Shown one piece after another: positions 1-64,000 of a stretch of 64,000 bases of DNA. Position 1 is the stretch's first letter; the number at the start of each line of letters is the position of its first letter. The stretch comes from Christiangramia salexigens. GTDB taxonomy: Bacteria; Bacteroidota; Bacteroidia; Flavobacteriales; Flavobacteriaceae. The stretch is from positions 1,026,501-1,090,500 of the forward strand of contig NZ_CP018153.1 of NCBI RefSeq assembly GCF_001889005.1, given 5' to 3'. The position numbers were made by a program, and so were the translations under genes. The notes beneath the pieces were generated by a model. It did not search any database. It was given only the letters and a program-made list of their open reading frames with translations, and was not told where the DNA came from.

Positions 1-2
1 AC

Positions 3-395
3 TTATAGGTAAGAAGCGATTTTCGCAATACTAATCGTAAAGAAAATCCATCCAAGAATTAAGAACAGGCCGCCGATTGGAGTTATAGGGCCGAGGATAC
101 TAATTTTTCTACCCCGGGATCCGGACCAACACAGTCCATAAATACTAAAAGAAAACAATATTACCCCAATAATCAGAAACCAAGCTGTAAGGGTTTGAGT
201 TATTTCCATAAAAGGGAAAACAATACCGGAAATGATAAGTAAAAAAGCATGATACAATTGATATTTCACTCCCGTTTCAAAACTTTTTAACTGATCTGCA
301 TTGAAAGATCGTTTTAAAGCATGTGCACCAAAAGCACCCAGTACAACTGCAAGAGCACCAAATACACCACCAAAAATCAGTACCGTTTCCTTCAT
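3..395 (-). CDS. DUF423 family small membrane protein
   Basis: A 130-residue protein made almost entirely of hydrophobic segments: about four transmembrane helices, near residues 5-25, 45-65, 70-90 and 100-125. The N-terminal GAFGAHALK stretch followed by a helix with TGVKYQLYHAF matches the DUF423 (YgdD/YwdK) family as I know it, and the length is normal for that family. No enzymatic residues are evident and the family has no firmly established function; it is an inner-membrane protein. The stop codon lies at the very edge of the window, so the gene is complete. It follows carB on the same strand but a large stem-loop separates them, so it is probably transcribed independently. Confidence 0.85.
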   Translation of the reverse strand: MKETVLIFGGVFGALAVVLGAFGAHALKRSFNADQLKSFETGVKYQLYHAFLLIISGIVFPFMEITQTLTAWFLIIGVILFSFSIYGLCWSGSRGRKISILGPITPIGGLFLILGWIFFTISIAKIASYL

Positions 396-420
396 TATTT
401 ATTAGGTTTGTTTTAAAACT

Positions 421-478
421 AAAAAAAGTCAATTCGATTACAGTGAATCGCCAGATCATGTAACCAAATTGACTTTTT
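421..478 (-). terminator. Branched terminator downstream of carB
   Basis: The arms AAAAAGTCAATT (423-434) and AATTGACTTTTT (467-478) are perfectly complementary and enclose a second small hairpin, CGATT (435-439) with AATCG (446-450). Read on the minus strand the structure ends in seven T. It sits 14 bases past the carB stop, so intrinsic termination of carB is the natural reading. The nested hairpin is less usual than a simple stem. Confidence 0.7.
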
Positions 479-492
479 GAATTATAATGAGC

Positions 493-3345
493 TTACTTGC
501 TCAGATACATTTTTCTTCTTGAATATAGATCGTAGAAAGCATCATCCTTCAAACTATCTATGAATAAAATGCTTTCTCCCGTACTCTTCATTTCCGGTCC
601 TAGTTGCTTATTAACCTTATAAAACTTATTAAATGAGAAGACCGGCTGTTTAATCGCATAACCTTCAAGATGAGGATTAAAATTAAAGTCTTTTATTTTC
701 TTCTCGCCCAACATAACCTTGGTAGCATAATTCACATATGGCTCTTTGTAAGCTTTAGCAATGAATGGAACCGTTCTCGAAGCTCTTGGGTTAGCTTCTA
801 TGATATATACCTTATCGTCTTTAATTGCAAACTGAATATTGATAAGACCTACCGTATTCAAAGCAAGAGCGATCTTTCGCGTATGATCCTTTATTTGTTG
901 CATTACAAGGTCTCCAAGGTTAAAAGGAGGTAGCAATGCATTTGAATCTCCGGAATGAATTCCACATGGTTCGATATGCTCCATGATCCCGATGATATAT
1001 ACATCTTCACCATCACAGATCGCATCGGCTTCCGCTTCTATGGCACCATCCAGATAATGGTCAAGTAAAAGTTTGTTATTTGGGATCTTACGTAGAAGGT
1101 CTACCACATGCTCCTCAAGTTCATCCTTGTTGATCACGATCTTCATCCCCTGTCCTCCTAATACATAGGATGGTCTAACCAGAATTGGGAAATCAAGTTC
1201 ATCCGATAGTGCCAGAGCTTCTTCCGCAGTTTCTGCCGTACCAAAATCTGGATAAGGAATATCATTTGCTTGTAGAAGCTTGGAAAAACTACCACGATCT
1301 TCTGCAAGATCCAGAGCTTCATAACTCGTACCCATGATCTTAATACCGTACTTGGTTAGTTTTTCAGCCAGTTTAAGAGCCGTTTGCCCTCCTAGCTGAA
1401 CAATCACACCTTCAGGGTTCTCATGTCTAATGATGTCGTAAATATGCTCCCAAAATACCGGTTCAAAATATAGTTTATCAGCGATATCGAAGTCTGTAGA
1501 TACAGTCTCTGGGTTACAATTGATCATGATAGTTTCATAACCACATTCAGAGGCTGCAAGCACACCATGTACACAGCTGTAGTCGAATTCTATCCCCTGA
1601 CCGATCCTGTTTGGTCCTGATCCAAGTACAACGATCTTTTTACGATCTGTTACCTTGCTTTCGTTAGCAGTGTAAATTTCTCCATCTTTGGATTTAATCT
1701 CTTCTTCAAAAGTAGAGTAGTAATATGGAGTTTCAGCTTTAAATTCTGCTGCACAGGTATCTACCAGCTTAAACACACGATTTACACCAAGTTCATCCCT
1801 TTTATTATATACTTCACTCTCCCAACAATCCAACATATGAGCGATCTGCCTGTCTGCAAAACCTTTCTGTTTTGCTTCAAGAAGCAGGTCTTTAGGTAAA
1901 GTATTGATATCATAACCGGATATCTCCACCTGAAGCGCGTGAAGCTCCTCATATTGCTTTAAGAACCACATATCGATCTTGGTGATCTCATGGATCCTGC
2001 TTAGCGGTATACCCATCTGGATCGCATCATAAATGACGAATACACGATCCCAGCTTGGATTGGTTAGTTTATCTATGATCTTATCATAATCTTTATACCC
2101 TTTACCATCTGCGCCTAAACCATTTCTTTTTATTTCAAGAGATTGAGTGGCTTTATGTAGAGCTTCCTGGAAAGAGCGTCCAATTCCCATTACCTCACCT
2201 ACAGATTTCATCTGAAGCCCTAATGTTCTGTCAGACCCCTCAAACTTGTCAAAGTTCCATCGTGGTATTTTTACGATCACATAATCCAATGAAGGTTCAA
2301 ATAATGCTGAAGTTGATTGGGTAATCTGGTTATCCAGCTCATCAAGATTATATCCAAGAGCTAATTTTGTTGCGATCTTTGCGATTGGGTAACCCGTAGC
2401 TTTGGATGCTAAGGCAGAAGATCTGGAAACCCTAGGGTTAATCTCAATTGCACAAATATCTTCATTTTCATCCGGGCTAACTGCAAACTGAACATTACAA
2501 CCTCCGGCAAAGTCACCAATACTGCGCATCATCTTGATGGCAAGGTCACGCATTTTCTGGTATGCGGTATCACTTAATGTCATTGCAGGAGCTACGGTAA
2601 TCGAATCTCCTGTATGAATCCCCATTGGATCCATATTTTCTATGGCACATATAATTACCACATTATCATTTCTATCTCTAAGAAGTTCAAGTTCATATTC
2701 CTTCCAGCCGAGCAATGCTTTATCTATTAAAACCTCATGTATAGGCGAAGCTTCAAGACCACGGGTAAGCATTTCATCAAAATCCTCCTGTCTGTGTACA
2801 AAGGACGCTCCACCACCACCTAATGTGAAAGAGGCACGAATTACAAGTGGAAATCCAAATTCCTGAGCCACTTCTTTACCCTGAAGATAAGATGTTACCG
2901 TTTTAGCAGGTGCAACGGGCACTCCAATTCTACCCATTAATTGCTTAAACTGCTCTCTGTCTTCGCAGATATTAATAGCATCAATATCTACTCCAATAAG
3001 TTTCACATTAAAATCTTCCCAGATCCCTTTTTCATCTGCTTCGATAGCAAGGTTAAGAGCAGTTTGCCCTCCCATAGTTGGAAGAACTGCATCGATCTCC
3101 GGATGATCTTTTAGGATTTCAACAATAGACTTTGTGGTTAGCGGTTTCAAATATACATGATCAGCCATGGAAGGATCTGTCATGATAGTTGCTGGGTTGG
3201 AATTAATCAGAATGGTTTTTATCCCATCTTCTCTTAAGGATCGAAGGGACTGAGTTCCTGAATAATCGAATTCACAGGCCTGACCAATAATGATTGGACC
3301 AGAACCAATAATTAAAACGCACTTGATGTTTTTGTTCTTAGGCAT
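493..3345 (-). CDS. carB: Carbamoyl-phosphate synthase large chain, short form
   Basis: Makes carbamoyl phosphate from ammonia (supplied by the CarA glutaminase), bicarbonate and two ATP, feeding arginine and pyrimidine synthesis in the cytoplasm. The 950 residues show both synthetase halves: GSGPIIIGQACEFDYSGTQ near residue 14 and its repeat GSGPNRIGQGIEFDYS near residue 577. Each half has an ATP-grasp domain (GGGGASFVH and a GGQGMKI region) and an EINPR/EANPR metal-binding motif. The E. coli enzyme has about 1,073 residues; here the protein ends shortly after STGESILFIDSL, so the C-terminal MGS-like allosteric domain that binds UMP and ornithine is absent. I believe this short form is usual in Flavobacteriaceae, so it is not a recent truncation. 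No carA is present in the window. Confidence 0.97.
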   Translation of the reverse strand: MPKNKNIKCVLIIGSGPIIIGQACEFDYSGTQSLRSLREDGIKTILINSNPATIMTDPSMADHVYLKPLTTKSIVEILKDHPEIDAVLPTMGGQTALNLAIEADEKGIWEDFNVKLIGVDIDAINICEDREQFKQLMGRIGVPVAPAKTVTSYLQGKEVAQEFGFPLVIRASFTLGGGGASFVHRQEDFDEMLTRGLEASPIHEVLIDKALLGWKEYELELLRDRNDNVVIICAIENMDPMGIHTGDSITVAPAMTLSDTAYQKMRDLAIKMMRSIGDFAGGCNVQFAVSPDENEDICAIEINPRVSRSSALASKATGYPIAKIATKLALGYNLDELDNQITQSTSALFEPSLDYVIVKIPRWNFDKFEGSDRTLGLQMKSVGEVMGIGRSFQEALHKATQSLEIKRNGLGADGKGYKDYDKIIDKLTNPSWDRVFVIYDAIQMGIPLSRIHEITKIDMWFLKQYEELHALQVEISGYDINTLPKDLLLEAKQKGFADRQIAHMLDCWESEVYNKRDELGVNRVFKLVDTCAAEFKAETPYYYSTFEEEIKSKDGEIYTANESKVTDRKKIVVLGSGPNRIGQGIEFDYSCVHGVLAASECGYETIMINCNPETVSTDFDIADKLYFEPVFWEHIYDIIRHENPEGVIVQLGGQTALKLAEKLTKYGIKIMGTSYEALDLAEDRGSFSKLLQANDIPYPDFGTAETAEEALALSDELDFPILVRPSYVLGGQGMKIVINKDELEEHVVDLLRKIPNNKLLLDHYLDGAIEAEADAICDGEDVYIIGIMEHIEPCGIHSGDSNALLPPFNLGDLVMQQIKDHTRKIALALNTVGLINIQFAIKDDKVYIIEANPRASRTVPFIAKAYKEPYVNYATKVMLGEKKIKDFNFNPHLEGYAIKQPVFSFNKFYKVNKQLGPEMKSTGESILFIDSLKDDAFYDLYSRRKMYLSK

Positions 3346-3390
3346 GATATTGAGTTGTGTTCACTGTAAAATTAAGAAGCGTCTGGGTAT

Positions 3391-3420
3391 AAAAAAAGGC
3401 GTTACTTAAAAAGTAACACC
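3391..3420 (-). terminator. rpmH terminator
   Basis: The arms GGCGTTACTT (3398-3407) and AAGTAACACC (3411-3420) form a 10-bp stem with one wobble pair. On the minus strand the stem is followed by a run of seven T. It lies between rpmH and carB, 26 bases after the rpmH stop, so carB is probably transcribed from its own promoter or by partial read-through. Confidence 0.8.
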
Positions 3421-3446
3421 TTTAATATTTTGAATAACCTTAGTCA

Positions 3447-3605
3447 TTAGTGTTTGTGTCTGTTTTCAGAAGATACAGATAATTTCTTTCTTCCTTTAGC
3501 CCTTCTTCTGGCAAGGACTTTTCTTCCGTTTGCACTAGCCATACGCTCCCTGAAACCGTGCTTATTTTTTCTTTTCCTCTTAGATGGTTGAAACGTTCTT
3601 TTCAT
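3447..3605 (-). CDS. rpmH: 50S ribosomal protein L34
   Basis: A 52-residue, very basic protein starting [18 protein letters not shown] and containing [20 protein letters not shown], the classic L34 signature. It binds 23S rRNA in the large ribosomal subunit. The length is normal for Bacteroidota. It lies upstream of carB on the same strand, with a terminator between them. A near-perfect TTTG/TAnnTTTG promoter precedes it, leaving a leader of about 50 bases. Confidence 0.98.
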
Positions 3606-3661
3606 TTTAAATATCTTTTATCTTCTGTAATTCGTTTTTTGACACTCTTTGAAACTGCGTG

Positions 3662-3692
3662 CAAATATACAAAGCTTTTTATCTATCGCAAA
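3662..3692 (-). promoter_or_regulatory. rpmH promoter, Bacteroidota sigma-A type
   Basis: On the minus strand TTTG (3689-3692) is followed after exactly 19 nt by TATATTTG (3662-3669). This matches the known Bacteroidota consensus of TTTG at -33 and TAnnTTTG at -7. The expected start is about 6 bases further on, near 3656. The same geometry occurs at rpmE2 and at the hydrolase gene in this window. Confidence 0.8.
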
Positions 3693-3757
3693 TACTAAAT
3701 TAAAATAATTTTTAATTGTTTTTATTACCTTTGCCGACTGCAAAATCCAATTAGAAG

Positions 3758-4273
3758 ATGTTCAATAAAAATATCAAAGTTGTTATAGCCGGATTACTCA
3801 TTGCTGCAGCGATCTGGCAATTTATAGAAGGAGAGATAGGAAACGGGATATTCCTGATTCTTTTATCGGGTATTTTCATATTCCTGTATTTTAAAAATGA
3901 ATTTATTCTACTTGCCTTTCTTAAATTAAGAAAGCAGGATTTTGAGGGCGCCAAGAAATGGTTGGATAAAATAAAGGACCCGAAAAAGGCACTTACCAGC
4001 AAGCAGCAAGGATACTATTGGTACCTTCATGGGTTAATGGTTTCTCAAACCAATATTACTCAGGCAGAAAAGTACTTTAAAAAAGCGATCCGTTTAGGCC
4101 TATCTATGGATCATGATCTTGCAATGGCCAAACTGAATCTTGCAGGGATAGCCATGACCAAAAGAAGAAAGCGTGAAGCTACCATTTTATTGAACGAAGC
4201 CAAGAAGCTGGATAAGCATGGAATGATGAACGATCAGATAAGAATGATGAAGGAACAGATGAAAAAGATCTAA
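3758..4273 (+). CDS. Membrane-anchored TPR-like protein
   Basis: A 171-residue protein of unknown function. Two hydrophobic helices occupy about residues 8-24 and 28-46. The rest is a soluble alpha-helical region with TPR character: FLKLRKQDFEGAKKWLDKI, then a helix pair around QGYYWYLHGLMVSQTNITQ, AEKYFKKAIRLGL, and AMAKLNLAGIAMTKRRKREA. This suggests a helical hairpin protein tethered to the inner membrane that scaffolds other proteins, but no partner is shown by the context. A TACCTTTG element (3726-3733) 24 bases before the ATG could be its -7 box. It is divergent from rpmH. Confidence 0.75.
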   Translation: MFNKNIKVVIAGLLIAAAIWQFIEGEIGNGIFLILLSGIFIFLYFKNEFILLAFLKLRKQDFEGAKKWLDKIKDPKKALTSKQQGYYWYLHGLMVSQTNITQAEKYFKKAIRLGLSMDHDLAMAKLNLAGIAMTKRRKREATILLNEAKKLDKHGMMNDQIRMMKEQMKKI

Positions 4274-4409
4274 GATCTCTCCTACATTTTTTCTTAAAAC
4301 ATCATTCAACCATTTTCTTCGTAGTTCAACGAAATTATTTTAAGGTTGTTAAAAGCTAATTTATCTTCGTTATGAAGTTATTAGTAACAACAACAGCCCC
4401 ATTGGTTAC

Positions 4410-5129
4410 ATGTATAGACTTTTAGGTGTTCTATTATTCTTTATAGTACCCAAAACCTTCTCACAGGAACTTGCAGAAGGCAGATCTATCTCCCTCTATT
4501 CTTTCGCTATATCACAGAACCTTTCTGAATACAATAAGGCAGCGGACAAGGCTTATCTTATGAATGATTATCAGAAAGGGAAAGCACTTTTTGAAGAATT
4601 CACGAGCACCTATCTGGTTGGCTCCATTATGGACAATTTCCGGTTCCAGAACTTAGATAAAAAAGAAGTAAAACTAAACGAATTTAAGAAGCCTGTTTTT
4701 CTTATCACTTTAGCTTCCTGGTATATCCCTAAGGATGGTGAAATTTCAGCTCTAAATCGCCTCGCCAAGCAATATGGGAACCAAATAGACTTTATAGTTC
4801 TCTATTGGGATAAACATGAAAAGGTAAAGCAACTCTCACAGCAATACCATTCAAAAATCAATGTATTGTATGTTGATGAAACCAACAACCGAAGTCCATT
4901 TGTAGTAAAATACCTAAAGCACAGTCTTGGTCTCCCAACGTGTTTCCTAATGTCTCATTATAAAGAGATCAAAGAGATAAGGCGCAACCTCATAAATAAT
5001 ACAGATTTCATAAAAAACAAGGTTGATGAATCTGATTATGCTGATCTACAGATGAGCATTAGTAGAAAACTGATCGATATTTCTCCTGAACTTGAAACCT
5101 CTACCCCCGGAAGTTCCGAAGAAAAATAA
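4410..5129 (+). CDS. Exported thioredoxin-fold protein without redox cysteines
   Basis: The 239 residues begin with a signal peptide (MYRLLGVLLFFIVPKTFSQ, likely cut after SQ). A TlpA/AhpC-TSA type thioredoxin fold follows from about residue 80: NLDKKEVKLNEFKKPVFLIT, then ASWYIPKDGEI where redox-active relatives have a WC..C motif. The cis-proline loop is preserved (GLPTCFLM near residue 173). With no CXXC it probably cannot act as a disulfide reductase; it may bind partners or be a degenerate family member. The C-terminal 40 residues are acidic and low in complexity. An upstream ATG at 4372 is in another frame, so 4410 is the best start. The stop abuts the stop of the convergent transglycosylase with no spacer. 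Confidence 0.7.
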   Translation: MYRLLGVLLFFIVPKTFSQELAEGRSISLYSFAISQNLSEYNKAADKAYLMNDYQKGKALFEEFTSTYLVGSIMDNFRFQNLDKKEVKLNEFKKPVFLITLASWYIPKDGEISALNRLAKQYGNQIDFIVLYWDKHEKVKQLSQQYHSKINVLYVDETNNRSPFVVKYLKHSLGLPTCFLMSHYKEIKEIRRNLINNTDFIKNKVDESDYADLQMSISRKLIDISPELETSTPGSSEEK

Positions 5130-6080
5130 TTATTTCATCTCCGGATAATATCCTTTCTCTGGAATATCAATGAAATAGGTTTTACGAGATGCATTTTTCA
5201 GGTGATCATCACGCAACCAGGGATTATGAATCTTCAAGATCTTATAATTAATTCCAAAGTCCTTAGCGAAATCAGGGAAATCTTTAACTACGGTATCAAC
5301 TTTAACCTTTTTTGTCGGGATGTATCCGTAGAGATCATTTTCCTCAAGATCAAATCCATATTTTCGAGGATGGCTCATTATTTCTTTAAGTGCCAATATT
5401 CGAAAAACATATCTTCCCGTTTCCTCTCCCAAAAGAAGATCATAGTAATTACTCACTTTTTGTCTCTCCAATTGCTTATCCACTCCATATTGACCTGCAT
5501 TATAAGAGGCAGCAGCCAATGTCCAGCTACCAAATCTTTCCTTAGCTTTTTTAAGATAATCACTCGCCACTCTGGTCGATTTTTCTATATGGTATCTTTC
5601 ATCTACGTTATCATTGATCTCCATACCATATTCTTTACCTGTGCCCTCCATGATCTGCCAGAAACCTACAGCTCTTGCAGGAGAAACCGCCTGAGTTAAA
5701 CCACTTTCAATCACGGCCAGATATTTAAAATCTTCCGGAATCCCATTTTCCTTAAGAATAGGCTCAATAATCGGGAAGTACTTATTAGCTCTTTTCATTA
5801 ATAGAAGTGCATTACTCTGCCAGTATGTATTCACCAGGAGTTCACGATCCATTCTTTCGTAAATGTCAGGATCTTCCAGTGGTACAGATTCCCCAGCAAA
5901 ATCGAGATTTTCAGGCATTGGAAGAGAAACGATCCTGTAGCCATCTGCTACGCTTTTATCTACCTTGTCTTTTTCTGAAGAGCTTCCACTTCCGCCTCCC
6001 TCCTGCTGAACCGCATTAATACTTACCGCACACACGGTGATCAAACCAACTACCACAAGGGCTCTTTTCAAAAATTTCAT
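5130..6080 (-). CDS. Lytic murein transglycosylase (SLT domain)
   Basis: Cleaves peptidoglycan glycan strands without water, forming 1,6-anhydro ends, in the periplasm. Residues 1-24 are a signal peptide, followed by a Gly/Ser-rich linker. The Slt70/MltD-type domain spans roughly residues 100-230: LAVIESGL with the likely catalytic Glu at 125, then SPARAVGFWQIMEGTGKEYG, and AAASYNAGQYG. The C-terminal 50 residues (GINYKILKIHNPWLRDDHLK) resemble a degenerate LysM-type unit. It starts 2 bp after the stop of the upstream hydrolase, so the two genes form an operon. The exact MltD/MltE-like subclass is not decidable by eye. Confidence 0.9.
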   Translation of the reverse strand: MKFLKRALVVVGLITVCAVSINAVQQEGGGSGSSSEKDKVDKSVADGYRIVSLPMPENLDFAGESVPLEDPDIYERMDRELLVNTYWQSNALLLMKRANKYFPIIEPILKENGIPEDFKYLAVIESGLTQAVSPARAVGFWQIMEGTGKEYGMEINDNVDERYHIEKSTRVASDYLKKAKERFGSWTLAAASYNAGQYGVDKQLERQKVSNYYDLLLGEETGRYVFRILALKEIMSHPRKYGFDLEENDLYGYIPTKKVKVDTVVKDFPDFAKDFGINYKILKIHNPWLRDDHLKNASRKTYFIDIPEKGYYPEMK

Positions 6081-6082
6081 AA

Positions 6083-6790
6083 TTAATTAATTTGTTTCTT
6101 TTCTTTATTTTTTTTCATTCTACCGGTTAAAATTAATTCCGGTAAATGTTCATTAAACCATCTAAAGCGATTAATGATCATGATATGAGTCCCTCCCTTA
6201 ACGATTATTGCATCCTTAATATTTTTAACTGGAAAAACTTCATCTTTATCTCCATGAATATGAATGATCTTCTCATCGGGCTTATCACATTTCCATTTAA
6301 CCATATTTTCTATTGCCCAGTCAAGATATTGTTTATCGGTTATTGAAATATACTGCTTATAAAGGCGTGCACGTTTCTTCAAAAAATCTCCTATAGCAAC
6401 TTTTTCAAAATAATCCACATACTCTACAAGGCTTGTAGGTATAAGACGGAACAATCTGGTCTTACCCACGATTTTCATGCGCGGTGGCAGTTCGTCTGAA
6501 CACTTTACACTTGAAATGATTATAAGCCTTTTTAAATCCAGGAATTTTGCCATTTCCTGCACTACCACACCACCAAAAGATACGCCAATCAATACAGCAT
6601 TCTTGTGTTTAACAAGTTTTGCCATACGTTTTGCATAGACCTGCAGACTTTCATTTGGTTCCGGCATTTCCCATTCCAAATGATGTACTTCAAACAGGTT
6701 TTCAGGAAACCTAACATTCCCAAAGATCGATGGATTTGCTGCCATTCCGGGCATTAAATAAACCTGCGTTAAATCCCCGTCCTGCTTCAT
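6083..6790 (-). CDS. Alpha/beta hydrolase
   Basis: A 235-residue cytoplasmic alpha/beta hydrolase fold protein. The nucleophile elbow is GVSFGG with Ser71. An acid-loop segment HIHGDKDEVFP and a C-terminal GGTHIMI with the probable catalytic His complete the triad. The oxyanion region near residue 14 reads MPGMAANPSIF. The substrate is unknown; the size and compact cap suggest a small ester or thioester. The gene is first in an operon with the transglycosylase (2-bp gap) and has a strong consensus promoter. The C-terminus ends in a lysine-rich tail (KKNKEKKQIN). Confidence 0.85.
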   Translation of the reverse strand: MKQDGDLTQVYLMPGMAANPSIFGNVRFPENLFEVHHLEWEMPEPNESLQVYAKRMAKLVKHKNAVLIGVSFGGVVVQEMAKFLDLKRLIIISSVKCSDELPPRMKIVGKTRLFRLIPTSLVEYVDYFEKVAIGDFLKKRARLYKQYISITDKQYLDWAIENMVKWKCDKPDEKIIHIHGDKDEVFPVKNIKDAIIVKGGTHIMIINRFRWFNEHLPELILTGRMKKNKEKKQIN

Positions 6791-6842
6791 TTTAACAAGG
6801 GTATAACAGATATCACGAGCATTTAATTGTAAATTTATATCT

Positions 6843-6873
6843 CAAAATTACTGCTTAAAAATTGACTTTCAAA
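6843..6873 (-). promoter_or_regulatory. Promoter of the hydrolase-transglycosylase operon
   Basis: Minus-strand TTTG (6870-6873), exactly 19 nt, then TAATTTTG (6843-6850). The start is expected near 6836, giving a leader of about 45 bases. A second TAAATTTG overlaps the -33 box (6870-6877) and could be an alternative -7 element. Confidence 0.75.
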
Positions 6874-6890
6874 TTTACTTACCTATAAAA

Positions 6891-7604
6891 ATGGAGAAAG
6901 TATTTCATCCCGCGAATACACGGGGGACAGCTAATTTCGGATGGTTAAAAGCCAATTACTCCTTTAGTTTTGCAAATTATTCTGATCCCGAACGACTTCA
7001 GTTCGGAAAACTGCGTGTGCTTAATGATGATTTTGTAGAAGGAAAGATGGGCTTTGCAACTCACCCACATCAAAATATGGAGATCATTAGCATTCCACTT
7101 GAAGGTCAAATTCAGCATAAAGACTCTATGGATCACAACGCCAGTATTCGTACAGGAGAAGTACAGGTAATGAGCGCAGGAACCGGGGTGAGACATTCTG
7201 AATTCAACCCTTCAAAAGAAGTTCTTAATTTGCTTCAGATCTGGATAATTCCGGAAAAAAACGGGCTCGAACCCAGATATGATCAAAAGGACTTTTCCGA
7301 TTTATTAAAGAGTAATGAATTGATTAATGTAGTTAGCCCGAGATCCGATCAAAATAAAGATGCATTATGGATAAATCAGGACGCATACCTTTATTTAGGT
7401 TCGTTTGAGAGTGGCAGGAAAATTGAACATAACATAAAAACTAAAGATCATGGTGTGTATGTATTTCTTATACATGGTGATCTTGAAATAGAAGGCACAA
7501 AACTAGGGAAACGCGATGCAGTTGGCATCTGGAATACTCAAAAGATTACTTTTGAGGCAACCTCTCCGGCAAAGGTTCTCCTAATTGAGGTGCCAATGAA
7601 TTAA
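6891..7604 (+). CDS. Pirin family bicupin protein
   Basis: A 237-residue pirin/YhhW-type bicupin. The N-terminal cupin carries the metal-binding set H58, H60, H102 and E104 (FATHPHQNMEI and GVRHSEFNPS), as in quercetin 2,3-dioxygenase-type pirins. The C-terminal cupin lacks such a set. Family members oxidise flavonol-like compounds in vitro or act as redox-sensitive regulators; the physiological role here is unknown. It is divergent from the hydrolase gene and 12 bp ahead of the small gene that follows, suggesting co-transcription with it. I see no TAnnTTTG box directly upstream. Confidence 0.93.
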   Translation: MEKVFHPANTRGTANFGWLKANYSFSFANYSDPERLQFGKLRVLNDDFVEGKMGFATHPHQNMEIISIPLEGQIQHKDSMDHNASIRTGEVQVMSAGTGVRHSEFNPSKEVLNLLQIWIIPEKNGLEPRYDQKDFSDLLKSNELINVVSPRSDQNKDALWINQDAYLYLGSFESGRKIEHNIKTKDHGVYVFLIHGDLEIEGTKLGKRDAVGIWNTQKITFEATSPAKVLLIEVPMN

Positions 7605-7616
7605 ATATTAAATCCC

Positions 7617-7913
7617 ATGAGCACTGAAGAATTAAAGATTACCGATAATGAGTTTCTAAGACAGTTTGAAACTTATTTTAATGATGACCTGGCTACTATA
7701 GAATATTCTCAACAGGAACGAAAGATATTCTTAACAAAACTTATGGTTCCGGAAGAACATACAGACAAACAGGAGGATTTTATAAAAGCAGTCCTTGAAA
7801 TTATAAAAGAGCGAAATACACGTGTGGTCCCCACTAGTTCTGAAATAGCAAGCTTTATGAGAAAAAATCGCAGGAAATACAAAGATCTGTTACCTGTAGG
7901 TATAAATATTTAA
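7617..7913 (+). CDS. Conserved-looking hypothetical protein, 98 aa
   Basis: A small, charged, apparently cytoplasmic protein I do not recognise. It is predicted largely helical, with acidic and basic patches, no Cys pair, no membrane segment and no signal. The C-terminal part (SSEIASFMRKNRRKYKD) is basic and could contact nucleic acid or acidic protein; that is only inference. The 12-bp gap to the pirin gene suggests an operon. Its stop overlaps the stop of the convergent mtaB by three bases. Confidence 0.65.
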   Translation: MSTEELKITDNEFLRQFETYFNDDLATIEYSQQERKIFLTKLMVPEEHTDKQEDFIKAVLEIIKERNTRVVPTSSEIASFMRKNRRKYKDLLPVGINI

Positions 7914-9241
7914 ACCGCTACAGCTTCTTGCGTGAATTCGAATCTAACTAGTCCGTCTCCATCAATTTCCGTCAGTTTTATTTCGTGAAGGGTATTTACA
8001 AGCTCAGGATTCCATGGCGCTTTTACTTTAACATAATTCTCAGTAAAACCATGGATATAACCTTCCTTGTTCTCTCCTTCAAACAGAACCGTCTTTACGT
8101 TGCCTAACTGACTTTCATAGAAAGCCCGTCTCTTTTTAGCAGAAAGGCCGCGAAGCATTTTGCTTCGTTTTTTTCTCACTTTCAAAGGCACAACACCATC
8201 CATTTCTGCAGCCGGCGTGTTATCTCTTTCTGAATAAGTAAAAACATGAAGATAAGATATATCGAGCTCGTTTAGAAAATTATAGGTTTCCAGGAAATGT
8301 TCTTCGGTTTCACCAGGAAAACCAACGATCACATCCACACCTATACATGCATTTGGCATGACCTCTCGTATTCTACTAACCCGGTCTACATAAAGATCGC
8401 TCATATATCTACGACGCATTAGTTTTAGAATAGCATCACTCCCGCTTTGCAGTGGAATATGAAAGTGCGGTACAAAACTATTACTATCGGCTACAAAGTC
8501 TATGGTTTCGTTCTTCAATAAATTTGGCTCTATGGATGAGATTCTAAGTCTTTCAATTCCTTCAACTTCATCCAGAGCTTTTACGAGATCAAGAAAAGTA
8601 TGCTCGTGTTTTTTATTTCCGAATTCACCTTTTCCATAATCTCCAATATTTACACCAGTTAGTACAATTTCCTTAATACCCTTTGCGGAGATTTCCGCAG
8701 CATTATTAAGCACATTTTCGAGCTTATCACTTCGAGAGATTCCTCTGGCTAAAGGGATCGTACAATAAGTACACTTATAATCGCAGCCATCCTGAACTTT
8801 TAGGAATGCTCTGGTTCTATCCCCAATCGAATAAGATCCTACATAAAAATCTGCTTCGTCAATCTCACAAGAATGTACTTCACCATGATCATTTTTTGTG
8901 AGATCGTTCAAATAATCGGTGATCTTGAATTTTTCTGTTGCTCCTAACACCAGGTCTACACCGTCCACAGCGGCAAGTTCCTCGGGCTTTAACTGGGCGT
9001 AGCAGCCTACCGCAATCATGAACGCATCTTCGTTTGCTTTTTGAGCCTGTTTCACGATGGTTTTAAAACGCTTGTCTGCATTTTCAGTAACCGAACAGGT
9101 ATTGATCACATAGATATCTGCTTTTTCTGAAAAATCCACACGCTCAAAGCCTTCATTCTTAAATGACCTGGCTATTGTTGAAGTTTCGGAGAAATTAAGC
9201 TTACATCCGAGTGTATAAAAAGCGACTTTTTTTGCGTTCAT
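7910..9241 (-). CDS. mtaB: tRNA t6A37 methylthiotransferase
   Basis: Converts t6A to ms2t6A at position 37 of tRNAs decoding ANN codons, using radical SAM chemistry. Counted from the chosen start (443 residues), the N-terminal UPF0004 domain has C13, C49 and C80 for one cluster. The radical SAM domain has C153, C157 and C160 (CDYKCTYC) for the second, and a C-terminal TRAM-like region follows after about residue 370. The frame is open upstream to a TTG at 9295. I prefer the ATG at 9241, giving MNAKKVAFYTLGCK, because a TATCTTTG promoter box lies inside the longer version and the shorter N-terminus fits the family. Confidence 0.93.
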   Translation of the reverse strand: MNAKKVAFYTLGCKLNFSETSTIARSFKNEGFERVDFSEKADIYVINTCSVTENADKRFKTIVKQAQKANEDAFMIAVGCYAQLKPEELAAVDGVDLVLGATEKFKITDYLNDLTKNDHGEVHSCEIDEADFYVGSYSIGDRTRAFLKVQDGCDYKCTYCTIPLARGISRSDKLENVLNNAAEISAKGIKEIVLTGVNIGDYGKGEFGNKKHEHTFLDLVKALDEVEGIERLRISSIEPNLLKNETIDFVADSNSFVPHFHIPLQSGSDAILKLMRRRYMSDLYVDRVSRIREVMPNACIGVDVIVGFPGETEEHFLETYNFLNELDISYLHVFTYSERDNTPAAEMDGVVPLKVRKKRSKMLRGLSAKKRRAFYESQLGNVKTVLFEGENKEGYIHGFTENYVKVKAPWNPELVNTLHEIKLTEIDGDGLVRFEFTQEAVAV

Positions 9242-9276
9242 AACAATCCTTAATTCAATATTCAAAAATCGGGCTG

Positions 9277-9284
9277 CAAAGATA
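9277..9284 (-). promoter_or_regulatory. Likely -7 box of mtaB
   Basis: TATCTTTG on the minus strand, 36 bases before the mtaB ATG. No clear TTTG lies 19 nt upstream, so only half of the consensus is present. Its position supports the internal ATG as the true start of mtaB. Confidence 0.5.
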
Positions 9285-9385
9285 CTAAAATCCAAGGATT
9301 TGCATGAGAACTAATTACTCTTAAATCTCAATAGCTTATTGAAGAAAAACCTTAAGTATCCAAAATGGCTTTTTTTTAATCTAAG

Positions 9386-10558
9386 CTAGTCCCTGCGCCA
9401 CTTTGAAGTATATTCAAATACCGCCTCCAGAATCTTTTTATCCTCTTCTCCCAGATCTACATTACGTCTTTTCATAACGATCTCTGCAGTCTCAAATACC
9501 TTATTAAGCTTATAAGTACTGGTACCTGCACTTCCTCCCCAGCTAAAACTTGGAATGAAATTTCTTGGGAATCCGCTTCCAAAAATATTGGCGCTTACTC
9601 CTACTACGGTACCTGTATTGAACATGGTATTGATCCCACATTTACTATGATCGCCCATTATCAATCCGCAAAATTGAAGTCCGGTTTTTGCAAAATTTTC
9701 GGTATTATAATTCCAAAGTCTTACAGGTGCATAATTATTCTTAAGATTGGAGTTGTTGGAATCTGCCCCAATATTACACCATTCACCCAAAACAGAATTC
9801 CCAAGGAATCCATCATGGCCTTTGCTGCTATTTTCGAACATCACAGAATTGTTGATCTCACCTCCGGCCTTACAATTCGGCCCAATGGTGGTTGGTCCAT
9901 AGATCTTGGCTCCAAGTTTAACGGTTCCACTTTCACATAAGGCAAATGGTCCTCTCACAAGGGAACCTTCCATGATCTGGGCATTCTTTCCTATATATAT
10001 CGGTCCTGAAGATGCATTTAAGGAACAGTTCTCTACCACAGCCCCATCCTCTATAAAGATATTATGGGAGTCTTTGGTGAAATTGGAAGCATCGATCTCC
10101 TGCGATTTTCTACCTTTAGTCAATTGATCAAAGTCTTGCTGAATAGCTTCGCCGTTCTTTGAAAATATATCCCACGTATTTTCGATGGTGATCAGATCTC
10201 CCGTATAATCAATACTATCAAATTCAGAAATATCTCCATCATTAGAGTCCTCTTGAAAATAAGCTACAGTCTCACCTTTATACTGCAGTTTTTGATTAGC
10301 ACCCAGGGAATTAATCTTATCAACAAGCTCCTGACAGGGAATGAAAGACGCACTGATATAAACATTAGCCTTATCGAGTTTTAAAGGCCATTTCCCACTT
10401 AAATAATCTTCAGTCTTCGTAGAAGTTTCAGTCTTCAGAAAATTTTCCCATTTCTCCCTTATCGTAAGTATACCCACGCGAATATCGGCTACAGGCCTTG
10501 TAAAGGTTAATGGTAAAAGGTCTTTTCTTGAAGGACCATCGAAAAGAATATAATTCAT
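9386..10558 (-). CDS. GlmU-like sugar nucleotidyl/acetyltransferase family protein
   Basis: A 390-residue protein. The N-terminal half begins MNYILFDGPSRKDLLPLTFT and lacks the G-rich GxGTRM signature of ordinary pyrophosphorylases. The C-terminal half is a left-handed beta-helix with hexapeptide periodicity (GPIYIGKNAQIMEGSLVRGP, YGPTTIGPNCKAGGEI, NTGTVVGVSANIFG). This matches the Bacteroidota 'GlmU family', proposed as an alternative source of UDP-GlcNAc for peptidoglycan and surface glycans. Bifunctionality is inference from the family. It is monocistronic, downstream of rpmE2 across a terminator. Confidence 0.85.
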   Translation of the reverse strand: MNYILFDGPSRKDLLPLTFTRPVADIRVGILTIREKWENFLKTETSTKTEDYLSGKWPLKLDKANVYISASFIPCQELVDKINSLGANQKLQYKGETVAYFQEDSNDGDISEFDSIDYTGDLITIENTWDIFSKNGEAIQQDFDQLTKGRKSQEIDASNFTKDSHNIFIEDGAVVENCSLNASSGPIYIGKNAQIMEGSLVRGPFALCESGTVKLGAKIYGPTTIGPNCKAGGEINNSVMFENSSKGHDGFLGNSVLGEWCNIGADSNNSNLKNNYAPVRLWNYNTENFAKTGLQFCGLIMGDHSKCGINTMFNTGTVVGVSANIFGSGFPRNFIPSFSWGGSAGTSTYKLNKVFETAEIVMKRRNVDLGEEDKKILEAVFEYTSKWRRD

Positions 10559-10575
10559 GTTGTTTTTCTTTTTTC

Positions 10576-10583
10576 CAAAAATA
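10576..10583 (-). promoter_or_regulatory. Likely -7 box of the GlmU-like gene
   Basis: TATTTTTG on the minus strand, 17 bases before the ATG, so the leader would be only about 12 bases. No TTTG at the expected -33 position. Confidence 0.4.
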
Positions 10584-10630
10584 AAGCTTCCTCCTTAACA
10601 GAGAAGAAATTAATGAAATTCAATTACACA

Positions 10631-10655
10631 AAAAAAGCCGCTATAAAAGCGGCTT
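10631..10655 (-). terminator. rpmE2 terminator
   Basis: The arms AAGCCGCT (10635-10642) and AGCGGCTT (10648-10655) pair perfectly around a 5-base loop. The minus strand then has a run of six T. It is placed 25 bases after the rpmE2 stop. Confidence 0.85.
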
Positions 10656-10679
10656 ATATATTTTGAAAAACAGGAAAAA

Positions 10680-10934
10680 TTACTTTTTCTTGAATTTAGC
10701 GTATTTGTTCTTGAACTTGTCAATTCTACCTGCACTATCAACAAGCTTAGTTTGTCCTGTATAGTATGGGTGAGAAGTTCTGGAGATTTCCAGTTTTACC
10801 AACGGGTACTCAGTTCCGTCAACTTCAATAGTTTCTTTTGTCTTTGCAGTAGACTTTGTGATAAATACGTCTTCGTTAGACATATCTTTAAAAGCTACTA
10901 ATCTATAATTTTCCGGATGGATTCCCTGCTTCAT
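10680..10934 (-). CDS. rpmE2: 50S ribosomal protein L31 type B
   Basis: An 84-residue ribosomal protein with the L31 signature [18 protein letters not shown] and [20 protein letters not shown]. It contains no cysteine, so it is the zinc-independent (C-minus) form. In many bacteria that form is induced under zinc limitation, but it is constitutive where it is the only copy; the sequence does not tell which applies here. No Zur-like dyad is obvious. A consensus promoter lies upstream and a terminator downstream, so it is a single-gene unit. Confidence 0.97.
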
Positions 10935-10961
10935 CGCTTTGATCTTTTAATTTTCGAGGTG

Positions 10962-10992
10962 CAAATTTAATTAATAACAACTTAACTACAAA
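10962..10992 (-). promoter_or_regulatory. rpmE2 promoter
   Basis: Minus-strand TTTG (10989-10992), exactly 19 nt, then TAAATTTG (10962-10969). This is the same arrangement as at rpmH. The start would be near 10956, about 22 bases before the ATG. Confidence 0.8.
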
Positions 10993-11038
10993 TAAAAATC
11001 AAAAAACTTTTAAATGATTTTTGATTGTAACGTTTTCC

Positions 11039-11046
11039 TATATTTG
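11039..11046 (+). promoter_or_regulatory. Likely -7 box of the DUF4199 gene
   Basis: TATATTTG, 35 bases before the ATG at 11082. A TTTG at 11020-11023 is only 15 nt upstream rather than 19, so the pair is imperfect. It may drive the whole DUF4199 to ABC-exporter run. Confidence 0.5.
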
Positions 11047-11081
11047 TTTACTAACTGCTAAACTAACCAATCTTCAATTAA

Positions 11082-11600
11082 ATGGAAAATTCTCCTTCAG
11101 TTAAATCAATTGCTTACACCTATGGGGTTCTAATGGCAGCCTATTCAATTTTAGTATTAGTTCTTGTTTATGTTTTTAATTTTGATCAGCAGAGTTGGGT
11201 AGTGGGTGGAATTAATGCCCTGGTAAGTATCGTGTTATTCACATTGGCAATTAAGTCCTATAAGACGAAGAATTCGAATTACCTCAGTATTAAAGAAGCA
11301 CTAAAGGTGGGTTTAGCCACAGCTCTGATCGCCGGATTAATTTCTGCCATTTATGTTTATGTACATTATAACTTCGTATATCCGGAATTTTTGGACCTAA
11401 TGCGTGAAAAAGCCTATTCGGATATGTTAGATAGCGGAATGGAAGAAAAACAGATCACTCAGGCTATGGAAATGAGCAGTTTCACAACTACACCATGGTT
11501 TTTTGCAACTATGACCATAGTTTCCAGTTTATTTTTCGGATTTTTAATTTCTTTGATAGTAGGATTAATATTAAAAAAAGAAAATCCTGCACATCAATAA
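11082..11600 (+). CDS. DUF4199 family membrane protein
   Basis: A 172-residue inner-membrane protein with four hydrophobic helices, near residues 10-32, 38-57, 72-92 and 140-165. A polar loop contains a MREKAYSDMLDSGMEEKQI segment. The layout, with the acidic/amphipathic loop between helices 3 and 4, matches DUF4199, common in Bacteroidota and of unknown function. It is immediately upstream (17 bp) of a membrane GT2 glycosyltransferase, a pairing I recall as frequent in flavobacteria. A helper role for that enzyme is possible but unproven. Confidence 0.85.
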   Translation: MENSPSVKSIAYTYGVLMAAYSILVLVLVYVFNFDQQSWVVGGINALVSIVLFTLAIKSYKTKNSNYLSIKEALKVGLATALIAGLISAIYVYVHYNFVYPEFLDLMREKAYSDMLDSGMEEKQITQAMEMSSFTTTPWFFATMTIVSSLFFGFLISLIVGLILKKENPAHQ

Positions 11601-11617
11601 TCAACTAAATACTTAGA

Positions 11618-12577
11618 ATGCAAATATCGGTTGTAATACCACTTCTTAACGAAGAACAATCTTTAGCAGAATTATATAATTGGATCGCAAAAGTAATGCG
11701 ATCCAATTCCTTTTCTTACGAGATCCTTTTTATAGATGATGGGAGTACCGACGCCTCGTGGGAGACCATTGAATCCCTGTCAAATTTAGATTCCTCGGTT
11801 AAAGGGATCCGGTTTAATCGTAATTATGGAAAGTCTCAGGCACTTCATGCCGGGTTCCTTAAAGCTAAAGGTGATGTGATCATTACCATGGATGCAGATC
11901 TACAGGATAACCCCGAAGAAATACCGGAACTATATGAGATGATCACAATGAATGGTTATGATCTGGTTTCCGGATGGAAGAAAAAACGTTACGATAATGT
12001 AGTTACCAAAAACTTACCTTCCAAACTCTTTAATGCTGCTGCAAGAAAAACTTCCGGTGTAAAATTGCATGATTTTAATTGTGGTTTAAAGGCTTATAAA
12101 AAAGAGGTTATCAAGAATATAGATGTATATGGCGAAATGCACAGATACATCCCAGTTTTGGCTAAAAATGCAGGTTATTATAAGATCACAGAAAAAGTGG
12201 TGCAGCATCAGGCCAGAAAATACGGAACAACTAAATTCGGCATTAACCGCTTTATACATGGATTTCTTGATCTTATAAGTATATGGTTCCTTTCAAAGTT
12301 TGGACGGCGCCCAATGCATCTATTCGGCGCACTTGGTGTATTAATGTTCATTATTGGATTGGTTGCTGCAGGCTGGATAGGCTTTTCTAAATTGTATAAG
12401 CTATATCACGGAATTCCGAATGTGTTAGTAACCTCTAACCCCTGGTTTTATATTTCTCTCACCGTAATGATCATAGGAACTCAATTCTTTCTTGCGGGAT
12501 TTTTAGGGGAGCTAATCCTTAGATCTAAAAGAGAAAAAGAACGTTATCTTATTAAGAAAACCACAACTAATATTTAG
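11618..12577 (+). CDS. Membrane GT2 glycosyltransferase (DPMS/GtrB-like)
   Basis: A 319-residue family 2 glycosyltransferase. The N-terminal GT-A domain starts MQISVVIPLLNEEQSLAEL and has FIDDGSTDASW, the DADLQD metal-binding motif near residue 91, and a KYGTTKFG segment. Two transmembrane helices follow at about residues 233-258 and 275-302. This architecture is that of polyprenyl-phosphate mannosyl/glucosyltransferases, which load a sugar onto undecaprenyl phosphate at the cytoplasmic face for use in envelope glycans. The actual sugar cannot be read from the sequence. It lies between DUF4199 and a phosphosugar mutase that could supply its donor precursor. Confidence 0.9.
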   Translation: MQISVVIPLLNEEQSLAELYNWIAKVMRSNSFSYEILFIDDGSTDASWETIESLSNLDSSVKGIRFNRNYGKSQALHAGFLKAKGDVIITMDADLQDNPEEIPELYEMITMNGYDLVSGWKKKRYDNVVTKNLPSKLFNAAARKTSGVKLHDFNCGLKAYKKEVIKNIDVYGEMHRYIPVLAKNAGYYKITEKVVQHQARKYGTTKFGINRFIHGFLDLISIWFLSKFGRRPMHLFGALGVLMFIIGLVAAGWIGFSKLYKLYHGIPNVLVTSNPWFYISLTVMIIGTQFFLAGFLGELILRSKREKERYLIKKTTTNI

Positions 12578-12598
12578 GAGCTTTCCTTATTTAATCAT

Positions 12599-12606
12599 TA
12601 TTTTTG
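12599..12606 (+). promoter_or_regulatory. Possible -7 box before the phosphosugar mutase
   Basis: TATTTTTG within the 49-bp gap after the glycosyltransferase and 20 bases before the mutase ATG. It lacks a -33 TTTG, so it may be only a weak internal promoter. Confidence 0.35.
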
Positions 12607-12626
12607 TCCATTAGAAAATTAAATTT

Positions 12627-14357
12627 ATGGCTACTATAAAACCTGAAATTCTCCAGAATGCCAAAGCTTGGCTTACAGATTTTTTTGATGACGAGACTAA
12701 ATCTGAGATCAACAAACTTATCGAGGAAAACCCTCAGGAGCTAGAAGAAAGCTTTTATAAGAATGCTGAATTTGGAACCGGAGGAATGAGAGGTGTTATG
12801 GGAGTCGGCACCAATAGGATTAATAGGTACACACTCGGAAAGAACACTCAGGGTTTATCAGACTACCTGAAAAAATCCTTTCCGGGAAAAAATATAAAAG
12901 TTGCCATAGCTTATGATTGCCGTAATAACAGTAAGGAACTGGCTAAAGTAGTAGCCGATGTATTTTCAGCCAACGGAATCAAGGTCTTCTTGTTTTCTGA
13001 TTTACGACCCACACCAGAATTATCGTACGCTGTTAAACTATTAGATTGTCAATGTGGTATCGTATTAACAGCAAGCCACAATCCGCCAGAATACAATGGC
13101 TACAAGGTATACTGGGAAGATGGCGGGCAATTGGTCCCTCCTCAGGATAAAGAATTAGTAGATACGATTAATGATCTAAAATACGAAGCGATAAACTTCA
13201 ACGCTAACGAAGATCTTATTCAACAAATAGATACTGAAGTTGATGAATCATTTATTGAAGCTTCGGTAAAGAACGGAAGTTTTGATATTTCAAATTCAGC
13301 CAGAGAAAACCTGAATATAGTTTTCACTTCGCTACACGGTACTTCAATTACCATGGTGCCCGAAGTATTAAAGAAGGCTGGTTTCACCAATATTCATATT
13401 GTAGAAGAACAGAAAAAACCTGATGGTAATTTCCCAACTGTTAAGTCTCCAAATCCGGAAGAACCGGCTGCTTTAAAGATTGCGCTTGAGCTCGCCGAAG
13501 AGAAGAATGCCGATATCGTAATTGGAACAGACCCTGATTGTGACAGATTAGGTGTTGCAGTAAGGGACCTGAATGGAAAGATGGTTTTACTAAATGGAAA
13601 TCAAACCATGCTGGTAATGACCTGGTTCCTGTTAGATCAATGGAAAAAAGAAGGCAAGATAAAAGGAAAGGAATTTGTAGCCTCTACAATTGTTTCCACA
13701 CCTATGCTTAAAAACCTGGTAGAAGGTTACGATGTTGAGTACAAGGAAGTTTTAACCGGATTCAAATGGATCGCTAAACTAATAAAAGACCATCCGGAAC
13801 TTGACTTTATAGGTGGTGGTGAAGAAAGCTTTGGATATATGGTAGGTGATTTCGTAAGAGATAAAGATGCGGTAACCGCTACCCTACTCGCCTGTGAGAT
13901 CGCTGCCAAAATGAAAGATGAAAAGAGTTCTTTTTATCAAAAGCTTCTTGAATTATACAAAGAATACGGACTTTACAAGGAGGAATTGATCTCTCTTGTA
14001 AAAAAGGGAATTCAGGGAGAAAAAGAAATTAAGCAAATGCTTATAGACCTTAGAGAAAACCCATGGCAGGAAATCGATGGTGAAAAAGTAGTCCTTATTG
14101 AAGATTATAATTCTTCTATAGCTAAAAATGTACAGGACCATACTGAACATCGAATAGACATTCCAAAATCCAATGTTCTAATATACTATACAGAAAATGG
14201 CACCAAGATCGCGGCCAGACCAAGTGGAACGGAACCTAAGATAAAGTTCTACATCAGCGTGAACGGTGAACTTGATGCAACTGAAAATTATACTGAACAG
14301 AATCAAAAATTGAGTGATAAAATTGCCCGAATAAAAGAGGAACTTCAACTGGGCTAA
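12627..14357 (+). CDS. Phospho-sugar mutase (phosphoglucomutase/phosphomannomutase)
   Basis: Interconverts hexose 1- and 6-phosphates in the cytoplasm. The 576 residues show the four alpha-D-phosphohexomutase domains: FGTGGMRGVMG near residue 50; the phosphoserine loop TASHNPPEYNGYK with catalytic Ser150; the metal-binding loop GTDPDCDRLG near residue 302; the sugar-binding GGGEESFGY near residue 397; and the phosphate-binding RPSGTEPKIKFY close to the C-terminus. The length matches the longer PgcA/PGM2-like subgroup rather than the E. coli ManB subgroup. Glucose versus mannose preference is not visible. The ABC exporter starts 10 bp downstream. Confidence 0.93.
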   Translation: MATIKPEILQNAKAWLTDFFDDETKSEINKLIEENPQELEESFYKNAEFGTGGMRGVMGVGTNRINRYTLGKNTQGLSDYLKKSFPGKNIKVAIAYDCRNNSKELAKVVADVFSANGIKVFLFSDLRPTPELSYAVKLLDCQCGIVLTASHNPPEYNGYKVYWEDGGQLVPPQDKELVDTINDLKYEAINFNANEDLIQQIDTEVDESFIEASVKNGSFDISNSARENLNIVFTSLHGTSITMVPEVLKKAGFTNIHIVEEQKKPDGNFPTVKSPNPEEPAALKIALELAEEKNADIVIGTDPDCDRLGVAVRDLNGKMVLLNGNQTMLVMTWFLLDQWKKEGKIKGKEFVASTIVSTPMLKNLVEGYDVEYKEVLTGFKWIAKLIKDHPELDFIGGGEESFGYMVGDFVRDKDAVTATLLACEIAAKMKDEKSSFYQKLLELYKEYGLYKEELISLVKKGIQGEKEIKQMLIDLRENPWQEIDGEKVVLIEDYNSSIAKNVQDHTEHRIDIPKSNVLIYYTENGTKIAARPSGTEPKIKFYISVNGELDATENYTEQNQKLSDKIARIKEELQLG

Positions 14358-14367
14358 CTACCTTTAA

Positions 14368-16191
14368 ATGACATATTTTCGAAAAATACTCCAATTCGCG
14401 GTTCCATATAAGAAATACGCGGTATTGAATATTGTATGTAATATATTTTATGCAATCTTCAGTACGCTTTCCTTTATTGCCTTGATCCCGGTTATCCAGG
14501 TCCTTTTTGATAAAACCAAAAGGGTTTCTGAAAAACCTTTGTGGGACGGACTGGCCGGAATAAAGGATTATGCCGTAAATCACTTTAATTATTATGTGAC
14601 CCAAAAAGTTAATGAAGATGAAGTTGCCGCTCTGGTATTCATTTGTGGTATTGTAGTCCTGCTGTTCTTCCTTAAGAATATGTTTGGCTACCTGAGCTCA
14701 TTCTTTTTGACGTTTTTACGAAATGGGGTTTTAAGGGATGTTAGGGATGCGATGTATAAAAAAATTATCGCACTTCCTGTAGCCTATTTTTCTGAAAAGA
14801 AAAAGGGTGATACCATTTCCCGTATCACGGCAGATGTAAATGAAGTACAGACTTCATTCCTTTCCATATTAGAGTTGATTGTTAGAGAACCACTTACAAT
14901 TCTTTTTACAATTATTGCGATGCTTATGATGAGTGCGAAACTCACCTTGTTTGTATTCGTATTCCTTCCTGTTTCCGGATTCATCATTTCTCTTATCGGA
15001 AAGCAGTTAAAAAAACAATCTAATCTTGCACAGGAAGAAAACGGGCATTTCCTGAGCATTGTTGAAGAAACCCTTTCAAGCCTGAAGATCATAAAAGGTT
15101 TTAATGCCGAAGATAAGTTTTACAAAAAGTTCCAGGAATCTACCAATCGTTTAAACGGCATACTAAATAGTCTTGTTAACAGGCAGAATATGGCCTCCCC
15201 TACCAGTGAATTCCTTGGAATATTCGTAATCGTGATTATCTTATGGTTCGGTGGTAATATGGTTTTGATTGAAGGTAGCCTGGACGCTGCAACCTTTATC
15301 GCTTTTCTGGGATTGGCCTATAATATTCTAACTCCTGCCAAGCAAATCTCCAAGGCTTCCTATAGCGTTAAAAAAGGAAATGCCGCGGCAGAAAGAATAC
15401 TGGCAGTTCTTGAAACTCCTATCAGCATTAAAGACCAACCCGATGCTATAGATAAAAAAGAGTTTGAAAATGAAATAAGTATTGAGAATATAAATTTCAG
15501 CTACGAGGAGGAAAAAGTATTAAAAAACTTCAGCATAAAGGTTCCTAAAGGTAAGACGGTGGCATTGGTAGGTCAATCCGGATCCGGAAAATCCACCATA
15601 GCCAATCTTATAACCAGGTTTTATGATGTTCAGGACGGAAGCATAAAACTGGATGGTACCGATATTAGAAATATAAAAAAGGCTTCTTTGCGTAATCTTT
15701 TAGGATTGGTTACTCAGGATAGTATTCTATTCAATGATACCATAAGAAATAATGTAGCCTTAGGAAAGGATAATGCTACAGACGAGGAGATCATTGATGC
15801 TTTAAAAGTGGCAAATGCCTGGGAATTTGTTAAAGAACTACCTAATAAGCTGGATACCAATATTGGTGATAGCGGTAATAAATTAAGCGGAGGCCAAAAG
15901 CAAAGGCTTTCTATTGCCCGAGCAGTATTAAAGAATCCCCCGGTAATGATATTGGATGAGGCGACTTCCGCTCTGGATACCGAAAGTGAAAAGTTAGTTC
16001 AAAAGGCTTTGGAGAATATGATGAAGAATAGAACTTCTGTTATCATTGCTCACAGACTTTCTACCATACAGGACGCAGATAATATTGTAGTAATGCAAAG
16101 AGGGGAAATAGTAGAACAGGGCAAGCACCAGGAATTACTGGAGAAAAAAGGAACTTACCATAAGCTGGTGGAAATGCAATCTTTTGCATAA
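14368..16191 (+). CDS. ABC exporter, fused membrane and ATPase domains (MsbA-like)
   Basis: A 607-residue half-transporter. The type IV transmembrane domain, with about six helices, spans residues 15-320. The nucleotide-binding domain has Walker A GQSGSGKST near residue 402, the signature KLSGGQKQRLS near 503, Walker B VMILDEATSALD near 526 and the H-loop IIAHRLST. It works as a homodimer in the inner membrane. MsbA-like export of lipid A or another lipid-linked glycan is plausible given the neighbouring glycosyltransferase and mutase, but drug or peptide export cannot be excluded. It is last in its run and followed by a strong terminator. Confidence 0.9.
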   Translation: MTYFRKILQFAVPYKKYAVLNIVCNIFYAIFSTLSFIALIPVIQVLFDKTKRVSEKPLWDGLAGIKDYAVNHFNYYVTQKVNEDEVAALVFICGIVVLLFFLKNMFGYLSSFFLTFLRNGVLRDVRDAMYKKIIALPVAYFSEKKKGDTISRITADVNEVQTSFLSILELIVREPLTILFTIIAMLMMSAKLTLFVFVFLPVSGFIISLIGKQLKKQSNLAQEENGHFLSIVEETLSSLKIIKGFNAEDKFYKKFQESTNRLNGILNSLVNRQNMASPTSEFLGIFVIVIILWFGGNMVLIEGSLDAATFIAFLGLAYNILTPAKQISKASYSVKKGNAAAERILAVLETPISIKDQPDAIDKKEFENEISIENINFSYEEEKVLKNFSIKVPKGKTVALVGQSGSGKSTIANLITRFYDVQDGSIKLDGTDIRNIKKASLRNLLGLVTQDSILFNDTIRNNVALGKDNATDEEIIDALKVANAWEFVKELPNKLDTNIGDSGNKLSGGQKQRLSIARAVLKNPPVMILDEATSALDTESEKLVQKALENMMKNRTSVIIAHRLSTIQDADNIVVMQRGEIVEQGKHQELLEKKGTYHKLVEMQSFA

Positions 16192-16243
16192 AATAATATG
16201 CCTCCTGATATCAAATAAAGAATTTCGGAAAAATTAGAGCATA

Positions 16244-16278
16244 AAAAAATGGATGATAGTAGGTATCATCCATTTTTT
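16244..16278 (+). terminator. Terminator after the ABC exporter
   Basis: A perfect 14-bp stem, AAAAAATGGATGAT (16244-16257) with ATCATCCATTTTTT (16265-16278), and a 7-base loop. It ends the DUF4199 to exporter transcript. The rest of the stretch up to the sigma-factor gene (16279-16564) holds no gene I can support, only the sigma promoter box. Confidence 0.88.
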
Positions 16279-16519
16279 AATCAAAATTACCTTCACCTTG
16301 AGGCTGATGAAAATAATGCGATTTAATTCGTTCTTTGAGGCAAAAAAAGGAATAAATCTAATTATTTCCTTAAAGATACAATAATTTCGCAATCAAGCAA
16401 GAAAAAAATGCATTTAATCTATCTTATATGTTTTTAAAGCAATTTAAAGGAAGATAAACGAAAGTTTTTTCTTACGGCTAAAATTTATAGAATTGGTTTT
16501 CAAAGCCTTTACTTTTACA

Positions 16520-16527
16520 TAACTTTG
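16520..16527 (+). promoter_or_regulatory. Likely -7 box of the ECF sigma operon
   Basis: TAACTTTG, 37 bases before the TTG start codon. No TTTG lies 19 nt upstream. An auto-regulated sigma operon would normally carry a different, self-recognised promoter, which I cannot identify here. Confidence 0.45.
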
Positions 16528-16564
16528 CCCTGCCCTACCCAGACTTTTAACAACATTCGTATCA

Positions 16565-17110
16565 TTGCCTAATTCTGAGATCCATTTAATTAGTCGCCTG
16601 AAAAATGAGGCCACTTCCCAGGAAGCCTTTAGGGAGCTTATAGGTCTATATAAGGAACGCTTATATTGGCACATAAGGAATATGGTTAAGGACCATGATG
16701 ATACAGATGACATTCTTCAAAATACCTTTATAAAAATCTTCAGGAATATTGACCAGTTTAAAGGAGATAGTAAGTTATACAGTTGGATGTACCGAATCGC
16801 GACGAACGAGTCCATCACCTTTCTAAATAAAAAGTCGAGGCGGTTAAATATTACTTCAGAAGAATTAAAAGATCAGATAATAGATAATCTTGAAAGCGAC
16901 GTTTATTTTGAAGGAGATGCGATCCAGTTAAAGTTGCAGAAGGCAATCGCAACGCTGCCATCAAAACAACAACAGGTTTTTAATATGAAGTATTTTCAGG
17001 AATTGAAATATCGGGAAATGGCCGACATCCTGGAAACCAGCGAAGGAGCTTTAAAGGCATCTTATCACATCGCTGCAAAAAAAATTGAAGAATATTTAAA
17101 ATCAAATTAA
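16565..17110 (+). CDS. ECF-type RNA polymerase sigma factor
   Basis: A 181-residue group IV sigma factor. Region 2 runs over about residues 25-95, with DHDDTDDILQNTFIKIFRNI and a GDSKLYSWMYRIATNESI segment. Region 4 runs over about 125-178, with LPSKQQQVFNMKYFQELKYR and the recognition helix EGALKASYHIAAKKIEEYL. No ATG gives this reading frame a suitable start; the frame is open upstream to a stop at 16520. The best start is TTG at 16565 (PNSEIHLISRL...), so initiation may be weak and help keep the level low. Two small genes follow at 31 and 2 bp, a putative anti-sigma protein and a periplasmic partner. Confidence 0.93.
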   Translation: MPNSEIHLISRLKNEATSQEAFRELIGLYKERLYWHIRNMVKDHDDTDDILQNTFIKIFRNIDQFKGDSKLYSWMYRIATNESITFLNKKSRRLNITSEELKDQIIDNLESDVYFEGDAIQLKLQKAIATLPSKQQQVFNMKYFQELKYREMADILETSEGALKASYHIAAKKIEEYLKSN

Positions 17111-17141
17111 ACCATCGGGAAAACTAATAGTCAAATATAAA

Positions 17142-17678
17142 ATGAAACCAAAAAAATCAACATATTCTGATTCTTCGGGTTTTAAGGTTCCTCAAAATTA
17201 TTTTGAGAACCTTGAGAACCAGCTAATGCATAGGATCAATACTGAGGAGAAAGCTGAGCTTACTTCAAGGAACTCCGGTTTCAATATTCCAGAAGGATAT
17301 TTCGATTCTCTGGAAGATAGAATAATGAGTGAGGCCGGGCGCGATAAGTCTCGTGTGATTTCATTGTTCCGCCGAGAATATTTCTATTACGCAGCTGCTG
17401 TGGCGGCAGTATTAATTATAATGACGGGGAATTTTTTCCAGGTAGATGGATCCTCTAATCCATTAAACTGGGAGAGCGTAGAAATATCTGCGATAGAAAA
17501 TTATATAGATGAAGGTTATGAAATGGGGTATATTGATTTAAATGCAAATGATTATTCCCAATATATTTTTGAGGACGGAAAATTGGTAGATGATGCCGAT
17601 TTCAATTCTATAGATTCTGAAGCCGCTTTGGAATATATGAACGAAAATATTGAAGACCCGGCATTAATTTTAGAATAG
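17142..17678 (+). CDS. Putative membrane anti-sigma factor with duplicated cytoplasmic motif
   Basis: A 178-residue single-pass membrane protein. The N-terminal cytoplasmic part carries the same motif twice: GFKVPQNYFENLENQLM (13-29) and GFNIPEGYFDSLEDRIM (46-62). One transmembrane helix spans about residues 80-99 (YFYYAAAVAAVLIIMTGNFF). The C-terminal periplasmic region is strongly acidic. Position directly after an ECF sigma gene and before a small exported helical protein suggests that it tethers the sigma factor. It has no zinc-binding ZAS motif, so that role rests on topology and context. The gap to the next gene is only 2 bp. Confidence 0.72.
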   Translation: MKPKKSTYSDSSGFKVPQNYFENLENQLMHRINTEEKAELTSRNSGFNIPEGYFDSLEDRIMSEAGRDKSRVISLFRREYFYYAAAVAAVLIIMTGNFFQVDGSSNPLNWESVEISAIENYIDEGYEMGYIDLNANDYSQYIFEDGKLVDDADFNSIDSEAALEYMNENIEDPALILE

Positions 17679-17680
17679 TT

Positions 17681-18139
17681 ATGAAAAAAGCACTTATCAT
17701 TTCTCTTTTATTGCTTGGGTTTATTAATCCAGTAATGGCACAGGATACGGATAGAAAAGAGAACCATGAGCGGATCAAAGCCCTTAAGGTTGCCTTTTTT
17801 ACACAGGAATTAAAACTCACTGATAAACTCTCAGAGAAATTCTGGCCTATTTACAACCAATATGAAGAACAAAGAAGAAAGCTTCATAAAAGGGAACATA
17901 TAGATCTGGCAAATGTAGAATGTATCACTGAGGATGAGGCTGATGATCTAATCAAAGAGTTTTTAGCCGTAGAAAGCGAAGAATACAAGATCAAAAAACA
18001 ATTGTTCAAAGATCTTAAAGAAATAATTACCGCAAAAGACATTATAAGAATTCACAAGCTGGAAGATGAATTCCATAAGAAACTTATTAAAGAATATCGT
18101 TCCAAAAAAGAACGAAACGACACAAACAGCAATGAGTAG
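17681..18139 (+). CDS. Exported helical sensor of the ECF sigma system (CpxP/CnrX-like)
   Basis: A 152-residue protein with a signal peptide (residues 1-20, cut after MAQ) and an all-helical, highly charged mature part. Key stretches are KVAFFTQELKLTDKLSEKFW and a long heptad-like QYEEQRRKLHKREH region. This resembles Spy/CpxP/CnrX-type periplasmic sensors, and flavobacterial relatives are often named as sensors of ECF sigma factors. It would bind the periplasmic tail of the anti-sigma protein and release the sigma factor on stress. The signal sensed is unknown: one Cys and a few His exist but no clear metal site. Confidence 0.75.
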   Translation: MKKALIISLLLLGFINPVMAQDTDRKENHERIKALKVAFFTQELKLTDKLSEKFWPIYNQYEEQRRKLHKREHIDLANVECITEDEADDLIKEFLAVESEEYKIKKQLFKDLKEIITAKDIIRIHKLEDEFHKKLIKEYRSKKERNDTNSNE

Positions 18140-18177
18140 TTAAATATTCATATTTAGTTTTTTGGTTAGTTAGTAGT

Positions 18178-18219
18178 AAATAATCCGTTAGATTTCAATC
18201 TTTCGGATTATTTCTTTTT
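18178..18219 (+). terminator. Terminator of the sigma operon
   Basis: The arms AAATAATCCG (18178-18187) and CGGATTATTT (18204-18213) pair perfectly. Inside them GATT and AATC can form a small second stem. An interrupted T run follows and just overlaps the end of the convergent gene. Confidence 0.7.
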
Positions 18220-19285
18220 AATGAAATCTCAATTTGGCTATTCTGCCCTTTCCAGCTGCGTATGCGACGGAATCATTTAGAAAGCGTAAGGTATAGAACC
18301 CCTCCTCAGAAAGTCTTTCCCAGTTTTTCCCTCCGTCCTTACTGTAATCTATTCCTGTAAAGCCTGTTGCAACAATTCCCTTAGCATCAGAATTAGGGAC
18401 ATATCTTATACTGCTTTTATATCCCGGCATTTTACCATCGGCAATAAGGTTCCATGTCTTCCCACCATCTCTGGTAATGGCCTTATTTGAAGTATTCCCA
18501 TCAGGATCTGTATAATCCCCTCCTATTATAATCCCTCTATCCTTATCATAAAAATCCAAGCTATATCCGCCGGTAGTGGCTTTTCCCTGGATTAAAGGTG
18601 TGTCGAAAACTTCCCAGGACTTTCCTTTATCTGAAGAATATAAAATTCTGGATCTTTTACCACCAGTCAGGATCCACGTATGATCACCTTGCACGGCTAT
18701 ATTTGAATTACTGGCAGCGAATGCTGCTTCACCTTCGGCTGCTTCAGGAAGCAACGAACAATCCAGCTTTTTCCAGCTTTTACCTCCATCCCGGGTAATA
18801 ATTACCGAAATGCAATTATCTGTTGGATCTCCCATAGCTATCCCTTCCTTATCATTCCAAAAAGTCATGGCGTCATAAAATACCTTCTCATTTTCTTCTT
18901 TATAGATCACCTCCATATTACCTTCATCTCCAGTTTTATAAAGCAAAGCGGGATTCCCTACACTTAGCATGAAAAAATCATTGGAAGTACTGGCTACAGC
19001 TCTAAACTCCGGTTTTGTCTCGTTAAACTCTACAGTATTAGTTCCCCAGGTTCCCTTTTGTGAATTATAAAGTCCATATACGCCCCCGTTTGCTGCAAAG
19101 GCCAGATTTTTTCCCATGAGTTCGATCGCCCGTACACTTAAAGAATCATCCTGAAGGATAACCTCTACTTCAACTTTTTCGAAATTTGAAGGTTGGGGGT
19201 TTTCAGCCTGAGACAAGTCCTTTTCGTTATTTGAGTTTTTACAAGCAAATACCAGTAAAATCAATAAAAAACTAATTTTTTTCAT
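18218..19285 (-). CDS. YCF48/BNR-type beta-propeller lipoprotein
   Basis: A 355-residue lipoprotein with signal MKKISFLLILLVFAC and lipidated Cys15. The mature part is a beta propeller of BNR/YCF48-like blades with the recurrent DGGKSWKKL, DKGKSWEVF, DGGKTWNLI and DGGKNWERL motifs. In cyanobacteria the YCF48 fold helps photosystem II assembly; in Bacteroidota such proteins are surface or periplasmic propellers of unknown ligand, and that is all I claim. The frame is open to a TTG at 19324, but the ATG at 19285 yields the lipoprotein signal and lies downstream of a TATATTTG box. It is divergent from the methyltransferase gene. Confidence 0.85.
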   Translation of the reverse strand: MKKISFLLILLVFACKNSNNEKDLSQAENPQPSNFEKVEVEVILQDDSLSVRAIELMGKNLAFAANGGVYGLYNSQKGTWGTNTVEFNETKPEFRAVASTSNDFFMLSVGNPALLYKTGDEGNMEVIYKEENEKVFYDAMTFWNDKEGIAMGDPTDNCISVIITRDGGKSWKKLDCSLLPEAAEGEAAFAASNSNIAVQGDHTWILTGGKRSRILYSSDKGKSWEVFDTPLIQGKATTGGYSLDFYDKDRGIIIGGDYTDPDGNTSNKAITRDGGKTWNLIADGKMPGYKSSIRYVPNSDAKGIVATGFTGIDYSKDGGKNWERLSEEGFYTLRFLNDSVAYAAGKGRIAKLRFH

Positions 19286-19300
19286 ATTCAGAATTTGATC

Positions 19301-19308
19301 CAAATATA
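19301..19308 (-). promoter_or_regulatory. -7 box of the YCF48-like gene
   Basis: TATATTTG on the minus strand, 15 bases before the ATG at 19285. It lies inside the longer TTG-initiated frame, which argues for the ATG start. No TTTG at the -33 position. Confidence 0.5.
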
Positions 19309-19331
19309 AATTATTCCGATTCAAAAAACCT

Positions 19332-19339
19332 TAACTTTG
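19332..19339 (+). promoter_or_regulatory. -7 box of the RNA methyltransferase gene
   Basis: TAACTTTG, 18 bases before the ATG at 19358, in the same short divergent interval as the box at 19301. The leader would be about 12 bases. No -33 TTTG is visible. Confidence 0.45.
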
Positions 19340-19357
19340 CGCCCTTAAAGAAAAAAT

Positions 19358-20569
19358 ATGCGCTTACATAGAAATCTGGTATTTGCAACCATAGACGCCC
19401 TTTCTGAAATTTTCAATGATGGAAAATATGCAGATAAGGTGATCGAGAAAACTTTGAAAAGAGATAAACGCTGGGGATCCAGAGATAGAAGTTTTATTGC
19501 TGAAACCACTTATGATATCGTAAGATGGAAGCGTTTATATGCTGAAATTGCCGAAGTAAAAGAACCATTTTCCAGGGAAGACCTGTTCAGAATGTTTACC
19601 GTTTGGTGTGTACTTAGAGGAGTTAAACTCCCGGATTGGCCTCAGTTTGAAAAGGCTCCCGTAAGACGAATTAAAGGTAAATTCGATGAATTAAGCAAGA
19701 TCAGAAAATACAGAGAATCTATTCCAGACTGGATGGATCAGCTCGGTGAGAAAGAACTGGGAGAAAAGATCTGGACACAGGAAATCCACGCTTTAAATAA
19801 TCAGGCGCCGGTGGTTCTTAGAGCCAACAAGCTCAAGACCACTACAGAGGAATTAGCAAAAAAGTTACTTGACGAAGGATTTGAAACCTCAAACCTTAGA
19901 AATTATCCTGAAGCACTTGAGCTAAAGGAAAGAGCGAATATTTTTAAGACCAAAGCCTTTCAGGATGGTTTATTCGAAGTCCAGGATGCCAGTTCACAAA
20001 GAGTAGCAGAATTTTTAAATGTACAACCCGGAATGCGAGTTGTCGACACCTGTGCCGGTGCAGGAGGCAAAACCTTACATCTTGCAGCCTTAATGCAAAA
20101 TAAAGGCCAAATTATTGCCCTCGATATTTATGGCAATAAACTTAAAGAGTTAAAGCGACGTGCCAAACGTGCAGGAGCTCATAATGTAGAAACCAGAGAT
20201 ATAGATTCTACAAAGGTGATCAAAAAATTATATGGTTCTGCAGATCGTGTGCTTATTGATGCTCCTTGTAGTGGTCTTGGTGTTTTAAGCCGAAACCCTG
20301 ATGCAAAATGGAAGTTACAGCCAGAATTTCTTGAGAAAATCAAAGAAACCCAATTGGAGATCCTTGAGAAGTACTCAAAAATCGTAAAAAATGGCGGTAA
20401 ACTGGTCTATGCTACCTGTTCCATTCTGCCTTCAGAGAACGAAAAACAGGTTCAGAAGTTTTTAAAGACAGAGGCCGGGCAGGATTTTATCCTAATGAAG
20501 GAGAAAAAGATCCTATCCAGTGCAAGCGGATATGACGGTTTCTATATGGCATTGCTTGAGAAAAAATAG
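19358..20569 (+). CDS. RsmB/RsmF-family RNA m5C methyltransferase
   Basis: A 403-residue SAM-dependent enzyme of the Fmu/Sun/NOP2 family, which makes 5-methylcytosine in rRNA or tRNA. The N-terminal 150 residues are helical and NusB-like in character. The Rossmann domain has motif I VVDTCAGAGGKTLHLA near residue 228, motif IV DAPCSGLGVLSRNPD with its conserved Cys near 305, and motif VI YATCSILPSENE with the second, nucleophilic Cys near 349. Both catalytic cysteines are therefore present. There is no PUA domain. The exact cytosine modified (for example C967 of 16S rRNA) cannot be told from sequence. Confidence 0.9.
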   Translation: MRLHRNLVFATIDALSEIFNDGKYADKVIEKTLKRDKRWGSRDRSFIAETTYDIVRWKRLYAEIAEVKEPFSREDLFRMFTVWCVLRGVKLPDWPQFEKAPVRRIKGKFDELSKIRKYRESIPDWMDQLGEKELGEKIWTQEIHALNNQAPVVLRANKLKTTTEELAKKLLDEGFETSNLRNYPEALELKERANIFKTKAFQDGLFEVQDASSQRVAEFLNVQPGMRVVDTCAGAGGKTLHLAALMQNKGQIIALDIYGNKLKELKRRAKRAGAHNVETRDIDSTKVIKKLYGSADRVLIDAPCSGLGVLSRNPDAKWKLQPEFLEKIKETQLEILEKYSKIVKNGGKLVYATCSILPSENEKQVQKFLKTEAGQDFILMKEKKILSSASGYDGFYMALLEKK

Positions 20570-20592
20570 CGATTTTTTAAGTTATTCTATTT

Positions 20593-20623
20593 TCTGCTTT
20601 TCGTTGAAAAAATCATAAATTTG
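20593..20623 (+). promoter_or_regulatory. purL promoter
   Basis: TAAATTTG (20616-20623) is preceded after exactly 19 nt by TCTG (20593-20596), one change from TTTG. The start is expected about 28 bases before the ATG. No PurR-like operator is apparent. Confidence 0.6.
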
Positions 20624-20656
20624 TGCTTTGTCCAAAACAACACAAATACAACATAA

Positions 20657-23600
20657 ATGATCCTTTTCTTCGGAAACCAAACCACTAAGGTTTTTGCTGT
20701 GGAGACCCACTCAGATCTTTCAGCTCAAGATATCACGAAATTAAACTGGCTTTTCGGAAATACTCAACAAATAAATAAATCTGCTCTGGCAGATTTTTTT
20801 GTTGGTCCCCGTGCCGCAATGATCACTCCATGGAGTACCAATGCCGTAGAGATAACTCAAAATATGGGGATTCATGGAATTATCAGGATTGAGGAATTTT
20901 TAAGAGTAGACGAACATTTCCATGATTTTGATCCCATGTTGTCTCAAAAATATGATGGCCTTGATCAGGAAATCTTTGATATCCATATAGATCCGGCTCC
21001 CATCATTGAGGTTGAGGATATTGAGGATTTTAATCAAAAAGAAGGTCTTGCGTTAAACACCGAAGAGGTAGCCTATCTTAAGGAGCTGTCAGATAAATTA
21101 GGTCGGAAATTAACCGATTCTGAAGTCTTCGGATTTTCTCAGGTCAATTCAGAACACTGTCGTCACAAGATCTTCAATGGGACTTTTGTAATTGATGGCA
21201 AGGAAAAACCTGTTTCTCTTTTTAAGCTTATCAGAAAAACTTCAGAAGAGAACCCAAACGATATAGTATCTGCATATAAAGATAATGTAGCCTTCGTAAA
21301 AGGTCCTAAAGTAGAGCAATTCGCTCCAAAATCGGCGGATATTCCGGATTTCTACCAGAATACAGATTTCGATTCTGTGATCTCACTAAAAGCTGAAACT
21401 CACAATTTCCCAACTACTGTAGAACCATTTAATGGGGCAGCGACAGGAAGTGGTGGAGAAATTCGCGACAGGCTTGCAGGAGGAAAAGGTTCATTGCCAC
21501 TCGCCGGAACCGCGGTTTATATGACCTCTTATTCCAGACTTGAAGAAGGCAGAACATGGGAAGAAGGCATGAAGGAGCGGGAATGGTTATACCAAACCCC
21601 AATGGACATTCTGATAAAAGCTTCCAACGGAGCTTCAGATTTTGGTAATAAATTCGGTCAACCTTTAATATCAGGTTCTGTACTCACGTTTGAACACTCA
21701 GAACATGAAAGATCCCTGGGATATGACAAGGTGATCATGCTTGCCGGTGGTGTTGGTTATGGAAAAGCAGATCAGGCCATAAAAGACACTCCAAAAACCG
21801 GTGATAAGATCGTGGTCTTAGGAGGTGAAAATTATAGAATTGGTATGGGTGGTGCTGCAGTTTCTTCTGCAGATACCGGTGAATTTAGCAGTGGTATAGA
21901 ATTGAATGCGATCCAGCGTTCTAATCCTGAAATGCAAAAAAGAGCTGCAAATGCCGTTCGAGGAATGGTGGAAAGCGAAGAGAATTCCATTGTTTCTATT
22001 CACGATCATGGCGCTGGAGGACACCTTAACTGCCTCAGTGAGTTAGTTGAGGAGAAAGGCGGTAAAATTGATCTTGATGCCCTTCCTGTTGGAGACCCAA
22101 CCCTTTCGGCTAAAGAGATTATTGGTAATGAATCTCAGGAAAGAATGGGATTGGTTATCGGAGATTCCGGCATAGCAAAGTTAAAACGAATTGCAGAGCG
22201 CGAACGTTCTCCAATGTATGAAGTGGGTGATGTAACGGGTGATCATAGATTCACCTTCGAAGGGAAAAAATCCGGTCAGAAACCTATGGATCTTGCACTT
22301 TCTGATATGTTTGGGAGTTCACCTAAGACGGTCATGACCGATAATACAGTAAAAAGAGAATACAGCGATATAAACTATTCTGCAGATAAGATCTATGAAT
22401 ATTTAGATCAGGTACTTCAATTAGAAGCAGTAGCCTGTAAAGACTGGCTAACAAATAAAGTAGACAGATGTGTGTCTGGTCGTGTTGCAAAACAGCAAAC
22501 AGCAGGGCCACTTCAATTGCCACTTAATAATTGCGGTGTAATGGCATTGGATTATAAAGGCAAAAGCGGAGTCGCAACTTCTATAGGCCACTCCCCTATT
22601 TCAGCACTTGTAGATCCCCAGGCAGGTTCAAAAAATTCTATAGCAGAGTCACTTTCAAATATCATTTGGGCTCCGTTGGAAAAAGGCCTGAAATCTGTAT
22701 CACTTTCAGCAAACTGGATGTGGCCTTGTAATAATGAAGGTGAAGATGCAAGGCTATATGAAGCAGTAGAGGCTGTCTCACAATTTGCGATCTCTCTGGG
22801 AATAAATGTGCCAACCGGTAAAGATTCCCTTTCCATGAAGCAGAGATACAAGAACGAAGAAGTGATCTCTCCGGGTACTGTGATCATATCTGCTGCCGGA
22901 CATTGCGATGATATTACAAAAGTGGTTGAACCGGTTCTTCATAAAGAAGGCGGTGACCTATATTATATTAACTTATCTCAGGATAATTTTAAACTTGGTG
23001 GTTCTTCTTTTGCTCAGGTTAGAAATAAAGTGGGAAAAGAAGTTCCGGGCATCAAGGACGATAAAAGCTTTGCTAAAGCCTTCAATACCATTCAGGATCT
23101 TATTAAAAAAGACCTTATCCTTGCAGGGCATGATGTGGCAAGTGGCGGCTTGATTACCAGCCTGCTTGAAATGTGCTTTTCAGAAGTAAATGTTTCAGCA
23201 GAACTTGATCTTTCTGAACTGAATGAAAAAGATTCTGTAAAACTACTATTCAGCGAGAATTCAGGAATTATTTTCCAGGCGAAGGATGCTTCGATTGAAA
23301 CTATACTAAAAGAAAATGCTGTTGAATTCTTTAATATTGGAAAGGTAAAAGAGGGAACTGAACTTACAATCAAAAATCAGGATGAAAGCCTAAGCTTTAA
23401 TATACCTCAATACAGAGATACATGGTATAAGACTTCGTTCCTATTGGATAAGAAACAAAGCGGAATTGATAAGGCTTCAGAACGCTTCCATAATTACAAA
23501 GAACAGCCTTTGGAGTTTAAATTTCCAGAGCATTTTACAGGAAAAATTGAAGCTTCAGCTAGCAAAAAAGGAAAAATAAAAGCTGCTATTATCCGAGAAA

Positions 23601-24322
23601 AAGGATCAAATTCCGAAAGGGAAATGGCCAGAGCCATGCATCTTGCCGGATTTGATGTTAAGGATGTACATATGACCGATCTTATCTCCGGTCGTGAAGA
23701 TCTAAAAGATATTCAGTTTATTGCAGCTGTCGGAGGTTTCTCTAATTCTGATGTACTTGGAAGTGCAAAAGGTTGGGCCGGTGCTTTCCTTTATAACGAA
23801 AAGGCAAAAACCGCTTTAGAGAATTTCTTTTCCAGAGAAGATACTCTGTCTTTAGGTGTTTGTAATGGTTGCCAGTTATTTATAGAACTTGGACTTATCA
23901 ATCCGGAGCATGAGCAAAAGCCAAAAATGCTTCATAATGAATCTCATAAATTTGAATGTAACTTTACTTCTGTAGAGATACAGGAGAATAATTCGGTAAT
24001 GTTATCAAATCTTGCTGGGAGCAAATTAGGGATTTGGGCTGCACACGGTGAAGGTAAATTCAGTTTTCCTTATGAAGAGGAAAAATACAATATCGTTGGA
24101 AAGTATGGTTACGAAGGCTATCCTGCAAACCCAAATGGATCTCATTATAATACTGCGATTCTAACAGATGTGACCGGTAGACATCTTGTAATGATGCCTC
24201 ATCTTGAAAGATCTACCTTCCAATGGAACTGGGCAAATTACCCAAAAGGCAGAAAAGACGATGTAACTCCCTGGCATGAAGGCTTTATAAATGCCAGAAA
24301 GTGGTTAGAGAAGAAATCATAA
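20657..24322 (+). CDS. purL: Phosphoribosylformylglycinamidine synthase, single-chain
   Basis: Fourth step of purine synthesis: FGAR, glutamine and ATP give FGAM. The 1,221 residues match the large single-chain form found in proteobacteria and Bacteroidota, not the PurS/Q/L complex. In order: an N-terminal PurS-like part (1-130), linker, two AIRS-type synthase halves with KAETHNFPTTVEPFNGAATG near residue 245 and VSIHDHGAGGHLNCLSE near 444, and a C-terminal class I glutaminase. The glutaminase has nucleophile Cys1069 (LGVCNGCQLF) and a downstream AAHGEGKF and GSHYNTAILTD region. It stands alone between a promoter and a strong terminator. Confidence 0.97.
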   Translation: MILFFGNQTTKVFAVETHSDLSAQDITKLNWLFGNTQQINKSALADFFVGPRAAMITPWSTNAVEITQNMGIHGIIRIEEFLRVDEHFHDFDPMLSQKYDGLDQEIFDIHIDPAPIIEVEDIEDFNQKEGLALNTEEVAYLKELSDKLGRKLTDSEVFGFSQVNSEHCRHKIFNGTFVIDGKEKPVSLFKLIRKTSEENPNDIVSAYKDNVAFVKGPKVEQFAPKSADIPDFYQNTDFDSVISLKAETHNFPTTVEPFNGAATGSGGEIRDRLAGGKGSLPLAGTAVYMTSYSRLEEGRTWEEGMKEREWLYQTPMDILIKASNGASDFGNKFGQPLISGSVLTFEHSEHERSLGYDKVIMLAGGVGYGKADQAIKDTPKTGDKIVVLGGENYRIGMGGAAVSSADTGEFSSGIELNAIQRSNPEMQKRAANAVRGMVESEENSIVSIHDHGAGGHLNCLSELVEEKGGKIDLDALPVGDPTLSAKEIIGNESQERMGLVIGDSGIAKLKRIAERERSPMYEVGDVTGDHRFTFEGKKSGQKPMDLALSDMFGSSPKTVMTDNTVKREYSDINYSADKIYEYLDQVLQLEAVACKDWLTNKVDRCVSGRVAKQQTAGPLQLPLNNCGVMALDYKGKSGVATSIGHSPISALVDPQAGSKNSIAESLSNIIWAPLEKGLKSVSLSANWMWPCNNEGEDARLYEAVEAVSQFAISLGINVPTGKDSLSMKQRYKNEEVISPGTVIISAAGHCDDITKVVEPVLHKEGGDLYYINLSQDNFKLGGSSFAQVRNKVGKEVPGIKDDKSFAKAFNTIQDLIKKDLILAGHDVASGGLITSLLEMCFSEVNVSAELDLSELNEKDSVKLLFSENSGIIFQAKDASIETILKENAVEFFNIGKVKEGTELTIKNQDESLSFNIPQYRDTWYKTSFLLDKKQSGIDKASERFHNYKEQPLEFKFPEHFTGKIEASASKKGKIKAAIIREKGSNSEREMARAMHLAGFDVKDVHMTDLISGREDLKDIQFIAAVGGFSNSDVLGSAKGWAGAFLYNEKAKTALENFFSREDTLSLGVCNGCQLFIELGLINPEHEQKPKMLHNESHKFECNFTSVEIQENNSVMLSNLAGSKLGIWAAHGEGKFSFPYEEEKYNIVGKYGYEGYPANPNGSHYNTAILTDVTGRHLVMMPHLERSTFQWNWANYPKGRKDDVTPWHEGFINARKWLEKKS

Positions 24323-24347
24323 TGATAATTATTTAGTACTTATTTTG

Positions 24348-24377
24348 AAGGGATGTTAAAAACATCCCTTCTTTTTT
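24348..24377 (+). terminator. purL terminator
   Basis: A perfect 10-bp stem, AAGGGATGTT (24348-24357) with AACATCCCTT (24361-24370), a 3-base loop and a T-rich tail. Confidence 0.92.
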
Positions 24378-24445
24378 GAATTATCAATTTGAAGTAGCCG
24401 CCTTTTTTGCTATTTTGCGTGGTATATACTAAATATTCCACTTAC

Positions 24446-26227
24446 ATGACCGAGATAAAACGTCTGTTTGATATTCCATATTATCAATTGGAAAATCATC
24501 CTCTAACCGAGGCTTTCGCTACAAAATATAATGGGGAATGGAAAGCCATTTCCACCCAAGAATATATAGATCAGGCGAATGCCATAAGTCGGGGTTTATT
24601 GAAACTTGGGATCAAACCGAACGATAAAATTGCTATAATTTCCTCTACGAACAGAACAGAATGGAATGTGATGGATATTGGAATATTGCAGATAGGTGCG
24701 CAGAATGTACCAATCTATCCTACTATCTCAGAAGAAGATTATGAATATATTCTTAACCATAGCGAGGCTACGTACTGCTTCGTATCAGATGAGGAAGTAC
24801 TCCAGAAGGTTAATAATATTAAGGTCAGAACTAAACTTAAAGAAGTATATAGTTTTGATGAGATTAGCAATTGCAAATCCTGGATGGAACTTCTAAACTC
24901 TGGAGAGGATAAAAGCAATCAGGACGAAGTAGAAAAATTAAAAGATGCGGTTAAGGCTGATGATCTTGCAACGATAATCTATACTTCCGGAACTACTGGA
25001 AGACCAAAGGGTGTAATGCTCACCCACGAAAATATAGTAAGCAACGTTATGGGAAGCGCTCCCAGAGTACCATTTGAAACCGGTACTTATGTAGCACTTA
25101 GTTTTCTTCCTGTTTGCCATATTTTTGAAAGAATGATCCTTTATCTATATCAATACTATTCAGTTTCAATATACTTTGCTGAGGCATTGGATAAGATAAG
25201 TGATAACCTCAAGGAAGTAAAGCCCCACGTGATATCTGCAGTTCCTCGTCTTCTTGAAAAAGTATACGATAAGATCATTGCTAAGGGTACTGCATTAACA
25301 GGTATAAAACAAAAACTTTTCTATTGGGCAGTTGAATTAGGGCTAAAATATGAACCTTACGGACAGAATGGCTGGTGGTATGAAACAAGATTAAATTTAG
25401 CGCGTAAAATCATCTTCTCTAAATGGAAAGAAGGTTTAGGAGGAAATATAGAATTAATCGTTTCAGGTAGTGCCGCATTACAGCCAAGGCTTGCAAGAAT
25501 ATTTGCAGCTGCAGGTATACCTGTTATGGAAGGTTACGGACTAACAGAAACTTCTCCCGTAATAGCAGTTAACGATGAGCGCAATAATGGATTCAGGATT
25601 GGTACTGTAGGTAAGGTCCTGGATAATGTAGAAGTTAAAATTGCCGATGATGGAGAGATTCTTGCCAAGGGTCCTAATATCATGAGAGGCTATTATAAGG
25701 ACGAAGAAAAGACCAGAGAAGTTCTGGATGCAGATAAGTTCTTCCATACCGGAGATATTGGTGAACTTGACAAGGATGGCTTCCTTAAAATTACCGACCG
25801 TAAAAAAGAAATGTTTAAGACTTCCGGAGGTAAATACGTGGCTCCCCAGCTAATTGAGAACGTCATGAAACAATCCAGGTTCATCGAGCAGATCATGGTT
25901 GTGGGAGATGGTGAAAAAATGCCTTCAGCCCTTATCCAGCCAAATTTTGAATTTATTCAAGATTGGGCACAACGTAAAAATATAGATCTTGGAGATGGCA
26001 GCGAAAAAAGTATTGCCAACAATACAATGGTTAAAGAACGAATCCAAGAAGAGATCGACTTTTATAATCAAAAGTTCGGAAAATGGGAAAGGGTAAAAAC
26101 CTTTGAATTAACCCCGGAAGCCTGGACCGTAGATGGAGAGCAACTCACCCCTACCATGAAATTAAAACGAAGAAATATAAAAGAAAAATATAAGCAGCTC
26201 TACGAAAATCTTTACGGACGCTCTTAG
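24446..26227 (+). CDS. Long-chain fatty-acid-CoA ligase (FadD15-like)
   Basis: Activates fatty acids to acyl-CoA with ATP. The 593 residues contain the AMP-binding P-loop TIIYTSGTTGRPKGVMLTHE near residue 175, the GYGLTETSP motif near 365, the FHTGDIGELDKDGFLKITDR hinge region near 430, and the late KMPSALIQPNFE segment. The long form with NGWWYETRLNLARK in the middle is typical of the FadD15/ACSL-like group. The frame is open back to a TTG at 24407; I choose the ATG at 24446 (MTEIKRLFDIPYYQLENHPL) as the family-like start. It supplies acyl-CoA for the beta-oxidation operon just downstream. Confidence 0.9.
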   Translation: MTEIKRLFDIPYYQLENHPLTEAFATKYNGEWKAISTQEYIDQANAISRGLLKLGIKPNDKIAIISSTNRTEWNVMDIGILQIGAQNVPIYPTISEEDYEYILNHSEATYCFVSDEEVLQKVNNIKVRTKLKEVYSFDEISNCKSWMELLNSGEDKSNQDEVEKLKDAVKADDLATIIYTSGTTGRPKGVMLTHENIVSNVMGSAPRVPFETGTYVALSFLPVCHIFERMILYLYQYYSVSIYFAEALDKISDNLKEVKPHVISAVPRLLEKVYDKIIAKGTALTGIKQKLFYWAVELGLKYEPYGQNGWWYETRLNLARKIIFSKWKEGLGGNIELIVSGSAALQPRLARIFAAAGIPVMEGYGLTETSPVIAVNDERNNGFRIGTVGKVLDNVEVKIADDGEILAKGPNIMRGYYKDEEKTREVLDADKFFHTGDIGELDKDGFLKITDRKKEMFKTSGGKYVAPQLIENVMKQSRFIEQIMVVGDGEKMPSALIQPNFEFIQDWAQRKNIDLGDGSEKSIANNTMVKERIQEEIDFYNQKFGKWERVKTFELTPEAWTVDGEQLTPTMKLKRRNIKEKYKQLYENLYGRS

Positions 26228-26249
26228 ATCAAAATCAATAATTAATTAA

Positions 26250-26279
26250 AAACTCCTCCCAAAACAGAGGAGTTTTTTT
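26250..26279 (+). terminator. Terminator after the acyl-CoA ligase
   Basis: The arms AAACTCCTC (26250-26258) and GAGGAGTTT (26267-26275) pair perfectly and a T run follows. It separates the ligase from the marR-fad transcript. Confidence 0.9.
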
Positions 26280-26335
26280 GTTTTTAAGAATTTAACAGAG
26301 GATTTTCCAAGACTTAATAAATTTTCAGGTTAATT

Positions 26336-26353
26336 TATTATGCATGCATAATA
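26336..26353. promoter_or_regulatory. 18-bp perfect palindrome, likely MarR operator
   Basis: TATTATGCATGCATAATA is a perfect inverted repeat centred at 26344/26345. It ends 8 bases before the TAAATTTG box of the MarR gene and so covers the -33 region. Dyads of 16-20 bp overlapping the promoter are the usual autoregulatory target of MarR proteins. I saw no second copy elsewhere in the window. Confidence 0.65.
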
Positions 26354-26361
26354 TTTTTACT

Positions 26362-26369
26362 TAAATTTG
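26362..26369 (+). promoter_or_regulatory. -7 box of the marR-fad operon
   Basis: TAAATTTG, 18 bases before the ATG at 26388. The base run at the expected -33 position (26339-26342) is TATG, inside the palindrome. The box lies inside a longer TTG-initiated frame and so supports the ATG start. Confidence 0.55.
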
Positions 26370-26387
26370 ATAACATTCAAAATATTC

Positions 26388-26840
26388 ATGAGAGAAAAGA
26401 CCATTGATTATGTATTGCGAGCTACCTGGATGGCTGTTTCTAAAATGTATAATGAGGAAGCAGGAAAAGCAGGCAGTACGATGGCTACAGGTTTTGCCCT
26501 GTTAAGCATAGATCCTGAAGGAGGAACCCCTTCAACTTCCCTTGGTCCTAAAATGGGCATGGAAGCTACCAGTCTTTCAAGAATCTTAAAAAACATGGAA
26601 GAAAAAGGACTCATCATAAGAAAAAAGAATCCTTCAGACGGTAGAAGCGTTTTGATCCATCTAACAGATTTTGGTAAGGAAATGAGGGATTACTCTAAAA
26701 GGGTGGTTCTTAGATTCGATGAAGCTGTTAAGGAATCGGTTTCAGAAGAAGACCTTAAAACTTTTATAGCAGTAGCAGATACAATTATGGATCTCATTAA
26801 TAATAAAAAGATCTATACAGATCAGATAAGTATAAGATAA
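26388..26840 (+). CDS. MarR family transcriptional regulator
   Basis: A 150-residue winged-helix regulator. Residues about 40-105 form the DNA-binding domain: MEATSLSRILKNMEEKGLII is the recognition helix region and KKNPSDGRSVLIHLTDFGKE is the wing. Flanking helices form the dimer interface. It is 44 bp ahead of the fadN-like gene, with no promoter or terminator between them. It probably represses this beta-oxidation operon and itself and is released by an acyl-CoA or fatty acid; the ligand is inference from context. Its candidate operator is the palindrome immediately upstream. Confidence 0.9.
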   Translation: MREKTIDYVLRATWMAVSKMYNEEAGKAGSTMATGFALLSIDPEGGTPSTSLGPKMGMEATSLSRILKNMEEKGLIIRKKNPSDGRSVLIHLTDFGKEMRDYSKRVVLRFDEAVKESVSEEDLKTFIAVADTIMDLINNKKIYTDQISIR

Positions 26841-26884
26841 TATAGAAATCTCCGGCATTGCCCGGGAAAATATAAAATTACATA

Positions 26885-29290
26885 ATGAAAAGAACGATCA
26901 ATAAAGTTGCGGTTATCGGCTCCGGGATCATGGGAAGCGGGATAGCTTGCCATTTTGCAAATATTGGAGTAGAAGTTCTTCTACTGGATATTGTTCCCCG
27001 TGAGTTAAATGAAAAAGAAAAGAAAAAAGGTTTAAGCCTGGATGACAAGTCAGTGCGAAACCGGATTGTTAATGAATCTCTTCAAAATTCATTGAAGTCC
27101 AAACCCTCTCCTATTTACCATCAGGAGTTCGCTAAACGTATACGTACAGGTAATCTAGAGGATGATATAGCGAAAGTTTCGGAGGTTGACTGGATCATTG
27201 AAGTAGTGGTTGAAAGACTTGACATTAAAAAACAGGTCTTTGAGAATCTTGAGAAGCATAGAAAGGAAGGAACATTAATAACTTCGAATACTTCCGGTAT
27301 TCCTATCAATTTCATGACCGAAGATCGCAGCGAAGATTTTAAAAAACATTTCTGCGGAACCCATTTTTTTAACCCACCCCGTTATTTAAGATTATTCGAA
27401 ATTATTCCAGGAAAAGAAACCTCCAAAGAGGTACTGGATTTTCTTCATATGTACGGAGAGAAGTTCCTCGGAAAAAAACCGGTGCTTGCAAAAGATACCC
27501 CTGCATTTATAGGAAACAGGATCGGTATATTTAGCATTATGAGCCTTTTCCATATGGTAAAAGAGATGGGGCTCACAATTGAAGAAGTGGATAAACTTAC
27601 AGGACCTGTGATTGGCCGTCAAAAATCGGCGACCTTCAGGACCGTAGATGTTGTAGGTCTGGATACGCTGGTGCATGTTGCCAATGGACTGCATAAAAAT
27701 GTCCCAAATGATGAGCAACATGACCTATATGCCTTGCCAGACTTCATCAATAGTATGATGGAAAAAAAATGGTTTGGAAGTAAATCCGGACAGGGATTCT
27801 ACAAAAAAATCAAGAATAAGGATGGTTCCAGTGAGATTCAGTCATTAGATCTGGATTCTTTAGAATACCGCGATAGAAAAAGTGCATCCTTCGCTACTCT
27901 GGAATTAACCAAGACGATAGATAATGTCGAAGATAGATTCGAAGTTCTGGTAAACGGAAAAGATAAGGCCGGCGAATTCTACCGCAAGACCTTTTCGGCT
28001 CTTTTCGCCTATGTATCTAACAGAATTCCTGAAATTTCAGACGAACTTTATAAAATAGATGATGCCATGAAAGCCGGATTCGGCTGGGAACATGGCCCCT
28101 TTCAGATCTGGGATGCAATTGGTGTAGAAAAAGGTATCGAGATCATGAAGGCAGAAGGTCATAAACCGGCAGCCTGGGTTACCGAAATGCTGGAAAAGGA
28201 AAATAAAAGCTTTTACTCGGTAAAAGAAGGAAATACTTTTTACTACGATATCCCTAAAAAGGAATATTTAAAAATTCCTGGTCAGGATAGTTTTATCATT
28301 CTGGATAATATTCGTGAGTCCAAAGAAATATTTAAAAACAGTGGCGTAGTAGTAGAAGATCTTGGAGACGGTATTCTGAATGTTGAATTCAGAAGTAAAA
28401 TGAATACAATTGGTGGCGACGTTCTGGATGGAATTAACAAGGCCATAGATATTGCTGAAAAGGAATATCAGGGCTTGGTAGTTGCCAATAATGGAAAGAA
28501 TTTTTCTGTAGGAGCCAATATTGGGATGATCTTTATGATGGCAGTAGAACAGGAATACGATGAATTGAATATGGCCGTAAAGTATTTCCAGGATACCATG
28601 ATGAGAATGCGCTACTCCTCTATTCCTACTGTAGCAGCACCACATGCCATGACATTGGGCGGAGGATGTGAATTATCACTTCATGCAGATAGTGTAGTTG
28701 CAGCAGCCGAAACCTATATAGGCCTCGTGGAATTTGGAGTTGGTGTGATTCCCGGAGGTGGTGGAACCAAAGAAATGACGGTGAGAGCATCGGACACCTT
28801 TAAAAAAGACGATGTAGAATTAAACAGACTACGTGAACATTTCCTAACTATTGGAATGGCTAAAGTTTCTACTTCTGCCTTTGAAGCTTATGATCTGAAT
28901 ATTCTTCAGAAAGGAAAAGATATTGTTGTGATAAATCCAGAAAGGCAGCTTGCTATCGCGAAGAAACAAGCGCTTCTAATGGCCGAAAACGGCTACACAA
29001 AACCAATTGAACGCACAGACATCAAAGTACTCGGAAAGCAGGCTTTAGGAGCCTTCCTGGTTGGTACAGACCAAATGTTTGCAGGGAAGTATATAAGTGA
29101 ACATGATAAAAAGATCGCCAATAAGCTGGCCTATGTAATGGCCGGAGGTGATTTATCAGAAAATCAGTTGGTTAGCGAACGTTACTTATTAGACCTTGAA
29201 AGAGAGGCATTTCTTTCTCTAACAGGAGAAAGAAAAACTCTTGAGAGACTTCAGCATATGTTGAAAAAAGGAAAACCATTGAGAAATTAA
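26885..29290 (+). CDS. fadN: 3-hydroxyacyl-CoA dehydrogenase / enoyl-CoA hydratase (FadN-like)
   Basis: A bifunctional beta-oxidation enzyme of 801 residues: hydrates trans-2-enoyl-CoA and oxidises the 3-hydroxyacyl-CoA with NAD. The dehydrogenase comes first: Rossmann VAVIGSGIMGSGIACHFANI at residue 8, then THFFNPPRYLRLFEIIPG near 160 and the C-terminal dimer part to about 440. The crotonase domain follows from about 480, with GGGCELSLHADS near 592 and VEFGVGVIPGGGG near 614, which supply the two acidic catalytic residues. This order is opposite to E. coli FadB and the same as Bacillus FadN. It heads fadN-fadA-fadE downstream of marR. Confidence 0.93.
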   Translation: MKRTINKVAVIGSGIMGSGIACHFANIGVEVLLLDIVPRELNEKEKKKGLSLDDKSVRNRIVNESLQNSLKSKPSPIYHQEFAKRIRTGNLEDDIAKVSEVDWIIEVVVERLDIKKQVFENLEKHRKEGTLITSNTSGIPINFMTEDRSEDFKKHFCGTHFFNPPRYLRLFEIIPGKETSKEVLDFLHMYGEKFLGKKPVLAKDTPAFIGNRIGIFSIMSLFHMVKEMGLTIEEVDKLTGPVIGRQKSATFRTVDVVGLDTLVHVANGLHKNVPNDEQHDLYALPDFINSMMEKKWFGSKSGQGFYKKIKNKDGSSEIQSLDLDSLEYRDRKSASFATLELTKTIDNVEDRFEVLVNGKDKAGEFYRKTFSALFAYVSNRIPEISDELYKIDDAMKAGFGWEHGPFQIWDAIGVEKGIEIMKAEGHKPAAWVTEMLEKENKSFYSVKEGNTFYYDIPKKEYLKIPGQDSFIILDNIRESKEIFKNSGVVVEDLGDGILNVEFRSKMNTIGGDVLDGINKAIDIAEKEYQGLVVANNGKNFSVGANIGMIFMMAVEQEYDELNMAVKYFQDTMMRMRYSSIPTVAAPHAMTLGGGCELSLHADSVVAAAETYIGLVEFGVGVIPGGGGTKEMTVRASDTFKKDDVELNRLREHFLTIGMAKVSTSAFEAYDLNILQKGKDIVVINPERQLAIAKKQALLMAENGYTKPIERTDIKVLGKQALGAFLVGTDQMFAGKYISEHDKKIANKLAYVMAGGDLSENQLVSERYLLDLEREAFLSLTGERKTLERLQHMLKKGKPLRN

Positions 29291-29344
29291 TCATTCGGTT
29301 TTAGTTCAGTTTAACTGAAAGTTCTAATTCAAAAATTATAAAAA

Positions 29345-30535
29345 ATGAAAACAGCATATATAGTTAAAGCATACAGAACTGCAGTGGGAAAGGCGCCCAG
29401 AGGTGTATTCAGGTTTAAAAGACCTGATGAACTTGCTGCAGAAACCATCCAGTACATGATGGATAAACTTCCCGATTTTGATAAGAAACGAATTGACGAT
29501 GTTATAGTTGGAAATGCTATGCCCGAAGCAGAGCAAGGCTTGAATGTTGGTAGATTCATTTCTCTAATGGGATTGAACATAGAAGATGTTCCAGGTATGA
29601 CCGTAAACAGATATTGTGCTTCCGGTCTGGAAACCATCGCCATTGCTTCTGCCAAGATCCAGAACGGAATGGCAGACTGCATCATCGCAGGTGGGGCCGA
29701 AAGCATGAGCTACATCCCAATGGGAGGTTACAAACCAACACCCGATTATGAGGTAGCAAAGAGTGGAAAAGAGGATTACTATTGGGGAATGGGCCTTACG
29801 GCCGAAGCTGTGGCTAAAAAGTATAATGTTTCCCGTGAGGACCAGGATAAATTTGCATTCGATTCCCACCAAAAGGCTATAAAAGCACAGGCCGAAAACC
29901 GTTTTAAAGATCAGATCGTTCCTATCAATATAGATGAAACCTATGTTGATCCTAATGGTAAAAAGCAAACGAGATCTTATACTGTAGATACTGATGAAGG
30001 TCCTAGAAAGGATACTTCCATTGAGGTACTAAACAAACTTAGACCGGTTTTTACAGAAGGCGGTAGTGTTACAGCCGGTAATTCATCTCAAATGAGTGAT
30101 GGGGCAGCTTTCGCTTTAATTATGAGCGAGGAGATGGTGAAAGAACTCAACCTGGAACCCATCGCCAGACTGGTAAGTTATTCTACCGTAGGTGTAGAAC
30201 CAAAAATCATGGGGATAGGACCTGTATATGCTATTCCCAAAGCGCTGAAACAGGCAGGGCTTAAAAAGGAAGACCTGGAACTCATCGAGCTTAATGAAGC
30301 TTTTGCTTCTCAATCTCTTGCCGTAATAAGAGAATTAGGTTTGGATCCCGACAGACTTAATGTAAATGGCGGAGCAATTTCTATGGGACATCCCCTTGGT
30401 TGCACAGGAGCGAAATTATCGGTTCAGATTTTTGATGAAATGAGAAAGCGCGATCTTAAAAACAAATACGCTATGGTCACCATGTGCGTGGGAACAGGAC
30501 AAGGCGCGGCCGGTATCTATGAATTTTTAAACTAA
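29345..30535 (+). CDS. fadA: Acetyl-CoA C-acyltransferase (thiolase)
   Basis: The last step of beta-oxidation: thiolytic release of acetyl-CoA from 3-ketoacyl-CoA. The 396 residues carry the acyl-accepting Cys91 in [10 protein letters not shown], the GGGAESMS loop motif as [10 protein letters not shown], His349 in [16 protein letters not shown] and the proton-transferring Cys381 in [11 protein letters not shown]. Start and length are typical. The 54-bp gap after fadN contains a short imperfect dyad but no promoter box, so it should be co-transcribed. Confidence 0.95.
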
Positions 30536-30550
30536 TAATAAGGTCTGCTT

Positions 30551-30564
30551 AATAAGGCCTTATT
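30551..30564. repeat. Palindrome in the fadA-fadE gap
   Basis: AATAAGGCCTTATT is a perfect 14-bp palindrome, preceded by another AATAAGG at 30537-30543. The two copies could pair alternatively with CCTTATT. It lacks a T run, so it is not a standard terminator; an RNA-stability or regulatory role is a guess. Confidence 0.4.
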
Positions 30565-30628
30565 ACCAATCTATAATAATACGTGAGTTGGAATTCCTGG
30601 AAAATCTCACAACTAATATTCAATAAAA

Positions 30629-32437
30629 ATGAGTACTGAAACAGAAAATAAAGAAATGCTACGCGGGGGCCAGTTCCTTGTAAAGCAGATAAATTGTGAA
30701 GATGTGTTCACACCGGAAGATTTTACGGAGGAGCACAAGATGATGAAAGAATCGGTTAAGGAATTTGTAGACAGGGAGATCTGGCCGAAAAAGGAAGAAT
30801 TCGAAAAAAAGAATTACCAGCTAACCGAAGACCTTATGAAAAAGGCAGGTGAGCTAGGGTTTCTTGGAATATCGGTTCCCGAAGAGTATGACGGAATGGG
30901 AATGGGATTTGTATCTACTATGCTGGTCTGTGATTATATCTCCGGTGCTACCGGATCAATGGCTACTGCCTTTGGTGCACATACCGGGATAGGAACCATG
31001 CCGATCCTTCTTTATGGAAATGAAGAACAAAAGAAAAAATATATCCCAAAGCTTGCTACCGGAGAATGGTTTGGAGCCTATTGCTTAACTGAGCCAGGTG
31101 CTGGAAGTGATGCAAATTCAGGAAAGACCAAAGCTGAACTTTCTGAAGATAAAAAGCATTATATCATCAATGGCCAGAAAATGTGGATCTCCAATGCTGG
31201 TTTTGCAAGTCTCTTCATAGTATTTGCAAGAATTGAGAATGATAAAAACATTACTGGCTTCATTTTGGAAAATGATCCCGATAACGGGATTACTTTTGGT
31301 GAAGAGGAAAAGAAATTAGGTATTCACTCCTCCTCTACTCGTCAGGTGTTTTTCAATGACACCAAGATTCCTGTGGAGAATATGCTATCAGAAAGAGGGA
31401 ATGGCTTTAAGATCGCTATGAATGCGCTTAACGTGGGCCGTATAAAGCTGGCGGCAGCTTCTCTTGATGCACAGAGAAGAGTGACCGATCTTGCTGTAAA
31501 ATATGCAAATGACCGTGTACAATTCAAAACCCCTATAGCCCAGTTTGGCGCGATAAAATCCAAGCTTGCTGAAATGGCTACCTCTGCATATGTAGGTGAG
31601 GCTGCTAATTACAGGGCTGCAAAAAATATTCAGGATCGTATCGATATCAGAATGAGCGAAGGAAATTCTTTTGCTGAAGCCGAGTTGAAGAGTTTTGAAG
31701 AGTACGCTATAGAATGTTCAATCTTAAAAGTTGCATGTTCAGAAGATATACAGAACTGTAGCGATGAAGGAATTCAGGTTTACGGAGGAATGGGATTCTC
31801 TGCCGATACCCCAATGGAGTCTGCCTGGAGAGATGCCAGGATCGCAAGAATCTACGAGGGAACCAATGAGATTAACAGAATGCTTGCAGTTGGAATGCTT
31901 GTAAAGAAGGCTATGAAGGGTCATGTGGATCTTTTAGGCCCTGCTATGAAAGTGGCAGATGAACTTACAGGGATCCCTTCTATGGATAAACCAGATTATT
32001 CTGTCCTGTTAAGCGAAGAAAAGGAGATGATCGCCAAACTGAAAAAGGTCTTCCTTATGGTTGCCGGTAGTGCCGTTCAAAAATTTGGACCTCAGCTGGA
32101 AGAACATCAGCAGTTATTACTTGCAGCTGCAGATATTCTTATCGAGGTTTATATGGCTGAATCAGGAATTTTAAGAGCTGAAAAGAATGCCAAACGTTTT
32201 GGAGAGGATACTCAGAAGGAGCAAATTGCAATGGCAAAATTATATTTATACCATGCAGTAGATATCATTAATACTAAAGCTAAAGAAGCTATAGTTTCAT
32301 TTGCTGAAGGCGATGAACAACGAATGATGCTGATGGGACTTAAGAGATTCACCAAATACCAAAATCAGCCTAATATCGTGGCTTTAAGAAATACGATAGC
32401 TGAGAAGCTGACTTCAGAGAATAAATATTGTTTTTAA
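30629..32437 (+). CDS. fadE: Acyl-CoA dehydrogenase, long form
   Basis: A FAD enzyme for the first step of beta-oxidation, passing electrons to an electron-transfer flavoprotein. The 602 residues are longer than the 380-400 of short-chain enzymes and similar to Bacillus FadE and VLCAD-type proteins. The canonical dehydrogenase core has YCLTEPGAGSDANS near 150, KMWISNAGFASLF near 186, and IQVYGGMGFSADTPMESAWR near 380. Glu410 in IYEGTNEIN is the likely catalytic base position. About 150 residues of extra C-terminal helical domain follow. It ends the fadN-A-E run with a strong terminator. Confidence 0.94.
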   Translation: MSTETENKEMLRGGQFLVKQINCEDVFTPEDFTEEHKMMKESVKEFVDREIWPKKEEFEKKNYQLTEDLMKKAGELGFLGISVPEEYDGMGMGFVSTMLVCDYISGATGSMATAFGAHTGIGTMPILLYGNEEQKKKYIPKLATGEWFGAYCLTEPGAGSDANSGKTKAELSEDKKHYIINGQKMWISNAGFASLFIVFARIENDKNITGFILENDPDNGITFGEEEKKLGIHSSSTRQVFFNDTKIPVENMLSERGNGFKIAMNALNVGRIKLAAASLDAQRRVTDLAVKYANDRVQFKTPIAQFGAIKSKLAEMATSAYVGEAANYRAAKNIQDRIDIRMSEGNSFAEAELKSFEEYAIECSILKVACSEDIQNCSDEGIQVYGGMGFSADTPMESAWRDARIARIYEGTNEINRMLAVGMLVKKAMKGHVDLLGPAMKVADELTGIPSMDKPDYSVLLSEEKEMIAKLKKVFLMVAGSAVQKFGPQLEEHQQLLLAAADILIEVYMAESGILRAEKNAKRFGEDTQKEQIAMAKLYLYHAVDIINTKAKEAIVSFAEGDEQRMMLMGLKRFTKYQNQPNIVALRNTIAEKLTSENKYCF

Positions 32438-32455
32438 TAAACTATTCTGTTAACT

Positions 32456-32486
32456 AAAAAAGCCTCCAAATTGGAGGCTTTTTTTT
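32456..32486. terminator. Bidirectional terminator between fadE and the GH15 gene
   Basis: AGCCTCC (32461-32467) pairs with GGAGGCT (32473-32479), flanked by an A run on the left and a T run on the right. It can stop transcription of the converging genes from both sides. Confidence 0.92.
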
Positions 32487-32491
32487 GATCT

Positions 32492-34288
32492 TTAATCTCC
32501 AAAAAGTACATTGTCAGATGGTATTCCTTTACTGAAGTTTGCTGCTGTCTCTATCAATGCAAGATGTGAATATGCTTGTGGGAAGTTCCCCAGTAATCTT
32601 TTTGTTTTGAAATCGATATCCTCACTGAATAATCCGAGATGATTGCTATAGGATAACAGTTTATCAAACATATCCTTAGCCTTTTTCTTTTCTCCTATTT
32701 TATACAGACTATCTATAAGCCAGAATGTACAAATCGTAAAAGACGAAGTTGGTTTCCCAAAATCATCCTGATTCTTGTATCTGTACATCAATCCGTCTTC
32801 ACATAGTTCTCTTTCTGTAGCCTGAACGGTACTGATAAAACGCGGATCATCTGCCTCTATAAATCCATATGGCTGCATGAGTAAAGTTGAGGCATCAAGG
32901 TCTGAAGATCCGTAAGACTGTGTATAGGCCTGTTTTTCTTCATTCCATCCATTATCATGAATATCCTGATAGATCTCTTCTCTTAAGCTCTTCCATTTAG
33001 TATCATTGATTCCCATTCTTAGTACCTCTCCTATCTTGATAGCGCGGTCTACGGCAACCCAGCAAAGCAATTTCGAAAATACGAAATGACGGTCTTCGGT
33101 TCTAAGTTCCCAGATTCCCTTATCAGGTTTTTTCCAGTTTTCTTCTACGATCATGACGATTCCACGAACCACGGTCCAAAGTTCCTCAGAATTTTCAAGA
33201 GAAGTTTCAAACATTAAAAATTGCTGATAGATCACCTCCATCAAAATTCCGTAGATATCATTTTGCTTTTGTATATAGGCTGCATTCCCTGTTCTTACGG
33301 GTTTGGATCCCTTATAACCATCCAGATGGCTAAGAATATGCTCTGTAAGCTCTTTTTCTCCATTTATCCCATACATGATCTGGATCTTTTCATCCTTATG
33401 CGGAATAATATCTATAATGAATTGAAGAAAATCCTTTGCCGATTTAATATGACCCAGACCTGCCATTACCTTAATTACCATGGATGCATCCCTTATCCAG
33501 CAAAACCTGTAATCCCAATTACGCTCTTCTCCAATGGTTTCAGGCAATGAGGTTGTAGCTGCGGCAAGTACAGCCCCTGATTTTTTATAACTCAATGCTT
33601 TTAATACCAGCGCACTTCGCATGATCTCTTCCTGATAATGCGTATAACGAGTGGTTTTCTGGCTCCAGTTCATCCAGTATACCTTGGTTCTCTGATACTT
33701 CAGATAAGACCTGTCCAGAGTTTGCTCAATAAGTTTTTCATGATAACCTAAAAGACAATAGGCATTATCTTCAAGAGTGATTTCTTTTCTGTCAAGTATA
33801 TCATTCAGACTAAAACTGGAGTAAAGAAATAAAGCTTCATATTTCCCTTCGCGGGTAAAGCTCTTTATATATTCTCCCTTATTCTCATTATGGGTTTCCT
33901 CCTTAGCATATTCCAGTTTTGGATCATACTTGATCCTGAACTTTGGTTTACCGCTAATCAATCTAAAGAATCGAATTAGATCTGGCGGAGCATAATAAGA
34001 ACCATCTTCCCGGGGATATCTAGGCATAAAATCGATAAGCTGAAACGAATCTGTTCCATTATCAAATGTCGTGCTTAGAATATTCGTTTCCCATAGGTAT
34101 TCCTGATTGATCTTATAGTCATCTCCCACCTCAATCTCAAAGCTACCACCTTTATCCTCGTCAAGTATCTTTGAAAATACTGCCGAAGAATCAAAGTTTG
34201 GAAGACAGCACCAATCAAGCGAACCCGTCTTAGATATTAGCGCTGCACTTTTACAGTTTCCTATTATTCCGTAATCCAGATTATCCAT
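32492..34288 (-). CDS. Glycoside hydrolase family 15 protein, possible trehalase
   Basis: A 598-residue cytoplasmic protein without a signal peptide. It opens YGIIGNCKSAALISKTGSLD WCCLP in the style of bacterial GH15 glucoamylase/trehalase proteins. An N-terminal beta-sandwich (1-220) is followed by an alpha/alpha barrel with RNWDYRFCWIRDASM near residue 258 and KGIWELRTEDRHFVFSKLLC near 390, whose Glu is a candidate catalytic acid. From memory, the motif usually ending YGE reads YGI here (QNDIYGILME), so activity should not be taken for granted. The divergent neighbour is a trehalose-synthesis fusion 98 bp away, which makes a trehalose-linked role more likely than starch degradation. Confidence 0.85.
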   Translation of the reverse strand: MDNLDYGIIGNCKSAALISKTGSLDWCCLPNFDSSAVFSKILDEDKGGSFEIEVGDDYKINQEYLWETNILSTTFDNGTDSFQLIDFMPRYPREDGSYYAPPDLIRFFRLISGKPKFRIKYDPKLEYAKEETHNENKGEYIKSFTREGKYEALFLYSSFSLNDILDRKEITLEDNAYCLLGYHEKLIEQTLDRSYLKYQRTKVYWMNWSQKTTRYTHYQEEIMRSALVLKALSYKKSGAVLAAATTSLPETIGEERNWDYRFCWIRDASMVIKVMAGLGHIKSAKDFLQFIIDIIPHKDEKIQIMYGINGEKELTEHILSHLDGYKGSKPVRTGNAAYIQKQNDIYGILMEVIYQQFLMFETSLENSEELWTVVRGIVMIVEENWKKPDKGIWELRTEDRHFVFSKLLCWVAVDRAIKIGEVLRMGINDTKWKSLREEIYQDIHDNGWNEEKQAYTQSYGSSDLDASTLLMQPYGFIEADDPRFISTVQATERELCEDGLMYRYKNQDDFGKPTSSFTICTFWLIDSLYKIGEKKKAKDMFDKLLSYSNHLGLFSEDIDFKTKRLLGNFPQAYSHLALIETAANFSKGIPSDNVLFGD

Positions 34289-34386
34289 ATTTCTTTCTTA
34301 AATATCTTTTAAATCAATGGCTGTGTAAAATGATTTTCGGAAATTTAATAAAAATCAATTCCACACAACTCCATTTTACATTTAAT

Positions 34387-36600
34387 ATGAGTAAAACTAT
34401 TATAATTTCCAACAGACTTCCACTACAGATTTCCATTGAAGATGATAAACTAGAAGTTACTCCCAGTGTGGGAGGACTTGCAACAGGCTTAAAATCATTT
34501 CATAAGGATGGAGATAGCATATGGATAGGATGGCCGGGGCTTACAAAGGAAGAAATTCCTGAAAATCTTCTTGAAAAAGTTCAATCTGAAGCTAAAAAGG
34601 AAAACTGTGTAGCCGTAAATCTTACTTCTGATGAAATTGATGGTTTTTATTATGGTTTTAGCAATCGAACTATTTGGCCTCTGTTCCACTATTTTATGCA
34701 GTATACCGAGTCTGAAGATGAGTACTGGCAATATTATAAACAGGTCAATCAGAAATATGCCGATGAGATCATTAAGCATTATGAAGAAGGAGATGTAATA
34801 TGGGTTCATGATTATCAATTATTGCTGGTTCCAAATATGATAAGGGAACAGGCACCCGAAGCAACAATAGGTTTCTTTAACCATATTCCCTTCCCTTCCT
34901 ATGAAGTGTTCCGAACTTTACCATGGAGAGACGAAGTATTAAAAGGAGTGTTAGGTGCAGACCTGATAGGTTTCCATACATACGATTATGAACGCCACTT
35001 TTTAAGTTCTGTTAGTCGTATTCTGAGATATCAGGTAGATTTTAACGAAGTTACCTTACCGGACAGAATTGTTAAGGTTGATTCTTTCCCAATGGGAATA
35101 GATTATAAGAAGTTTGAAGATGCAGCCTTAGAACATTTCAAGAATACCGAAAAAGAACAGTCCGAACTTCAACAGAGACTGGATCATCATTTGAATGCTA
35201 CACCTAATGCAAAAATGATCCTGAGTATAGATAGATTGGATTATACCAAAGGGATCGCGCACAGGATAAGAGCATTTGAGTATTTCCTGGATAAGAACCC
35301 GGAATATATAGAAAAAGTACGTTTGGTGATGCTGGCGGTACCATCCAGATCTAATGTGCCGCAATACCGAAGATTAAAACGAGAGATTGACGAATTGGTA
35401 GGTAGAATTAACGGTAAATTCTCTACAGTGAGCTGGACTCCTATCTGGTATTTCTATCGTTCATTGCCATTTGAGAATCTTATAGACCTCTATACTTCTT
35501 GTAAAATAGCCCTTCTCACCCCTATTCGTGATGGGATGAATCTGGTTGCCAAGGAATATATAGCAACAAGAACAGATCACACAGGAGTTCTTATTTTAAG
35601 TGAAATGGCCGGAGCCGCACATGAAATGAACGAAGCTCTTATTATTAATCCTAATGATTTTGAACAGGTTTCAGCTGCCTTGAAACAAGCTTTTGAAATG
35701 CCTGAAGAGGAACAGATGGAAAGAAATAAAAGACTTCAAAAAAGACTTCGCCGCTACAGTGTGGAAAAGTGGGCTCAGGATTTTATGAAAGCGCTTAAGA
35801 AAACAAGAGAAAATCAGGATTCATTTCAGTCTACACGTATAACCGAAAAGGTAAGCGAAGATATTATGGAGCAATTCCGAATTGCAAAACGAAAGATCCT
35901 ATTTATAGATTATGATGGAACTCTAGTAGATTTTGTAGATAAGCCGGAAAACGCTCGCCCCGATGCCGAATTAAAAGAACTGATTAATGAGCTTAACTCC
36001 AAAGAAGATACTGATGTAATTCTGATTAGCGGCAGAGATAAGAACACGTTGGGAGACTGGTGGCAGGATATTCCAGTAGAATTGATCTCGGAACATGGAG
36101 TTTGGATGCGAAAAATTGATGGTGAATGGGAACTTTCAGAGAACGTAAAAAGTGATTGGATGGATGCCGTTCGTCCCGTAATTGAAAATTTTGTGGACAG
36201 GACACCGGGAACTTTCCTTGAAGAGAAGAATTATTCCCTTGCCTGGCATTACCGTAAAGCCGATCCTGAGTTAGGAGAGATCAGAGCAAACGAACTAAGT
36301 AATACCCTAAAGGAGCTTATCGCAAATCATGGACTAAGTGTTTTGGATGGTAATAAAGTTCTGGAAATTAAAAGCAGCGATGTAAATAAAGGAAAAGCAT
36401 CCTCTAAGAAACTGGTTGGAGAAAACTATGATTTCATCTTTGCGATCGGAGATGACTGGACAGATGAATATATGTTCCGGGAGTTACCAGAAACCTCTTA
36501 TACTGTTAAAGTAGGCATCAAAAAGACCAGTGCAAGGTTTTATGTTGAAGGCACTTCTAAGGTGCGCAAATTACTGGAAAAATTTAAGCAGAATCTATAA
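34387..36600 (+). CDS. Fused trehalose-6-phosphate synthase / phosphatase
   Basis: A bifunctional trehalose-making enzyme of 737 residues. Residues about 1-480 form a GT20 synthase (OtsA-like): IISNRLPLQISI at the start, VHDYQLLLVPNMIR near 141, the SIDRLDYTKGI phosphate-sugar site, and RDGMNLVAKEYIA near 382. The rest is a HAD-type phosphatase (OtsB-like) with FIDYDGTLVDF, nucleophile Asp508, and GDDWTDEYMF as the metal-binding motif. An in-frame TTG at 34330 would add 19 residues; the ATG at 34387 (MSKTIIISNRLP) fits the family. Trehalose protects against salt, drying and heat, fitting the stress-type genes downstream. Confidence 0.95.
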   Translation: MSKTIIISNRLPLQISIEDDKLEVTPSVGGLATGLKSFHKDGDSIWIGWPGLTKEEIPENLLEKVQSEAKKENCVAVNLTSDEIDGFYYGFSNRTIWPLFHYFMQYTESEDEYWQYYKQVNQKYADEIIKHYEEGDVIWVHDYQLLLVPNMIREQAPEATIGFFNHIPFPSYEVFRTLPWRDEVLKGVLGADLIGFHTYDYERHFLSSVSRILRYQVDFNEVTLPDRIVKVDSFPMGIDYKKFEDAALEHFKNTEKEQSELQQRLDHHLNATPNAKMILSIDRLDYTKGIAHRIRAFEYFLDKNPEYIEKVRLVMLAVPSRSNVPQYRRLKREIDELVGRINGKFSTVSWTPIWYFYRSLPFENLIDLYTSCKIALLTPIRDGMNLVAKEYIATRTDHTGVLILSEMAGAAHEMNEALIINPNDFEQVSAALKQAFEMPEEEQMERNKRLQKRLRRYSVEKWAQDFMKALKKTRENQDSFQSTRITEKVSEDIMEQFRIAKRKILFIDYDGTLVDFVDKPENARPDAELKELINELNSKEDTDVILISGRDKNTLGDWWQDIPVELISEHGVWMRKIDGEWELSENVKSDWMDAVRPVIENFVDRTPGTFLEEKNYSLAWHYRKADPELGEIRANELSNTLKELIANHGLSVLDGNKVLEIKSSDVNKGKASSKKLVGENYDFIFAIGDDWTDEYMFRELPETSYTVKVGIKKTSARFYVEGTSKVRKLLEKFKQNL

Positions 36601-36737
36601 AATAATCGGAGTGTTAAAATATTTACAACTGGCTGAAAAGTTTAATTATACATTAACTCATAAGCTATGGTGTGGCTCTTAATTCTACTTAATTTTATCC
36701 TATAATTATATATCAAACCAATTTAAAACCACAATCT

Positions 36738-37025
36738 ATGAAATCAGGAAAATTGTTATTAGGTCTTATATCAGGTGTAGCGGCAGGAGCAGTTGCGGGA
36801 ATTCTTTTTGCACCAAAAAAAGGTAAAGACACAAGAGACGCTATTAGCCAGAAAAGCGACAATTATATTAAAGGTGCAAACCGAAGCATCAACGATTTTA
36901 CAGACTCTATTAACCATAAAGTAGAGGCTTTAAAAGCAAAGACAAAGGCTAATTTAGCTGACACGAAATCCAAAGAAAAGGTAAATAAGGCTAAAGCAGA
37001 GATGCACGAAATGAAAGCCAGCTAA
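36738..37025 (+). CDS. YtxH family membrane-anchored stress protein
   Basis: A 95-residue protein with one glycine- and alanine-rich transmembrane helix (LLLGLISGVAAGAVAGILF, residues 6-24) directly followed by the APKKGKDTRD motif that defines YtxH proteins. The remainder is an amphipathic, lysine-rich coiled-coil-like helix. Family members such as Bacillus YtxH are general-stress proteins of unknown biochemical role. The upstream 137 bp contain no clear TAnnTTTG box, so an alternative promoter is possible. Confidence 0.85.
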   Translation: MKSGKLLLGLISGVAAGAVAGILFAPKKGKDTRDAISQKSDNYIKGANRSINDFTDSINHKVEALKAKTKANLADTKSKEKVNKAKAEMHEMKAS

Positions 37026-37050
37026 TTTTTGGAAAAAACATTTAAGAAAT

Positions 37051-37086
37051 AAAACCCCGGGAGCTTCCCGGGGTTTTATTTTTTCT
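37051..37086 (+). terminator. Terminator after the YtxH gene
   Basis: A perfect 12-bp stem, AAAACCCCGGGA (37051-37062) with TCCCGGGGTTTT (37066-37077), a 3-base loop and a T-rich tail. One of the strongest hairpins of the window. Confidence 0.93.
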
Positions 37087-37132
37087 ATATCCGCCAAACT
37101 TCATTATTTTAGGTAGCTCAAAAAAATATACA

Positions 37133-38488
37133 ATGAATACTTTATTTCCCAAATTTTTTACCGCTGCCTTTTTATTAATATTTATATCGCATTCCGTCAA
37201 AGCTCAGGATACAGATGAACGTTTATATCAGATCATCGAAGATGTTTCTGCCGACAGAATTGAACATGATATTAGAAAATTAGCCGGTTTCGGCACCAGA
37301 AATACTTTTAGTGATACCGTTTCCAATACTCGTGGGATCGGTGCCGCAAGACGATGGATAAAATCTGAGTTCGATAAAATTTCTACCAACTGTAAAAGTT
37401 GCCTTGAGGTATTCTATCAAAAGGATTTTGTAACTCCCGAGGATGGAGAAAGAATTCCAATAGAAGCCTGGGTAGTTAATGTTGTGGCTATTCAGAAAGG
37501 AACAAAATATCCTAACAGATATGTTATCATGAGCGGGGATATAGATTCCCGAGCCAGCAATACCATGGATTTTACAACAGATGCACCGGGCGCTAACGAT
37601 AATGCGAGTGGTATGGCCGGAACTATTGAAGCTGCACGCGTACTTTCCAAATATAAATTTGAAAGCAGTATCATTTATGTTGGCTTGTCTGGAGAAGAAC
37701 AAGGTCTTTTTGGAGGAAAAGGATTGGCAGAATACGCTCAAAAGAATAACTGGGACATCATTGGTATTTTAAACAATGATATGATAGGGAATATTGAAGG
37801 TGTAGATGGAGTTATTGACAATAGAAGCTTCAGGATCTTTTCTGAACCTGTTCCTCCAACAGAAACAGAGGATGAAAGAAGAATGCGCAGATTCTACGGA
37901 GGAGAGGTTGATGGTATCTCAAGACAACTAGCCCGATATGTACATAAGACCACAGAAACTTATATGCCCGAAATGAATCCCATGATGATCTATAGGCTGG
38001 ATCGTTTTGGCAGAGGTGGTCACCACAGACCTTTTAATGATCTTGGATTTGCCGGAGTAAGAATTATGGAAGCCCATGAAAATTATAACAGGCAGCATCA
38101 AAATATCCGCACGGAAAATGGGATTAAATACGGTGATGTAGTTGAAGGTGTTAATTTTAAATATGCTAAAAAACTAACAGCTGTAAACGCTATAAATCTG
38201 GCGAGTCTTGCATGGGCTCCACCCGCACCTGCAAAAGTTGAGATCGGCGGGATCGTTGAACCCTCAACAAAACTAAGATGGGAATCTGTAGATGGAGATA
38301 TTGCAGGTTATAAGATCTATTGGAGAGATACTACTGCTCCATATTGGCAACATTCCAGGTTTGTTGGTGAGGTTACTGAATATACCCTGGAAGGCATCGT
38401 AATTGATAATTATCTATTTGGAGTGGTTGCTGTAGGAAAAAATGGGCATGAAAGCCTGGTAGAATTCCCTTCAGGAACTTTCAGATAA
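37133..38488 (+). CDS. Secreted M28 family metallopeptidase with C-terminal Fn3-like domain
   Basis: A 451-residue exported aminopeptidase-type protein with a signal peptide (1-24, cut after VKA). The di-zinc M28 domain has GDIDSRAS near residue 128, APGANDNASGMAGTIEA with the bridging Asp, LSGEEQGLFG with the catalytic Glu near 184, and LNNDMIGN. A late His (near GRGGHHRPFNDLGF) completes the metal set. Residues 360-450 look like a fibronectin type III domain (KLRWESVDGDIAGYKIYW). It probably trims peptides in the periplasm or outside the cell. It lies alone between two terminators. Confidence 0.92.
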   Translation: MNTLFPKFFTAAFLLIFISHSVKAQDTDERLYQIIEDVSADRIEHDIRKLAGFGTRNTFSDTVSNTRGIGAARRWIKSEFDKISTNCKSCLEVFYQKDFVTPEDGERIPIEAWVVNVVAIQKGTKYPNRYVIMSGDIDSRASNTMDFTTDAPGANDNASGMAGTIEAARVLSKYKFESSIIYVGLSGEEQGLFGGKGLAEYAQKNNWDIIGILNNDMIGNIEGVDGVIDNRSFRIFSEPVPPTETEDERRMRRFYGGEVDGISRQLARYVHKTTETYMPEMNPMMIYRLDRFGRGGHHRPFNDLGFAGVRIMEAHENYNRQHQNIRTENGIKYGDVVEGVNFKYAKKLTAVNAINLASLAWAPPAPAKVEIGGIVEPSTKLRWESVDGDIAGYKIYWRDTTAPYWQHSRFVGEVTEYTLEGIVIDNYLFGVVAVGKNGHESLVEFPSGTFR

Positions 38489-38620
38489 ATTAGAAGTACT
38501 AAAATAATATTGTACAGACATTTTAAGCTAAAGCTAAACAAAGTCTTATTTTAATTTCCTAAGAATTTTACTGTTTATCAGTAAGGACAAGTGTTTAAGT
38601 ACGAAATCAAAACAGGATGA

Positions 38621-38654
38621 AAAAAGGCCGGATAAATCATTATCCGGCCTTTTT
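38621..38654. terminator. Terminator after the M28 peptidase gene
   Basis: The arms AAAAAGGCCGGATA (38621-38634) and TATCCGGCCTTTTT (38641-38654) form a perfect 14-bp stem with a 6-base loop. The rest of the gap between the peptidase and the small gene (38489-38777) contains an AT-rich inverted repeat, CTAATTTT with AAAATTAG (38708-38728), and nothing else I can name. Confidence 0.88.
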
Positions 38655-38777
38655 CTATTAAACAAATCCCGCTTGGATGCAGGATGTTTTAATTAACAAT
38701 ACTTTACCTAATTTTTAATCAAAATTAGCAGCATCTGTCTCTAATTTAGAATGATAGGATCCTGAAAATTTTGTTCT

Positions 38778-38945
38778 ATGGCTGATATAAGAATTGAAAA
38801 GAAAAAGCCTTTTTGGCTGTGGTTGATTCTGATAATAATAATTGGTGTAATCATCTTTCTTTATGTGTACGGAGGTTTAGATGAAAAGACCGACGATCTG
38901 GAAATCGAACAAATTGAAGATACAACTATCACATTCATTGATTAG
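38778..38945 (+). CDS. 55-residue single-pass membrane peptide
   Basis: A short gene encoding 55 residues. MADIRIEKKKPFW is a positively charged start, then a hydrophobic helix (residues 14-31, LWLILIIIIGVIIFLYVY), then a strongly acidic tail (DEKTDDLEIEQIEDT). Positive-inside logic puts the tail in the periplasm. The clean ATG, good hydrophobic block and the PRC-barrel gene 50 bp downstream argue that it is real. The function is unknown; it may be a regulator or accessory subunit in the stress cluster. Confidence 0.7.
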   Translation: MADIRIEKKKPFWLWLILIIIIGVIIFLYVYGGLDEKTDDLEIEQIEDTTITFID

Positions 38946-38995
38946 TCAATTAATTAGATCCTATCCTTTAAAAAACCTAATTAAATCCATTGATA

Positions 38996-39799
38996 ATGAG
39001 CGCTATCAAAAAACATCTGTATTACCTTAAGGAACTTAAAAATTATAAGGTTCTTAGTAGTGACGACGACATCCGGGGCTGGAAAGTAAAAGACCTGGAT
39101 AACCGAACAATTGGAACAATAGATGATCTACTGGTAAATAAAGATCTTGGCAAAGTAGTTTATGTAGATGTATTGGTAGACCAAAGCATCATAGATTCTG
39201 CCCATGATCCCTTTGAGCCATCGCAAACATCCGGGCTTCGAGAATTTATTAATAAAGATGGTGAGAATCATATAATCATTCCCATCGGATTAATAAGTTT
39301 AAACAAGAAGGAAAAATTCATTTTCACTGAAAGTATTAATTATAACACATTTGCTGCTACCAGGCGTTTTAAAACCGGTGAAAGTATAAGCAGAGAATAT
39401 GAAGATCATATATTAAGATCCTATAAGCGATCCCCTACTCCAAACGGACTTTCTAATTCGGATAAGACCGAGACTGAAATTCTGGAACAAAAATGGCAAA
39501 TGGATCATATGGATGAAGTGGCACGAGAAGACTCTGAAGATATTCAATTGGATTCCGGGCAAAGTGAAAGAGAAAAACAATTCAACAAAGCGAAAATGGA
39601 CCGTTCCATAGAAGCTAAACGAAACGCTGAATTGCAAAGGGAACTGCATCCGGAAGATGATAAGGATGATGATCCTGACTGGGATTATGAAAATCCAAGA
39701 CCCGGGGATGATGATCCCTATCGACATAGACGCAGGACGAATAAAGAAAAAGAAGATGCTTATTATGACAGGCAGGAATTTAAAACAAGAGAGCTTTAA
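38996..39799 (+). CDS. PRC-barrel domain protein with charged C-terminal tail
   Basis: A 267-residue protein without a signal peptide. The N-terminal PRC-barrel (about residues 10-130) contains DDIRGWKVKDLDNRTIGTID and VVYVDVLVD, with a paired sub-domain ending at IIPIGLISLN. PRC-barrels mediate protein-protein or RNA contact, from photosynthetic reaction centre H to RimM. Residues 150-267 are highly charged and low in complexity, with several acidic runs, and are probably disordered. I start at the ATG at 38996 rather than the TTG 6 bases earlier. It probably forms a unit with the small membrane gene. Such proteins often appear in salt or envelope-stress groups in Bacteroidota; that link is inference. 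Confidence 0.82.
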   Translation: MSAIKKHLYYLKELKNYKVLSSDDDIRGWKVKDLDNRTIGTIDDLLVNKDLGKVVYVDVLVDQSIIDSAHDPFEPSQTSGLREFINKDGENHIIIPIGLISLNKKEKFIFTESINYNTFAATRRFKTGESISREYEDHILRSYKRSPTPNGLSNSDKTETEILEQKWQMDHMDEVAREDSEDIQLDSGQSEREKQFNKAKMDRSIEAKRNAELQRELHPEDDKDDDPDWDYENPRPGDDDPYRHRRRTNKEKEDAYYDRQEFKTREL

Positions 39800-39822
39800 T
39801 TCATTTCGGTTTAAAAATTAAT

Positions 39823-39853
39823 AGGGAGGTTTCAATTGAAACCTCCCTTTTTT
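39823..39853 (+). terminator. Terminator after the PRC-barrel gene
   Basis: Positions 39823-39848 form one uninterrupted 26-base palindrome built from AGGGAGGTTTCAA and its complement, followed by a T run to 39853. Confidence 0.93.
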
Positions 39854-39946
39854 CTTCACAGTATCCTTAAAGATCTTTTAATGAAAAATGCTATCTTATG
39901 CCTTGTTTTTACTAAATGGCTTTTAATTAATCAATTTTAACAATTT

Positions 39947-42900
39947 ATGCGTAAACTTTACTTAAGTCTGTCCTTCCTCTTTATTGGCTTATTGATGACA
40001 GGACAGAGTGTTGATCTATCACTTTTAAAAAATAAAACGCCGAGAAATATCGGTCCCGCCGGAATGAGCGGAAGAGTTACCTCTATAGACGCTGTGACTA
40101 GTAATCCTGATGTTATATATGTTGGTACAGCATCCGGTGGACTTTGGAAATCTACTAGCGGAGGCGTAAAATGGGAACCAATTTTTGAAAATGAAGTTAC
40201 TGCTTCCATCGGTTCTGTTGCAATTCAACAATCCAATCCCTCGGTTATTTGGGTTGGAACCGGAGAAGGAAATCCAAGAAACTCCCTTAATGGAGGTTAT
40301 GGTATTTTCAAATCACTGGACGGTGGTCGTACCTGGACGAATATGGGGCTTGAAAAGACCCGTCATATCCACAGGGTAATTATACATCCGGATAATCCGG
40401 ATATCGTCTATGCTGCAGCCATTGGTTCACCATGGGGTGCTCATGAGGAACGCGGAGTTTACAAAACTACCGATGGAGGTGAGACCTGGAAAAAAGTACT
40501 TTATGCGAATAAGTTAACCGGAGCGGCAGATCTTATTATGGATCCTAATAATCCTAATAAACTTATCGCGGCTTTATGGGAACACAAAAGAGATCCCTGG
40601 TTCTTTAAATCTGGTGGAGAAGGATCTGGCATGTATATCACTTATGATGGCGGTAAAACCTGGAAAGAGAAAACTTCAAAAGATGGCTTGCCGGAAGGTG
40701 AACTTGGAAGAATAGGACTTGCTATAGCGCCAAGTAATTCGAATATCGTTTATGCGCTGGTCGAATCTAAAAAGAATGCTTTATACAAATCATATGATGG
40801 AGGTTTCAGTTGGAAAATGATCAATGATAAAGAAGAGATCGGTAACAGACCATTTTATTACAGCGATATCTTTGTAGATCCACAAAATTCTAATAGAGTT
40901 TATTCAGTCTTTACATATGTAAATGTATCTGAAGATGGAGGTAAGAATTTTGAAGAACTTATGCCAGCTTATGGTGTAGATAACGGAGTTCATCCAGATC
41001 ACCATGCCTGGTGGATACATCCTGAGGATGGTAGTTTTATGATGGACGGGAATGATGGAGGATTAAACATCACAAGAGATCATGGGAAAACCTGGAGATT
41101 TGTCGCAAATCTTCCTGTTGCTCAATTCTATCATATCGCGGTGGATAATGAATATCCCTATAATGTCTATGGAGGAATGCAGGATAACGGAAGCTGGAGA
41201 GGTCCGGCCTACGTTTGGAAGGCACAGGGAATAAGAAACTCTTACTGGCAGGAGATCTCTTTTGGAGATGGTTTTGATGTTGTACCAGATAAAGATGATA
41301 GCCGATATGGCTGGAGTATGAGTCAGCAGGGCTATGTAAGCCGTTACGATCATGTAACCGGTAATAACTATACTGTTAAACCAACACATCCGGATCCTGA
41401 TGTTGAATTAAGATTTAACTGGAACTCTGCCATTAACATAGATCCATTTGATAATAACACGATATATTTTGGTAGCCAGTTCGTACATAAAAGTACAGAC
41501 AAAGGTTTAACCTGGGAGATTATTTCTCCGGATCTAACCACTAATGATCCCGAAAAACAAAAACAGGGAGAAAGCGGTGGACTTACTATGGATGCAACCG
41601 GAGCTGAAAACTTCACCACTATCCTGGTGATCGAACCATCCCCTCTAGAAAAAGGAATGTTATGGGTAGGAACCGATGATGGTAAAGTCCACTATACTAC
41701 AGATTCGGGGAAATCCTGGAATGATGTTTCAAACAACCTACCGGACCTTCCTCAGGGAAGCTGGATCGTACAGATAAAAGCTTCAAATAAAAATAAAGGC
41801 GAAGCTTTGCTAGTAGCCAATGATTACAGAAGGTTCAATTACAAGCCTTACGCTTACCGAACTACCAATTACGGTAAGACATGGAAAAGGATTGTAGACG
41901 AAAACGATACAGATAGCTATGCTTTAAGTATTATCGAAGATCCGGAAGAAAAGAATTTAATGTTCCTTGGTACAGATGATGGATTGTATATTTCCTTTGA
42001 TGCCGGTAATAACTGGCAGAAGTATACCAATGGTTTTCCAACCGTTTCTGTAAAGGACCTTGTGATACATTCAAGAGAACATGATCTGGTCATTGGTACT
42101 TTTGGTAGAGCCGCCTGGGTGTTAGATGATATTAGACCATTTAGAGCTATAGCCGCAAACAATAATCTTCTTAATAATAAACTGGAATTATTTGAACCTC
42201 CAATGGCTTACCATACAGCGTATCAACAGCCAACCGGAAGCAGATTTGGTGCAGACGCTACATATCATGGGGAGAACAGAAAAGGTGGCGCCAGAATTTC
42301 ATATTATATTCAGGTTCCGGAAAAAGCTTCGGAAAAGCCTGATGCCAACAAGAAATCAGATAAGAAGAAAAAGGAAGCAATCCCATCAGAGAATAACTTA
42401 GAAGAACCCAAGAAAGAAAAGGATTCAATTAAACTGAATATATATGATGGTGAACGCCTGATTAGAACTTTAAAAAGAAAGATTCCGGACACTTCAGGCA
42501 TTTATACATTACGATGGAATCTTGATGAAAAAGGGGTTGAGAGACCTTCCCGTGAAATAAAAGATAGAAAGAATGAGCCTTCAGGAGTATCGGTAAAGCC
42601 AGGAACTTATAAGCTTGTTATGGAGTTTGATGGCACCACTTCAGAAGAAATGATCAAAGTTGGAACAGATCCAAGATTAGAGGTTTCTAAGGAAAATATT
42701 GAAGAGGTTTATGCCGGACTGAAAGAGCTCGAGAGTATGATGAAAACGGCGGAAGAGGCAGTTACGCAGCTGGTACAGAGTAAAAATATCGTAGAGAAAT
42801 ATCAGAAAGAACTTAGGGATCAAAAAGATGGTGAAAATGTCTATAAAACAGAACTTGAGACCAACAAGGAGATCCTAAAAGAGATTGAAGATGTCATTGC

Positions 42901-43183
42901 CTTATATCTGGGTAAAGTAGATGAGAGACAGGGGATAACCCGAAATAATGAGGTAAGCGTGATGGAAAGGATCTATAATGCCAGCCGTTATGTAAGTAGC
43001 CGTCAGGAAGGTTTGACGAATACTGAAGATCAGTTACTTGATCATGCAAGGCAGGAACTCAAAGATGCTTTAAAAGTGACCAATGATTTCTTTAAGAATG
43101 ACTGGCCAAAATATCGCGAGAATATGGAAAATCTGAAATTACCTGTATTTAAGGAAACTAAGACTTTTGATCTCGAAAAATAG
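39947..43183 (+). CDS. Secreted BNR/sortilin-type propeller protein, 1078 aa
   Basis: A very large exported protein with signal peptide MRKLYLSLSFLFIGLLMTGQ. Residues 30-720 are built from repeated BNR/Asp-box units (SLDGGRTWTNMG, TDGGETWKKV, YDGGKTWKEK, YDGGFSWKMI, TDSGKSWNDV), giving one or two beta propellers of the VPS10/sortilin type. Residues 780-830 are a lysine- and glutamate-rich linker. Next comes an Ig-like FlgD-type module (IKLNIYDGERLIRTLKR), and after 900 a coiled-coil region. Members are often labelled glycosyl hydrolases, but no hydrolytic residues can be identified, so a binding role is as likely. It is monocistronic with a bidirectional terminator after it. Confidence 0.85.
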   Translation: MRKLYLSLSFLFIGLLMTGQSVDLSLLKNKTPRNIGPAGMSGRVTSIDAVTSNPDVIYVGTASGGLWKSTSGGVKWEPIFENEVTASIGSVAIQQSNPSVIWVGTGEGNPRNSLNGGYGIFKSLDGGRTWTNMGLEKTRHIHRVIIHPDNPDIVYAAAIGSPWGAHEERGVYKTTDGGETWKKVLYANKLTGAADLIMDPNNPNKLIAALWEHKRDPWFFKSGGEGSGMYITYDGGKTWKEKTSKDGLPEGELGRIGLAIAPSNSNIVYALVESKKNALYKSYDGGFSWKMINDKEEIGNRPFYYSDIFVDPQNSNRVYSVFTYVNVSEDGGKNFEELMPAYGVDNGVHPDHHAWWIHPEDGSFMMDGNDGGLNITRDHGKTWRFVANLPVAQFYHIAVDNEYPYNVYGGMQDNGSWRGPAYVWKAQGIRNSYWQEISFGDGFDVVPDKDDSRYGWSMSQQGYVSRYDHVTGNNYTVKPTHPDPDVELRFNWNSAINIDPFDNNTIYFGSQFVHKSTDKGLTWEIISPDLTTNDPEKQKQGESGGLTMDATGAENFTTILVIEPSPLEKGMLWVGTDDGKVHYTTDSGKSWNDVSNNLPDLPQGSWIVQIKASNKNKGEALLVANDYRRFNYKPYAYRTTNYGKTWKRIVDENDTDSYALSIIEDPEEKNLMFLGTDDGLYISFDAGNNWQKYTNGFPTVSVKDLVIHSREHDLVIGTFGRAAWVLDDIRPFRAIAANNNLLNNKLELFEPPMAYHTAYQQPTGSRFGADATYHGENRKGGARISYYIQVPEKASEKPDANKKSDKKKKEAIPSENNLEEPKKEKDSIKLNIYDGERLIRTLKRKIPDTSGIYTLRWNLDEKGVERPSREIKDRKNEPSGVSVKPGTYKLVMEFDGTTSEEMIKVGTDPRLEVSKENIEEVYAGLKELESMMKTAEEAVTQLVQSKNIVEKYQKELRDQKDGENVYKTELETNKEILKEIEDVIALYLGKVDERQGITRNNEVSVMERIYNASRYVSSRQEGLTNTEDQLLDHARQELKDALKVTNDFFKNDWPKYRENMENLKLPVFKETKTFDLEK

Positions 43184-43200
43184 AAAACTATTCAGTTTAA

Positions 43201-43231
43201 AAAAAAGCTCCACAAATGTGGAGCTTTTTTT
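43201..43231. terminator. Bidirectional terminator between the propeller gene and App1 gene
   Basis: GCTCCAC (43207-43213) pairs with GTGGAGC (43218-43224), with an A run before and a T run after. It serves both converging genes and overlaps the App1-gene stop by two bases. Confidence 0.92.
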
Positions 43232-44231
43232 ATATTATATTTTCCCGCTCTGAATGATGAATGGCTTTTTCGCTATTCCGGAAATAGCATGTACTTACAT
43301 CCATACTTTCCAAATTAGCCATTACCTTTTGAACCTTTGGATTCTGTTTATGGGTGGTTTGTCTTATATAGACGGCCTGAATATTTTTTGGAAAGGTCTT
43401 ACATACCCTTTCATAGAGATAAGGATCATGCTGTGAATCGTCTCCTAAGAGTACGTATTTAAGATGAGGATAAAACGAAATAATATCTTTAATCTTGATG
43501 AATTTATGATCGTGGTTACCCCTACCCGATTTTATAAAATCCCTTAGTCCGGTCTTTATTTTCTTCAATTTAATAACAGCCTTAGGTAGATCGTGCATGG
43601 TAGCAAACTCCTCGATAAAATCGTACAAATTCCATTCACTACTGGAAACGTAAAAGAACGAATTGGAAGCCTTATTACTATCCTGCCCCGCCGAACTTAA
43701 TCTTTGATAATGCTTCACCACGTCATCAAAAATTTTACGCTTATTGATATTCTTGGAGAGCATCACGTATAACTTTTTAAAGAAGCGATTGCTATGAGAG
43801 ATCAGAAAAGTATCGTCAATATCAGAGATTACAGCCAGTTTACTTGGATAAGGTTTTAAAAGCTCTCCACGTTCAATGATTCCAAACTCGTACATTTTAC
43901 AGCTTACTTCATAATAGTGCCAGCCGGGCTCGAGTTCCTCGGTATAAGGAATGGAGAACCTGAAGTAGCCGTCTTCCATAGTTTTGGTAGTAACCTCCAG
44001 GTCACGAAACTTTAAATGGATCTTAAAATTCTCCAGTGGCTTGATCCTAAACTTATGCAGGATGGCATAAGCATGTTTAATCCCTTTTTTTTCGAGACTA
44101 TATTTATCGGGAGCCCAGGATTCGAATAAATGGCCAAATACCACAAGCTCCTCATTATTAACGTATCCCCTGTATAACTTAAGATCCAGTTTCAAAATAT
44201 TGGCCTTTTTTTTAGATTTCCTTCCTTCCAA
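43230..44231 (-). CDS. App1-type phosphatidate phosphatase (DUF2183)
   Basis: A 333-residue protein predicted to hydrolyse phosphatidate to diacylglycerol. The catalytic DxDxT motif is ISDIDDTFLIS with Asp137, Asp139 and Thr141, placed after an N-terminal beta-rich region (1-128). FYVSSSEWNLYDFIEEF near residue 193 and the GDDSQHDPYLY motif near 279 are family hallmarks as I know them from yeast App1 and bacterial DUF2183 proteins. No signal or membrane helix is visible. It is divergent (35-bp gap) from a diacylglycerol-kinase-like gene that would catalyse the reverse conversion. The basic N-terminus (MEGRKSKKKANILK) may help membrane association. Confidence 0.9.
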   Translation of the reverse strand: MEGRKSKKKANILKLDLKLYRGYVNNEELVVFGHLFESWAPDKYSLEKKGIKHAYAILHKFRIKPLENFKIHLKFRDLEVTTKTMEDGYFRFSIPYTEELEPGWHYYEVSCKMYEFGIIERGELLKPYPSKLAVISDIDDTFLISHSNRFFKKLYVMLSKNINKRKIFDDVVKHYQRLSSAGQDSNKASNSFFYVSSSEWNLYDFIEEFATMHDLPKAVIKLKKIKTGLRDFIKSGRGNHDHKFIKIKDIISFYPHLKYVLLGDDSQHDPYLYERVCKTFPKNIQAVYIRQTTHKQNPKVQKVMANLESMDVSTCYFRNSEKAIHHSERENII

Positions 44232-44266
44232 AATACTTAATTTTAGGCACTACGTAAAGTATAACT

Positions 44267-45139
44267 ATGAATTTTAAGGAAGTTTTATTGGTCGTAAATC
44301 CTATCTCCGGAGATATAGAAAAGGATAAGATCATTTCTGAAGTTCAGCATCAACTTGCAAGAAAAAATGCCAGCTATCATTATTTCAAAACCAAAGGAGA
44401 GAATGATATAAAAGATATTCGTTCACTGGTAGAAAAAGAGAAGATTGACCGGGTGATCGTGGCCGGTGGAGACGGAACCATTAACATGGTAGCCGAAGCC
44501 ATTAAAGATTTCGATCTGAGCTTAGGGATAATCCCGGCAGGCAGCGCGAATGGTTTGGCACTGAACCTCAATATCCCAAAAATACTTGCCAGACAGGTGG
44601 AAGTGGCTTTAGGCGATAATTATATAGATCTGGATATTTTATGCTTAAATGATATCATCTGTCTCCATATGAGTGATTTAGGAATAAATGCTGAGCTTAT
44701 TGAGAATTATGATGCCTCGTCGTTTAGGGGAAAATTTGGGTATTTGATACAATCTGTTCCTACTCTTATTAAAAGCGAATATCCCTATAGGTTCAATATT
44801 AGAACCGAAAATGGCGAACGCTCTGAAGACGCTGTACTTCTTGGAGTTGCAAATGCTAATAAATATGGAACCGGAGCTAATGTGAATCCAAAAGGTGAAC
44901 CCGATGATGGCGTTTTTGAGATCCTTATCTTCAAAAAATTAAATTTTATGGAGATCCTTAAAACGCTAAGAAATGAGGTAGAATTGGATCCTTCAATCGT
45001 GGAAATAATTCCGGCCCGCGAAGCTCATATAAGCTGTAAGAAGCCGGTGGCCTTTCAAATTGATGGCGAGTTTATTGGAAAGGAGACCTCAATTGATATC
45101 AAGATTTTGAATAAAAAGCTCAGGATCGCTATACCCTAA
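44267..45139 (+). CDS. Diacylglycerol kinase family lipid kinase
   Basis: A 290-residue YegS/DagK-type kinase that would phosphorylate diacylglycerol or a related lipid. The catalytic domain begins VLLVVNPISGDIEKDKI, has the nucleotide motif VAGGDGTINMVAEAI near residue 64 and GIIPAGSANGLAL near 88; the beta-sandwich C-terminal domain carries the ANANKYGTGANVNPKGEPDD segment near 200. No membrane segment is present. Divergent transcription from the App1-type gene suggests coordinated control of phosphatidate and diacylglycerol. The end lies 14 bp from the convergent GyrI-like gene without a visible terminator. Confidence 0.92.
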   Translation: MNFKEVLLVVNPISGDIEKDKIISEVQHQLARKNASYHYFKTKGENDIKDIRSLVEKEKIDRVIVAGGDGTINMVAEAIKDFDLSLGIIPAGSANGLALNLNIPKILARQVEVALGDNYIDLDILCLNDIICLHMSDLGINAELIENYDASSFRGKFGYLIQSVPTLIKSEYPYRFNIRTENGERSEDAVLLGVANANKYGTGANVNPKGEPDDGVFEILIFKKLNFMEILKTLRNEVELDPSIVEIIPAREAHISCKKPVAFQIDGEFIGKETSIDIKILNKKLRIAIP

Positions 45140-45153
45140 TTGAAATTGAAAAA

Positions 45154-46077
45154 TTATTCTGTAACGGGAATAAAAATTTCAGCTTTCCAATTGATTGAAG
45201 GTGTTCCCATATTCGGGTTGTCATAAAAAACTTCCAGCGGTAAGCCTGTAGATTCAAGCTCTCTGAGTTCGATCTCATGCATCAGGTCGTACCAGGCCAG
45301 GTGAGACATCCTGTAATTCCCATTAAATATAGCCTTTATCGCCTTAAAAGATGGAATTTTTCGAAATTCAAGATAATCTGAATCTATTTTCTCTACGCCT
45401 TCCAGTTTGACAGGGAAACAAAAATCGAAATCAATCTTTTTTGTATCCATATCCCAACGCTCCACTTTTACAAAAGGTACACCGTTTAATTCGAGGTTAT
45501 TAGTGGTAATATAATCTTCCAGAGAAGTAATGGTTCGCACCATTTCCCCTGCTTTTTTATCTACAGGAACATTTTTAGAGCTTCTGCAGATACAATCCAA
45601 TTCAGGAGAAGTTACCAGTGAATCCAGAATTTTAACCGCATAGGTTTCCTGAACCGTGTTTAAGCGTTTCTTAAATCTTATCAGTTTATTTTCCAAAGAA
45701 TCAACAAGTTCACTTGTTTGAAATGGGCTAAGAATAGCAAGCCTGTTCTTAATTTGGTTCTTTCGCGATCTCACTTTTAAAGTAAGATCTGTAACCGAAT
45801 CATTGGCTTTTTCAAATTCCCAGTTAAATTCAAGGACAGCTTCAGTTCCAGCCGATATTTCCTGCTTAAGCCCCTTAAAAGGATTCTCCTCGGTTATACT
45901 GATATTATCTTTAGAATTTGGTCCATCAAATTTCTTCCAGTCTGCAATCTCATCATAAGCCACCCCCGGCCCATATTTCGCAGTCATATGAAATTGATAA
46001 TCGTATTCCTTTATAAATAAGAACCATATTACACCTGCTGATAAAATCAGAAGGCTAACCCATAGAATTTTTTTCAT
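45154..46077 (-). CDS. Membrane-anchored GyrI-like ligand-binding protein
   Basis: A 307-residue protein with one N-terminal hydrophobic helix (residues 4-22), so it is anchored or exported. Residues 30-130 could be a degenerate SRPBCC-like fold (FDGPNSKDNISITEENPFKG). The C-terminal third matches the GyrI/AraC effector-binding fold: VKLEGVEKIDSDYLEFRKIP, then AIFNGNYRMSHLAWYDLMHE, and EVFYDNPNMGTPSINWKAEI. It has no DNA-binding domain, so it is a stand-alone small-molecule binding protein. It is last in the operon behind the haloperoxidase-fold gene with a 6-bp gap, which suggests that it binds a ligand or product of that pathway; this is inference. Confidence 0.72.
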   Translation of the reverse strand: MKKILWVSLLILSAGVIWFLFIKEYDYQFHMTAKYGPGVAYDEIADWKKFDGPNSKDNISITEENPFKGLKQEISAGTEAVLEFNWEFEKANDSVTDLTLKVRSRKNQIKNRLAILSPFQTSELVDSLENKLIRFKKRLNTVQETYAVKILDSLVTSPELDCICRSSKNVPVDKKAGEMVRTITSLEDYITTNNLELNGVPFVKVERWDMDTKKIDFDFCFPVKLEGVEKIDSDYLEFRKIPSFKAIKAIFNGNYRMSHLAWYDLMHEIELRELESTGLPLEVFYDNPNMGTPSINWKAEIFIPVTE

Positions 46078-46083
46078 AGATCC

Positions 46084-47430
46084 TTAGTTGGAAGCGATAT
46101 TGCTTTTAGAAGCTGTCATTTGTAATTTATTCACCACAAAGTTACCAAGATCCTGCCCCTGATCTAGGCCTACTTCTATTGCGGCGCGATAATGGATACC
46201 ACCGTATAAACGGCTGTTTGCCGCCTCTGTTGAAGCATGCTTAAAAGATTTAAAGCTTCTCACCGGTAATCCATATTCCACTTCTGTATCGTCGTCAAAA
46301 CTGAAGTCATCACCAAAAATATCAGTTAATGCGATCGCTGCGGCACCAGATACAACTGAGTGACCACTCGTATATTCCGGGAATGGAGGTGTCTGTAAAA
46401 CAGAGGTCCAGTTCTCATCAATATATTTATTGATCAGTGTTTCCGGTCTAACGAGATTGCTTCGGTACTTTTCATCCCAGCAACTAATAAAAGCATCTGC
46501 AATGGCAACCGAAGTTTTAGCATACGCGTAAACAGATTTATCGAAACCTGCACCAGATTCTCTACAGGCTATTTTCGTGATGCCAATCCAGTGTCCTCCC
46601 GGGGTGATCTTTTTGGTCGCGAACATTAGATGTCCTCTCAAAATAGATACATAAGGATTACAATCCCAGAATTTTGCGATCTCCATCTTTTCGCTGTTCT
46701 CTTCGTTCGCAGCGATCTCTTCACGAATATTATATACCTCCATCAGCTCGTTATGAAATCTGCTTCCAGGCTCCATGGAAAATTCAGGCGGTGGAGCAGG
46801 TTTAAATTGATTGGCTTCATTTATAACAAATGGTCTGATCTTATTCCAGTGTGGCTCGATGCCATCCATATAAGATGGCGGCGTTGGCTGCCACCTGCTT
46901 TCATCCTCGGTATGAATTGAGAATTTAGGCATGGTACGGGTTTCGGCATAATTATCTTTAGCCATCCAGGCTTTTACATGCTCTGCAACCTTAAGCCCGT
47001 ATTCTTCTGAAGCCAGGAAAGTCTCCTCATCCTTTTCCTTCCAGATATTGAAAATACTATCGCGTTTTTGAGTCAACCGATCTTCAGAAAACACAAGGCT
47101 TTTTCCCAATTCGTAAAAAGCCACCAAAGAGGCAACTTCCGGATTGGTTTTATCTGAAGTTGGTTTTGGACCAGGACCTAGATCGGTTAATTGACCAGCC
47201 AGAGTTTTATATTCAGGGTTGAACTGTGCCATAACCTCGTAGGCTGCAATATTGGAATAGGCGTATACACGACTCGCTACGGGAGGTGAAAATATATCAT
47301 GCACCATTACCCTGCTCAAATGATCATTTGCGGCATGATAGTCATCCCCGGTGACTTCAATCTTCTCTACATCCTTTTCACAAGCTATAAAAGAAACCGA
47401 TAATAAAACGAGTAAAAAAATACGTTTCAT
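46084..47430 (-). CDS. Vanadium haloperoxidase / PAP2-fold lipoprotein
   Basis: A 448-residue lipoprotein with signal MKRIFLLVLLSVSFIAC and lipid-anchored Cys17. The C-terminal half holds the three motifs shared by vanadium haloperoxidases and PAP2 phosphatases: K321 and R328 in KYRSNLVRPE, S355-G356-H357 in YTSGHSVVSG, and R407 and H413 in SRLYGGIHYR. All the anion-coordinating residues are thus present. Whether it uses vanadate and halide or hydrolyses phosphate cannot be told by eye. It starts 1 bp after the stop of the third ASPIC/FG-GAP gene, so it is surely co-transcribed. Lipoprotein export next to SusC/D points to the outer membrane. Confidence 0.88.
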   Translation of the reverse strand: MKRIFLLVLLSVSFIACEKDVEKIEVTGDDYHAANDHLSRVMVHDIFSPPVASRVYAYSNIAAYEVMAQFNPEYKTLAGQLTDLGPGPKPTSDKTNPEVASLVAFYELGKSLVFSEDRLTQKRDSIFNIWKEKDEETFLASEEYGLKVAEHVKAWMAKDNYAETRTMPKFSIHTEDESRWQPTPPSYMDGIEPHWNKIRPFVINEANQFKPAPPPEFSMEPGSRFHNELMEVYNIREEIAANEENSEKMEIAKFWDCNPYVSILRGHLMFATKKITPGGHWIGITKIACRESGAGFDKSVYAYAKTSVAIADAFISCWDEKYRSNLVRPETLINKYIDENWTSVLQTPPFPEYTSGHSVVSGAAAIALTDIFGDDFSFDDDTEVEYGLPVRSFKSFKHASTEAANSRLYGGIHYRAAIEVGLDQGQDLGNFVVNKLQMTASKSNIASN

Positions 47431-47431
47431 A

Positions 47432-50400
47432 TTATAATTCTAATTTATACAATTCAACTTTTGCATCATTCAGGCTAACCATTAAATAAGTTGTTCCCTG
47501 AATTTTTATTACTGAAAAATCTTTAACAGATTTTTGTGATAAATTTAATCCAATTTCATTGGAATCAAGAATATTATCGGGCTTAATTAATATGGCTCCG
47601 CCAAATGCATCAAACTTTCCGTGATACGGGGTAACACCAAAATAATTCCCGCCTAAAAGAACTTCTTCTTTACCATCATTATTAAAATCATAATTCAGCA
47701 TTGCCCGGATTGGAGCAACCTGAAGTTCATTTCCAAAAGGCCTGAATTTATATTTTCCGCCAGTATTTTCCAGATATCCCGAAGCTAGGGTATGAACTTT
47801 ATGCACAGAAGCACTCTTAAGTTCTTCTGGGGTGAAGATCTCACTAACCGTTTTCCCTGCAAAGTCCTTATAGGTTGTGAACCTTTTCCTCATCAGCTGA
47901 TTAAGCTGACCGGCAAGATCATCAAATCCATTGATAAAGTAATATTTGCCATCTTTTTCAGAAGCTACAAGAGTTTCGGTTAAGCCATTTTTATCAAAAT
48001 CCTTGAAGTACATCATTAAAGGATGTTCTGCAGATGCTTTCAATTTAGTATTCAGCCCCCAGTTTCCAAGCAACAGGTCTTTATCCCCGTCCTGATCTAC
48101 ATCAAAAGCAATGATATCCTGCCACAAGCCATTAAGTTCTTCAGAAATCCTTGTACTGGTTACATCTTTAAATTCTCCATTTCTATTTTCCAGAAACATT
48201 GGAGACATCCACTCTCCTACTACGATTAGATCAAGATCTTCATCATTATCAAAATCTTCCCAGATCGCGTCATTGATCATTCCAAGACCGGAGAAAAGAT
48301 CTTGTTGCAAGGCTTGAAATTTCCCATTTTCATTTCTAAGCAAATAAGCCTTTGGGGTTTCCCCATATTTATAATTTACAGAATTAGCTCCTATAAAAAT
48401 ATCCTGATCTCCATCCTTATCATAATCGGCAGATCTTATAACCGATGAATTCCCATAGAGCTCAGGGAAATTAGCATCGTTCTTAAATTTTAAATCGGTC
48501 TCACCAAGATATAACCTATCCAGCAGCCATTCATTCTTTCCAACCGACTCTCCGCCACCGGAAATCATAAGAATATCCTGTACTCCATCATTATTAAAAT
48601 CTGCAATGTCCAGATCGGTATCTTCGGCAAGTGAATCTTTTTTGATCTCACTAATATTCTTTGGAGTAAATCTGCCCTGATCTTGAATATAAACTGCAGC
48701 CGGTCTGTATCTGGAAGCTCCAAAGACAACATCCGCCTCGCCATCCATATTCAGATCTCCAACTTTTACAGCTGGTCCAAAATCTGACATGCGGTGTGGA
48801 ATAAGCTTCTGCATGTCGAAATCATTAAATCTATTTTCCTTGTGGGTATAATTCAACCCAAAGTCATTCTCTAGCTTGCTAAACCAGACTTTATTTTTTG
48901 GGTAATATAGAGATCTTAAACCAACCTCACGGTCTTCGGCCTCAGGAGTCGCGGTAAGCGTCGTATTGGGTTTTATCGATCTATGTGTCTGCACTCTTCC
49001 ATCCGGCCAGATTATGCTCAGAGAATCGATCGTGGTAGATTTTTCGAATCCAAAATGCATTACCGGCTCTGACGATGACTGATAAGCCTTAGTGGTATAA
49101 AGCTGCCTGAATTGGTTTCCTTTATCGGTATAAAGTATAGCCTTGCTTCCAATTCCAAATTTGTTTCCGTTATTCTGAGAAATTTTGATCTTCAGATAGT
49201 TTCCGGTAGTTTTTTGATTGATATAAAGACTGGCCGAACTATTCACATTATTGGTCACAATATCCAGATCACCATCATTATCAAGGTCTCCATAAGCGAT
49301 TCCTGTTGAGATCAATGAATCGTTCTGTATCCAGGATTTTGACATATCCTGAAAAGTCCCGTTGGAATTACCTTTAAACACATAGTTTGGAATCTTACCT
49401 GACGGCATCAGTTTTAAGGCTTCATTATCTACCAGAGTTGTTTGATCCAGCTTTTGCTGAATTTGTTCATTGGAAGTATATTTCACATAATCCAGATCAT
49501 TAGGACGCTTTGGAATTCCATTGCTGATAAAAAGATCCTGTTGCCCGTCCAGATCAAGATCTGCAAATAATGCTCCCCAACTCCAGTCGGTTGCTGCCAC
49601 GCCGCTCATTAAAGCAGTTTCAGCAAAATATTCCCCTCCTTTATTCAACTGAAGCATATTCCTGGTATACTGTGGATGGTAGCCAAGCTGATTGATCTTG
49701 AATTCGTGGAGGTTTACATTATCGTCTCCCGCAGAAGATTTGAGAATAGCTTCATCTTCCGGTAACATATCCAGAGTGATAAGATCTACAAATCCATCAT
49801 TATTGATATCGGCCGCATCACTACCCATCGAGAATCTTGATATATGCCCGAATTTAGATTTAAGACTTTCAGTAAAAGTACCGTCTCCATTATTCAGATA
49901 ATAATAATCATCTTCATGAAAATCGTTTCCTATATAAATATCTGTAAAACCGTCATTATTAAAATCGGCTGTGCTAATACCAAGTCCGTAGCTATTTGCT
50001 CCCCCGTATATACCTGCTTCCTCACTTATATCTCTAAACTTACCGTTCTCGTTTAAAAACAGTTTATCACCGCTTTCATACACCCTATCGTTTCTAATTG
50101 TAGCCGGACCAAAAGATTCGTTGGTATGGATGGCGTGGTTTAGCAAGTACATATCCAGATCTCCATCATTCTCAAGATCAAAGAATGCAGCTTGCGAAGA
50201 ATAATTTTCAAGATCTAAACCGTATTCCCTGGCACTCTCTGTAAATGTCAGATCTCCGTTATTGATGAAAAGTTCATTATAGCCTACAAAACCATTTACA
50301 CCAACTACGGCGGAAACGTAGATATCAAGAAATCCATCACCATTTACATCGGCCATGGTTGTTCCTGTATTCCAGGTGCTGTTACCGGCAACACCAGCCT

Positions 50401-50725
50401 GTTCGGTAATATCTTCAAATTTAAGATTCCCCTTGTTGAGATATAATTTATTCTTGACCTGATTTCCGGTAAAATAAATATCAGGCAGCCCGTCATTGTT
50501 GATATCACCAATACTAACGCCTCCTCCATTATAGAAATAGAGGTAATCCAGGATATTCTGGTCCCTGTTCTCGGTTAGAGTATTGGTGAAGTCTATCCCG
50601 GAAGTTTTTATAGAAGGATTAGAAAAAGTTCTCTCTTCCTTTTTGGAACACCCGATAAAACTAACGAGAAATGCGAAAAGAAAAGTTTTACTGATTGCTG
50701 ACCTCAAAAATCTTCGGTTTTTCAT
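47432..50725 (-). CDS. FG-GAP/VCBS and ASPIC/UnbV repeat lipoprotein, third paralogue
   Basis: A 1,097-residue lipoprotein with Cys26 in the FIGC lipobox. Residues 60-500 form an integrin-like propeller with repeated calcium loops such as DINNDGLPDIYF, DVNGDGFLDIYV, DLENDGDLDMYL and DLDNDGDLDIVT. An ASPIC/UnbV (CRTAC1-type) domain covers about 508-590 (GNKFGIGSKAILY, IDSLSIIWPDGRVQ). A second propeller runs from about 640 to the end (DLNMDGEADVVFGASRYRPA). Its start lies 38 bp inside the upstream paralogue, which implies translational coupling. Older annotations call such proteins RNA-binding; nothing here supports that. A ligand-binding surface protein partnering SusC/D is the best inference. 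Confidence 0.85.
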   Translation of the reverse strand: MKNRRFLRSAISKTFLFAFLVSFIGCSKKEERTFSNPSIKTSGIDFTNTLTENRDQNILDYLYFYNGGGVSIGDINNDGLPDIYFTGNQVKNKLYLNKGNLKFEDITEQAGVAGNSTWNTGTTMADVNGDGFLDIYVSAVVGVNGFVGYNELFINNGDLTFTESAREYGLDLENYSSQAAFFDLENDGDLDMYLLNHAIHTNESFGPATIRNDRVYESGDKLFLNENGKFRDISEEAGIYGGANSYGLGISTADFNNDGFTDIYIGNDFHEDDYYYLNNGDGTFTESLKSKFGHISRFSMGSDAADINNDGFVDLITLDMLPEDEAILKSSAGDDNVNLHEFKINQLGYHPQYTRNMLQLNKGGEYFAETALMSGVAATDWSWGALFADLDLDGQQDLFISNGIPKRPNDLDYVKYTSNEQIQQKLDQTTLVDNEALKLMPSGKIPNYVFKGNSNGTFQDMSKSWIQNDSLISTGIAYGDLDNDGDLDIVTNNVNSSASLYINQKTTGNYLKIKISQNNGNKFGIGSKAILYTDKGNQFRQLYTTKAYQSSSEPVMHFGFEKSTTIDSLSIIWPDGRVQTHRSIKPNTTLTATPEAEDREVGLRSLYYPKNKVWFSKLENDFGLNYTHKENRFNDFDMQKLIPHRMSDFGPAVKVGDLNMDGEADVVFGASRYRPAAVYIQDQGRFTPKNISEIKKDSLAEDTDLDIADFNNDGVQDILMISGGGESVGKNEWLLDRLYLGETDLKFKNDANFPELYGNSSVIRSADYDKDGDQDIFIGANSVNYKYGETPKAYLLRNENGKFQALQQDLFSGLGMINDAIWEDFDNDEDLDLIVVGEWMSPMFLENRNGEFKDVTSTRISEELNGLWQDIIAFDVDQDGDKDLLLGNWGLNTKLKASAEHPLMMYFKDFDKNGLTETLVASEKDGKYYFINGFDDLAGQLNQLMRKRFTTYKDFAGKTVSEIFTPEELKSASVHKVHTLASGYLENTGGKYKFRPFGNELQVAPIRAMLNYDFNNDGKEEVLLGGNYFGVTPYHGKFDAFGGAILIKPDNILDSNEIGLNLSQKSVKDFSVIKIQGTTYLMVSLNDAKVELYKLEL

Positions 50726-53700
50726 CGTTAATTGCTGCTATTATAAATGTTTTCCCATCCTTGTCTTTAAAGCGTTTCAGGAATTTCACTTCCTCCTTGA
50801 TCATAAATCCGCTCTTATCATAGTCCTGCCAGTCAAAGTTCATTTTTCCATCACCAAGAAGTACATTTCCAAAACTGGCGTCCAGTCTTGAGAACTGAGG
50901 TTTAAATTCAAAATTATTACCTGCCATCACTAGATCCAGGTTCCCGTCATTGTTAACGTCCATGCAGGAAATTCCACAGATACACGAGAATTGCACCCTG
51001 TTTGGCAATTTTTTGATCTCAAATTGACCACCACCCTGATTAACGGCAATAATAGATTCTGAAATTGCCGCACGCTTTACGATCGCATTATCCACCTTTT
51101 CTTTTGGAAACAATTGTGGTACGGTCTTTTTAGAATATTCTGAAGCTCTAAGGTTCTCCTTTTTCAAGGAGACCAGTTGAGACGTCATTTCTTTCTTCAT
51201 ATGCAAAGGATAATCCTTGCCATCCTTTTGAGTGGTCACGATCTGCTCGATCGTCCCATTATTATCAAAATCGTTCACCCACATCTTCATTGGACTATCC
51301 ATAGAGGTCTTATAAGGACTATTAGAACCCCTATTACCCAAAACAAGGTCAAGGTCCCCGTCATTATCCAGATCGGCGGCTTCTACGGTATTCCACCAAC
51401 CATCATATTCATTAAGATTGGATTTAAGATTAGAAAGTCTTCTTCCTGTATTTTTAAAGATCTTAGGCGCTCCCCAATCTGAAACTGTAATAAGATCTTT
51501 GATATTATCACCATCTATATCTTCCCAGATTGCGTCGGTGATCATTCCAGCATATTTCAGGTCATATGCGATCCTTTCTGTTGAGTTTGCAAATTTTCCT
51601 CCTCCCCTGTTCTCCAGAAATAAGTGTTGTGGATCTATTCCATAATTCAGCGCTACACTTCGGGATCCAACGAAAACATCTACATCACCATCATTATCAA
51701 AATCGAAAGGTGCGATCACTGAAATATTCTGATTAACCGATGGAATAATTTCCGAAGTAAGCTTGAACTTCCCAGAGCCATTGTTTAAATAGAGTCTGGG
51801 TTTGTAGTTAGACTCCTCATTTACTTCATTACCTCCAGAACCTATCATCAAGTCCAGATCACCGTCGCCATCTGCATCGAAGAATGATGCCGCCGTATCC
51901 TCGAAATTCTTATCGGCTTCCAGAGCCGGTTGATTCGTTTTTCGGAGATTGCCATTTCCGGTATTCAAATAAATAGTCCCTGGCTGATTTTTAGCTCCGC
52001 CAACAAAGACATCCTCATTTCCATCACCGTCAATATCACCAACGGCCAGCGATGGTCCTTCCTGTGATAGTTTTTTATAGATCATTCCCTCATAATCAAA
52101 GTCTGTGTAGCTATTTTCAGTGTGCTTTTCGAGGTTTTGATTGGAACGTTCAGTTAGCAATTGCTTCTGTTTTTTAGGCGGCTGTACCTTATAGGTTTCT
52201 TTCGCCTCTTTTTGTTTTAGGACCAGTGTATTATTGGTCTTCAGGTTTTGTAGCAATTGCGTTGAATTATCAGGCCAGATAATACGAAGTGAATCTATTT
52301 TATCTACTGCCCCTAAACCAATATTCATGGTATAATCCATTGAGGATTGAAATCCTCTGGATGGATTCTGCTCCTGCATCACAATGTTCTTCCCATGATA
52401 AAGCCTAACGATGCTCCCAATTCCAAACTGATTCTTCTGATTTCCTTCCAGCTTGAGACGCAGAAAATTTCTATCCTTTAGTTTCTCTGAATTATTGCGA
52501 TAAACAAAAGACTCCATGTTCACGTTATTTACTACCAGATCCAGATCCCCGTCATTATCCAGGTCTCCATAGGCAGATCCGTTAGACAAACTCGGTGTTC
52601 CCAGTCCCCATTTCTTTGAGGAATTATCAAATTTTAGATCTCCGGTATTCTCAAAAGCATAATTAGGCAAAGGGGTGACCGGCATTTTATTGATAATAGA
52701 ATCTATAGCCTGTTTCTTACCGGTAAGGGCCATTTTTTGAATGATCTCATTGGCAAAAAATTCAACAAAATCAATATCTGTAAGATCATGATTAATACCG
52801 TTGGTCACAAATATATCGCGGTTACCATCGTTATCCATATCAAAGATCAAACCTGCCCAACTCCAGTCTGTTCTTTCTACCCCGCTAAAATTCGCGATCT
52901 CAGAGAATGAATTGTTACCGTTGTTAAGCTGAAGGGTGTTGTGAATGTATTGCTGATAGAAATCCTTACTCTGCTTTAGTTTAAAAACATTATAGCCTTC
53001 AAATTCCATTACAGATTTCACTCGTTCTTCGGTTTCAGGTAACATATCTGTAATAAAAATATCTCCCAGCCCGTCATTATTGATATCGGCATAATCTACT
53101 CCCATCGCAGAAAGTGAAAGATGTGAAGTCCAGTTTTCTATATCTTCGGTAAAAGTCCCATCCTGATTGTTGATGTATAGATAATCTCTCTCATAGAAAT
53201 CGTTAGAAACATAGATATCCGGATAAAGGTCATTATTAAAGTCACTAACCATCACTCCAAGACCAAAACCTATCAAGCTTCCGTAAATATTAGCTTCTTC
53301 GCTAACATCGGTAAATTTACCATCATCATTACGAAGCAGCATATCTCCAACTCCTCTGAAGATCTTAGGTACTCCTTCCCAGTCCTGCGCTCTAACTTCT
53401 CTTTGCTCAGCATAACCCAGACTCGTCACGGGAATATTCGAATTATTAAGAATATAGGCATCCAAGTCACCATCCTTATCATAATCAAAGAAAGAGGCAT
53501 GAGTACTAAAACCAGTTTCGGCAAGATTGTATTCCTGTGCGCTCTCGGTAAAAGTGAGATCGCCGTTATTTATATAAAGATCATTATTATGATTATCGCC
53601 TTCCATGTTCCCGGCGTTACTCACATAGATATCCAGTAAACCATCCTGATTAATATCTACCATATTTACTCCCGTAGACCATGGCTTATTCCCTTCTACC

Positions 53701-54053
53701 CCAGCAGATTTGGAGATATCTTCAAACTTGAAATTTCCCTTATTCAGATATAGTTTATTGGGTTTCATGTTTGCCGTTAAATAAATATCGGGCAAACCGT
53801 CATTATTTATATCCCCAATGGCAACACCTCCACCGTTATAGAAGTTACGGTATTTGAAAATGTTGAAATCCGGCTGATTTTTTACCTCATTAAAAAAGTC
53901 AATCCCGGTCTCATCTGAAGAAAGCAGGGTATAAAGCGTATCCTCATTTGAATATTCTGCCTGGTCCTGCTCTGTTTTTTTATCTGTATCACAGGAAATT
54001 AGAAATGAAATCACGAAAAGGCTTAGAAATGCTCTGTAAGTTTGAAATTTCAT
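50688..54053 (-). CDS. FG-GAP/VCBS and ASPIC/UnbV repeat lipoprotein, second paralogue
   Basis: A 1,121-residue lipoprotein, the middle of three tandem copies, with Cys21 in the LISC lipobox. The architecture matches its neighbours: a first propeller with NGGGVAIGDINNDGLPDIYL and DYDKDGDLDAYI calcium loops, an ASPIC/UnbV unit near 540-620 (NQFGIGSIVRLYHGKN, KIDSLRIIWPDNSTQ), then a second propeller (VGDIDGDGNEDVFVGGAKNQ). About 20 extra acidic residues follow the lipobox (TDKKTEQDQAEYSNEDTLY), possibly a spacer or surface-sorting signal. It follows the first copy by 3 bp and overlaps the third by 38 bp. The divergence between copies suggests an old triplication with specialised roles. Confidence 0.85.
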   Translation of the reverse strand: MKFQTYRAFLSLFVISFLISCDTDKKTEQDQAEYSNEDTLYTLLSSDETGIDFFNEVKNQPDFNIFKYRNFYNGGGVAIGDINNDGLPDIYLTANMKPNKLYLNKGNFKFEDISKSAGVEGNKPWSTGVNMVDINQDGLLDIYVSNAGNMEGDNHNNDLYINNGDLTFTESAQEYNLAETGFSTHASFFDYDKDGDLDAYILNNSNIPVTSLGYAEQREVRAQDWEGVPKIFRGVGDMLLRNDDGKFTDVSEEANIYGSLIGFGLGVMVSDFNNDLYPDIYVSNDFYERDYLYINNQDGTFTEDIENWTSHLSLSAMGVDYADINNDGLGDIFITDMLPETEERVKSVMEFEGYNVFKLKQSKDFYQQYIHNTLQLNNGNNSFSEIANFSGVERTDWSWAGLIFDMDNDGNRDIFVTNGINHDLTDIDFVEFFANEIIQKMALTGKKQAIDSIINKMPVTPLPNYAFENTGDLKFDNSSKKWGLGTPSLSNGSAYGDLDNDGDLDLVVNNVNMESFVYRNNSEKLKDRNFLRLKLEGNQKNQFGIGSIVRLYHGKNIVMQEQNPSRGFQSSMDYTMNIGLGAVDKIDSLRIIWPDNSTQLLQNLKTNNTLVLKQKEAKETYKVQPPKKQKQLLTERSNQNLEKHTENSYTDFDYEGMIYKKLSQEGPSLAVGDIDGDGNEDVFVGGAKNQPGTIYLNTGNGNLRKTNQPALEADKNFEDTAASFFDADGDGDLDLMIGSGGNEVNEESNYKPRLYLNNGSGKFKLTSEIIPSVNQNISVIAPFDFDNDGDVDVFVGSRSVALNYGIDPQHLFLENRGGGKFANSTERIAYDLKYAGMITDAIWEDIDGDNIKDLITVSDWGAPKIFKNTGRRLSNLKSNLNEYDGWWNTVEAADLDNDGDLDLVLGNRGSNSPYKTSMDSPMKMWVNDFDNNGTIEQIVTTQKDGKDYPLHMKKEMTSQLVSLKKENLRASEYSKKTVPQLFPKEKVDNAIVKRAAISESIIAVNQGGGQFEIKKLPNRVQFSCICGISCMDVNNDGNLDLVMAGNNFEFKPQFSRLDASFGNVLLGDGKMNFDWQDYDKSGFMIKEEVKFLKRFKDKDGKTFIIAAINDEKPKIFEVSNQ

Positions 54054-54056
54054 GGA

Positions 54057-57000
54057 TTATAATGAATTATTGCTTTTTAATATTATTGCTGAAGCATTAT
54101 TAAAAGTGATCACAAAATGAGTTTCACCTTTTATAATAACTTTTTGTATGTCTCTGGCTGCCCCCGATAATTCCGGTAAATTCTTAAGAACAGGCTTAAA
54201 GAAACCTTTTTTATCGTTCAAAAGAAGTACTCCGTGATTGGCATCCAATCTACCTAATTGAGTACTAATTTCATAGTTGTTTCCAACAAAATACAGGTCC
54301 AAAAAGCCATCGGCATTGAAGTCATATTTTTCGATCTCCGATATACTGGAAGCCTGAACTTCAAATGGCAATCTATGTTTGATAAAGCTATTATCTCCGC
54401 GATTTTCAAAATAATAACTGCCTAATTCATAAACTTCTTTCACCTGGGAATCCGTTATCTTTTCCCTTGAAAAAAGATCTTCAAATTTAGCCGCGGCAAA
54501 TTGCTTATAGGTGGGAAACTTTTTCTTTAAAAATGGCAGCTGCTGATCCAGTTCATCCTTGGAGGAAAATGGAGTTTCTTCTCCCTTATAATAATAAGTT
54601 ACTATTGGATCCACCGAAGAATTACCATCAAAATCGTTCAGATATAATTTTAAAGGATTGTCCCGGCTGGCTGTCAATCTGGAATTTAAGCCCCAGTTGC
54701 CTGCCACAATATCTATATCGCCGTCTTTATCAAAATCTGCTGCCTCTAAGCTATTCCACCAACCACTAGTGTCCTCGAGATCTGTATCTAATAGAGTTAA
54801 TTTTTTTCCATCGTTCAGATATATACTTACGGGCATCCAGTGCCCCACCACAATGGCATCCTTATAGGAATCCTCATTAAGATCTACCCAAATAATATCC
54901 TGCACATTGCCGGCATTGGTAAAAACCTCAGAATATTCAAGACTAACATCTTCGAAATTCCCTTTCCCGTTATTTAAGAAAAGGTACTGTTTCGGAGTTT
55001 TCCCATATGCCCCGGGCACTACATTTGCGGTAAAACTAACATCTAAGAACCCATCATTGTTCAAGTCTACAACACTTACCCTGGAAGCATTGATCTCAAC
55101 ACCTTTGAATTCTGATTCCATCAGTTTTAACTCCCCGTTATTATTAAGATATAATCTTGGTTGCAATGGTTTACCTCTTCTAAATTCATTCCCTCCACTT
55201 ACTACGAGGATGTCCAGGTCACCATCTGAATCTGCATCCAGAAATACCTGATCGGTATCCTCTGAAATAGATGACTTCTCAAATTCATCTATTTTCTTAT
55301 GGATAAAGCTTCCTTCAGCAGATTGAAGCCAGATTTGGGTTGGCTGAGTTTTTCCTCCCCCTAATAACAGATCTTCAAGTCCATCTCCATTAAAATCGCC
55401 GGCAGCCACACGGGGACTTTGATTACTATAAGCAAAAGGTATAAGTGGATCCCTGTTAAATTCAAGACTGGATTGCTCTGTATGATAATAGTTTATCAGC
55501 GAGTTCTTCTTTACTAAAAGTGGTTTTTGCTTTGGATCTTTGAGATTTGATCTCAGTGAATCAGCATCATTTATATTAAAAGTGATCGTAGAATTAGTCT
55601 TTATTTTATATCTGGTTTCGGAAAGGTCTTTATTCCAGATCACCTGCACCGAATCAATATTCTTTGTAATCCCTGTTCCAAAATGTAAGCCCGGTGCTAC
55701 TGAAGACAGATAACCACGACTTAGATAATGTTCCTGAACCTGAAGCTTTCCGTCACTAAAAACTTTGACTTTTGCTCCTATGCCAAGAGAATTTCCGGAT
55801 GCTCCCTTGAGGTTAATATTTAAATATCTGCTTTGGTTTAACTCTGTGCTCTTATTCCTGTAAACCCCGGCCTTCTCATCCATATTATTGATCACGAGGT
55901 CAAGATCACCGTCATTGTCGAGATCGGCGTAAACAAGCCCGTGGCTGAAGCCAGGTCTAAAATCTATCCACAAATCATTCTTCTTACTGAATGTATTATC
56001 TCCCTTGTTTTGAAAGACAAAGTTAGGAACCTTCTTTTCTGGCAGTTCCCTAATCAATTCATTATAGTTATCAGTTTTACCGGTACTGAGTTCTTTCTGG
56101 ATCTTTTCGTTAGAGATATATTTAATGAAATCCATATCGTTGGTGGCTCCTTTGATTCCATTAGAAATAATAAGATCTTTATGAGTATCATTATCAAGAT
56201 CTGCGAACAAAGCGCCCCAGGACCACTCAGATGCGGCAACACCACTTAAAAAAGCAGTTTCCGAGAAGTTAAGCTCTCCCTTATTAATATGAAGGGTGTT
56301 CTGCATGTACTGCGGAGAAAACCCATTTTTAAGATATTGCGAATAAGTTTGATAGGGATATTCTAGACCAGAAGTCTTATAGGTCTCAAGATCCTCCGGA
56401 AGCATATCCAGTGAAAAGATATCGGCCAGCCCGTCATTATTAACATCGGTGATCTCATTGCCCATTGAAAAATGAGAGGTATGGCCCAACTTTTCGGGAT
56501 GTTCAGAAATGATCTCCTTAAACGTATCATCCCGCTGATTTATATATAGGTAATCATTTTCAAAAAAATCATTACCAACATAGATATCCGGGTAATGATC
56601 ATCATTAAGATCTCCCACGGCTATACCTAACCCATAGCCAATAATTCCCTGAAAAATTCCGGATTCGCCGGATACATCTCTGTACTTTCCATTTTCGTTC
56701 TTAAATAAGCGATCCCCCGATTTTAGATCAAAGCCCTTTCTTTTATCCCCTCTTCCGTAATTACGATTTGGATATACCGAATGGTTCAGCAGGAACATAT
56801 CGAGATCGCCATCCAGATCATAATCCAGAAAAACGGATTGGGTTGAAAATCCTGAAAAATCAAGGCCGTATTCTTCTGCACTCTCTTTGAAGACAGGCTC
56901 TCCTTTAGAGTTATTACCGGTGTTTATATAAAGTAAGTTATGACCTTTTAATTCCTGAAAACCGCTAACTTTTGAAATATACAGATCAAGAAGTCCATCG

Positions 57001-57368
57001 CCATTGATATCTACATTACTTACCCCTGTGGTCCAGCCTGCAGCATTATCTATACCACAGTTTTGTGTACATTCTTCAAATTTGAAATTCCCTTTATTCA
57101 GGTAAAGTTTATCGGCAGACTCGTTAGAGGTGAAATACAAATCGATCAAGCCATCCTGATTATAATCACCAGCAGCAACTCCCGCACCATTATAATAGTA
57201 CAGATAATTAAAAATGTTTAATTCTGAAGCAGCTTCTATCCGATTTGAAAAGTGGATATTGGAATCTTCCGGTGACACTTTTTCAAACAGAAAACTATCT
57301 TTTTTGCAAGACAGGAACGCTACAGCTACGACACTACATACTAGTACACCAAGTCTTTTTCTGATCAT
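54057..57368 (-). CDS. FG-GAP/VCBS and ASPIC/UnbV repeat lipoprotein, first paralogue
   Basis: A 1,103-residue lipoprotein with Cys21 in the FLSC lipobox. It has the same order as its paralogues: a first propeller (AAGDYNQDGLIDLYFTSN, VDINGDGLLDLYIS, DYDLDGDLDMFLLN), ASPIC/UnbV near 545-620 (NSLGIGAKVKVFSDG, IDSVQVIWNKDLSE), and a second propeller (VAAGDFNGDGLEDLLLGGGK). It is the first gene behind susD. A 113-bp gap holding a hairpin separates them, and no TAnnTTTG promoter box is visible in it, so expression probably depends on read-through from susC-susD. Ligand and enzymatic activity are unknown. Confidence 0.85.
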   Translation of the reverse strand: MIRKRLGVLVCSVVAVAFLSCKKDSFLFEKVSPEDSNIHFSNRIEAASELNIFNYLYYYNGAGVAAGDYNQDGLIDLYFTSNESADKLYLNKGNFKFEECTQNCGIDNAAGWTTGVSNVDINGDGLLDLYISKVSGFQELKGHNLLYINTGNNSKGEPVFKESAEEYGLDFSGFSTQSVFLDYDLDGDLDMFLLNHSVYPNRNYGRGDKRKGFDLKSGDRLFKNENGKYRDVSGESGIFQGIIGYGLGIAVGDLNDDHYPDIYVGNDFFENDYLYINQRDDTFKEIISEHPEKLGHTSHFSMGNEITDVNNDGLADIFSLDMLPEDLETYKTSGLEYPYQTYSQYLKNGFSPQYMQNTLHINKGELNFSETAFLSGVAASEWSWGALFADLDNDTHKDLIISNGIKGATNDMDFIKYISNEKIQKELSTGKTDNYNELIRELPEKKVPNFVFQNKGDNTFSKKNDLWIDFRPGFSHGLVYADLDNDGDLDLVINNMDEKAGVYRNKSTELNQSRYLNINLKGASGNSLGIGAKVKVFSDGKLQVQEHYLSRGYLSSVAPGLHFGTGITKNIDSVQVIWNKDLSETRYKIKTNSTITFNINDADSLRSNLKDPKQKPLLVKKNSLINYYHTEQSSLEFNRDPLIPFAYSNQSPRVAAGDFNGDGLEDLLLGGGKTQPTQIWLQSAEGSFIHKKIDEFEKSSISEDTDQVFLDADSDGDLDILVVSGGNEFRRGKPLQPRLYLNNNGELKLMESEFKGVEINASRVSVVDLNNDGFLDVSFTANVVPGAYGKTPKQYLFLNNGKGNFEDVSLEYSEVFTNAGNVQDIIWVDLNEDSYKDAIVVGHWMPVSIYLNDGKKLTLLDTDLEDTSGWWNSLEAADFDKDGDIDIVAGNWGLNSRLTASRDNPLKLYLNDFDGNSSVDPIVTYYYKGEETPFSSKDELDQQLPFLKKKFPTYKQFAAAKFEDLFSREKITDSQVKEVYELGSYYFENRGDNSFIKHRLPFEVQASSISEIEKYDFNADGFLDLYFVGNNYEISTQLGRLDANHGVLLLNDKKGFFKPVLKNLPELSGAARDIQKVIIKGETHFVITFNNASAIILKSNNSL

Positions 57369-57432
57369 AGATCTTATTCAGTAGGGTTGCTGAATATTTT
57401 ATAAATATTTGTTAAAAGTAAGAATATTATAC

Positions 57433-57465
57433 AAAAAAAAAGAAGGCATAAATGCCTTCTTTTTT
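57433..57465 (-). terminator. Terminator or attenuator between susD and the lipoprotein triplet
   Basis: The arms AAAAAAGAAGGCAT (57436-57449) and ATGCCTTCTTTTTT (57452-57465) are perfectly complementary, with the T run on the minus strand. Placed 16 bases after the susD stop, it should cut most transcripts and leave a reduced level for the genes downstream. Confidence 0.85.
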
Positions 57466-57481
57466 AAAATTTTGATTTGAA

Positions 57482-59101
57482 TTAGTAACCCGGATTCTGT
57501 GTAAGATTAGGGTTAAGATTCAGCTGAGTTGCAGGGATTGGGAAACGTGTAAGATTTTCATTTCCTACTGCTCCATCATCCTTGAACATCCAGTCTCTTG
57601 TGAACTGTCCAAATCTAATCATATCATTTCTTCTCCAGAACTCGCCGTAAAGCTCTCTTCCTCTTTCATCAAGAAGATCTTGTTCTGTTACCGAAGCTAA
57701 TGCAGTTGCTTTTCTAAGTTCTCTAAGGGTATTTACCATAGCAGTAACATCTTCTCCCATACGTAGTTTAGCCTCTGCTTTCATAAGATAAGCATCAGAA
57801 TATCTGAAGAATATTTCGTGCTCAGTAAATCCACCAAATCTTGGGTTATATTTAATAACTCTAATTCCGGTTCTTTCACTGTTGTTAATAAGGCTAGTGT
57901 TTCCGTTTGCATCCTTATATTCTCTTGTGAACACTAAAGGATTACCCGCTCTATCTTGTAATTTACTACCATCGTAAGCATACTGCTGGTTTATAAGGAA
58001 TCCATTACCAATGTTAGAACCGTCAGCAAAACCATCACCATCTGAATCGTTAGTTCCAGCTGGAGCCTGACCTATAGGAGTTCCGGCTTTAGGAACAAAT
58101 CCTCTTCTTTCTTCTTGTCCAGAACCTTGATAGTTTTCATTAGCATCACCTTCAAAAAGATCGTAGAATTCAGCTAAAGTTGCGAATCCATTCCAACCAC
58201 CACCGGAGATTTCAGTCCCTTGGTTGTAGTGAAGTGTATTCCAGATTCTGTTACCAACACCTGTTGGGATCCACCAGATTGTTTCTTTATCAAGATCCTT
58301 CTTGAAGATATCAAAATAACCTTCTACAAGGTCAAATCCTTCTCCGTTGATCTCATCAACTAAAGAAACTACTTTCTGCATATCTGCAGAATCTGCTGAG
58401 TCGTTACCTAAGTAAACGTGCTTGTTAAGGTAAACTTTAGCCAATAGATATTGAGCTGCTGCTTTACTAGCAAACCTTGTGTTACCGTTAGGTCCAACTG
58501 AAGGAAGGTTTGAAATTGCACGCTCAAGGTCGGCAACAATAAAGTCTACTGCTTCCTGTCCTGTTAAAACCTGAGGTAATTCAATAGAAGGTACACTTGT
58601 ATCTCTAAATGGAATTTGACCAAAGTTATCCAGGATTACGAACATACTCAATGCTCTTAAGAAAGATGCATCACCTATATTCTGAGCAGAAGGACTACTT
58701 CTTTCATCCAGCACCTGTGAAGCTGCTAGCTGAGTCTCATTCCACTGGTTCCAAACGTTAGTAATAAATTGGTGCTCTGCAGTCCAGGTGTGCTGGTGCA
58801 ATTGTCTCCAGATACCATTATCACCCCAGTCCGTTCCACGAGTTGGAATTAACAACTCATCTGTGGTAACTTCACTTAAAGCGTATAAGTTAGCCTGATC
58901 ACCAATTCTTCCGTTAAGTCCAACGTAAATACCTTCTACAAAAGAATCTGGGTTCTCTACCCCGGTAAAGCCGGCAGAGATTATAGAATCGGTTTCTTCA
59001 ATCTCAAGATCTGTACAGGACGAGGTCGAAACCAGGAGTGATCCTATCGCACAGATCGTTAGAAAACGATTGCTTTTTAAATTAAATTCGAGTTTTTTCA
59101 T
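57482..59101 (-). CDS. SusD/RagB family outer-membrane lipoprotein
   Basis: A 539-residue substrate-binding lipoprotein that acts as the lid of the SusC transporter on the cell surface. The signal peptide ends in STSSC with lipidated Cys29. The helical SusD fold follows: an N-terminal part around GFTGVENPDSFVEGIYVGLN, a TPR-like core (ASKAAAQYLLAKVYLNKHVY near residue 205), and the C-terminal SusD motif YSDAYLMKAEAKLRMGED near 425. The protein ends with the usual RFPIPATQLNLNPNLTQNPG. It is 21 bp after susC. The sequence does not reveal the ligand; no glycoside hydrolase or sulfatase lies nearby, so a carbohydrate ligand is not guaranteed. Confidence 0.95.
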   Translation of the reverse strand: MKKLEFNLKSNRFLTICAIGSLLVSTSSCTDLEIEETDSIISAGFTGVENPDSFVEGIYVGLNGRIGDQANLYALSEVTTDELLIPTRGTDWGDNGIWRQLHQHTWTAEHQFITNVWNQWNETQLAASQVLDERSSPSAQNIGDASFLRALSMFVILDNFGQIPFRDTSVPSIELPQVLTGQEAVDFIVADLERAISNLPSVGPNGNTRFASKAAAQYLLAKVYLNKHVYLGNDSADSADMQKVVSLVDEINGEGFDLVEGYFDIFKKDLDKETIWWIPTGVGNRIWNTLHYNQGTEISGGGWNGFATLAEFYDLFEGDANENYQGSGQEERRGFVPKAGTPIGQAPAGTNDSDGDGFADGSNIGNGFLINQQYAYDGSKLQDRAGNPLVFTREYKDANGNTSLINNSERTGIRVIKYNPRFGGFTEHEIFFRYSDAYLMKAEAKLRMGEDVTAMVNTLRELRKATALASVTEQDLLDERGRELYGEFWRRNDMIRFGQFTRDWMFKDDGAVGNENLTRFPIPATQLNLNPNLTQNPGY

Positions 59102-59122
59102 AATTATCTTAATTTTTCAATA

Positions 59123-62100
59123 TCAAAATGCTGCGTTCAATCCAAAAGTGATAGTTCTAGGTCTTGGGAAAGCACCGTAGTCTATACCAGCTGTTGGCAC
59201 TCCAGATCCAAGATCACCTGTATTAGAAGTTACTTCAGGATCTAATCCAGTATAATCAGTTATAAGGAATAGGTTTTGACCTATTAAAGAGAATCTTAAA
59301 GAGCTTAAGAAACTATCCTCCGAAAGTGGCACATCATAACCAAGAGAAGCGTTCTGCATTCTAATAAAGTCTCCTTTTTCAAGATATCTTGTAGATACCT
59401 CTGCAGAAGTACCTGCTGCCTCACCTAGTGATAATACATTTGTTGTTACGTTACGGGAAGTTGAGATCGCACCTGTAGTAAAGAATGCGTTTCTGGTAGC
59501 ATTATATACAGAGAATCCAAACTGTCCGGTTAAGAATGTACCAACTGTCCAGTTGTCATAAGTAAGGTTTAAGTTTAAACCTGCGTTAACATCTGGTAAT
59601 GCATCTTCACCAACGAATTTCTTATCTGATGCAGGATCTCCTATTCCATTTCCGTTTACGTCTTCGTAAACCGGGAATCCGTTTTCATCCAATCCTTCAA
59701 ACACAGCCATATAGTAAGAGAACAATGGTTGTCCAGCTTCTAAACGTTGCGCGAAAGCGTTAGATAGACCAGCTCCACGAATGGCTCCAGTATCTGCAGT
59801 TCTGTCTACACCCTGTACTTCGTTATCGTTGTAAGAGATGTTGAATGCAGCAGAGAAAAGAAGTCTGTCTGTAGAAATAAAGTCATATTCAAGACCAAGT
59901 TCAACACCCTGGTTAAGAACGATTCCATTTTCAAGGTTTACGAAAAGGAATGGATCACTTGCTGGTGCAGGTGCCGGAGATCTGAATAAAAGATTACTTG
60001 TTTCTTTTCTATAAAAATCAAGACTACCGGTAAATCTGTCCATATTAAGACCAAAATCTAAACCGATGTTATAATCTAAAGTTTCCTCCCATTTAAGGTT
60101 AGGGTTATCTACCGCTACGATTTCTGTACCAGGTCTGTTAATTGTTCCTGCATCTGAAATTCCAGGCTGACCAAATCTTTGTCTTGCAACGAAGTTTGCA
60201 TACCCAAGTCCTTCCTGGTTACCGGTTTTACCAACACCAAGTCTTACTTTTAAAGTAGAGAAAGAATCTGCGAATACGTCTTCTTCACTTAATTTCCATG
60301 CAAAAGCTCCTGAAGGGAAATATCCATACTGATTTTCAGGACCGAATCTAGAAGACCCATCTGCTCTGAAGGTTGCAGTAAGAAGGAATTTATCCATTAA
60401 AGAATAGTTTGCTCTTGCAAAGAAAGACTGTAATTCGTCTGTGTTATCATAAGTATCACCCCAAAGTGCACTGATACCGGTATTGAAGTTTCCACCTAAA
60501 GTTCCGGTGTTATCAATATTCGGGAATAAACGGTTAACAAAAGAACCATTTGGATCATAACCAAAGTTCTGGAAGCTTCCGCTAATAGAATTTCTTGCAC
60601 TGTTAAAAGTATCTTTTAAAAGGTTCCCCATATCATCAAGTTCTGTTGGAGTAAATCCAAAGCCTTGCGAGTTAAAACCATAACGAGTGAAATCCTGATA
60701 AGAGTAACCCGCGATGATATCTAATGAAGAATCTCCAAAATCTTTATCATAAGTAAGAGTGGCTTCTAATAGATTACTTTCAAGGTTGAACTGATTGTAA
60801 GAACCTTGTCCGTTATCTGCTACTCTTTGAATACCTCTCACTAAAGGAGAGAATAAAGTAAGGTTTTCAGATTCAGACTTATCGTAACCAACAGTTACTT
60901 TTGCCGCTAATTCAGGTATGATATCATACTCAGCTGAAGCATTTAAAAGTACTCTGTTAGTAATAGTTGAACTTCTATAGTATTCTAATAAACTTGCAGG
61001 GTTCAAAGCACCTCCACCCGGATCAAAATTAGGATCGTTTGGCCAGGTTGGATTCGCTAAATAAGAAGCACCAATAAGGTCACCGTTAAATCCAGCACTA
61101 GCACTTAATGGTGGAGCCTGATCGTTTATTTTAGATACAGTACCCTGAAAAATCACATTAAGTTTATCATTAAAGAATCTTTTTCTTGCGTTTAATCTTG
61201 CAGTAACTTTTTCTTGCTCAGATTTCTCTACAACACCTTCCTGATCGCTATAACCCCAGGTAGCTCTAATAGAACCTGATTCAAATCCTTTAGAGAAAGA
61301 CAGGTTATGATTTTGAGAAACCGTGCTTCTGGTAATAACATCCTGCCAGTTAGTATCTGCACCAAAATCAAGTGAAGATGCATCCGGGTTACCAAACTGC
61401 TCTAATGCATTTAGGTATTGATTTCTGTTTAGAAGGTCATATTCGTCTGCAGGAGTTGAATAAGCAACGTTTGCAGAATACTCGAATTTACCTTCGCCAA
61501 AACCTCTACCACTCTTAGTAGTAATGATCACAACTCCGTTGGCACCTCTGGAACCGTAGATAGCAGTAGCTGAAGCATCCTTAAGAATACTCATGCTTTC
61601 AATATCATTAGGGTTAAGGAAACTTAACGGATTACGAGCAGAACCGCCTCCAAAAGCGATATCTCCAGGTGCAGCTACGGTATTCTCACCAGATAACGGC
61701 ACACCATCTACTACAAATAATGGACTGTTGTTAGAACGAATAGAGTTGGATCCACGTATTCTAATGCTTACTCCAGCTCCAGGTTCACCAGAGGATTGTG
61801 TGATTTGCACACCCGCGGTCTTACCTTGGATCAATTCTTCAGGAGAAGCAATTACCCCTTTATTAAATTGCTCGGAAGTAACCGAAGTTACCGCACCGGT
61901 CGCATCTTTAACAGTAGTTTGACCATAACCAATAACCACCACTTGCTCCAGTTCAGAAGCATCTGTTTCCATATTTACATTAACAGTGCTTCGGTTATTA
62001 ACTCCTATTTGCTGAGTTTTATACCCAACGAAACTGAAGACAAGTACGCCTTCCGGATCTACGTTATTAAGGGTGTAGTTCCCGTCAAAATCTGTGGTAG

Positions 62101-62254
62101 TTCCCGTACTTGTGCCTTGCACACTTACGTTAACCCCTGGTAATGGTCCGCTTTCGTCGGTCACTGTACCCGTTACTGTAGTCTGAGCATTTACCATACT
62201 CAAACAAAAGAAAACGGAAACCAACAAGAAGCTTCTGAGTAATTTGTTTTTCAT
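59123..62254 (-). CDS. SusC/RagA family TonB-dependent outer-membrane transporter
   Basis: A 1,043-residue TonB-dependent channel that imports a ligand captured with SusD. After the signal peptide (1-24, cut after VNA) comes a carboxypeptidase-regulatory-like domain (25-105, TVTGTVTDESGPLPGVNVSV). Next is a TonB-box-like EQVVVIGYG and the plug with GVQITQSSGEPGAGVSIRIR and RGSNSIR near residues 150-240. The 22-strand barrel ends in aromatic FGLNAAF. No N-terminal STN or sigma/anti-sigma domain is present, so regulation is not by trans-envelope signalling through this protein. A LacI-type dyad overlapping its promoter suggests control by a sugar-responsive repressor. Confidence 0.96.
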   Translation of the reverse strand: MKNKLLRSFLLVSVFFCLSMVNAQTTVTGTVTDESGPLPGVNVSVQGTSTGTTTDFDGNYTLNNVDPEGVLVFSFVGYKTQQIGVNNRSTVNVNMETDASELEQVVVIGYGQTTVKDATGAVTSVTSEQFNKGVIASPEELIQGKTAGVQITQSSGEPGAGVSIRIRGSNSIRSNNSPLFVVDGVPLSGENTVAAPGDIAFGGGSARNPLSFLNPNDIESMSILKDASATAIYGSRGANGVVIITTKSGRGFGEGKFEYSANVAYSTPADEYDLLNRNQYLNALEQFGNPDASSLDFGADTNWQDVITRSTVSQNHNLSFSKGFESGSIRATWGYSDQEGVVEKSEQEKVTARLNARKRFFNDKLNVIFQGTVSKINDQAPPLSASAGFNGDLIGASYLANPTWPNDPNFDPGGGALNPASLLEYYRSSTITNRVLLNASAEYDIIPELAAKVTVGYDKSESENLTLFSPLVRGIQRVADNGQGSYNQFNLESNLLEATLTYDKDFGDSSLDIIAGYSYQDFTRYGFNSQGFGFTPTELDDMGNLLKDTFNSARNSISGSFQNFGYDPNGSFVNRLFPNIDNTGTLGGNFNTGISALWGDTYDNTDELQSFFARANYSLMDKFLLTATFRADGSSRFGPENQYGYFPSGAFAWKLSEEDVFADSFSTLKVRLGVGKTGNQEGLGYANFVARQRFGQPGISDAGTINRPGTEIVAVDNPNLKWEETLDYNIGLDFGLNMDRFTGSLDFYRKETSNLLFRSPAPAPASDPFLFVNLENGIVLNQGVELGLEYDFISTDRLLFSAAFNISYNDNEVQGVDRTADTGAIRGAGLSNAFAQRLEAGQPLFSYYMAVFEGLDENGFPVYEDVNGNGIGDPASDKKFVGEDALPDVNAGLNLNLTYDNWTVGTFLTGQFGFSVYNATRNAFFTTGAISTSRNVTTNVLSLGEAAGTSAEVSTRYLEKGDFIRMQNASLGYDVPLSEDSFLSSLRFSLIGQNLFLITDYTGLDPEVTSNTGDLGSGVPTAGIDYGAFPRPRTITFGLNAAF

Positions 62255-62332
62255 AAGAAATAGTTTTAGTTGGACTGTTTTAACATAGTTTTAAAAACAG
62301 TCATAAATTTATGTAAATAGATGTTAATAGCG

Positions 62333-62340
62333 CAAAGATA
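62333..62340 (-). promoter_or_regulatory. -7 box of the susC promoter
   Basis: TATCTTTG on the minus strand, 78 bases before the susC ATG. The expected -33 position, about 19 nt further up, falls inside the palindrome at 62354-62367. The predicted leader is roughly 72 bases. Confidence 0.6.
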
Positions 62341-62353
62341 CTATAAAAAACCG

Positions 62354-62367
62354 CGAAAACGTTTTCG
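62354..62367. promoter_or_regulatory. LacI/GalR-type operator at the susC promoter
   Basis: CGAAAACGTTTTCG is a perfect 14-bp palindrome with the central CG flanked by A and T tracts, as in LacI-family operators and CcpA cre sites. It covers the -33 region of the susC promoter, the position where a repressor blocks polymerase. No LacI-family gene is present in the window. Apart from this site and the -7 box I see nothing in 62368-62552. Confidence 0.6.
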
Positions 62368-62552
62368 TTGTTTTCCTTTCGCAATCCTCATTTATCTTTT
62401 TCTGTAATTACTATTTGACACTCTATCCTGTAAAACAACCCCGATAATTATCATATTCTTATAATGAACTTAATAATGAGGTGTTTGCCTAATTTAATTA
62501 AAAATTTTACAGCTCCCGCAAAATGTTAATAAGTATGGAAAACCTGTATATC

Positions 62553-62588
62553 AAAAAAGCTTCCCATTATTAAAATGAGAAGCTCTTT
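62553..62588 (-). terminator. Terminator of the GMC oxidoreductase operon
   Basis: On the minus strand GAGCTTCTCATT pairs with AATGGGAAGCTT (one mismatched or wobble position) around a 5-base loop, and a T run follows. It lies 21 bases past the stop of the subunit-3-like gene and isolates it from susC. Confidence 0.8.
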
Positions 62589-62609
62589 TAAGTTTTAATC
62601 ATTATTGTA

Positions 62610-63254
62610 TTATAATGACATTGCCTTTCCTTTTCCTAATTCCTCAACGGGGCCGCAGGGAATATACTGCCCTGGTATAGGATCATACCACATTACATTT
62701 TCCCCAATTTCCTCACTATTCTTCCAGGCCCAAATCGCGAGCTCTCTTACCGTAGTTAAATAAGCATAAGCTCCAGCGTCTGCATCGATCTGCATCTCAG
62801 AACCTTGTTTTTGAGCATCTTGAGTCTCACTATTACGCTTAACAAATTCATCCTGTTCTGCCGGACTTGCTTTAAGATACTTTTTTATGATGTTCTCAAA
62901 ATCCTCAGCTTTCCCTTTTTCCTGTTCTTTGTCAAATTCTTTTTTAAAGGCTCTGGAAAATGCATCAGCCGATTGTTTAAATTTTGTTTTACGTTCATCA
63001 TCTGCCACTTCATTCATGTAGCTGTCTATAAATTGAGCGATATTTAGATCTGATGCACCGGGTGTATCGGTTTTTGGAATGATCACATCTAATATCCTTT
63101 TTAAGGCATAGCCATGGGAAGCAGATAAAAATGTTGGTTGCCAATCAAATTCAGGTTCATTATTACAACTCTGTAGTAAACTTAATGTTGAAGGGCCCAC
63201 AACTAAAATTCCTGCGCCCAGTCCCATTTTTTTTAAAACTTGTCTCCTATTCAT
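62610..63254 (-). CDS. Gluconate 2-dehydrogenase subunit 3-like protein
   Basis: A 214-residue small subunit that partners a GMC flavoprotein. The N-terminus NRRQVLKKMGLGAG is a twin-arginine (Tat) signal, and LLQSC with Cys30 is a lipobox, so it may be a Tat-exported lipoprotein that carries the folded flavoprotein across the inner membrane. The mature part is helical, with LKRILDVIIPKTDTPGASDL and the C-terminal WAWKNSEEIGENVMWYDPIP GQY motif typical of this family. It has no redox cofactor motif. It follows the GMC gene by 11 bp, so the two are co-transcribed. Confidence 0.9.
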   Translation of the reverse strand: MNRRQVLKKMGLGAGILVVGPSTLSLLQSCNNEPEFDWQPTFLSASHGYALKRILDVIIPKTDTPGASDLNIAQFIDSYMNEVADDERKTKFKQSADAFSRAFKKEFDKEQEKGKAEDFENIIKKYLKASPAEQDEFVKRNSETQDAQKQGSEMQIDADAGAYAYLTTVRELAIWAWKNSEEIGENVMWYDPIPGQYIPCGPVEELGKGKAMSL

Positions 63255-63265
63255 AATTCTGAATT

Positions 63266-64000
63266 TTAAGCATTGGATTTTTTAAAGTTTTTAGAAGCGT
63301 GATCTACCGCACGTGCCGTCATCGCCATATAAGTAAGCGATGGATTCTGGCAACCCGCCGAGGTCATGAAAGATCCATCAGTCACATATACATTAGGAAC
63401 GGTATGAACCTGATTGTAGCCATTCAAAACAGATGTTTTTGGATCACGTCCCATTCTGGCTGTACCCATTTCATGAATACCAAGACCCGGCGCTCCAATA
63501 TCATCGTAACCATTTACGTCTTTAAAGCCGGCCTTTTCCAGCATCTCTACAGCTTGCCCAACCATGTCCTTACGCATTTTCAATTCATTTTCTTTGAATT
63601 CCGCGTCAAATGTTACAGTAGGTAAGCCCCATTCGTCTTTCTTATTATAATCCAGGCTCATTTTATTTTCATGATATGGCAAGGTCTCTCCAAAGCCCAT
63701 TAGCCCCATTGTCCAGTCTCCCGGTTCCACAATTGCCTTCTTAAGATCTTCACCATAAGCAGCCTCTGCAATACTATCAGACCAGTCACCTCGACTAGCG
63801 CCTCCCTGATATCCATATCCCCTTAAAAAGTCAACCTTATCCTTTCCACCCTCAAGGTTTCTGAATCTTGGCAGGTAAATACCATTTGGCTTTCGTCCTT
63901 TATAATAAGAATCTTTAAAGCCATCATATTTACCATAGGCTCCGGCTTTAAAATGATGATCCATAACATTGTGACCGAGTTCCCCACTATCGTTACCTAA
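63266..64000 (-). CDS. GMC family oxidoreductase, 5' end beyond the window
   Basis: The C-terminal 244 residues of a FAD-dependent glucose-methanol-choline oxidoreductase. The frame stays open through the ATG at 63964 to the window edge, reading ...SGELGHNVMDHHFKAG, so that Met is internal and the gene is cut by the window, not truncated in nature. The FAD-binding N-terminus is outside. Visible are GLGIHEMGTARMGRDPKTSV, then VYVTDGSFMTSAGCQNPSLT and MAMTARAVDHASK, which match the GMC C-terminal domain with its catalytic His/Asn region. With the Tat-exported subunit it probably oxidises a sugar or glycoside in the periplasm, as in glucoside 3-dehydrogenase-type pairs; the substrate is inferred. 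Confidence 0.9.
   Translation of the reverse strand, partial: LGNDSGELGHNVMDHHFKAGAYGKYDGFKDSYYKGRKPNGIYLPRFRNLEGGKDKVDFLRGYGYQGGASRGDWSDSIAEAAYGEDLKKAIVEPGDWTMGLMGFGETLPYHENKMSLDYNKKDEWGLPTVTFDAEFKENELKMRKDMVGQAVEMLEKAGFKDVNGYDDIGAPGLGIHEMGTARMGRDPKTSVLNGYNQVHTVPNVYVTDGSFMTSAGCQNPSLTYMAMTARAVDHASKNFKKSNA

Follow-up and report, generated by a model that had tools for sequence, protein, structure and literature searches.

What does an outer-membrane importer do in the company of three large repeat lipoproteins and a haloperoxidase-fold enzyme? The window, a stretch of 64,000 nucleotides from Christiangramia salexigens, contains seven open frames on the minus strand between 45154 and 62254, in the order SusC-SusD-ASP1-ASP2-ASP3-VHPO-GyrI. 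The coordinates and strand that an earlier note on this DNA gave for the seven genes agree with the open reading frames, and Pfam and NCBIfam profiles recover the families it named. The features of the run are as follows:

59123..62254, minus strand, SusC/RagA-type TonB-dependent outer-membrane protein, 1043 aa (TIGR04056, 717 bits; TIGR04057; PF13715)
57482..59101, minus strand, SusD/RagB-family lipoprotein, 539 aa (PF07980, PF14322; PDB SusD 3ck7, E 1.6e-27)
57436..57465, minus strand, terminator/attenuator-like hairpin between SusD and ASP1 (13 pairs, then a T run)
54057..57368, minus strand, ASP1, lipoprotein with FG-GAP repeats and a UnbV_ASPIC domain, 1103 aa (Pfam; own orthologous group)
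50688..54053, minus strand, ASP2, lipoprotein with FG-GAP repeats and UnbV_ASPIC, 1121 aa (Pfam; CRTAC1 9etn, E 1e-11; orthologous group)
47432..50725, minus strand, ASP3, lipoprotein with FG-GAP repeats and UnbV_ASPIC, 1097 aa (prediction: an ASPIC domain flanked by two beta-propellers)
46084..47430, minus strand, VHPO, vanadium-dependent haloperoxidase lipoprotein, 448 aa (relative of the Zobellia iodoperoxidase 4CIT/4USZ; signature residues)
45154..46077, minus strand, GyrI, membrane-anchored SRPBCC-like and GyrI-like small-molecule-binding protein (putative binder), 307 aa (GyrI-like Pfam match)

The SusC-SusD pair, recognized by Pfam, NCBIfam and a PDB match, identifies a SusCD nutrient-uptake locus; SusD scores 145 bits against the NCBIfam starch-specific SusD model and does not reach its cutoff of 725. 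Genes of the run overlap or are 1 to 21 bp apart, except for a gap of 113 bp between SusD and ASP1. As the earlier note had claimed, the run lacks a degradative enzyme: none of its seven proteins matches a CAZyme, sulfatase or peptidase family in Pfam or NCBIfam. Glycoside hydrolases occur only near some related loci, and the run is therefore classed as a SusCD locus and not as a canonical polysaccharide utilization locus (PUL). A lipobox cysteine is present in the N termini of SusD, ASP1, ASP2, ASP3 and VHPO, by a crude rule that also flagged 5 of 68 GyrI relatives. After this cysteine, the other lipoproteins have a weaker acidic export signal than SusD, in a count that took ASPIC frames of at least 1050 aa and only frames away from the ends of a locus. 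Directly upstream of the run, the window also holds a pair of GMC oxidoreductase genes, which adjoins the locus in Christiangramia only (3 of 18 loci fetched).

The three tandem paralogues of about 1,100 residues are as the earlier note described them, each with FG-GAP_3 and UnbV_ASPIC matches. UnbV_ASPIC scores of 64 to 71 bits (Pfam cutoff, 23.4), together with the FG-GAP repeats, place them in this family, and they are the only UnbV_ASPIC genes found in the 2.98-Mb genome. They share 39 to 40% identity with each other over their length, and each contains 10 or 11 DxDxDG-type loops. A CRTAC1-like fold is seen in the predicted structure of ASP3. Unlike the CRTAC1/ASPIC-UnbV protein in PDB 9ETN, ASP3 adds a second, C-terminal propeller (residues 610 to 1097), and the proteins of the window are bacterial lipoproteins in a tandem triplet. 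In a tree from 16 loci chosen for full triplets, each slot is separated from the others by a branch with an SH-aLRT support of 100 (17 rows per slot), and the three slots are old orthologous groups.

VHPO carries in full what we take to be the vanadium haloperoxidase signature (K-x6-RP, SGH and SR-x5-H), as K321-x6-R328P329, T354-S355-G356-H357 and S406R407-x5-H413; the K/R/SGH/R/H residues read as intact in the earlier note are K321, R328, S355G356H357, R407 and H413. It is homologous over its full length (residues 2 to 443) to PDB 4CIT, with an E value of 1.8e-194. The structures 4CIT and 4USZ reportedly belong to the Zobellia vanadium-dependent iodoperoxidase of Fournier et al. 2014. A homologue in Zobellia uliginosa, identical to 4CIT at 443 of 450 residues (98%), lies within an equivalent five-gene run, ASP1-ASP2-ASP3-VHPO-GyrI. 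The window protein is set apart from the solved enzyme by its identity of about 62 to 63% to this Z. uliginosa relative, and no description of an operon or box was found for that enzyme in the literature searched.

Haloperoxidases and acid phosphatases have a common fold and pocket. VHPO might then be a phosphatase acting on captured sugar phosphates or phosphorylated glucans within a plain uptake locus, and phosphorylated sugars would be compatible with the sugar regulon described below. We consider this quite unlikely, given that VHPO is related over its whole length to a vanadium haloperoxidase of solved structure, which PMC5064120 cites as an iodoperoxidase, and that the other PAP2 genes are short: of four PAP2 matches in the 2.98-Mb genome, the three besides VHPO lie in open frames of 185 to 285 aa. 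Because its full-length relative is cited as an iodoperoxidase, iodide oxidation is the likelier activity for VHPO, as judged from sequence kinship.

The GyrI protein has no lipobox cysteine and a predicted N-terminal helix (residues 2 to 22), which, with the GyrI-like match, agrees with the membrane-anchored binder of the earlier note. Its top structural matches are the rhodamine-binding CTR107 and the closthioamide-binding CtaZ. In contrast to the GyrI-like binders CTR107, CtaZ and BmrR, the one in the window is preceded by a membrane helix and an SRPBCC-like domain, with no DNA-binding domain. The earlier note had proposed an outer-surface assembly of the lipoproteins with SusC/D that captures a ligand for VHPO to halogenate or dephosphorylate. 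In a fuller form of the halogenation proposal, the captured ligand would probably be aromatic and be halogenated at the surface prior to import, and the SRPBCC-GyrI protein would bind the product. The affinity of the matched GyrI-like folds for aromatic or hydrophobic ligands speaks for this proposal; the regulatory and neighborhood evidence indicates sugars instead, and GyrI lies away from VHPO in 12 of the 80 nearest loci (best 80 of 580), so that we regard it as very unlikely.

Gene order was compared in these 80 nearest loci, the best 80 of 580 confirmed, a sample biased to close relatives in which some contigs are cut, and in a family draw (one genome per genus) and a class-wide draw, each covering those matches that had a locus (29 besides the window's own, with 1.5-kb flanks). 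Unmatched neighbors were skipped below 130 aa in the nearest loci and below 110 aa in the two draws. An ASPIC gene lies immediately upstream of VHPO in 71 of the best 80 loci, across 23 named genera, and GyrI lies immediately downstream in 68; one of the 12 loci where it does not adjoin VHPO is at a contig end, and in the family draw GyrI is not adjoining in 18 of 29. ASPIC genes adjoin VHPO in 22 of 29 loci of the family draw (20 upstream, 2 downstream). In the class-wide draw, where one tandem VHPO pair was counted as two loci and two loci are close together, an ASPIC gene is adjacent upstream in 13 of 29 loci and downstream in 3 (one on the other strand). On the VHPO tree, parsimony assigns seven changes to ASPIC adjacency, five of them forced by well-supported branches, and seven to a xylose cassette. 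In 13 of 18 fetched loci ASP1 is preceded by SusCD, in two of these across an insert; SusCD was not recognized within the fetched stretch of 3 of the 18, including that of Z. uliginosa, and among relatives different SusCD pairs are swapped into the same slot. The joint occurrence of SusC/D, ASPIC genes and VHPO, which the earlier note proposed as a search, was encountered in many relatives whose upstream side is visible, and the unusual arrangement that it reported is a recurrent one.

Such adjacency might carry no function, VHPO being carried along as a passenger in a SusCD locus rich in ASPIC genes. ASPIC genes often occur without VHPO (59 against 29 of 80 genomes), and VHPO has no adjoining ASPIC gene in 9 of the best 80 loci. 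The passenger reading is nevertheless unlikely, as the upstream ASPIC gene is kept across those genera while the surrounding cassettes come and go, and the adjacency extends to the class-wide draw.

The region upstream of SusC holds two further elements:

62354..62367, no strand, LacI-type palindrome CGAAAACGTTTTCG, perfect, 100 bp upstream of the SusC start, putative operator (sequence match)
62333..62340, minus strand, TATCTTTG, resembling the Bacteroidota -7 element (sequence likeness), the consensus of which we take to be TAnnTTTG

Exact copies of the box occur in this genome at the SusC of the locus and at one other place, flanked by a maltodextrin SusC and by a LacI gene that is followed by genes for an MFS protein, a HAD protein, GH65 and two GH13 proteins. 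The names maltodextrin SusC, GAPDH, pckA, beta-helix lipoprotein and AsnC-like were given by eye and are presumptive. A search of 1.80 Mb found 13 sites, all intergenic, and 9 of the 16 SusC-type genes compared have the box upstream, or 8 when the count is limited to the 14 at the head of the run (two of the 16 are not). The 104 permuted palindromes averaged 0.42 sites, never more than 3, and none preceded more than one of these SusC genes. The 7 genes of the 16 that lack the box include those of two Christiangramia relatives whose SusCD pair differs. By count alone, sites with at most one mismatch are not enriched, either for the 14-mer in this genome (6 sites, as many as the reversed control gives) or for the 16-mer in 80 genomes (125 against 111). 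Among the matches listed for 18 of 28 other VHPO genomes, the box is at SusC distance from VHPO in four, ambiguously near it in one (G172), elsewhere only in six and absent in seven; it is far from universal among related loci. In other genera, it is found at LacI and SusC promoters and before phosphofructokinase.

Genes related to those of the maltodextrin cluster (LacI, GH65, beta-PGM, MFS or GH13) flank 14 of the best 80 of 580 loci, with GH65 in 5. The linked sugar genes vary between loci, and thus no single substrate is indicated. The shared control site suggests that the locus may be switched on together with sugar feeding. The earlier view that this is no ordinary PUL holds for the run without a degradative enzyme and is modified in that the box and the related loci suggest a tie of the locus to small-sugar use. 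Like Bacteroidota SusCD loci and utilisomes (for example PMC7618045), the locus has SusC and SusD followed by lipoproteins, with a LacI-type box common to a maltodextrin locus; unlike them, its run has no degradative enzyme, and an ASPIC/FG-GAP triplet and a haloperoxidase replace surface glycan-binding proteins and hydrolases. The gene families are already known; for the combination and the box, the literature searched yielded no description.

From the observed gene content, synteny, old ASPIC triplet, 4CIT kinship with its signature residues, and shared box with its positions, we infer an auxiliary SusCD-type uptake locus, coregulated with alpha-glucoside/glucose use and carrying an envelope iodoperoxidase. 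In marine Flavobacteriaceae, this would be a conserved nutrient-uptake-type locus, in which SusC/SusD would form the outer-membrane importer and the three double-propeller ASPIC/FG-GAP lipoproteins, through putative protein contacts, a calcium-dependent capture platform next to it. In the same envelope space, the vanadium iodoperoxidase lipoprotein would convert iodide to hypoiodite using peroxide, and the membrane-anchored SRPBCC-GyrI protein may hold a small hydrophobic product or toxicant. A LacI-family repressor would read the palindrome upstream of SusC, turning the locus on with alpha-glucoside/glucose metabolism in C. salexigens. The likeliest benefit would be peroxide disposal and a hypoiodite barrier against competitors during feeding on small algal sugars. 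We hold this full explanation tentatively, at a little short of an even chance. Besides the synteny, the kinship and the box, the DxDxDG-type loops and the glucose, oxygen and Ca2+ requirement of iodine uptake in Arenibacter C-21 (PMC5064120) speak for it. Against it stand the hairpin separating SusD from ASP1 (from a scan that overall is at shuffle level, with 11 found against 12.0), the lack of enrichment of box sites by count and the SusC-type genes without a box, the frequency of ASPIC genes without VHPO, the incomplete GyrI adjacency and the presence of SusCD upstream in only 13 of 18 loci. In Zobellia, vIPO3, a different paralogue, is reported to be up on the brown alga Ascophyllum relative to alginate and is grouped with algal-defense responses (PMC9296495), a pattern that speaks for halogen or oxidative stress and not for sugar.

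The locus might alternatively serve iodine acquisition, with VHPO making hypoiodite or I2 at the surface, the propellers holding an iodine-bearing ligand that enters via SusC, and sugar giving peroxide and energy. Iodine uptake by Arenibacter C-21 requires glucose, oxygen and Ca2+; glucose oxidase and a haloperoxidase have been proposed for it, and 4USZ has at least five PAP2 homologues in the strain (PMC5064120). Zobellia galactanivorans is said to accumulate iodine (PMC9296495). Three Arenibacter loci (L017, L018 and L060) contain ASP2-ASP3-VHPO-GyrI with SusD nearby, and in the window the LacI box before SusC and the GMC pair would fit as well. However, that pair is a Christiangramia-only neighbor, SusCD pairs are swapped at one slot between relatives, and sugar genes, not halide genes, are among the recognized neighbors; we regard iodine acquisition as unlikely. 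In the literature searched, so far as the accessible parts of its sources go, no operon is given for the solved marine iodoperoxidase, and what is given on function amounts to the iodine-accumulation proposal and the brown-alga induction of one paralogue. A bolder form, for which we see a similarly slim chance, is a sugar-gated machine in which the LacI-controlled SusCD-ASPIC complex and the iodoperoxidase would be one surface device, coupling alpha-glucoside feeding to peroxide-driven iodide oxidation and iodine-ligand uptake, and would underlie the iodine accumulation of marine Flavobacteriaceae that depends on glucose and calcium.

A relative of the structurally solved iodoperoxidase thus belongs to a set of genes conserved in at least 23 named genera, and the preferred reading, an uptake locus with an envelope iodoperoxidase, predicts that, in the Christiangramia lineage, VHPO would be regulated together with alpha-glucoside/glucose metabolism. 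The poorly understood ASPIC/FG-GAP lipoproteins of Bacteroidota gain a testable setting, and the locus offers a testable idea of what such haloperoxidases may be for. SusCD, the three ASPIC proteins and the iodoperoxidase become candidate genes for iodine accumulation that requires glucose and calcium, and iodine acquisition, if true, would explain this accumulation in marine Flavobacteriaceae.

All seven genes that the earlier note had described, namely SusC, SusD, three ASPIC/FG-GAP lipoproteins (ASP1 to ASP3), a vanadium haloperoxidase lipoprotein (VHPO) and a membrane-anchored GyrI-like protein (GyrI), were found in the window by open frames and family searches. The host genome is a single contig of 2.98 Mb, and a whole-genome search retrieved three UnbV_ASPIC genes, all at this locus, along with eight SusD_RagB and three LacI-family matches. 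Judged by the haloperoxidase, the closest named relatives are Christiangramia/Gramella and Gillisia. The locus is flanked by genes for an APP1-type phosphatidate phosphatase and a YegS-type lipid kinase (43230 to 45139), whose order is unchanged in the loci of Christiangramia and Gillisia. A gene pair that lies upstream of SusC and shares its strand encodes a GMC oxidoreductase and gluconate-2-dehydrogenase subunit 3 (62610 to 64000 and beyond; L002:1111-3470); this pair adjoins the locus in Christiangramia only, among 18 loci fetched.

VHPO has a single strong relative in the PDB, the vanadium haloperoxidase 4CIT/4USZ from Zobellia (E value of 1.8e-194), and its haloperoxidase signature residues are all intact. 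The Zobellia enzyme is reportedly strictly iodide specific, and it is likely that VHPO has the predicted activity of oxidizing iodide. The structures 4CIT/4USZ are referred to as Zobellia galactanivorans vanadium iodoperoxidase (PMC5064120). The loci compared did not include Z. galactanivorans itself; the protein of Zobellia uliginosa (L051) has 443 of 450 residues in common with 4CIT, counted on the alignment, and its genes run ASP1-ASP2-ASP3-VHPO-GyrI. SusC and SusD were not recognized in the next 8.5 kb upstream of this run, where an SSS symporter and other genes are found. In Zobellia russellii, SusD lies past inserts, at the end of the fetched stretch.

The conservation sample comprised the nearest 80 of 580 confirmed loci, from 23 named genera plus 21 loci without a genus. 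In these best 80 of 580, the gene directly upstream of VHPO encodes an ASPIC protein in 71, an SSS symporter in 8 and another protein in 1, and directly downstream stand GyrI (68), an SdiA-regulated-like lipoprotein (10), another gene (1) or the contig end (1). At least one ASPIC gene is present in the flanks, as fetched, of 75 of the 80, and the synteny part of our best explanation is near certain. SusC and SusD come next upstream of ASP1 in 13 of 18 loci fetched further upstream, in two of them across an insert; in two others (L183 and L193) SusD or a distant SusCD pair lies further off, and neither gene was recognized in the fetched upstream stretch of L179, L184 and L192. Within the flank sequence available for the remaining 62 loci, SusC and/or SusD is upstream in 15. 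The pair is exchanged between relatives: SusC scores 752 to 761 bits in L177/L178 versus 1226 in L176, and SusD 283 to 290 versus 748. In L031 (3-3137) and L039, an SSS symporter, a molybdopterin sulfite-oxidase-like protein and a small heme-binding-type protein precede the ASPIC-VHPO run. A full flavobacterial-type locus also occurs on a contig filed under Candidatus Rokubacteria (L084); it falls among Flavobacteriaceae on the VHPO tree, and the filing is probably a binning error.

In a tree built from the window and 16 chosen loci, ASP1, ASP2 and ASP3 fall into three separate groups, each with 17 rows and an SH-aLRT of 100, and their order is identical in 16 of 16 chosen loci, the mark of an old triplication with members kept apart. 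A draw of 80 genomes from the family, with a single genome for each genus, has UnbV_ASPIC in 59 and VHPO in 29 (E value of 1e-20); at the 29 VHPO loci examined besides our own, ASPIC stands directly upstream of VHPO in 20 and downstream in 2, with GyrI downstream in 11. In a class-level draw of 149 genomes, 25 carry VHPO, and ASPIC is upstream at 13 and downstream at 3 (one on the other strand) of 29 loci examined besides our own. The VHPO-ASPIC link is thus class-wide yet not obligatory, and ASPIC proteins also have roles in the absence of VHPO. Mapped onto a tree of 81 VHPO proteins, adjacency to ASPIC requires 7 changes, of which starred branches force 5; GyrI requires 10, the xylose cassette 7 and SSS 14.

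The 355-bp gap before SusC contains one marked element, with a −7-like element just downstream of it:

62354 to 62367, perfect LacI-type palindrome CGAAAACGTTTTCG (the box), 100 bp from the SusC start codon

Across the 1.80 Mb made up by the window and 98 loci, the box has 13 sites with no more than one mismatch, 7 exact and all 13 intergenic. Nine precede SusC-type genes, in one case by 374 bp; two precede a sucrose/maltose-type MFS gene and one a LacI gene, and the last falls in an SSS-VHPO gap. It stands within 400 bp upstream of 9 of 16 complete SusC-type genes and 8 of the 14 that head a run, compared with a mean of 0.42 sites (maximum of 3), and at most one SusC-type gene with a site, for 104 permuted palindromes; the motif had been chosen from the window beforehand, and the related loci are nonindependent. 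The exact 14-mer has two copies in the host genome, the second lying between the SusC and LacI genes of a maltodextrin locus (L200:1221-17643, at about 344 to 361 kb). This locus encodes SusC, SusD, SusE and an alpha-amylase, with a divergent LacI-MFS-HAD-GH65-GH13-GH13 run; by eye, we take its SusC to be a maltodextrin SusC and its HAD protein to be beta-phosphoglucomutase. One-mismatch copies precede phosphofructokinase and enolase, and others stand at what is presumably, by eye, a pckA start and ahead of what is presumably a beta-helix lipoprotein gene.

Thirty box loci from the family draw were inspected. The box is at LacI/SusC promoters in L213 (our own), L214, L218, L225, L227, L228, L229 and L232, at a SusC resembling that of the window in L230, and at phosphofructokinase in L216 and L233. 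By eye, we take six more to be pckA starts (L204, L207, L220 and L222-L224). In five genomes (L206, L209, L211, L215 and L217), it lies 112 to 125 bp upstream of what we likewise take to be a 159- to 160-residue AsnC/Lrp-like regulator, perhaps part of a wider carbon regulon; the rest are unassigned or coding places. Whole-genome counts show no enrichment of the one-mismatch box relative to its reversed control over the 80 genomes (125 versus 111), or of the 14-mer in our own genome (6 versus 6). Among the matches listed, which span 18 of the 28 other VHPO genomes, the box lies 13.9 to 17.7 kb upstream of VHPO, the expected SusC start, in G174, G180, G223 and G225 (14.9 kb in our own). G172 has one just past the VHPO 3′ end and another 20 kb upstream, boxes occur solely at other positions in G160, G167, G182, G183, G185 and G197, and seven genomes have none. 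The case for the box is therefore positional and extends to one part of the family. The predicted membership of the window locus in a sugar regulon is probable.

Sugar genes also stand near related loci. In the best 80 of 580, a xylulokinase-xylose isomerase-SSS cassette recurs (xylose isomerase in 11), and relatives of maltodextrin-cluster genes are near 14 (GH65 in 5), with additional upstream sequence included for 18 of the 80. A few loci scanned yielded trehalase-family proteins, a sucrose-type symporter, GH97, a GH100-like protein, GH32, a gluconate symporter with a kinase-6PGD fusion and a glycerol-kinase-type/FAD-oxidoreductase fusion. What these genes have in common is a link to small, neutral sugars and to polyols, with alpha-glucosides frequent among them; no single substrate is indicated. 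The window itself carries a GH15/trehalase-like gene (32492 to 34288, minus strand) and a trehalose-6-phosphate synthase/phosphatase fusion (34330 to 36600, plus strand), about 8.5 to 13 kb from the locus; their coincidence with trehalases by related loci may or may not be chance.

The component families of the locus are already known, and a description of the operon and box was not found in the literature searched, which covered few subscription papers. A lipobox-like cysteine in nearly all frames counted (VHPO, 80/80; ASP3, 65/65; ASP2, 62/62; ASP1, 30/31; SusD, 10/10) would place all five proteins at a membrane of the envelope. The SusC/D family has an established function in import, and an iodoperoxidase requires peroxide and iodide, both of which occur around algae. 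During sugar feeding, the predicted iodoperoxidase would dispose of peroxide and release hypoiodite, a reading favored because of the regulatory tie to glucose metabolism; this benefit is possible but rather doubtful. Another Zobellia paralogue, vIPO3, is reported to be induced on a brown alga (PMC9296495), a finding that speaks rather for algal defense, halogen-based or oxidative; it is a different gene from VHPO here. Peroxide disposal during sugar feeding fits the physiology of Arenibacter C-21, whose iodine uptake requires glucose, oxygen and Ca2+ (PMC5064120), so the bolder reading, that the locus may serve iodine uptake, is worth testing. Taken whole, the statement that the locus would be used for peroxide disposal and hypoiodite release while the organism feeds on sugar stands at slightly under an even chance.
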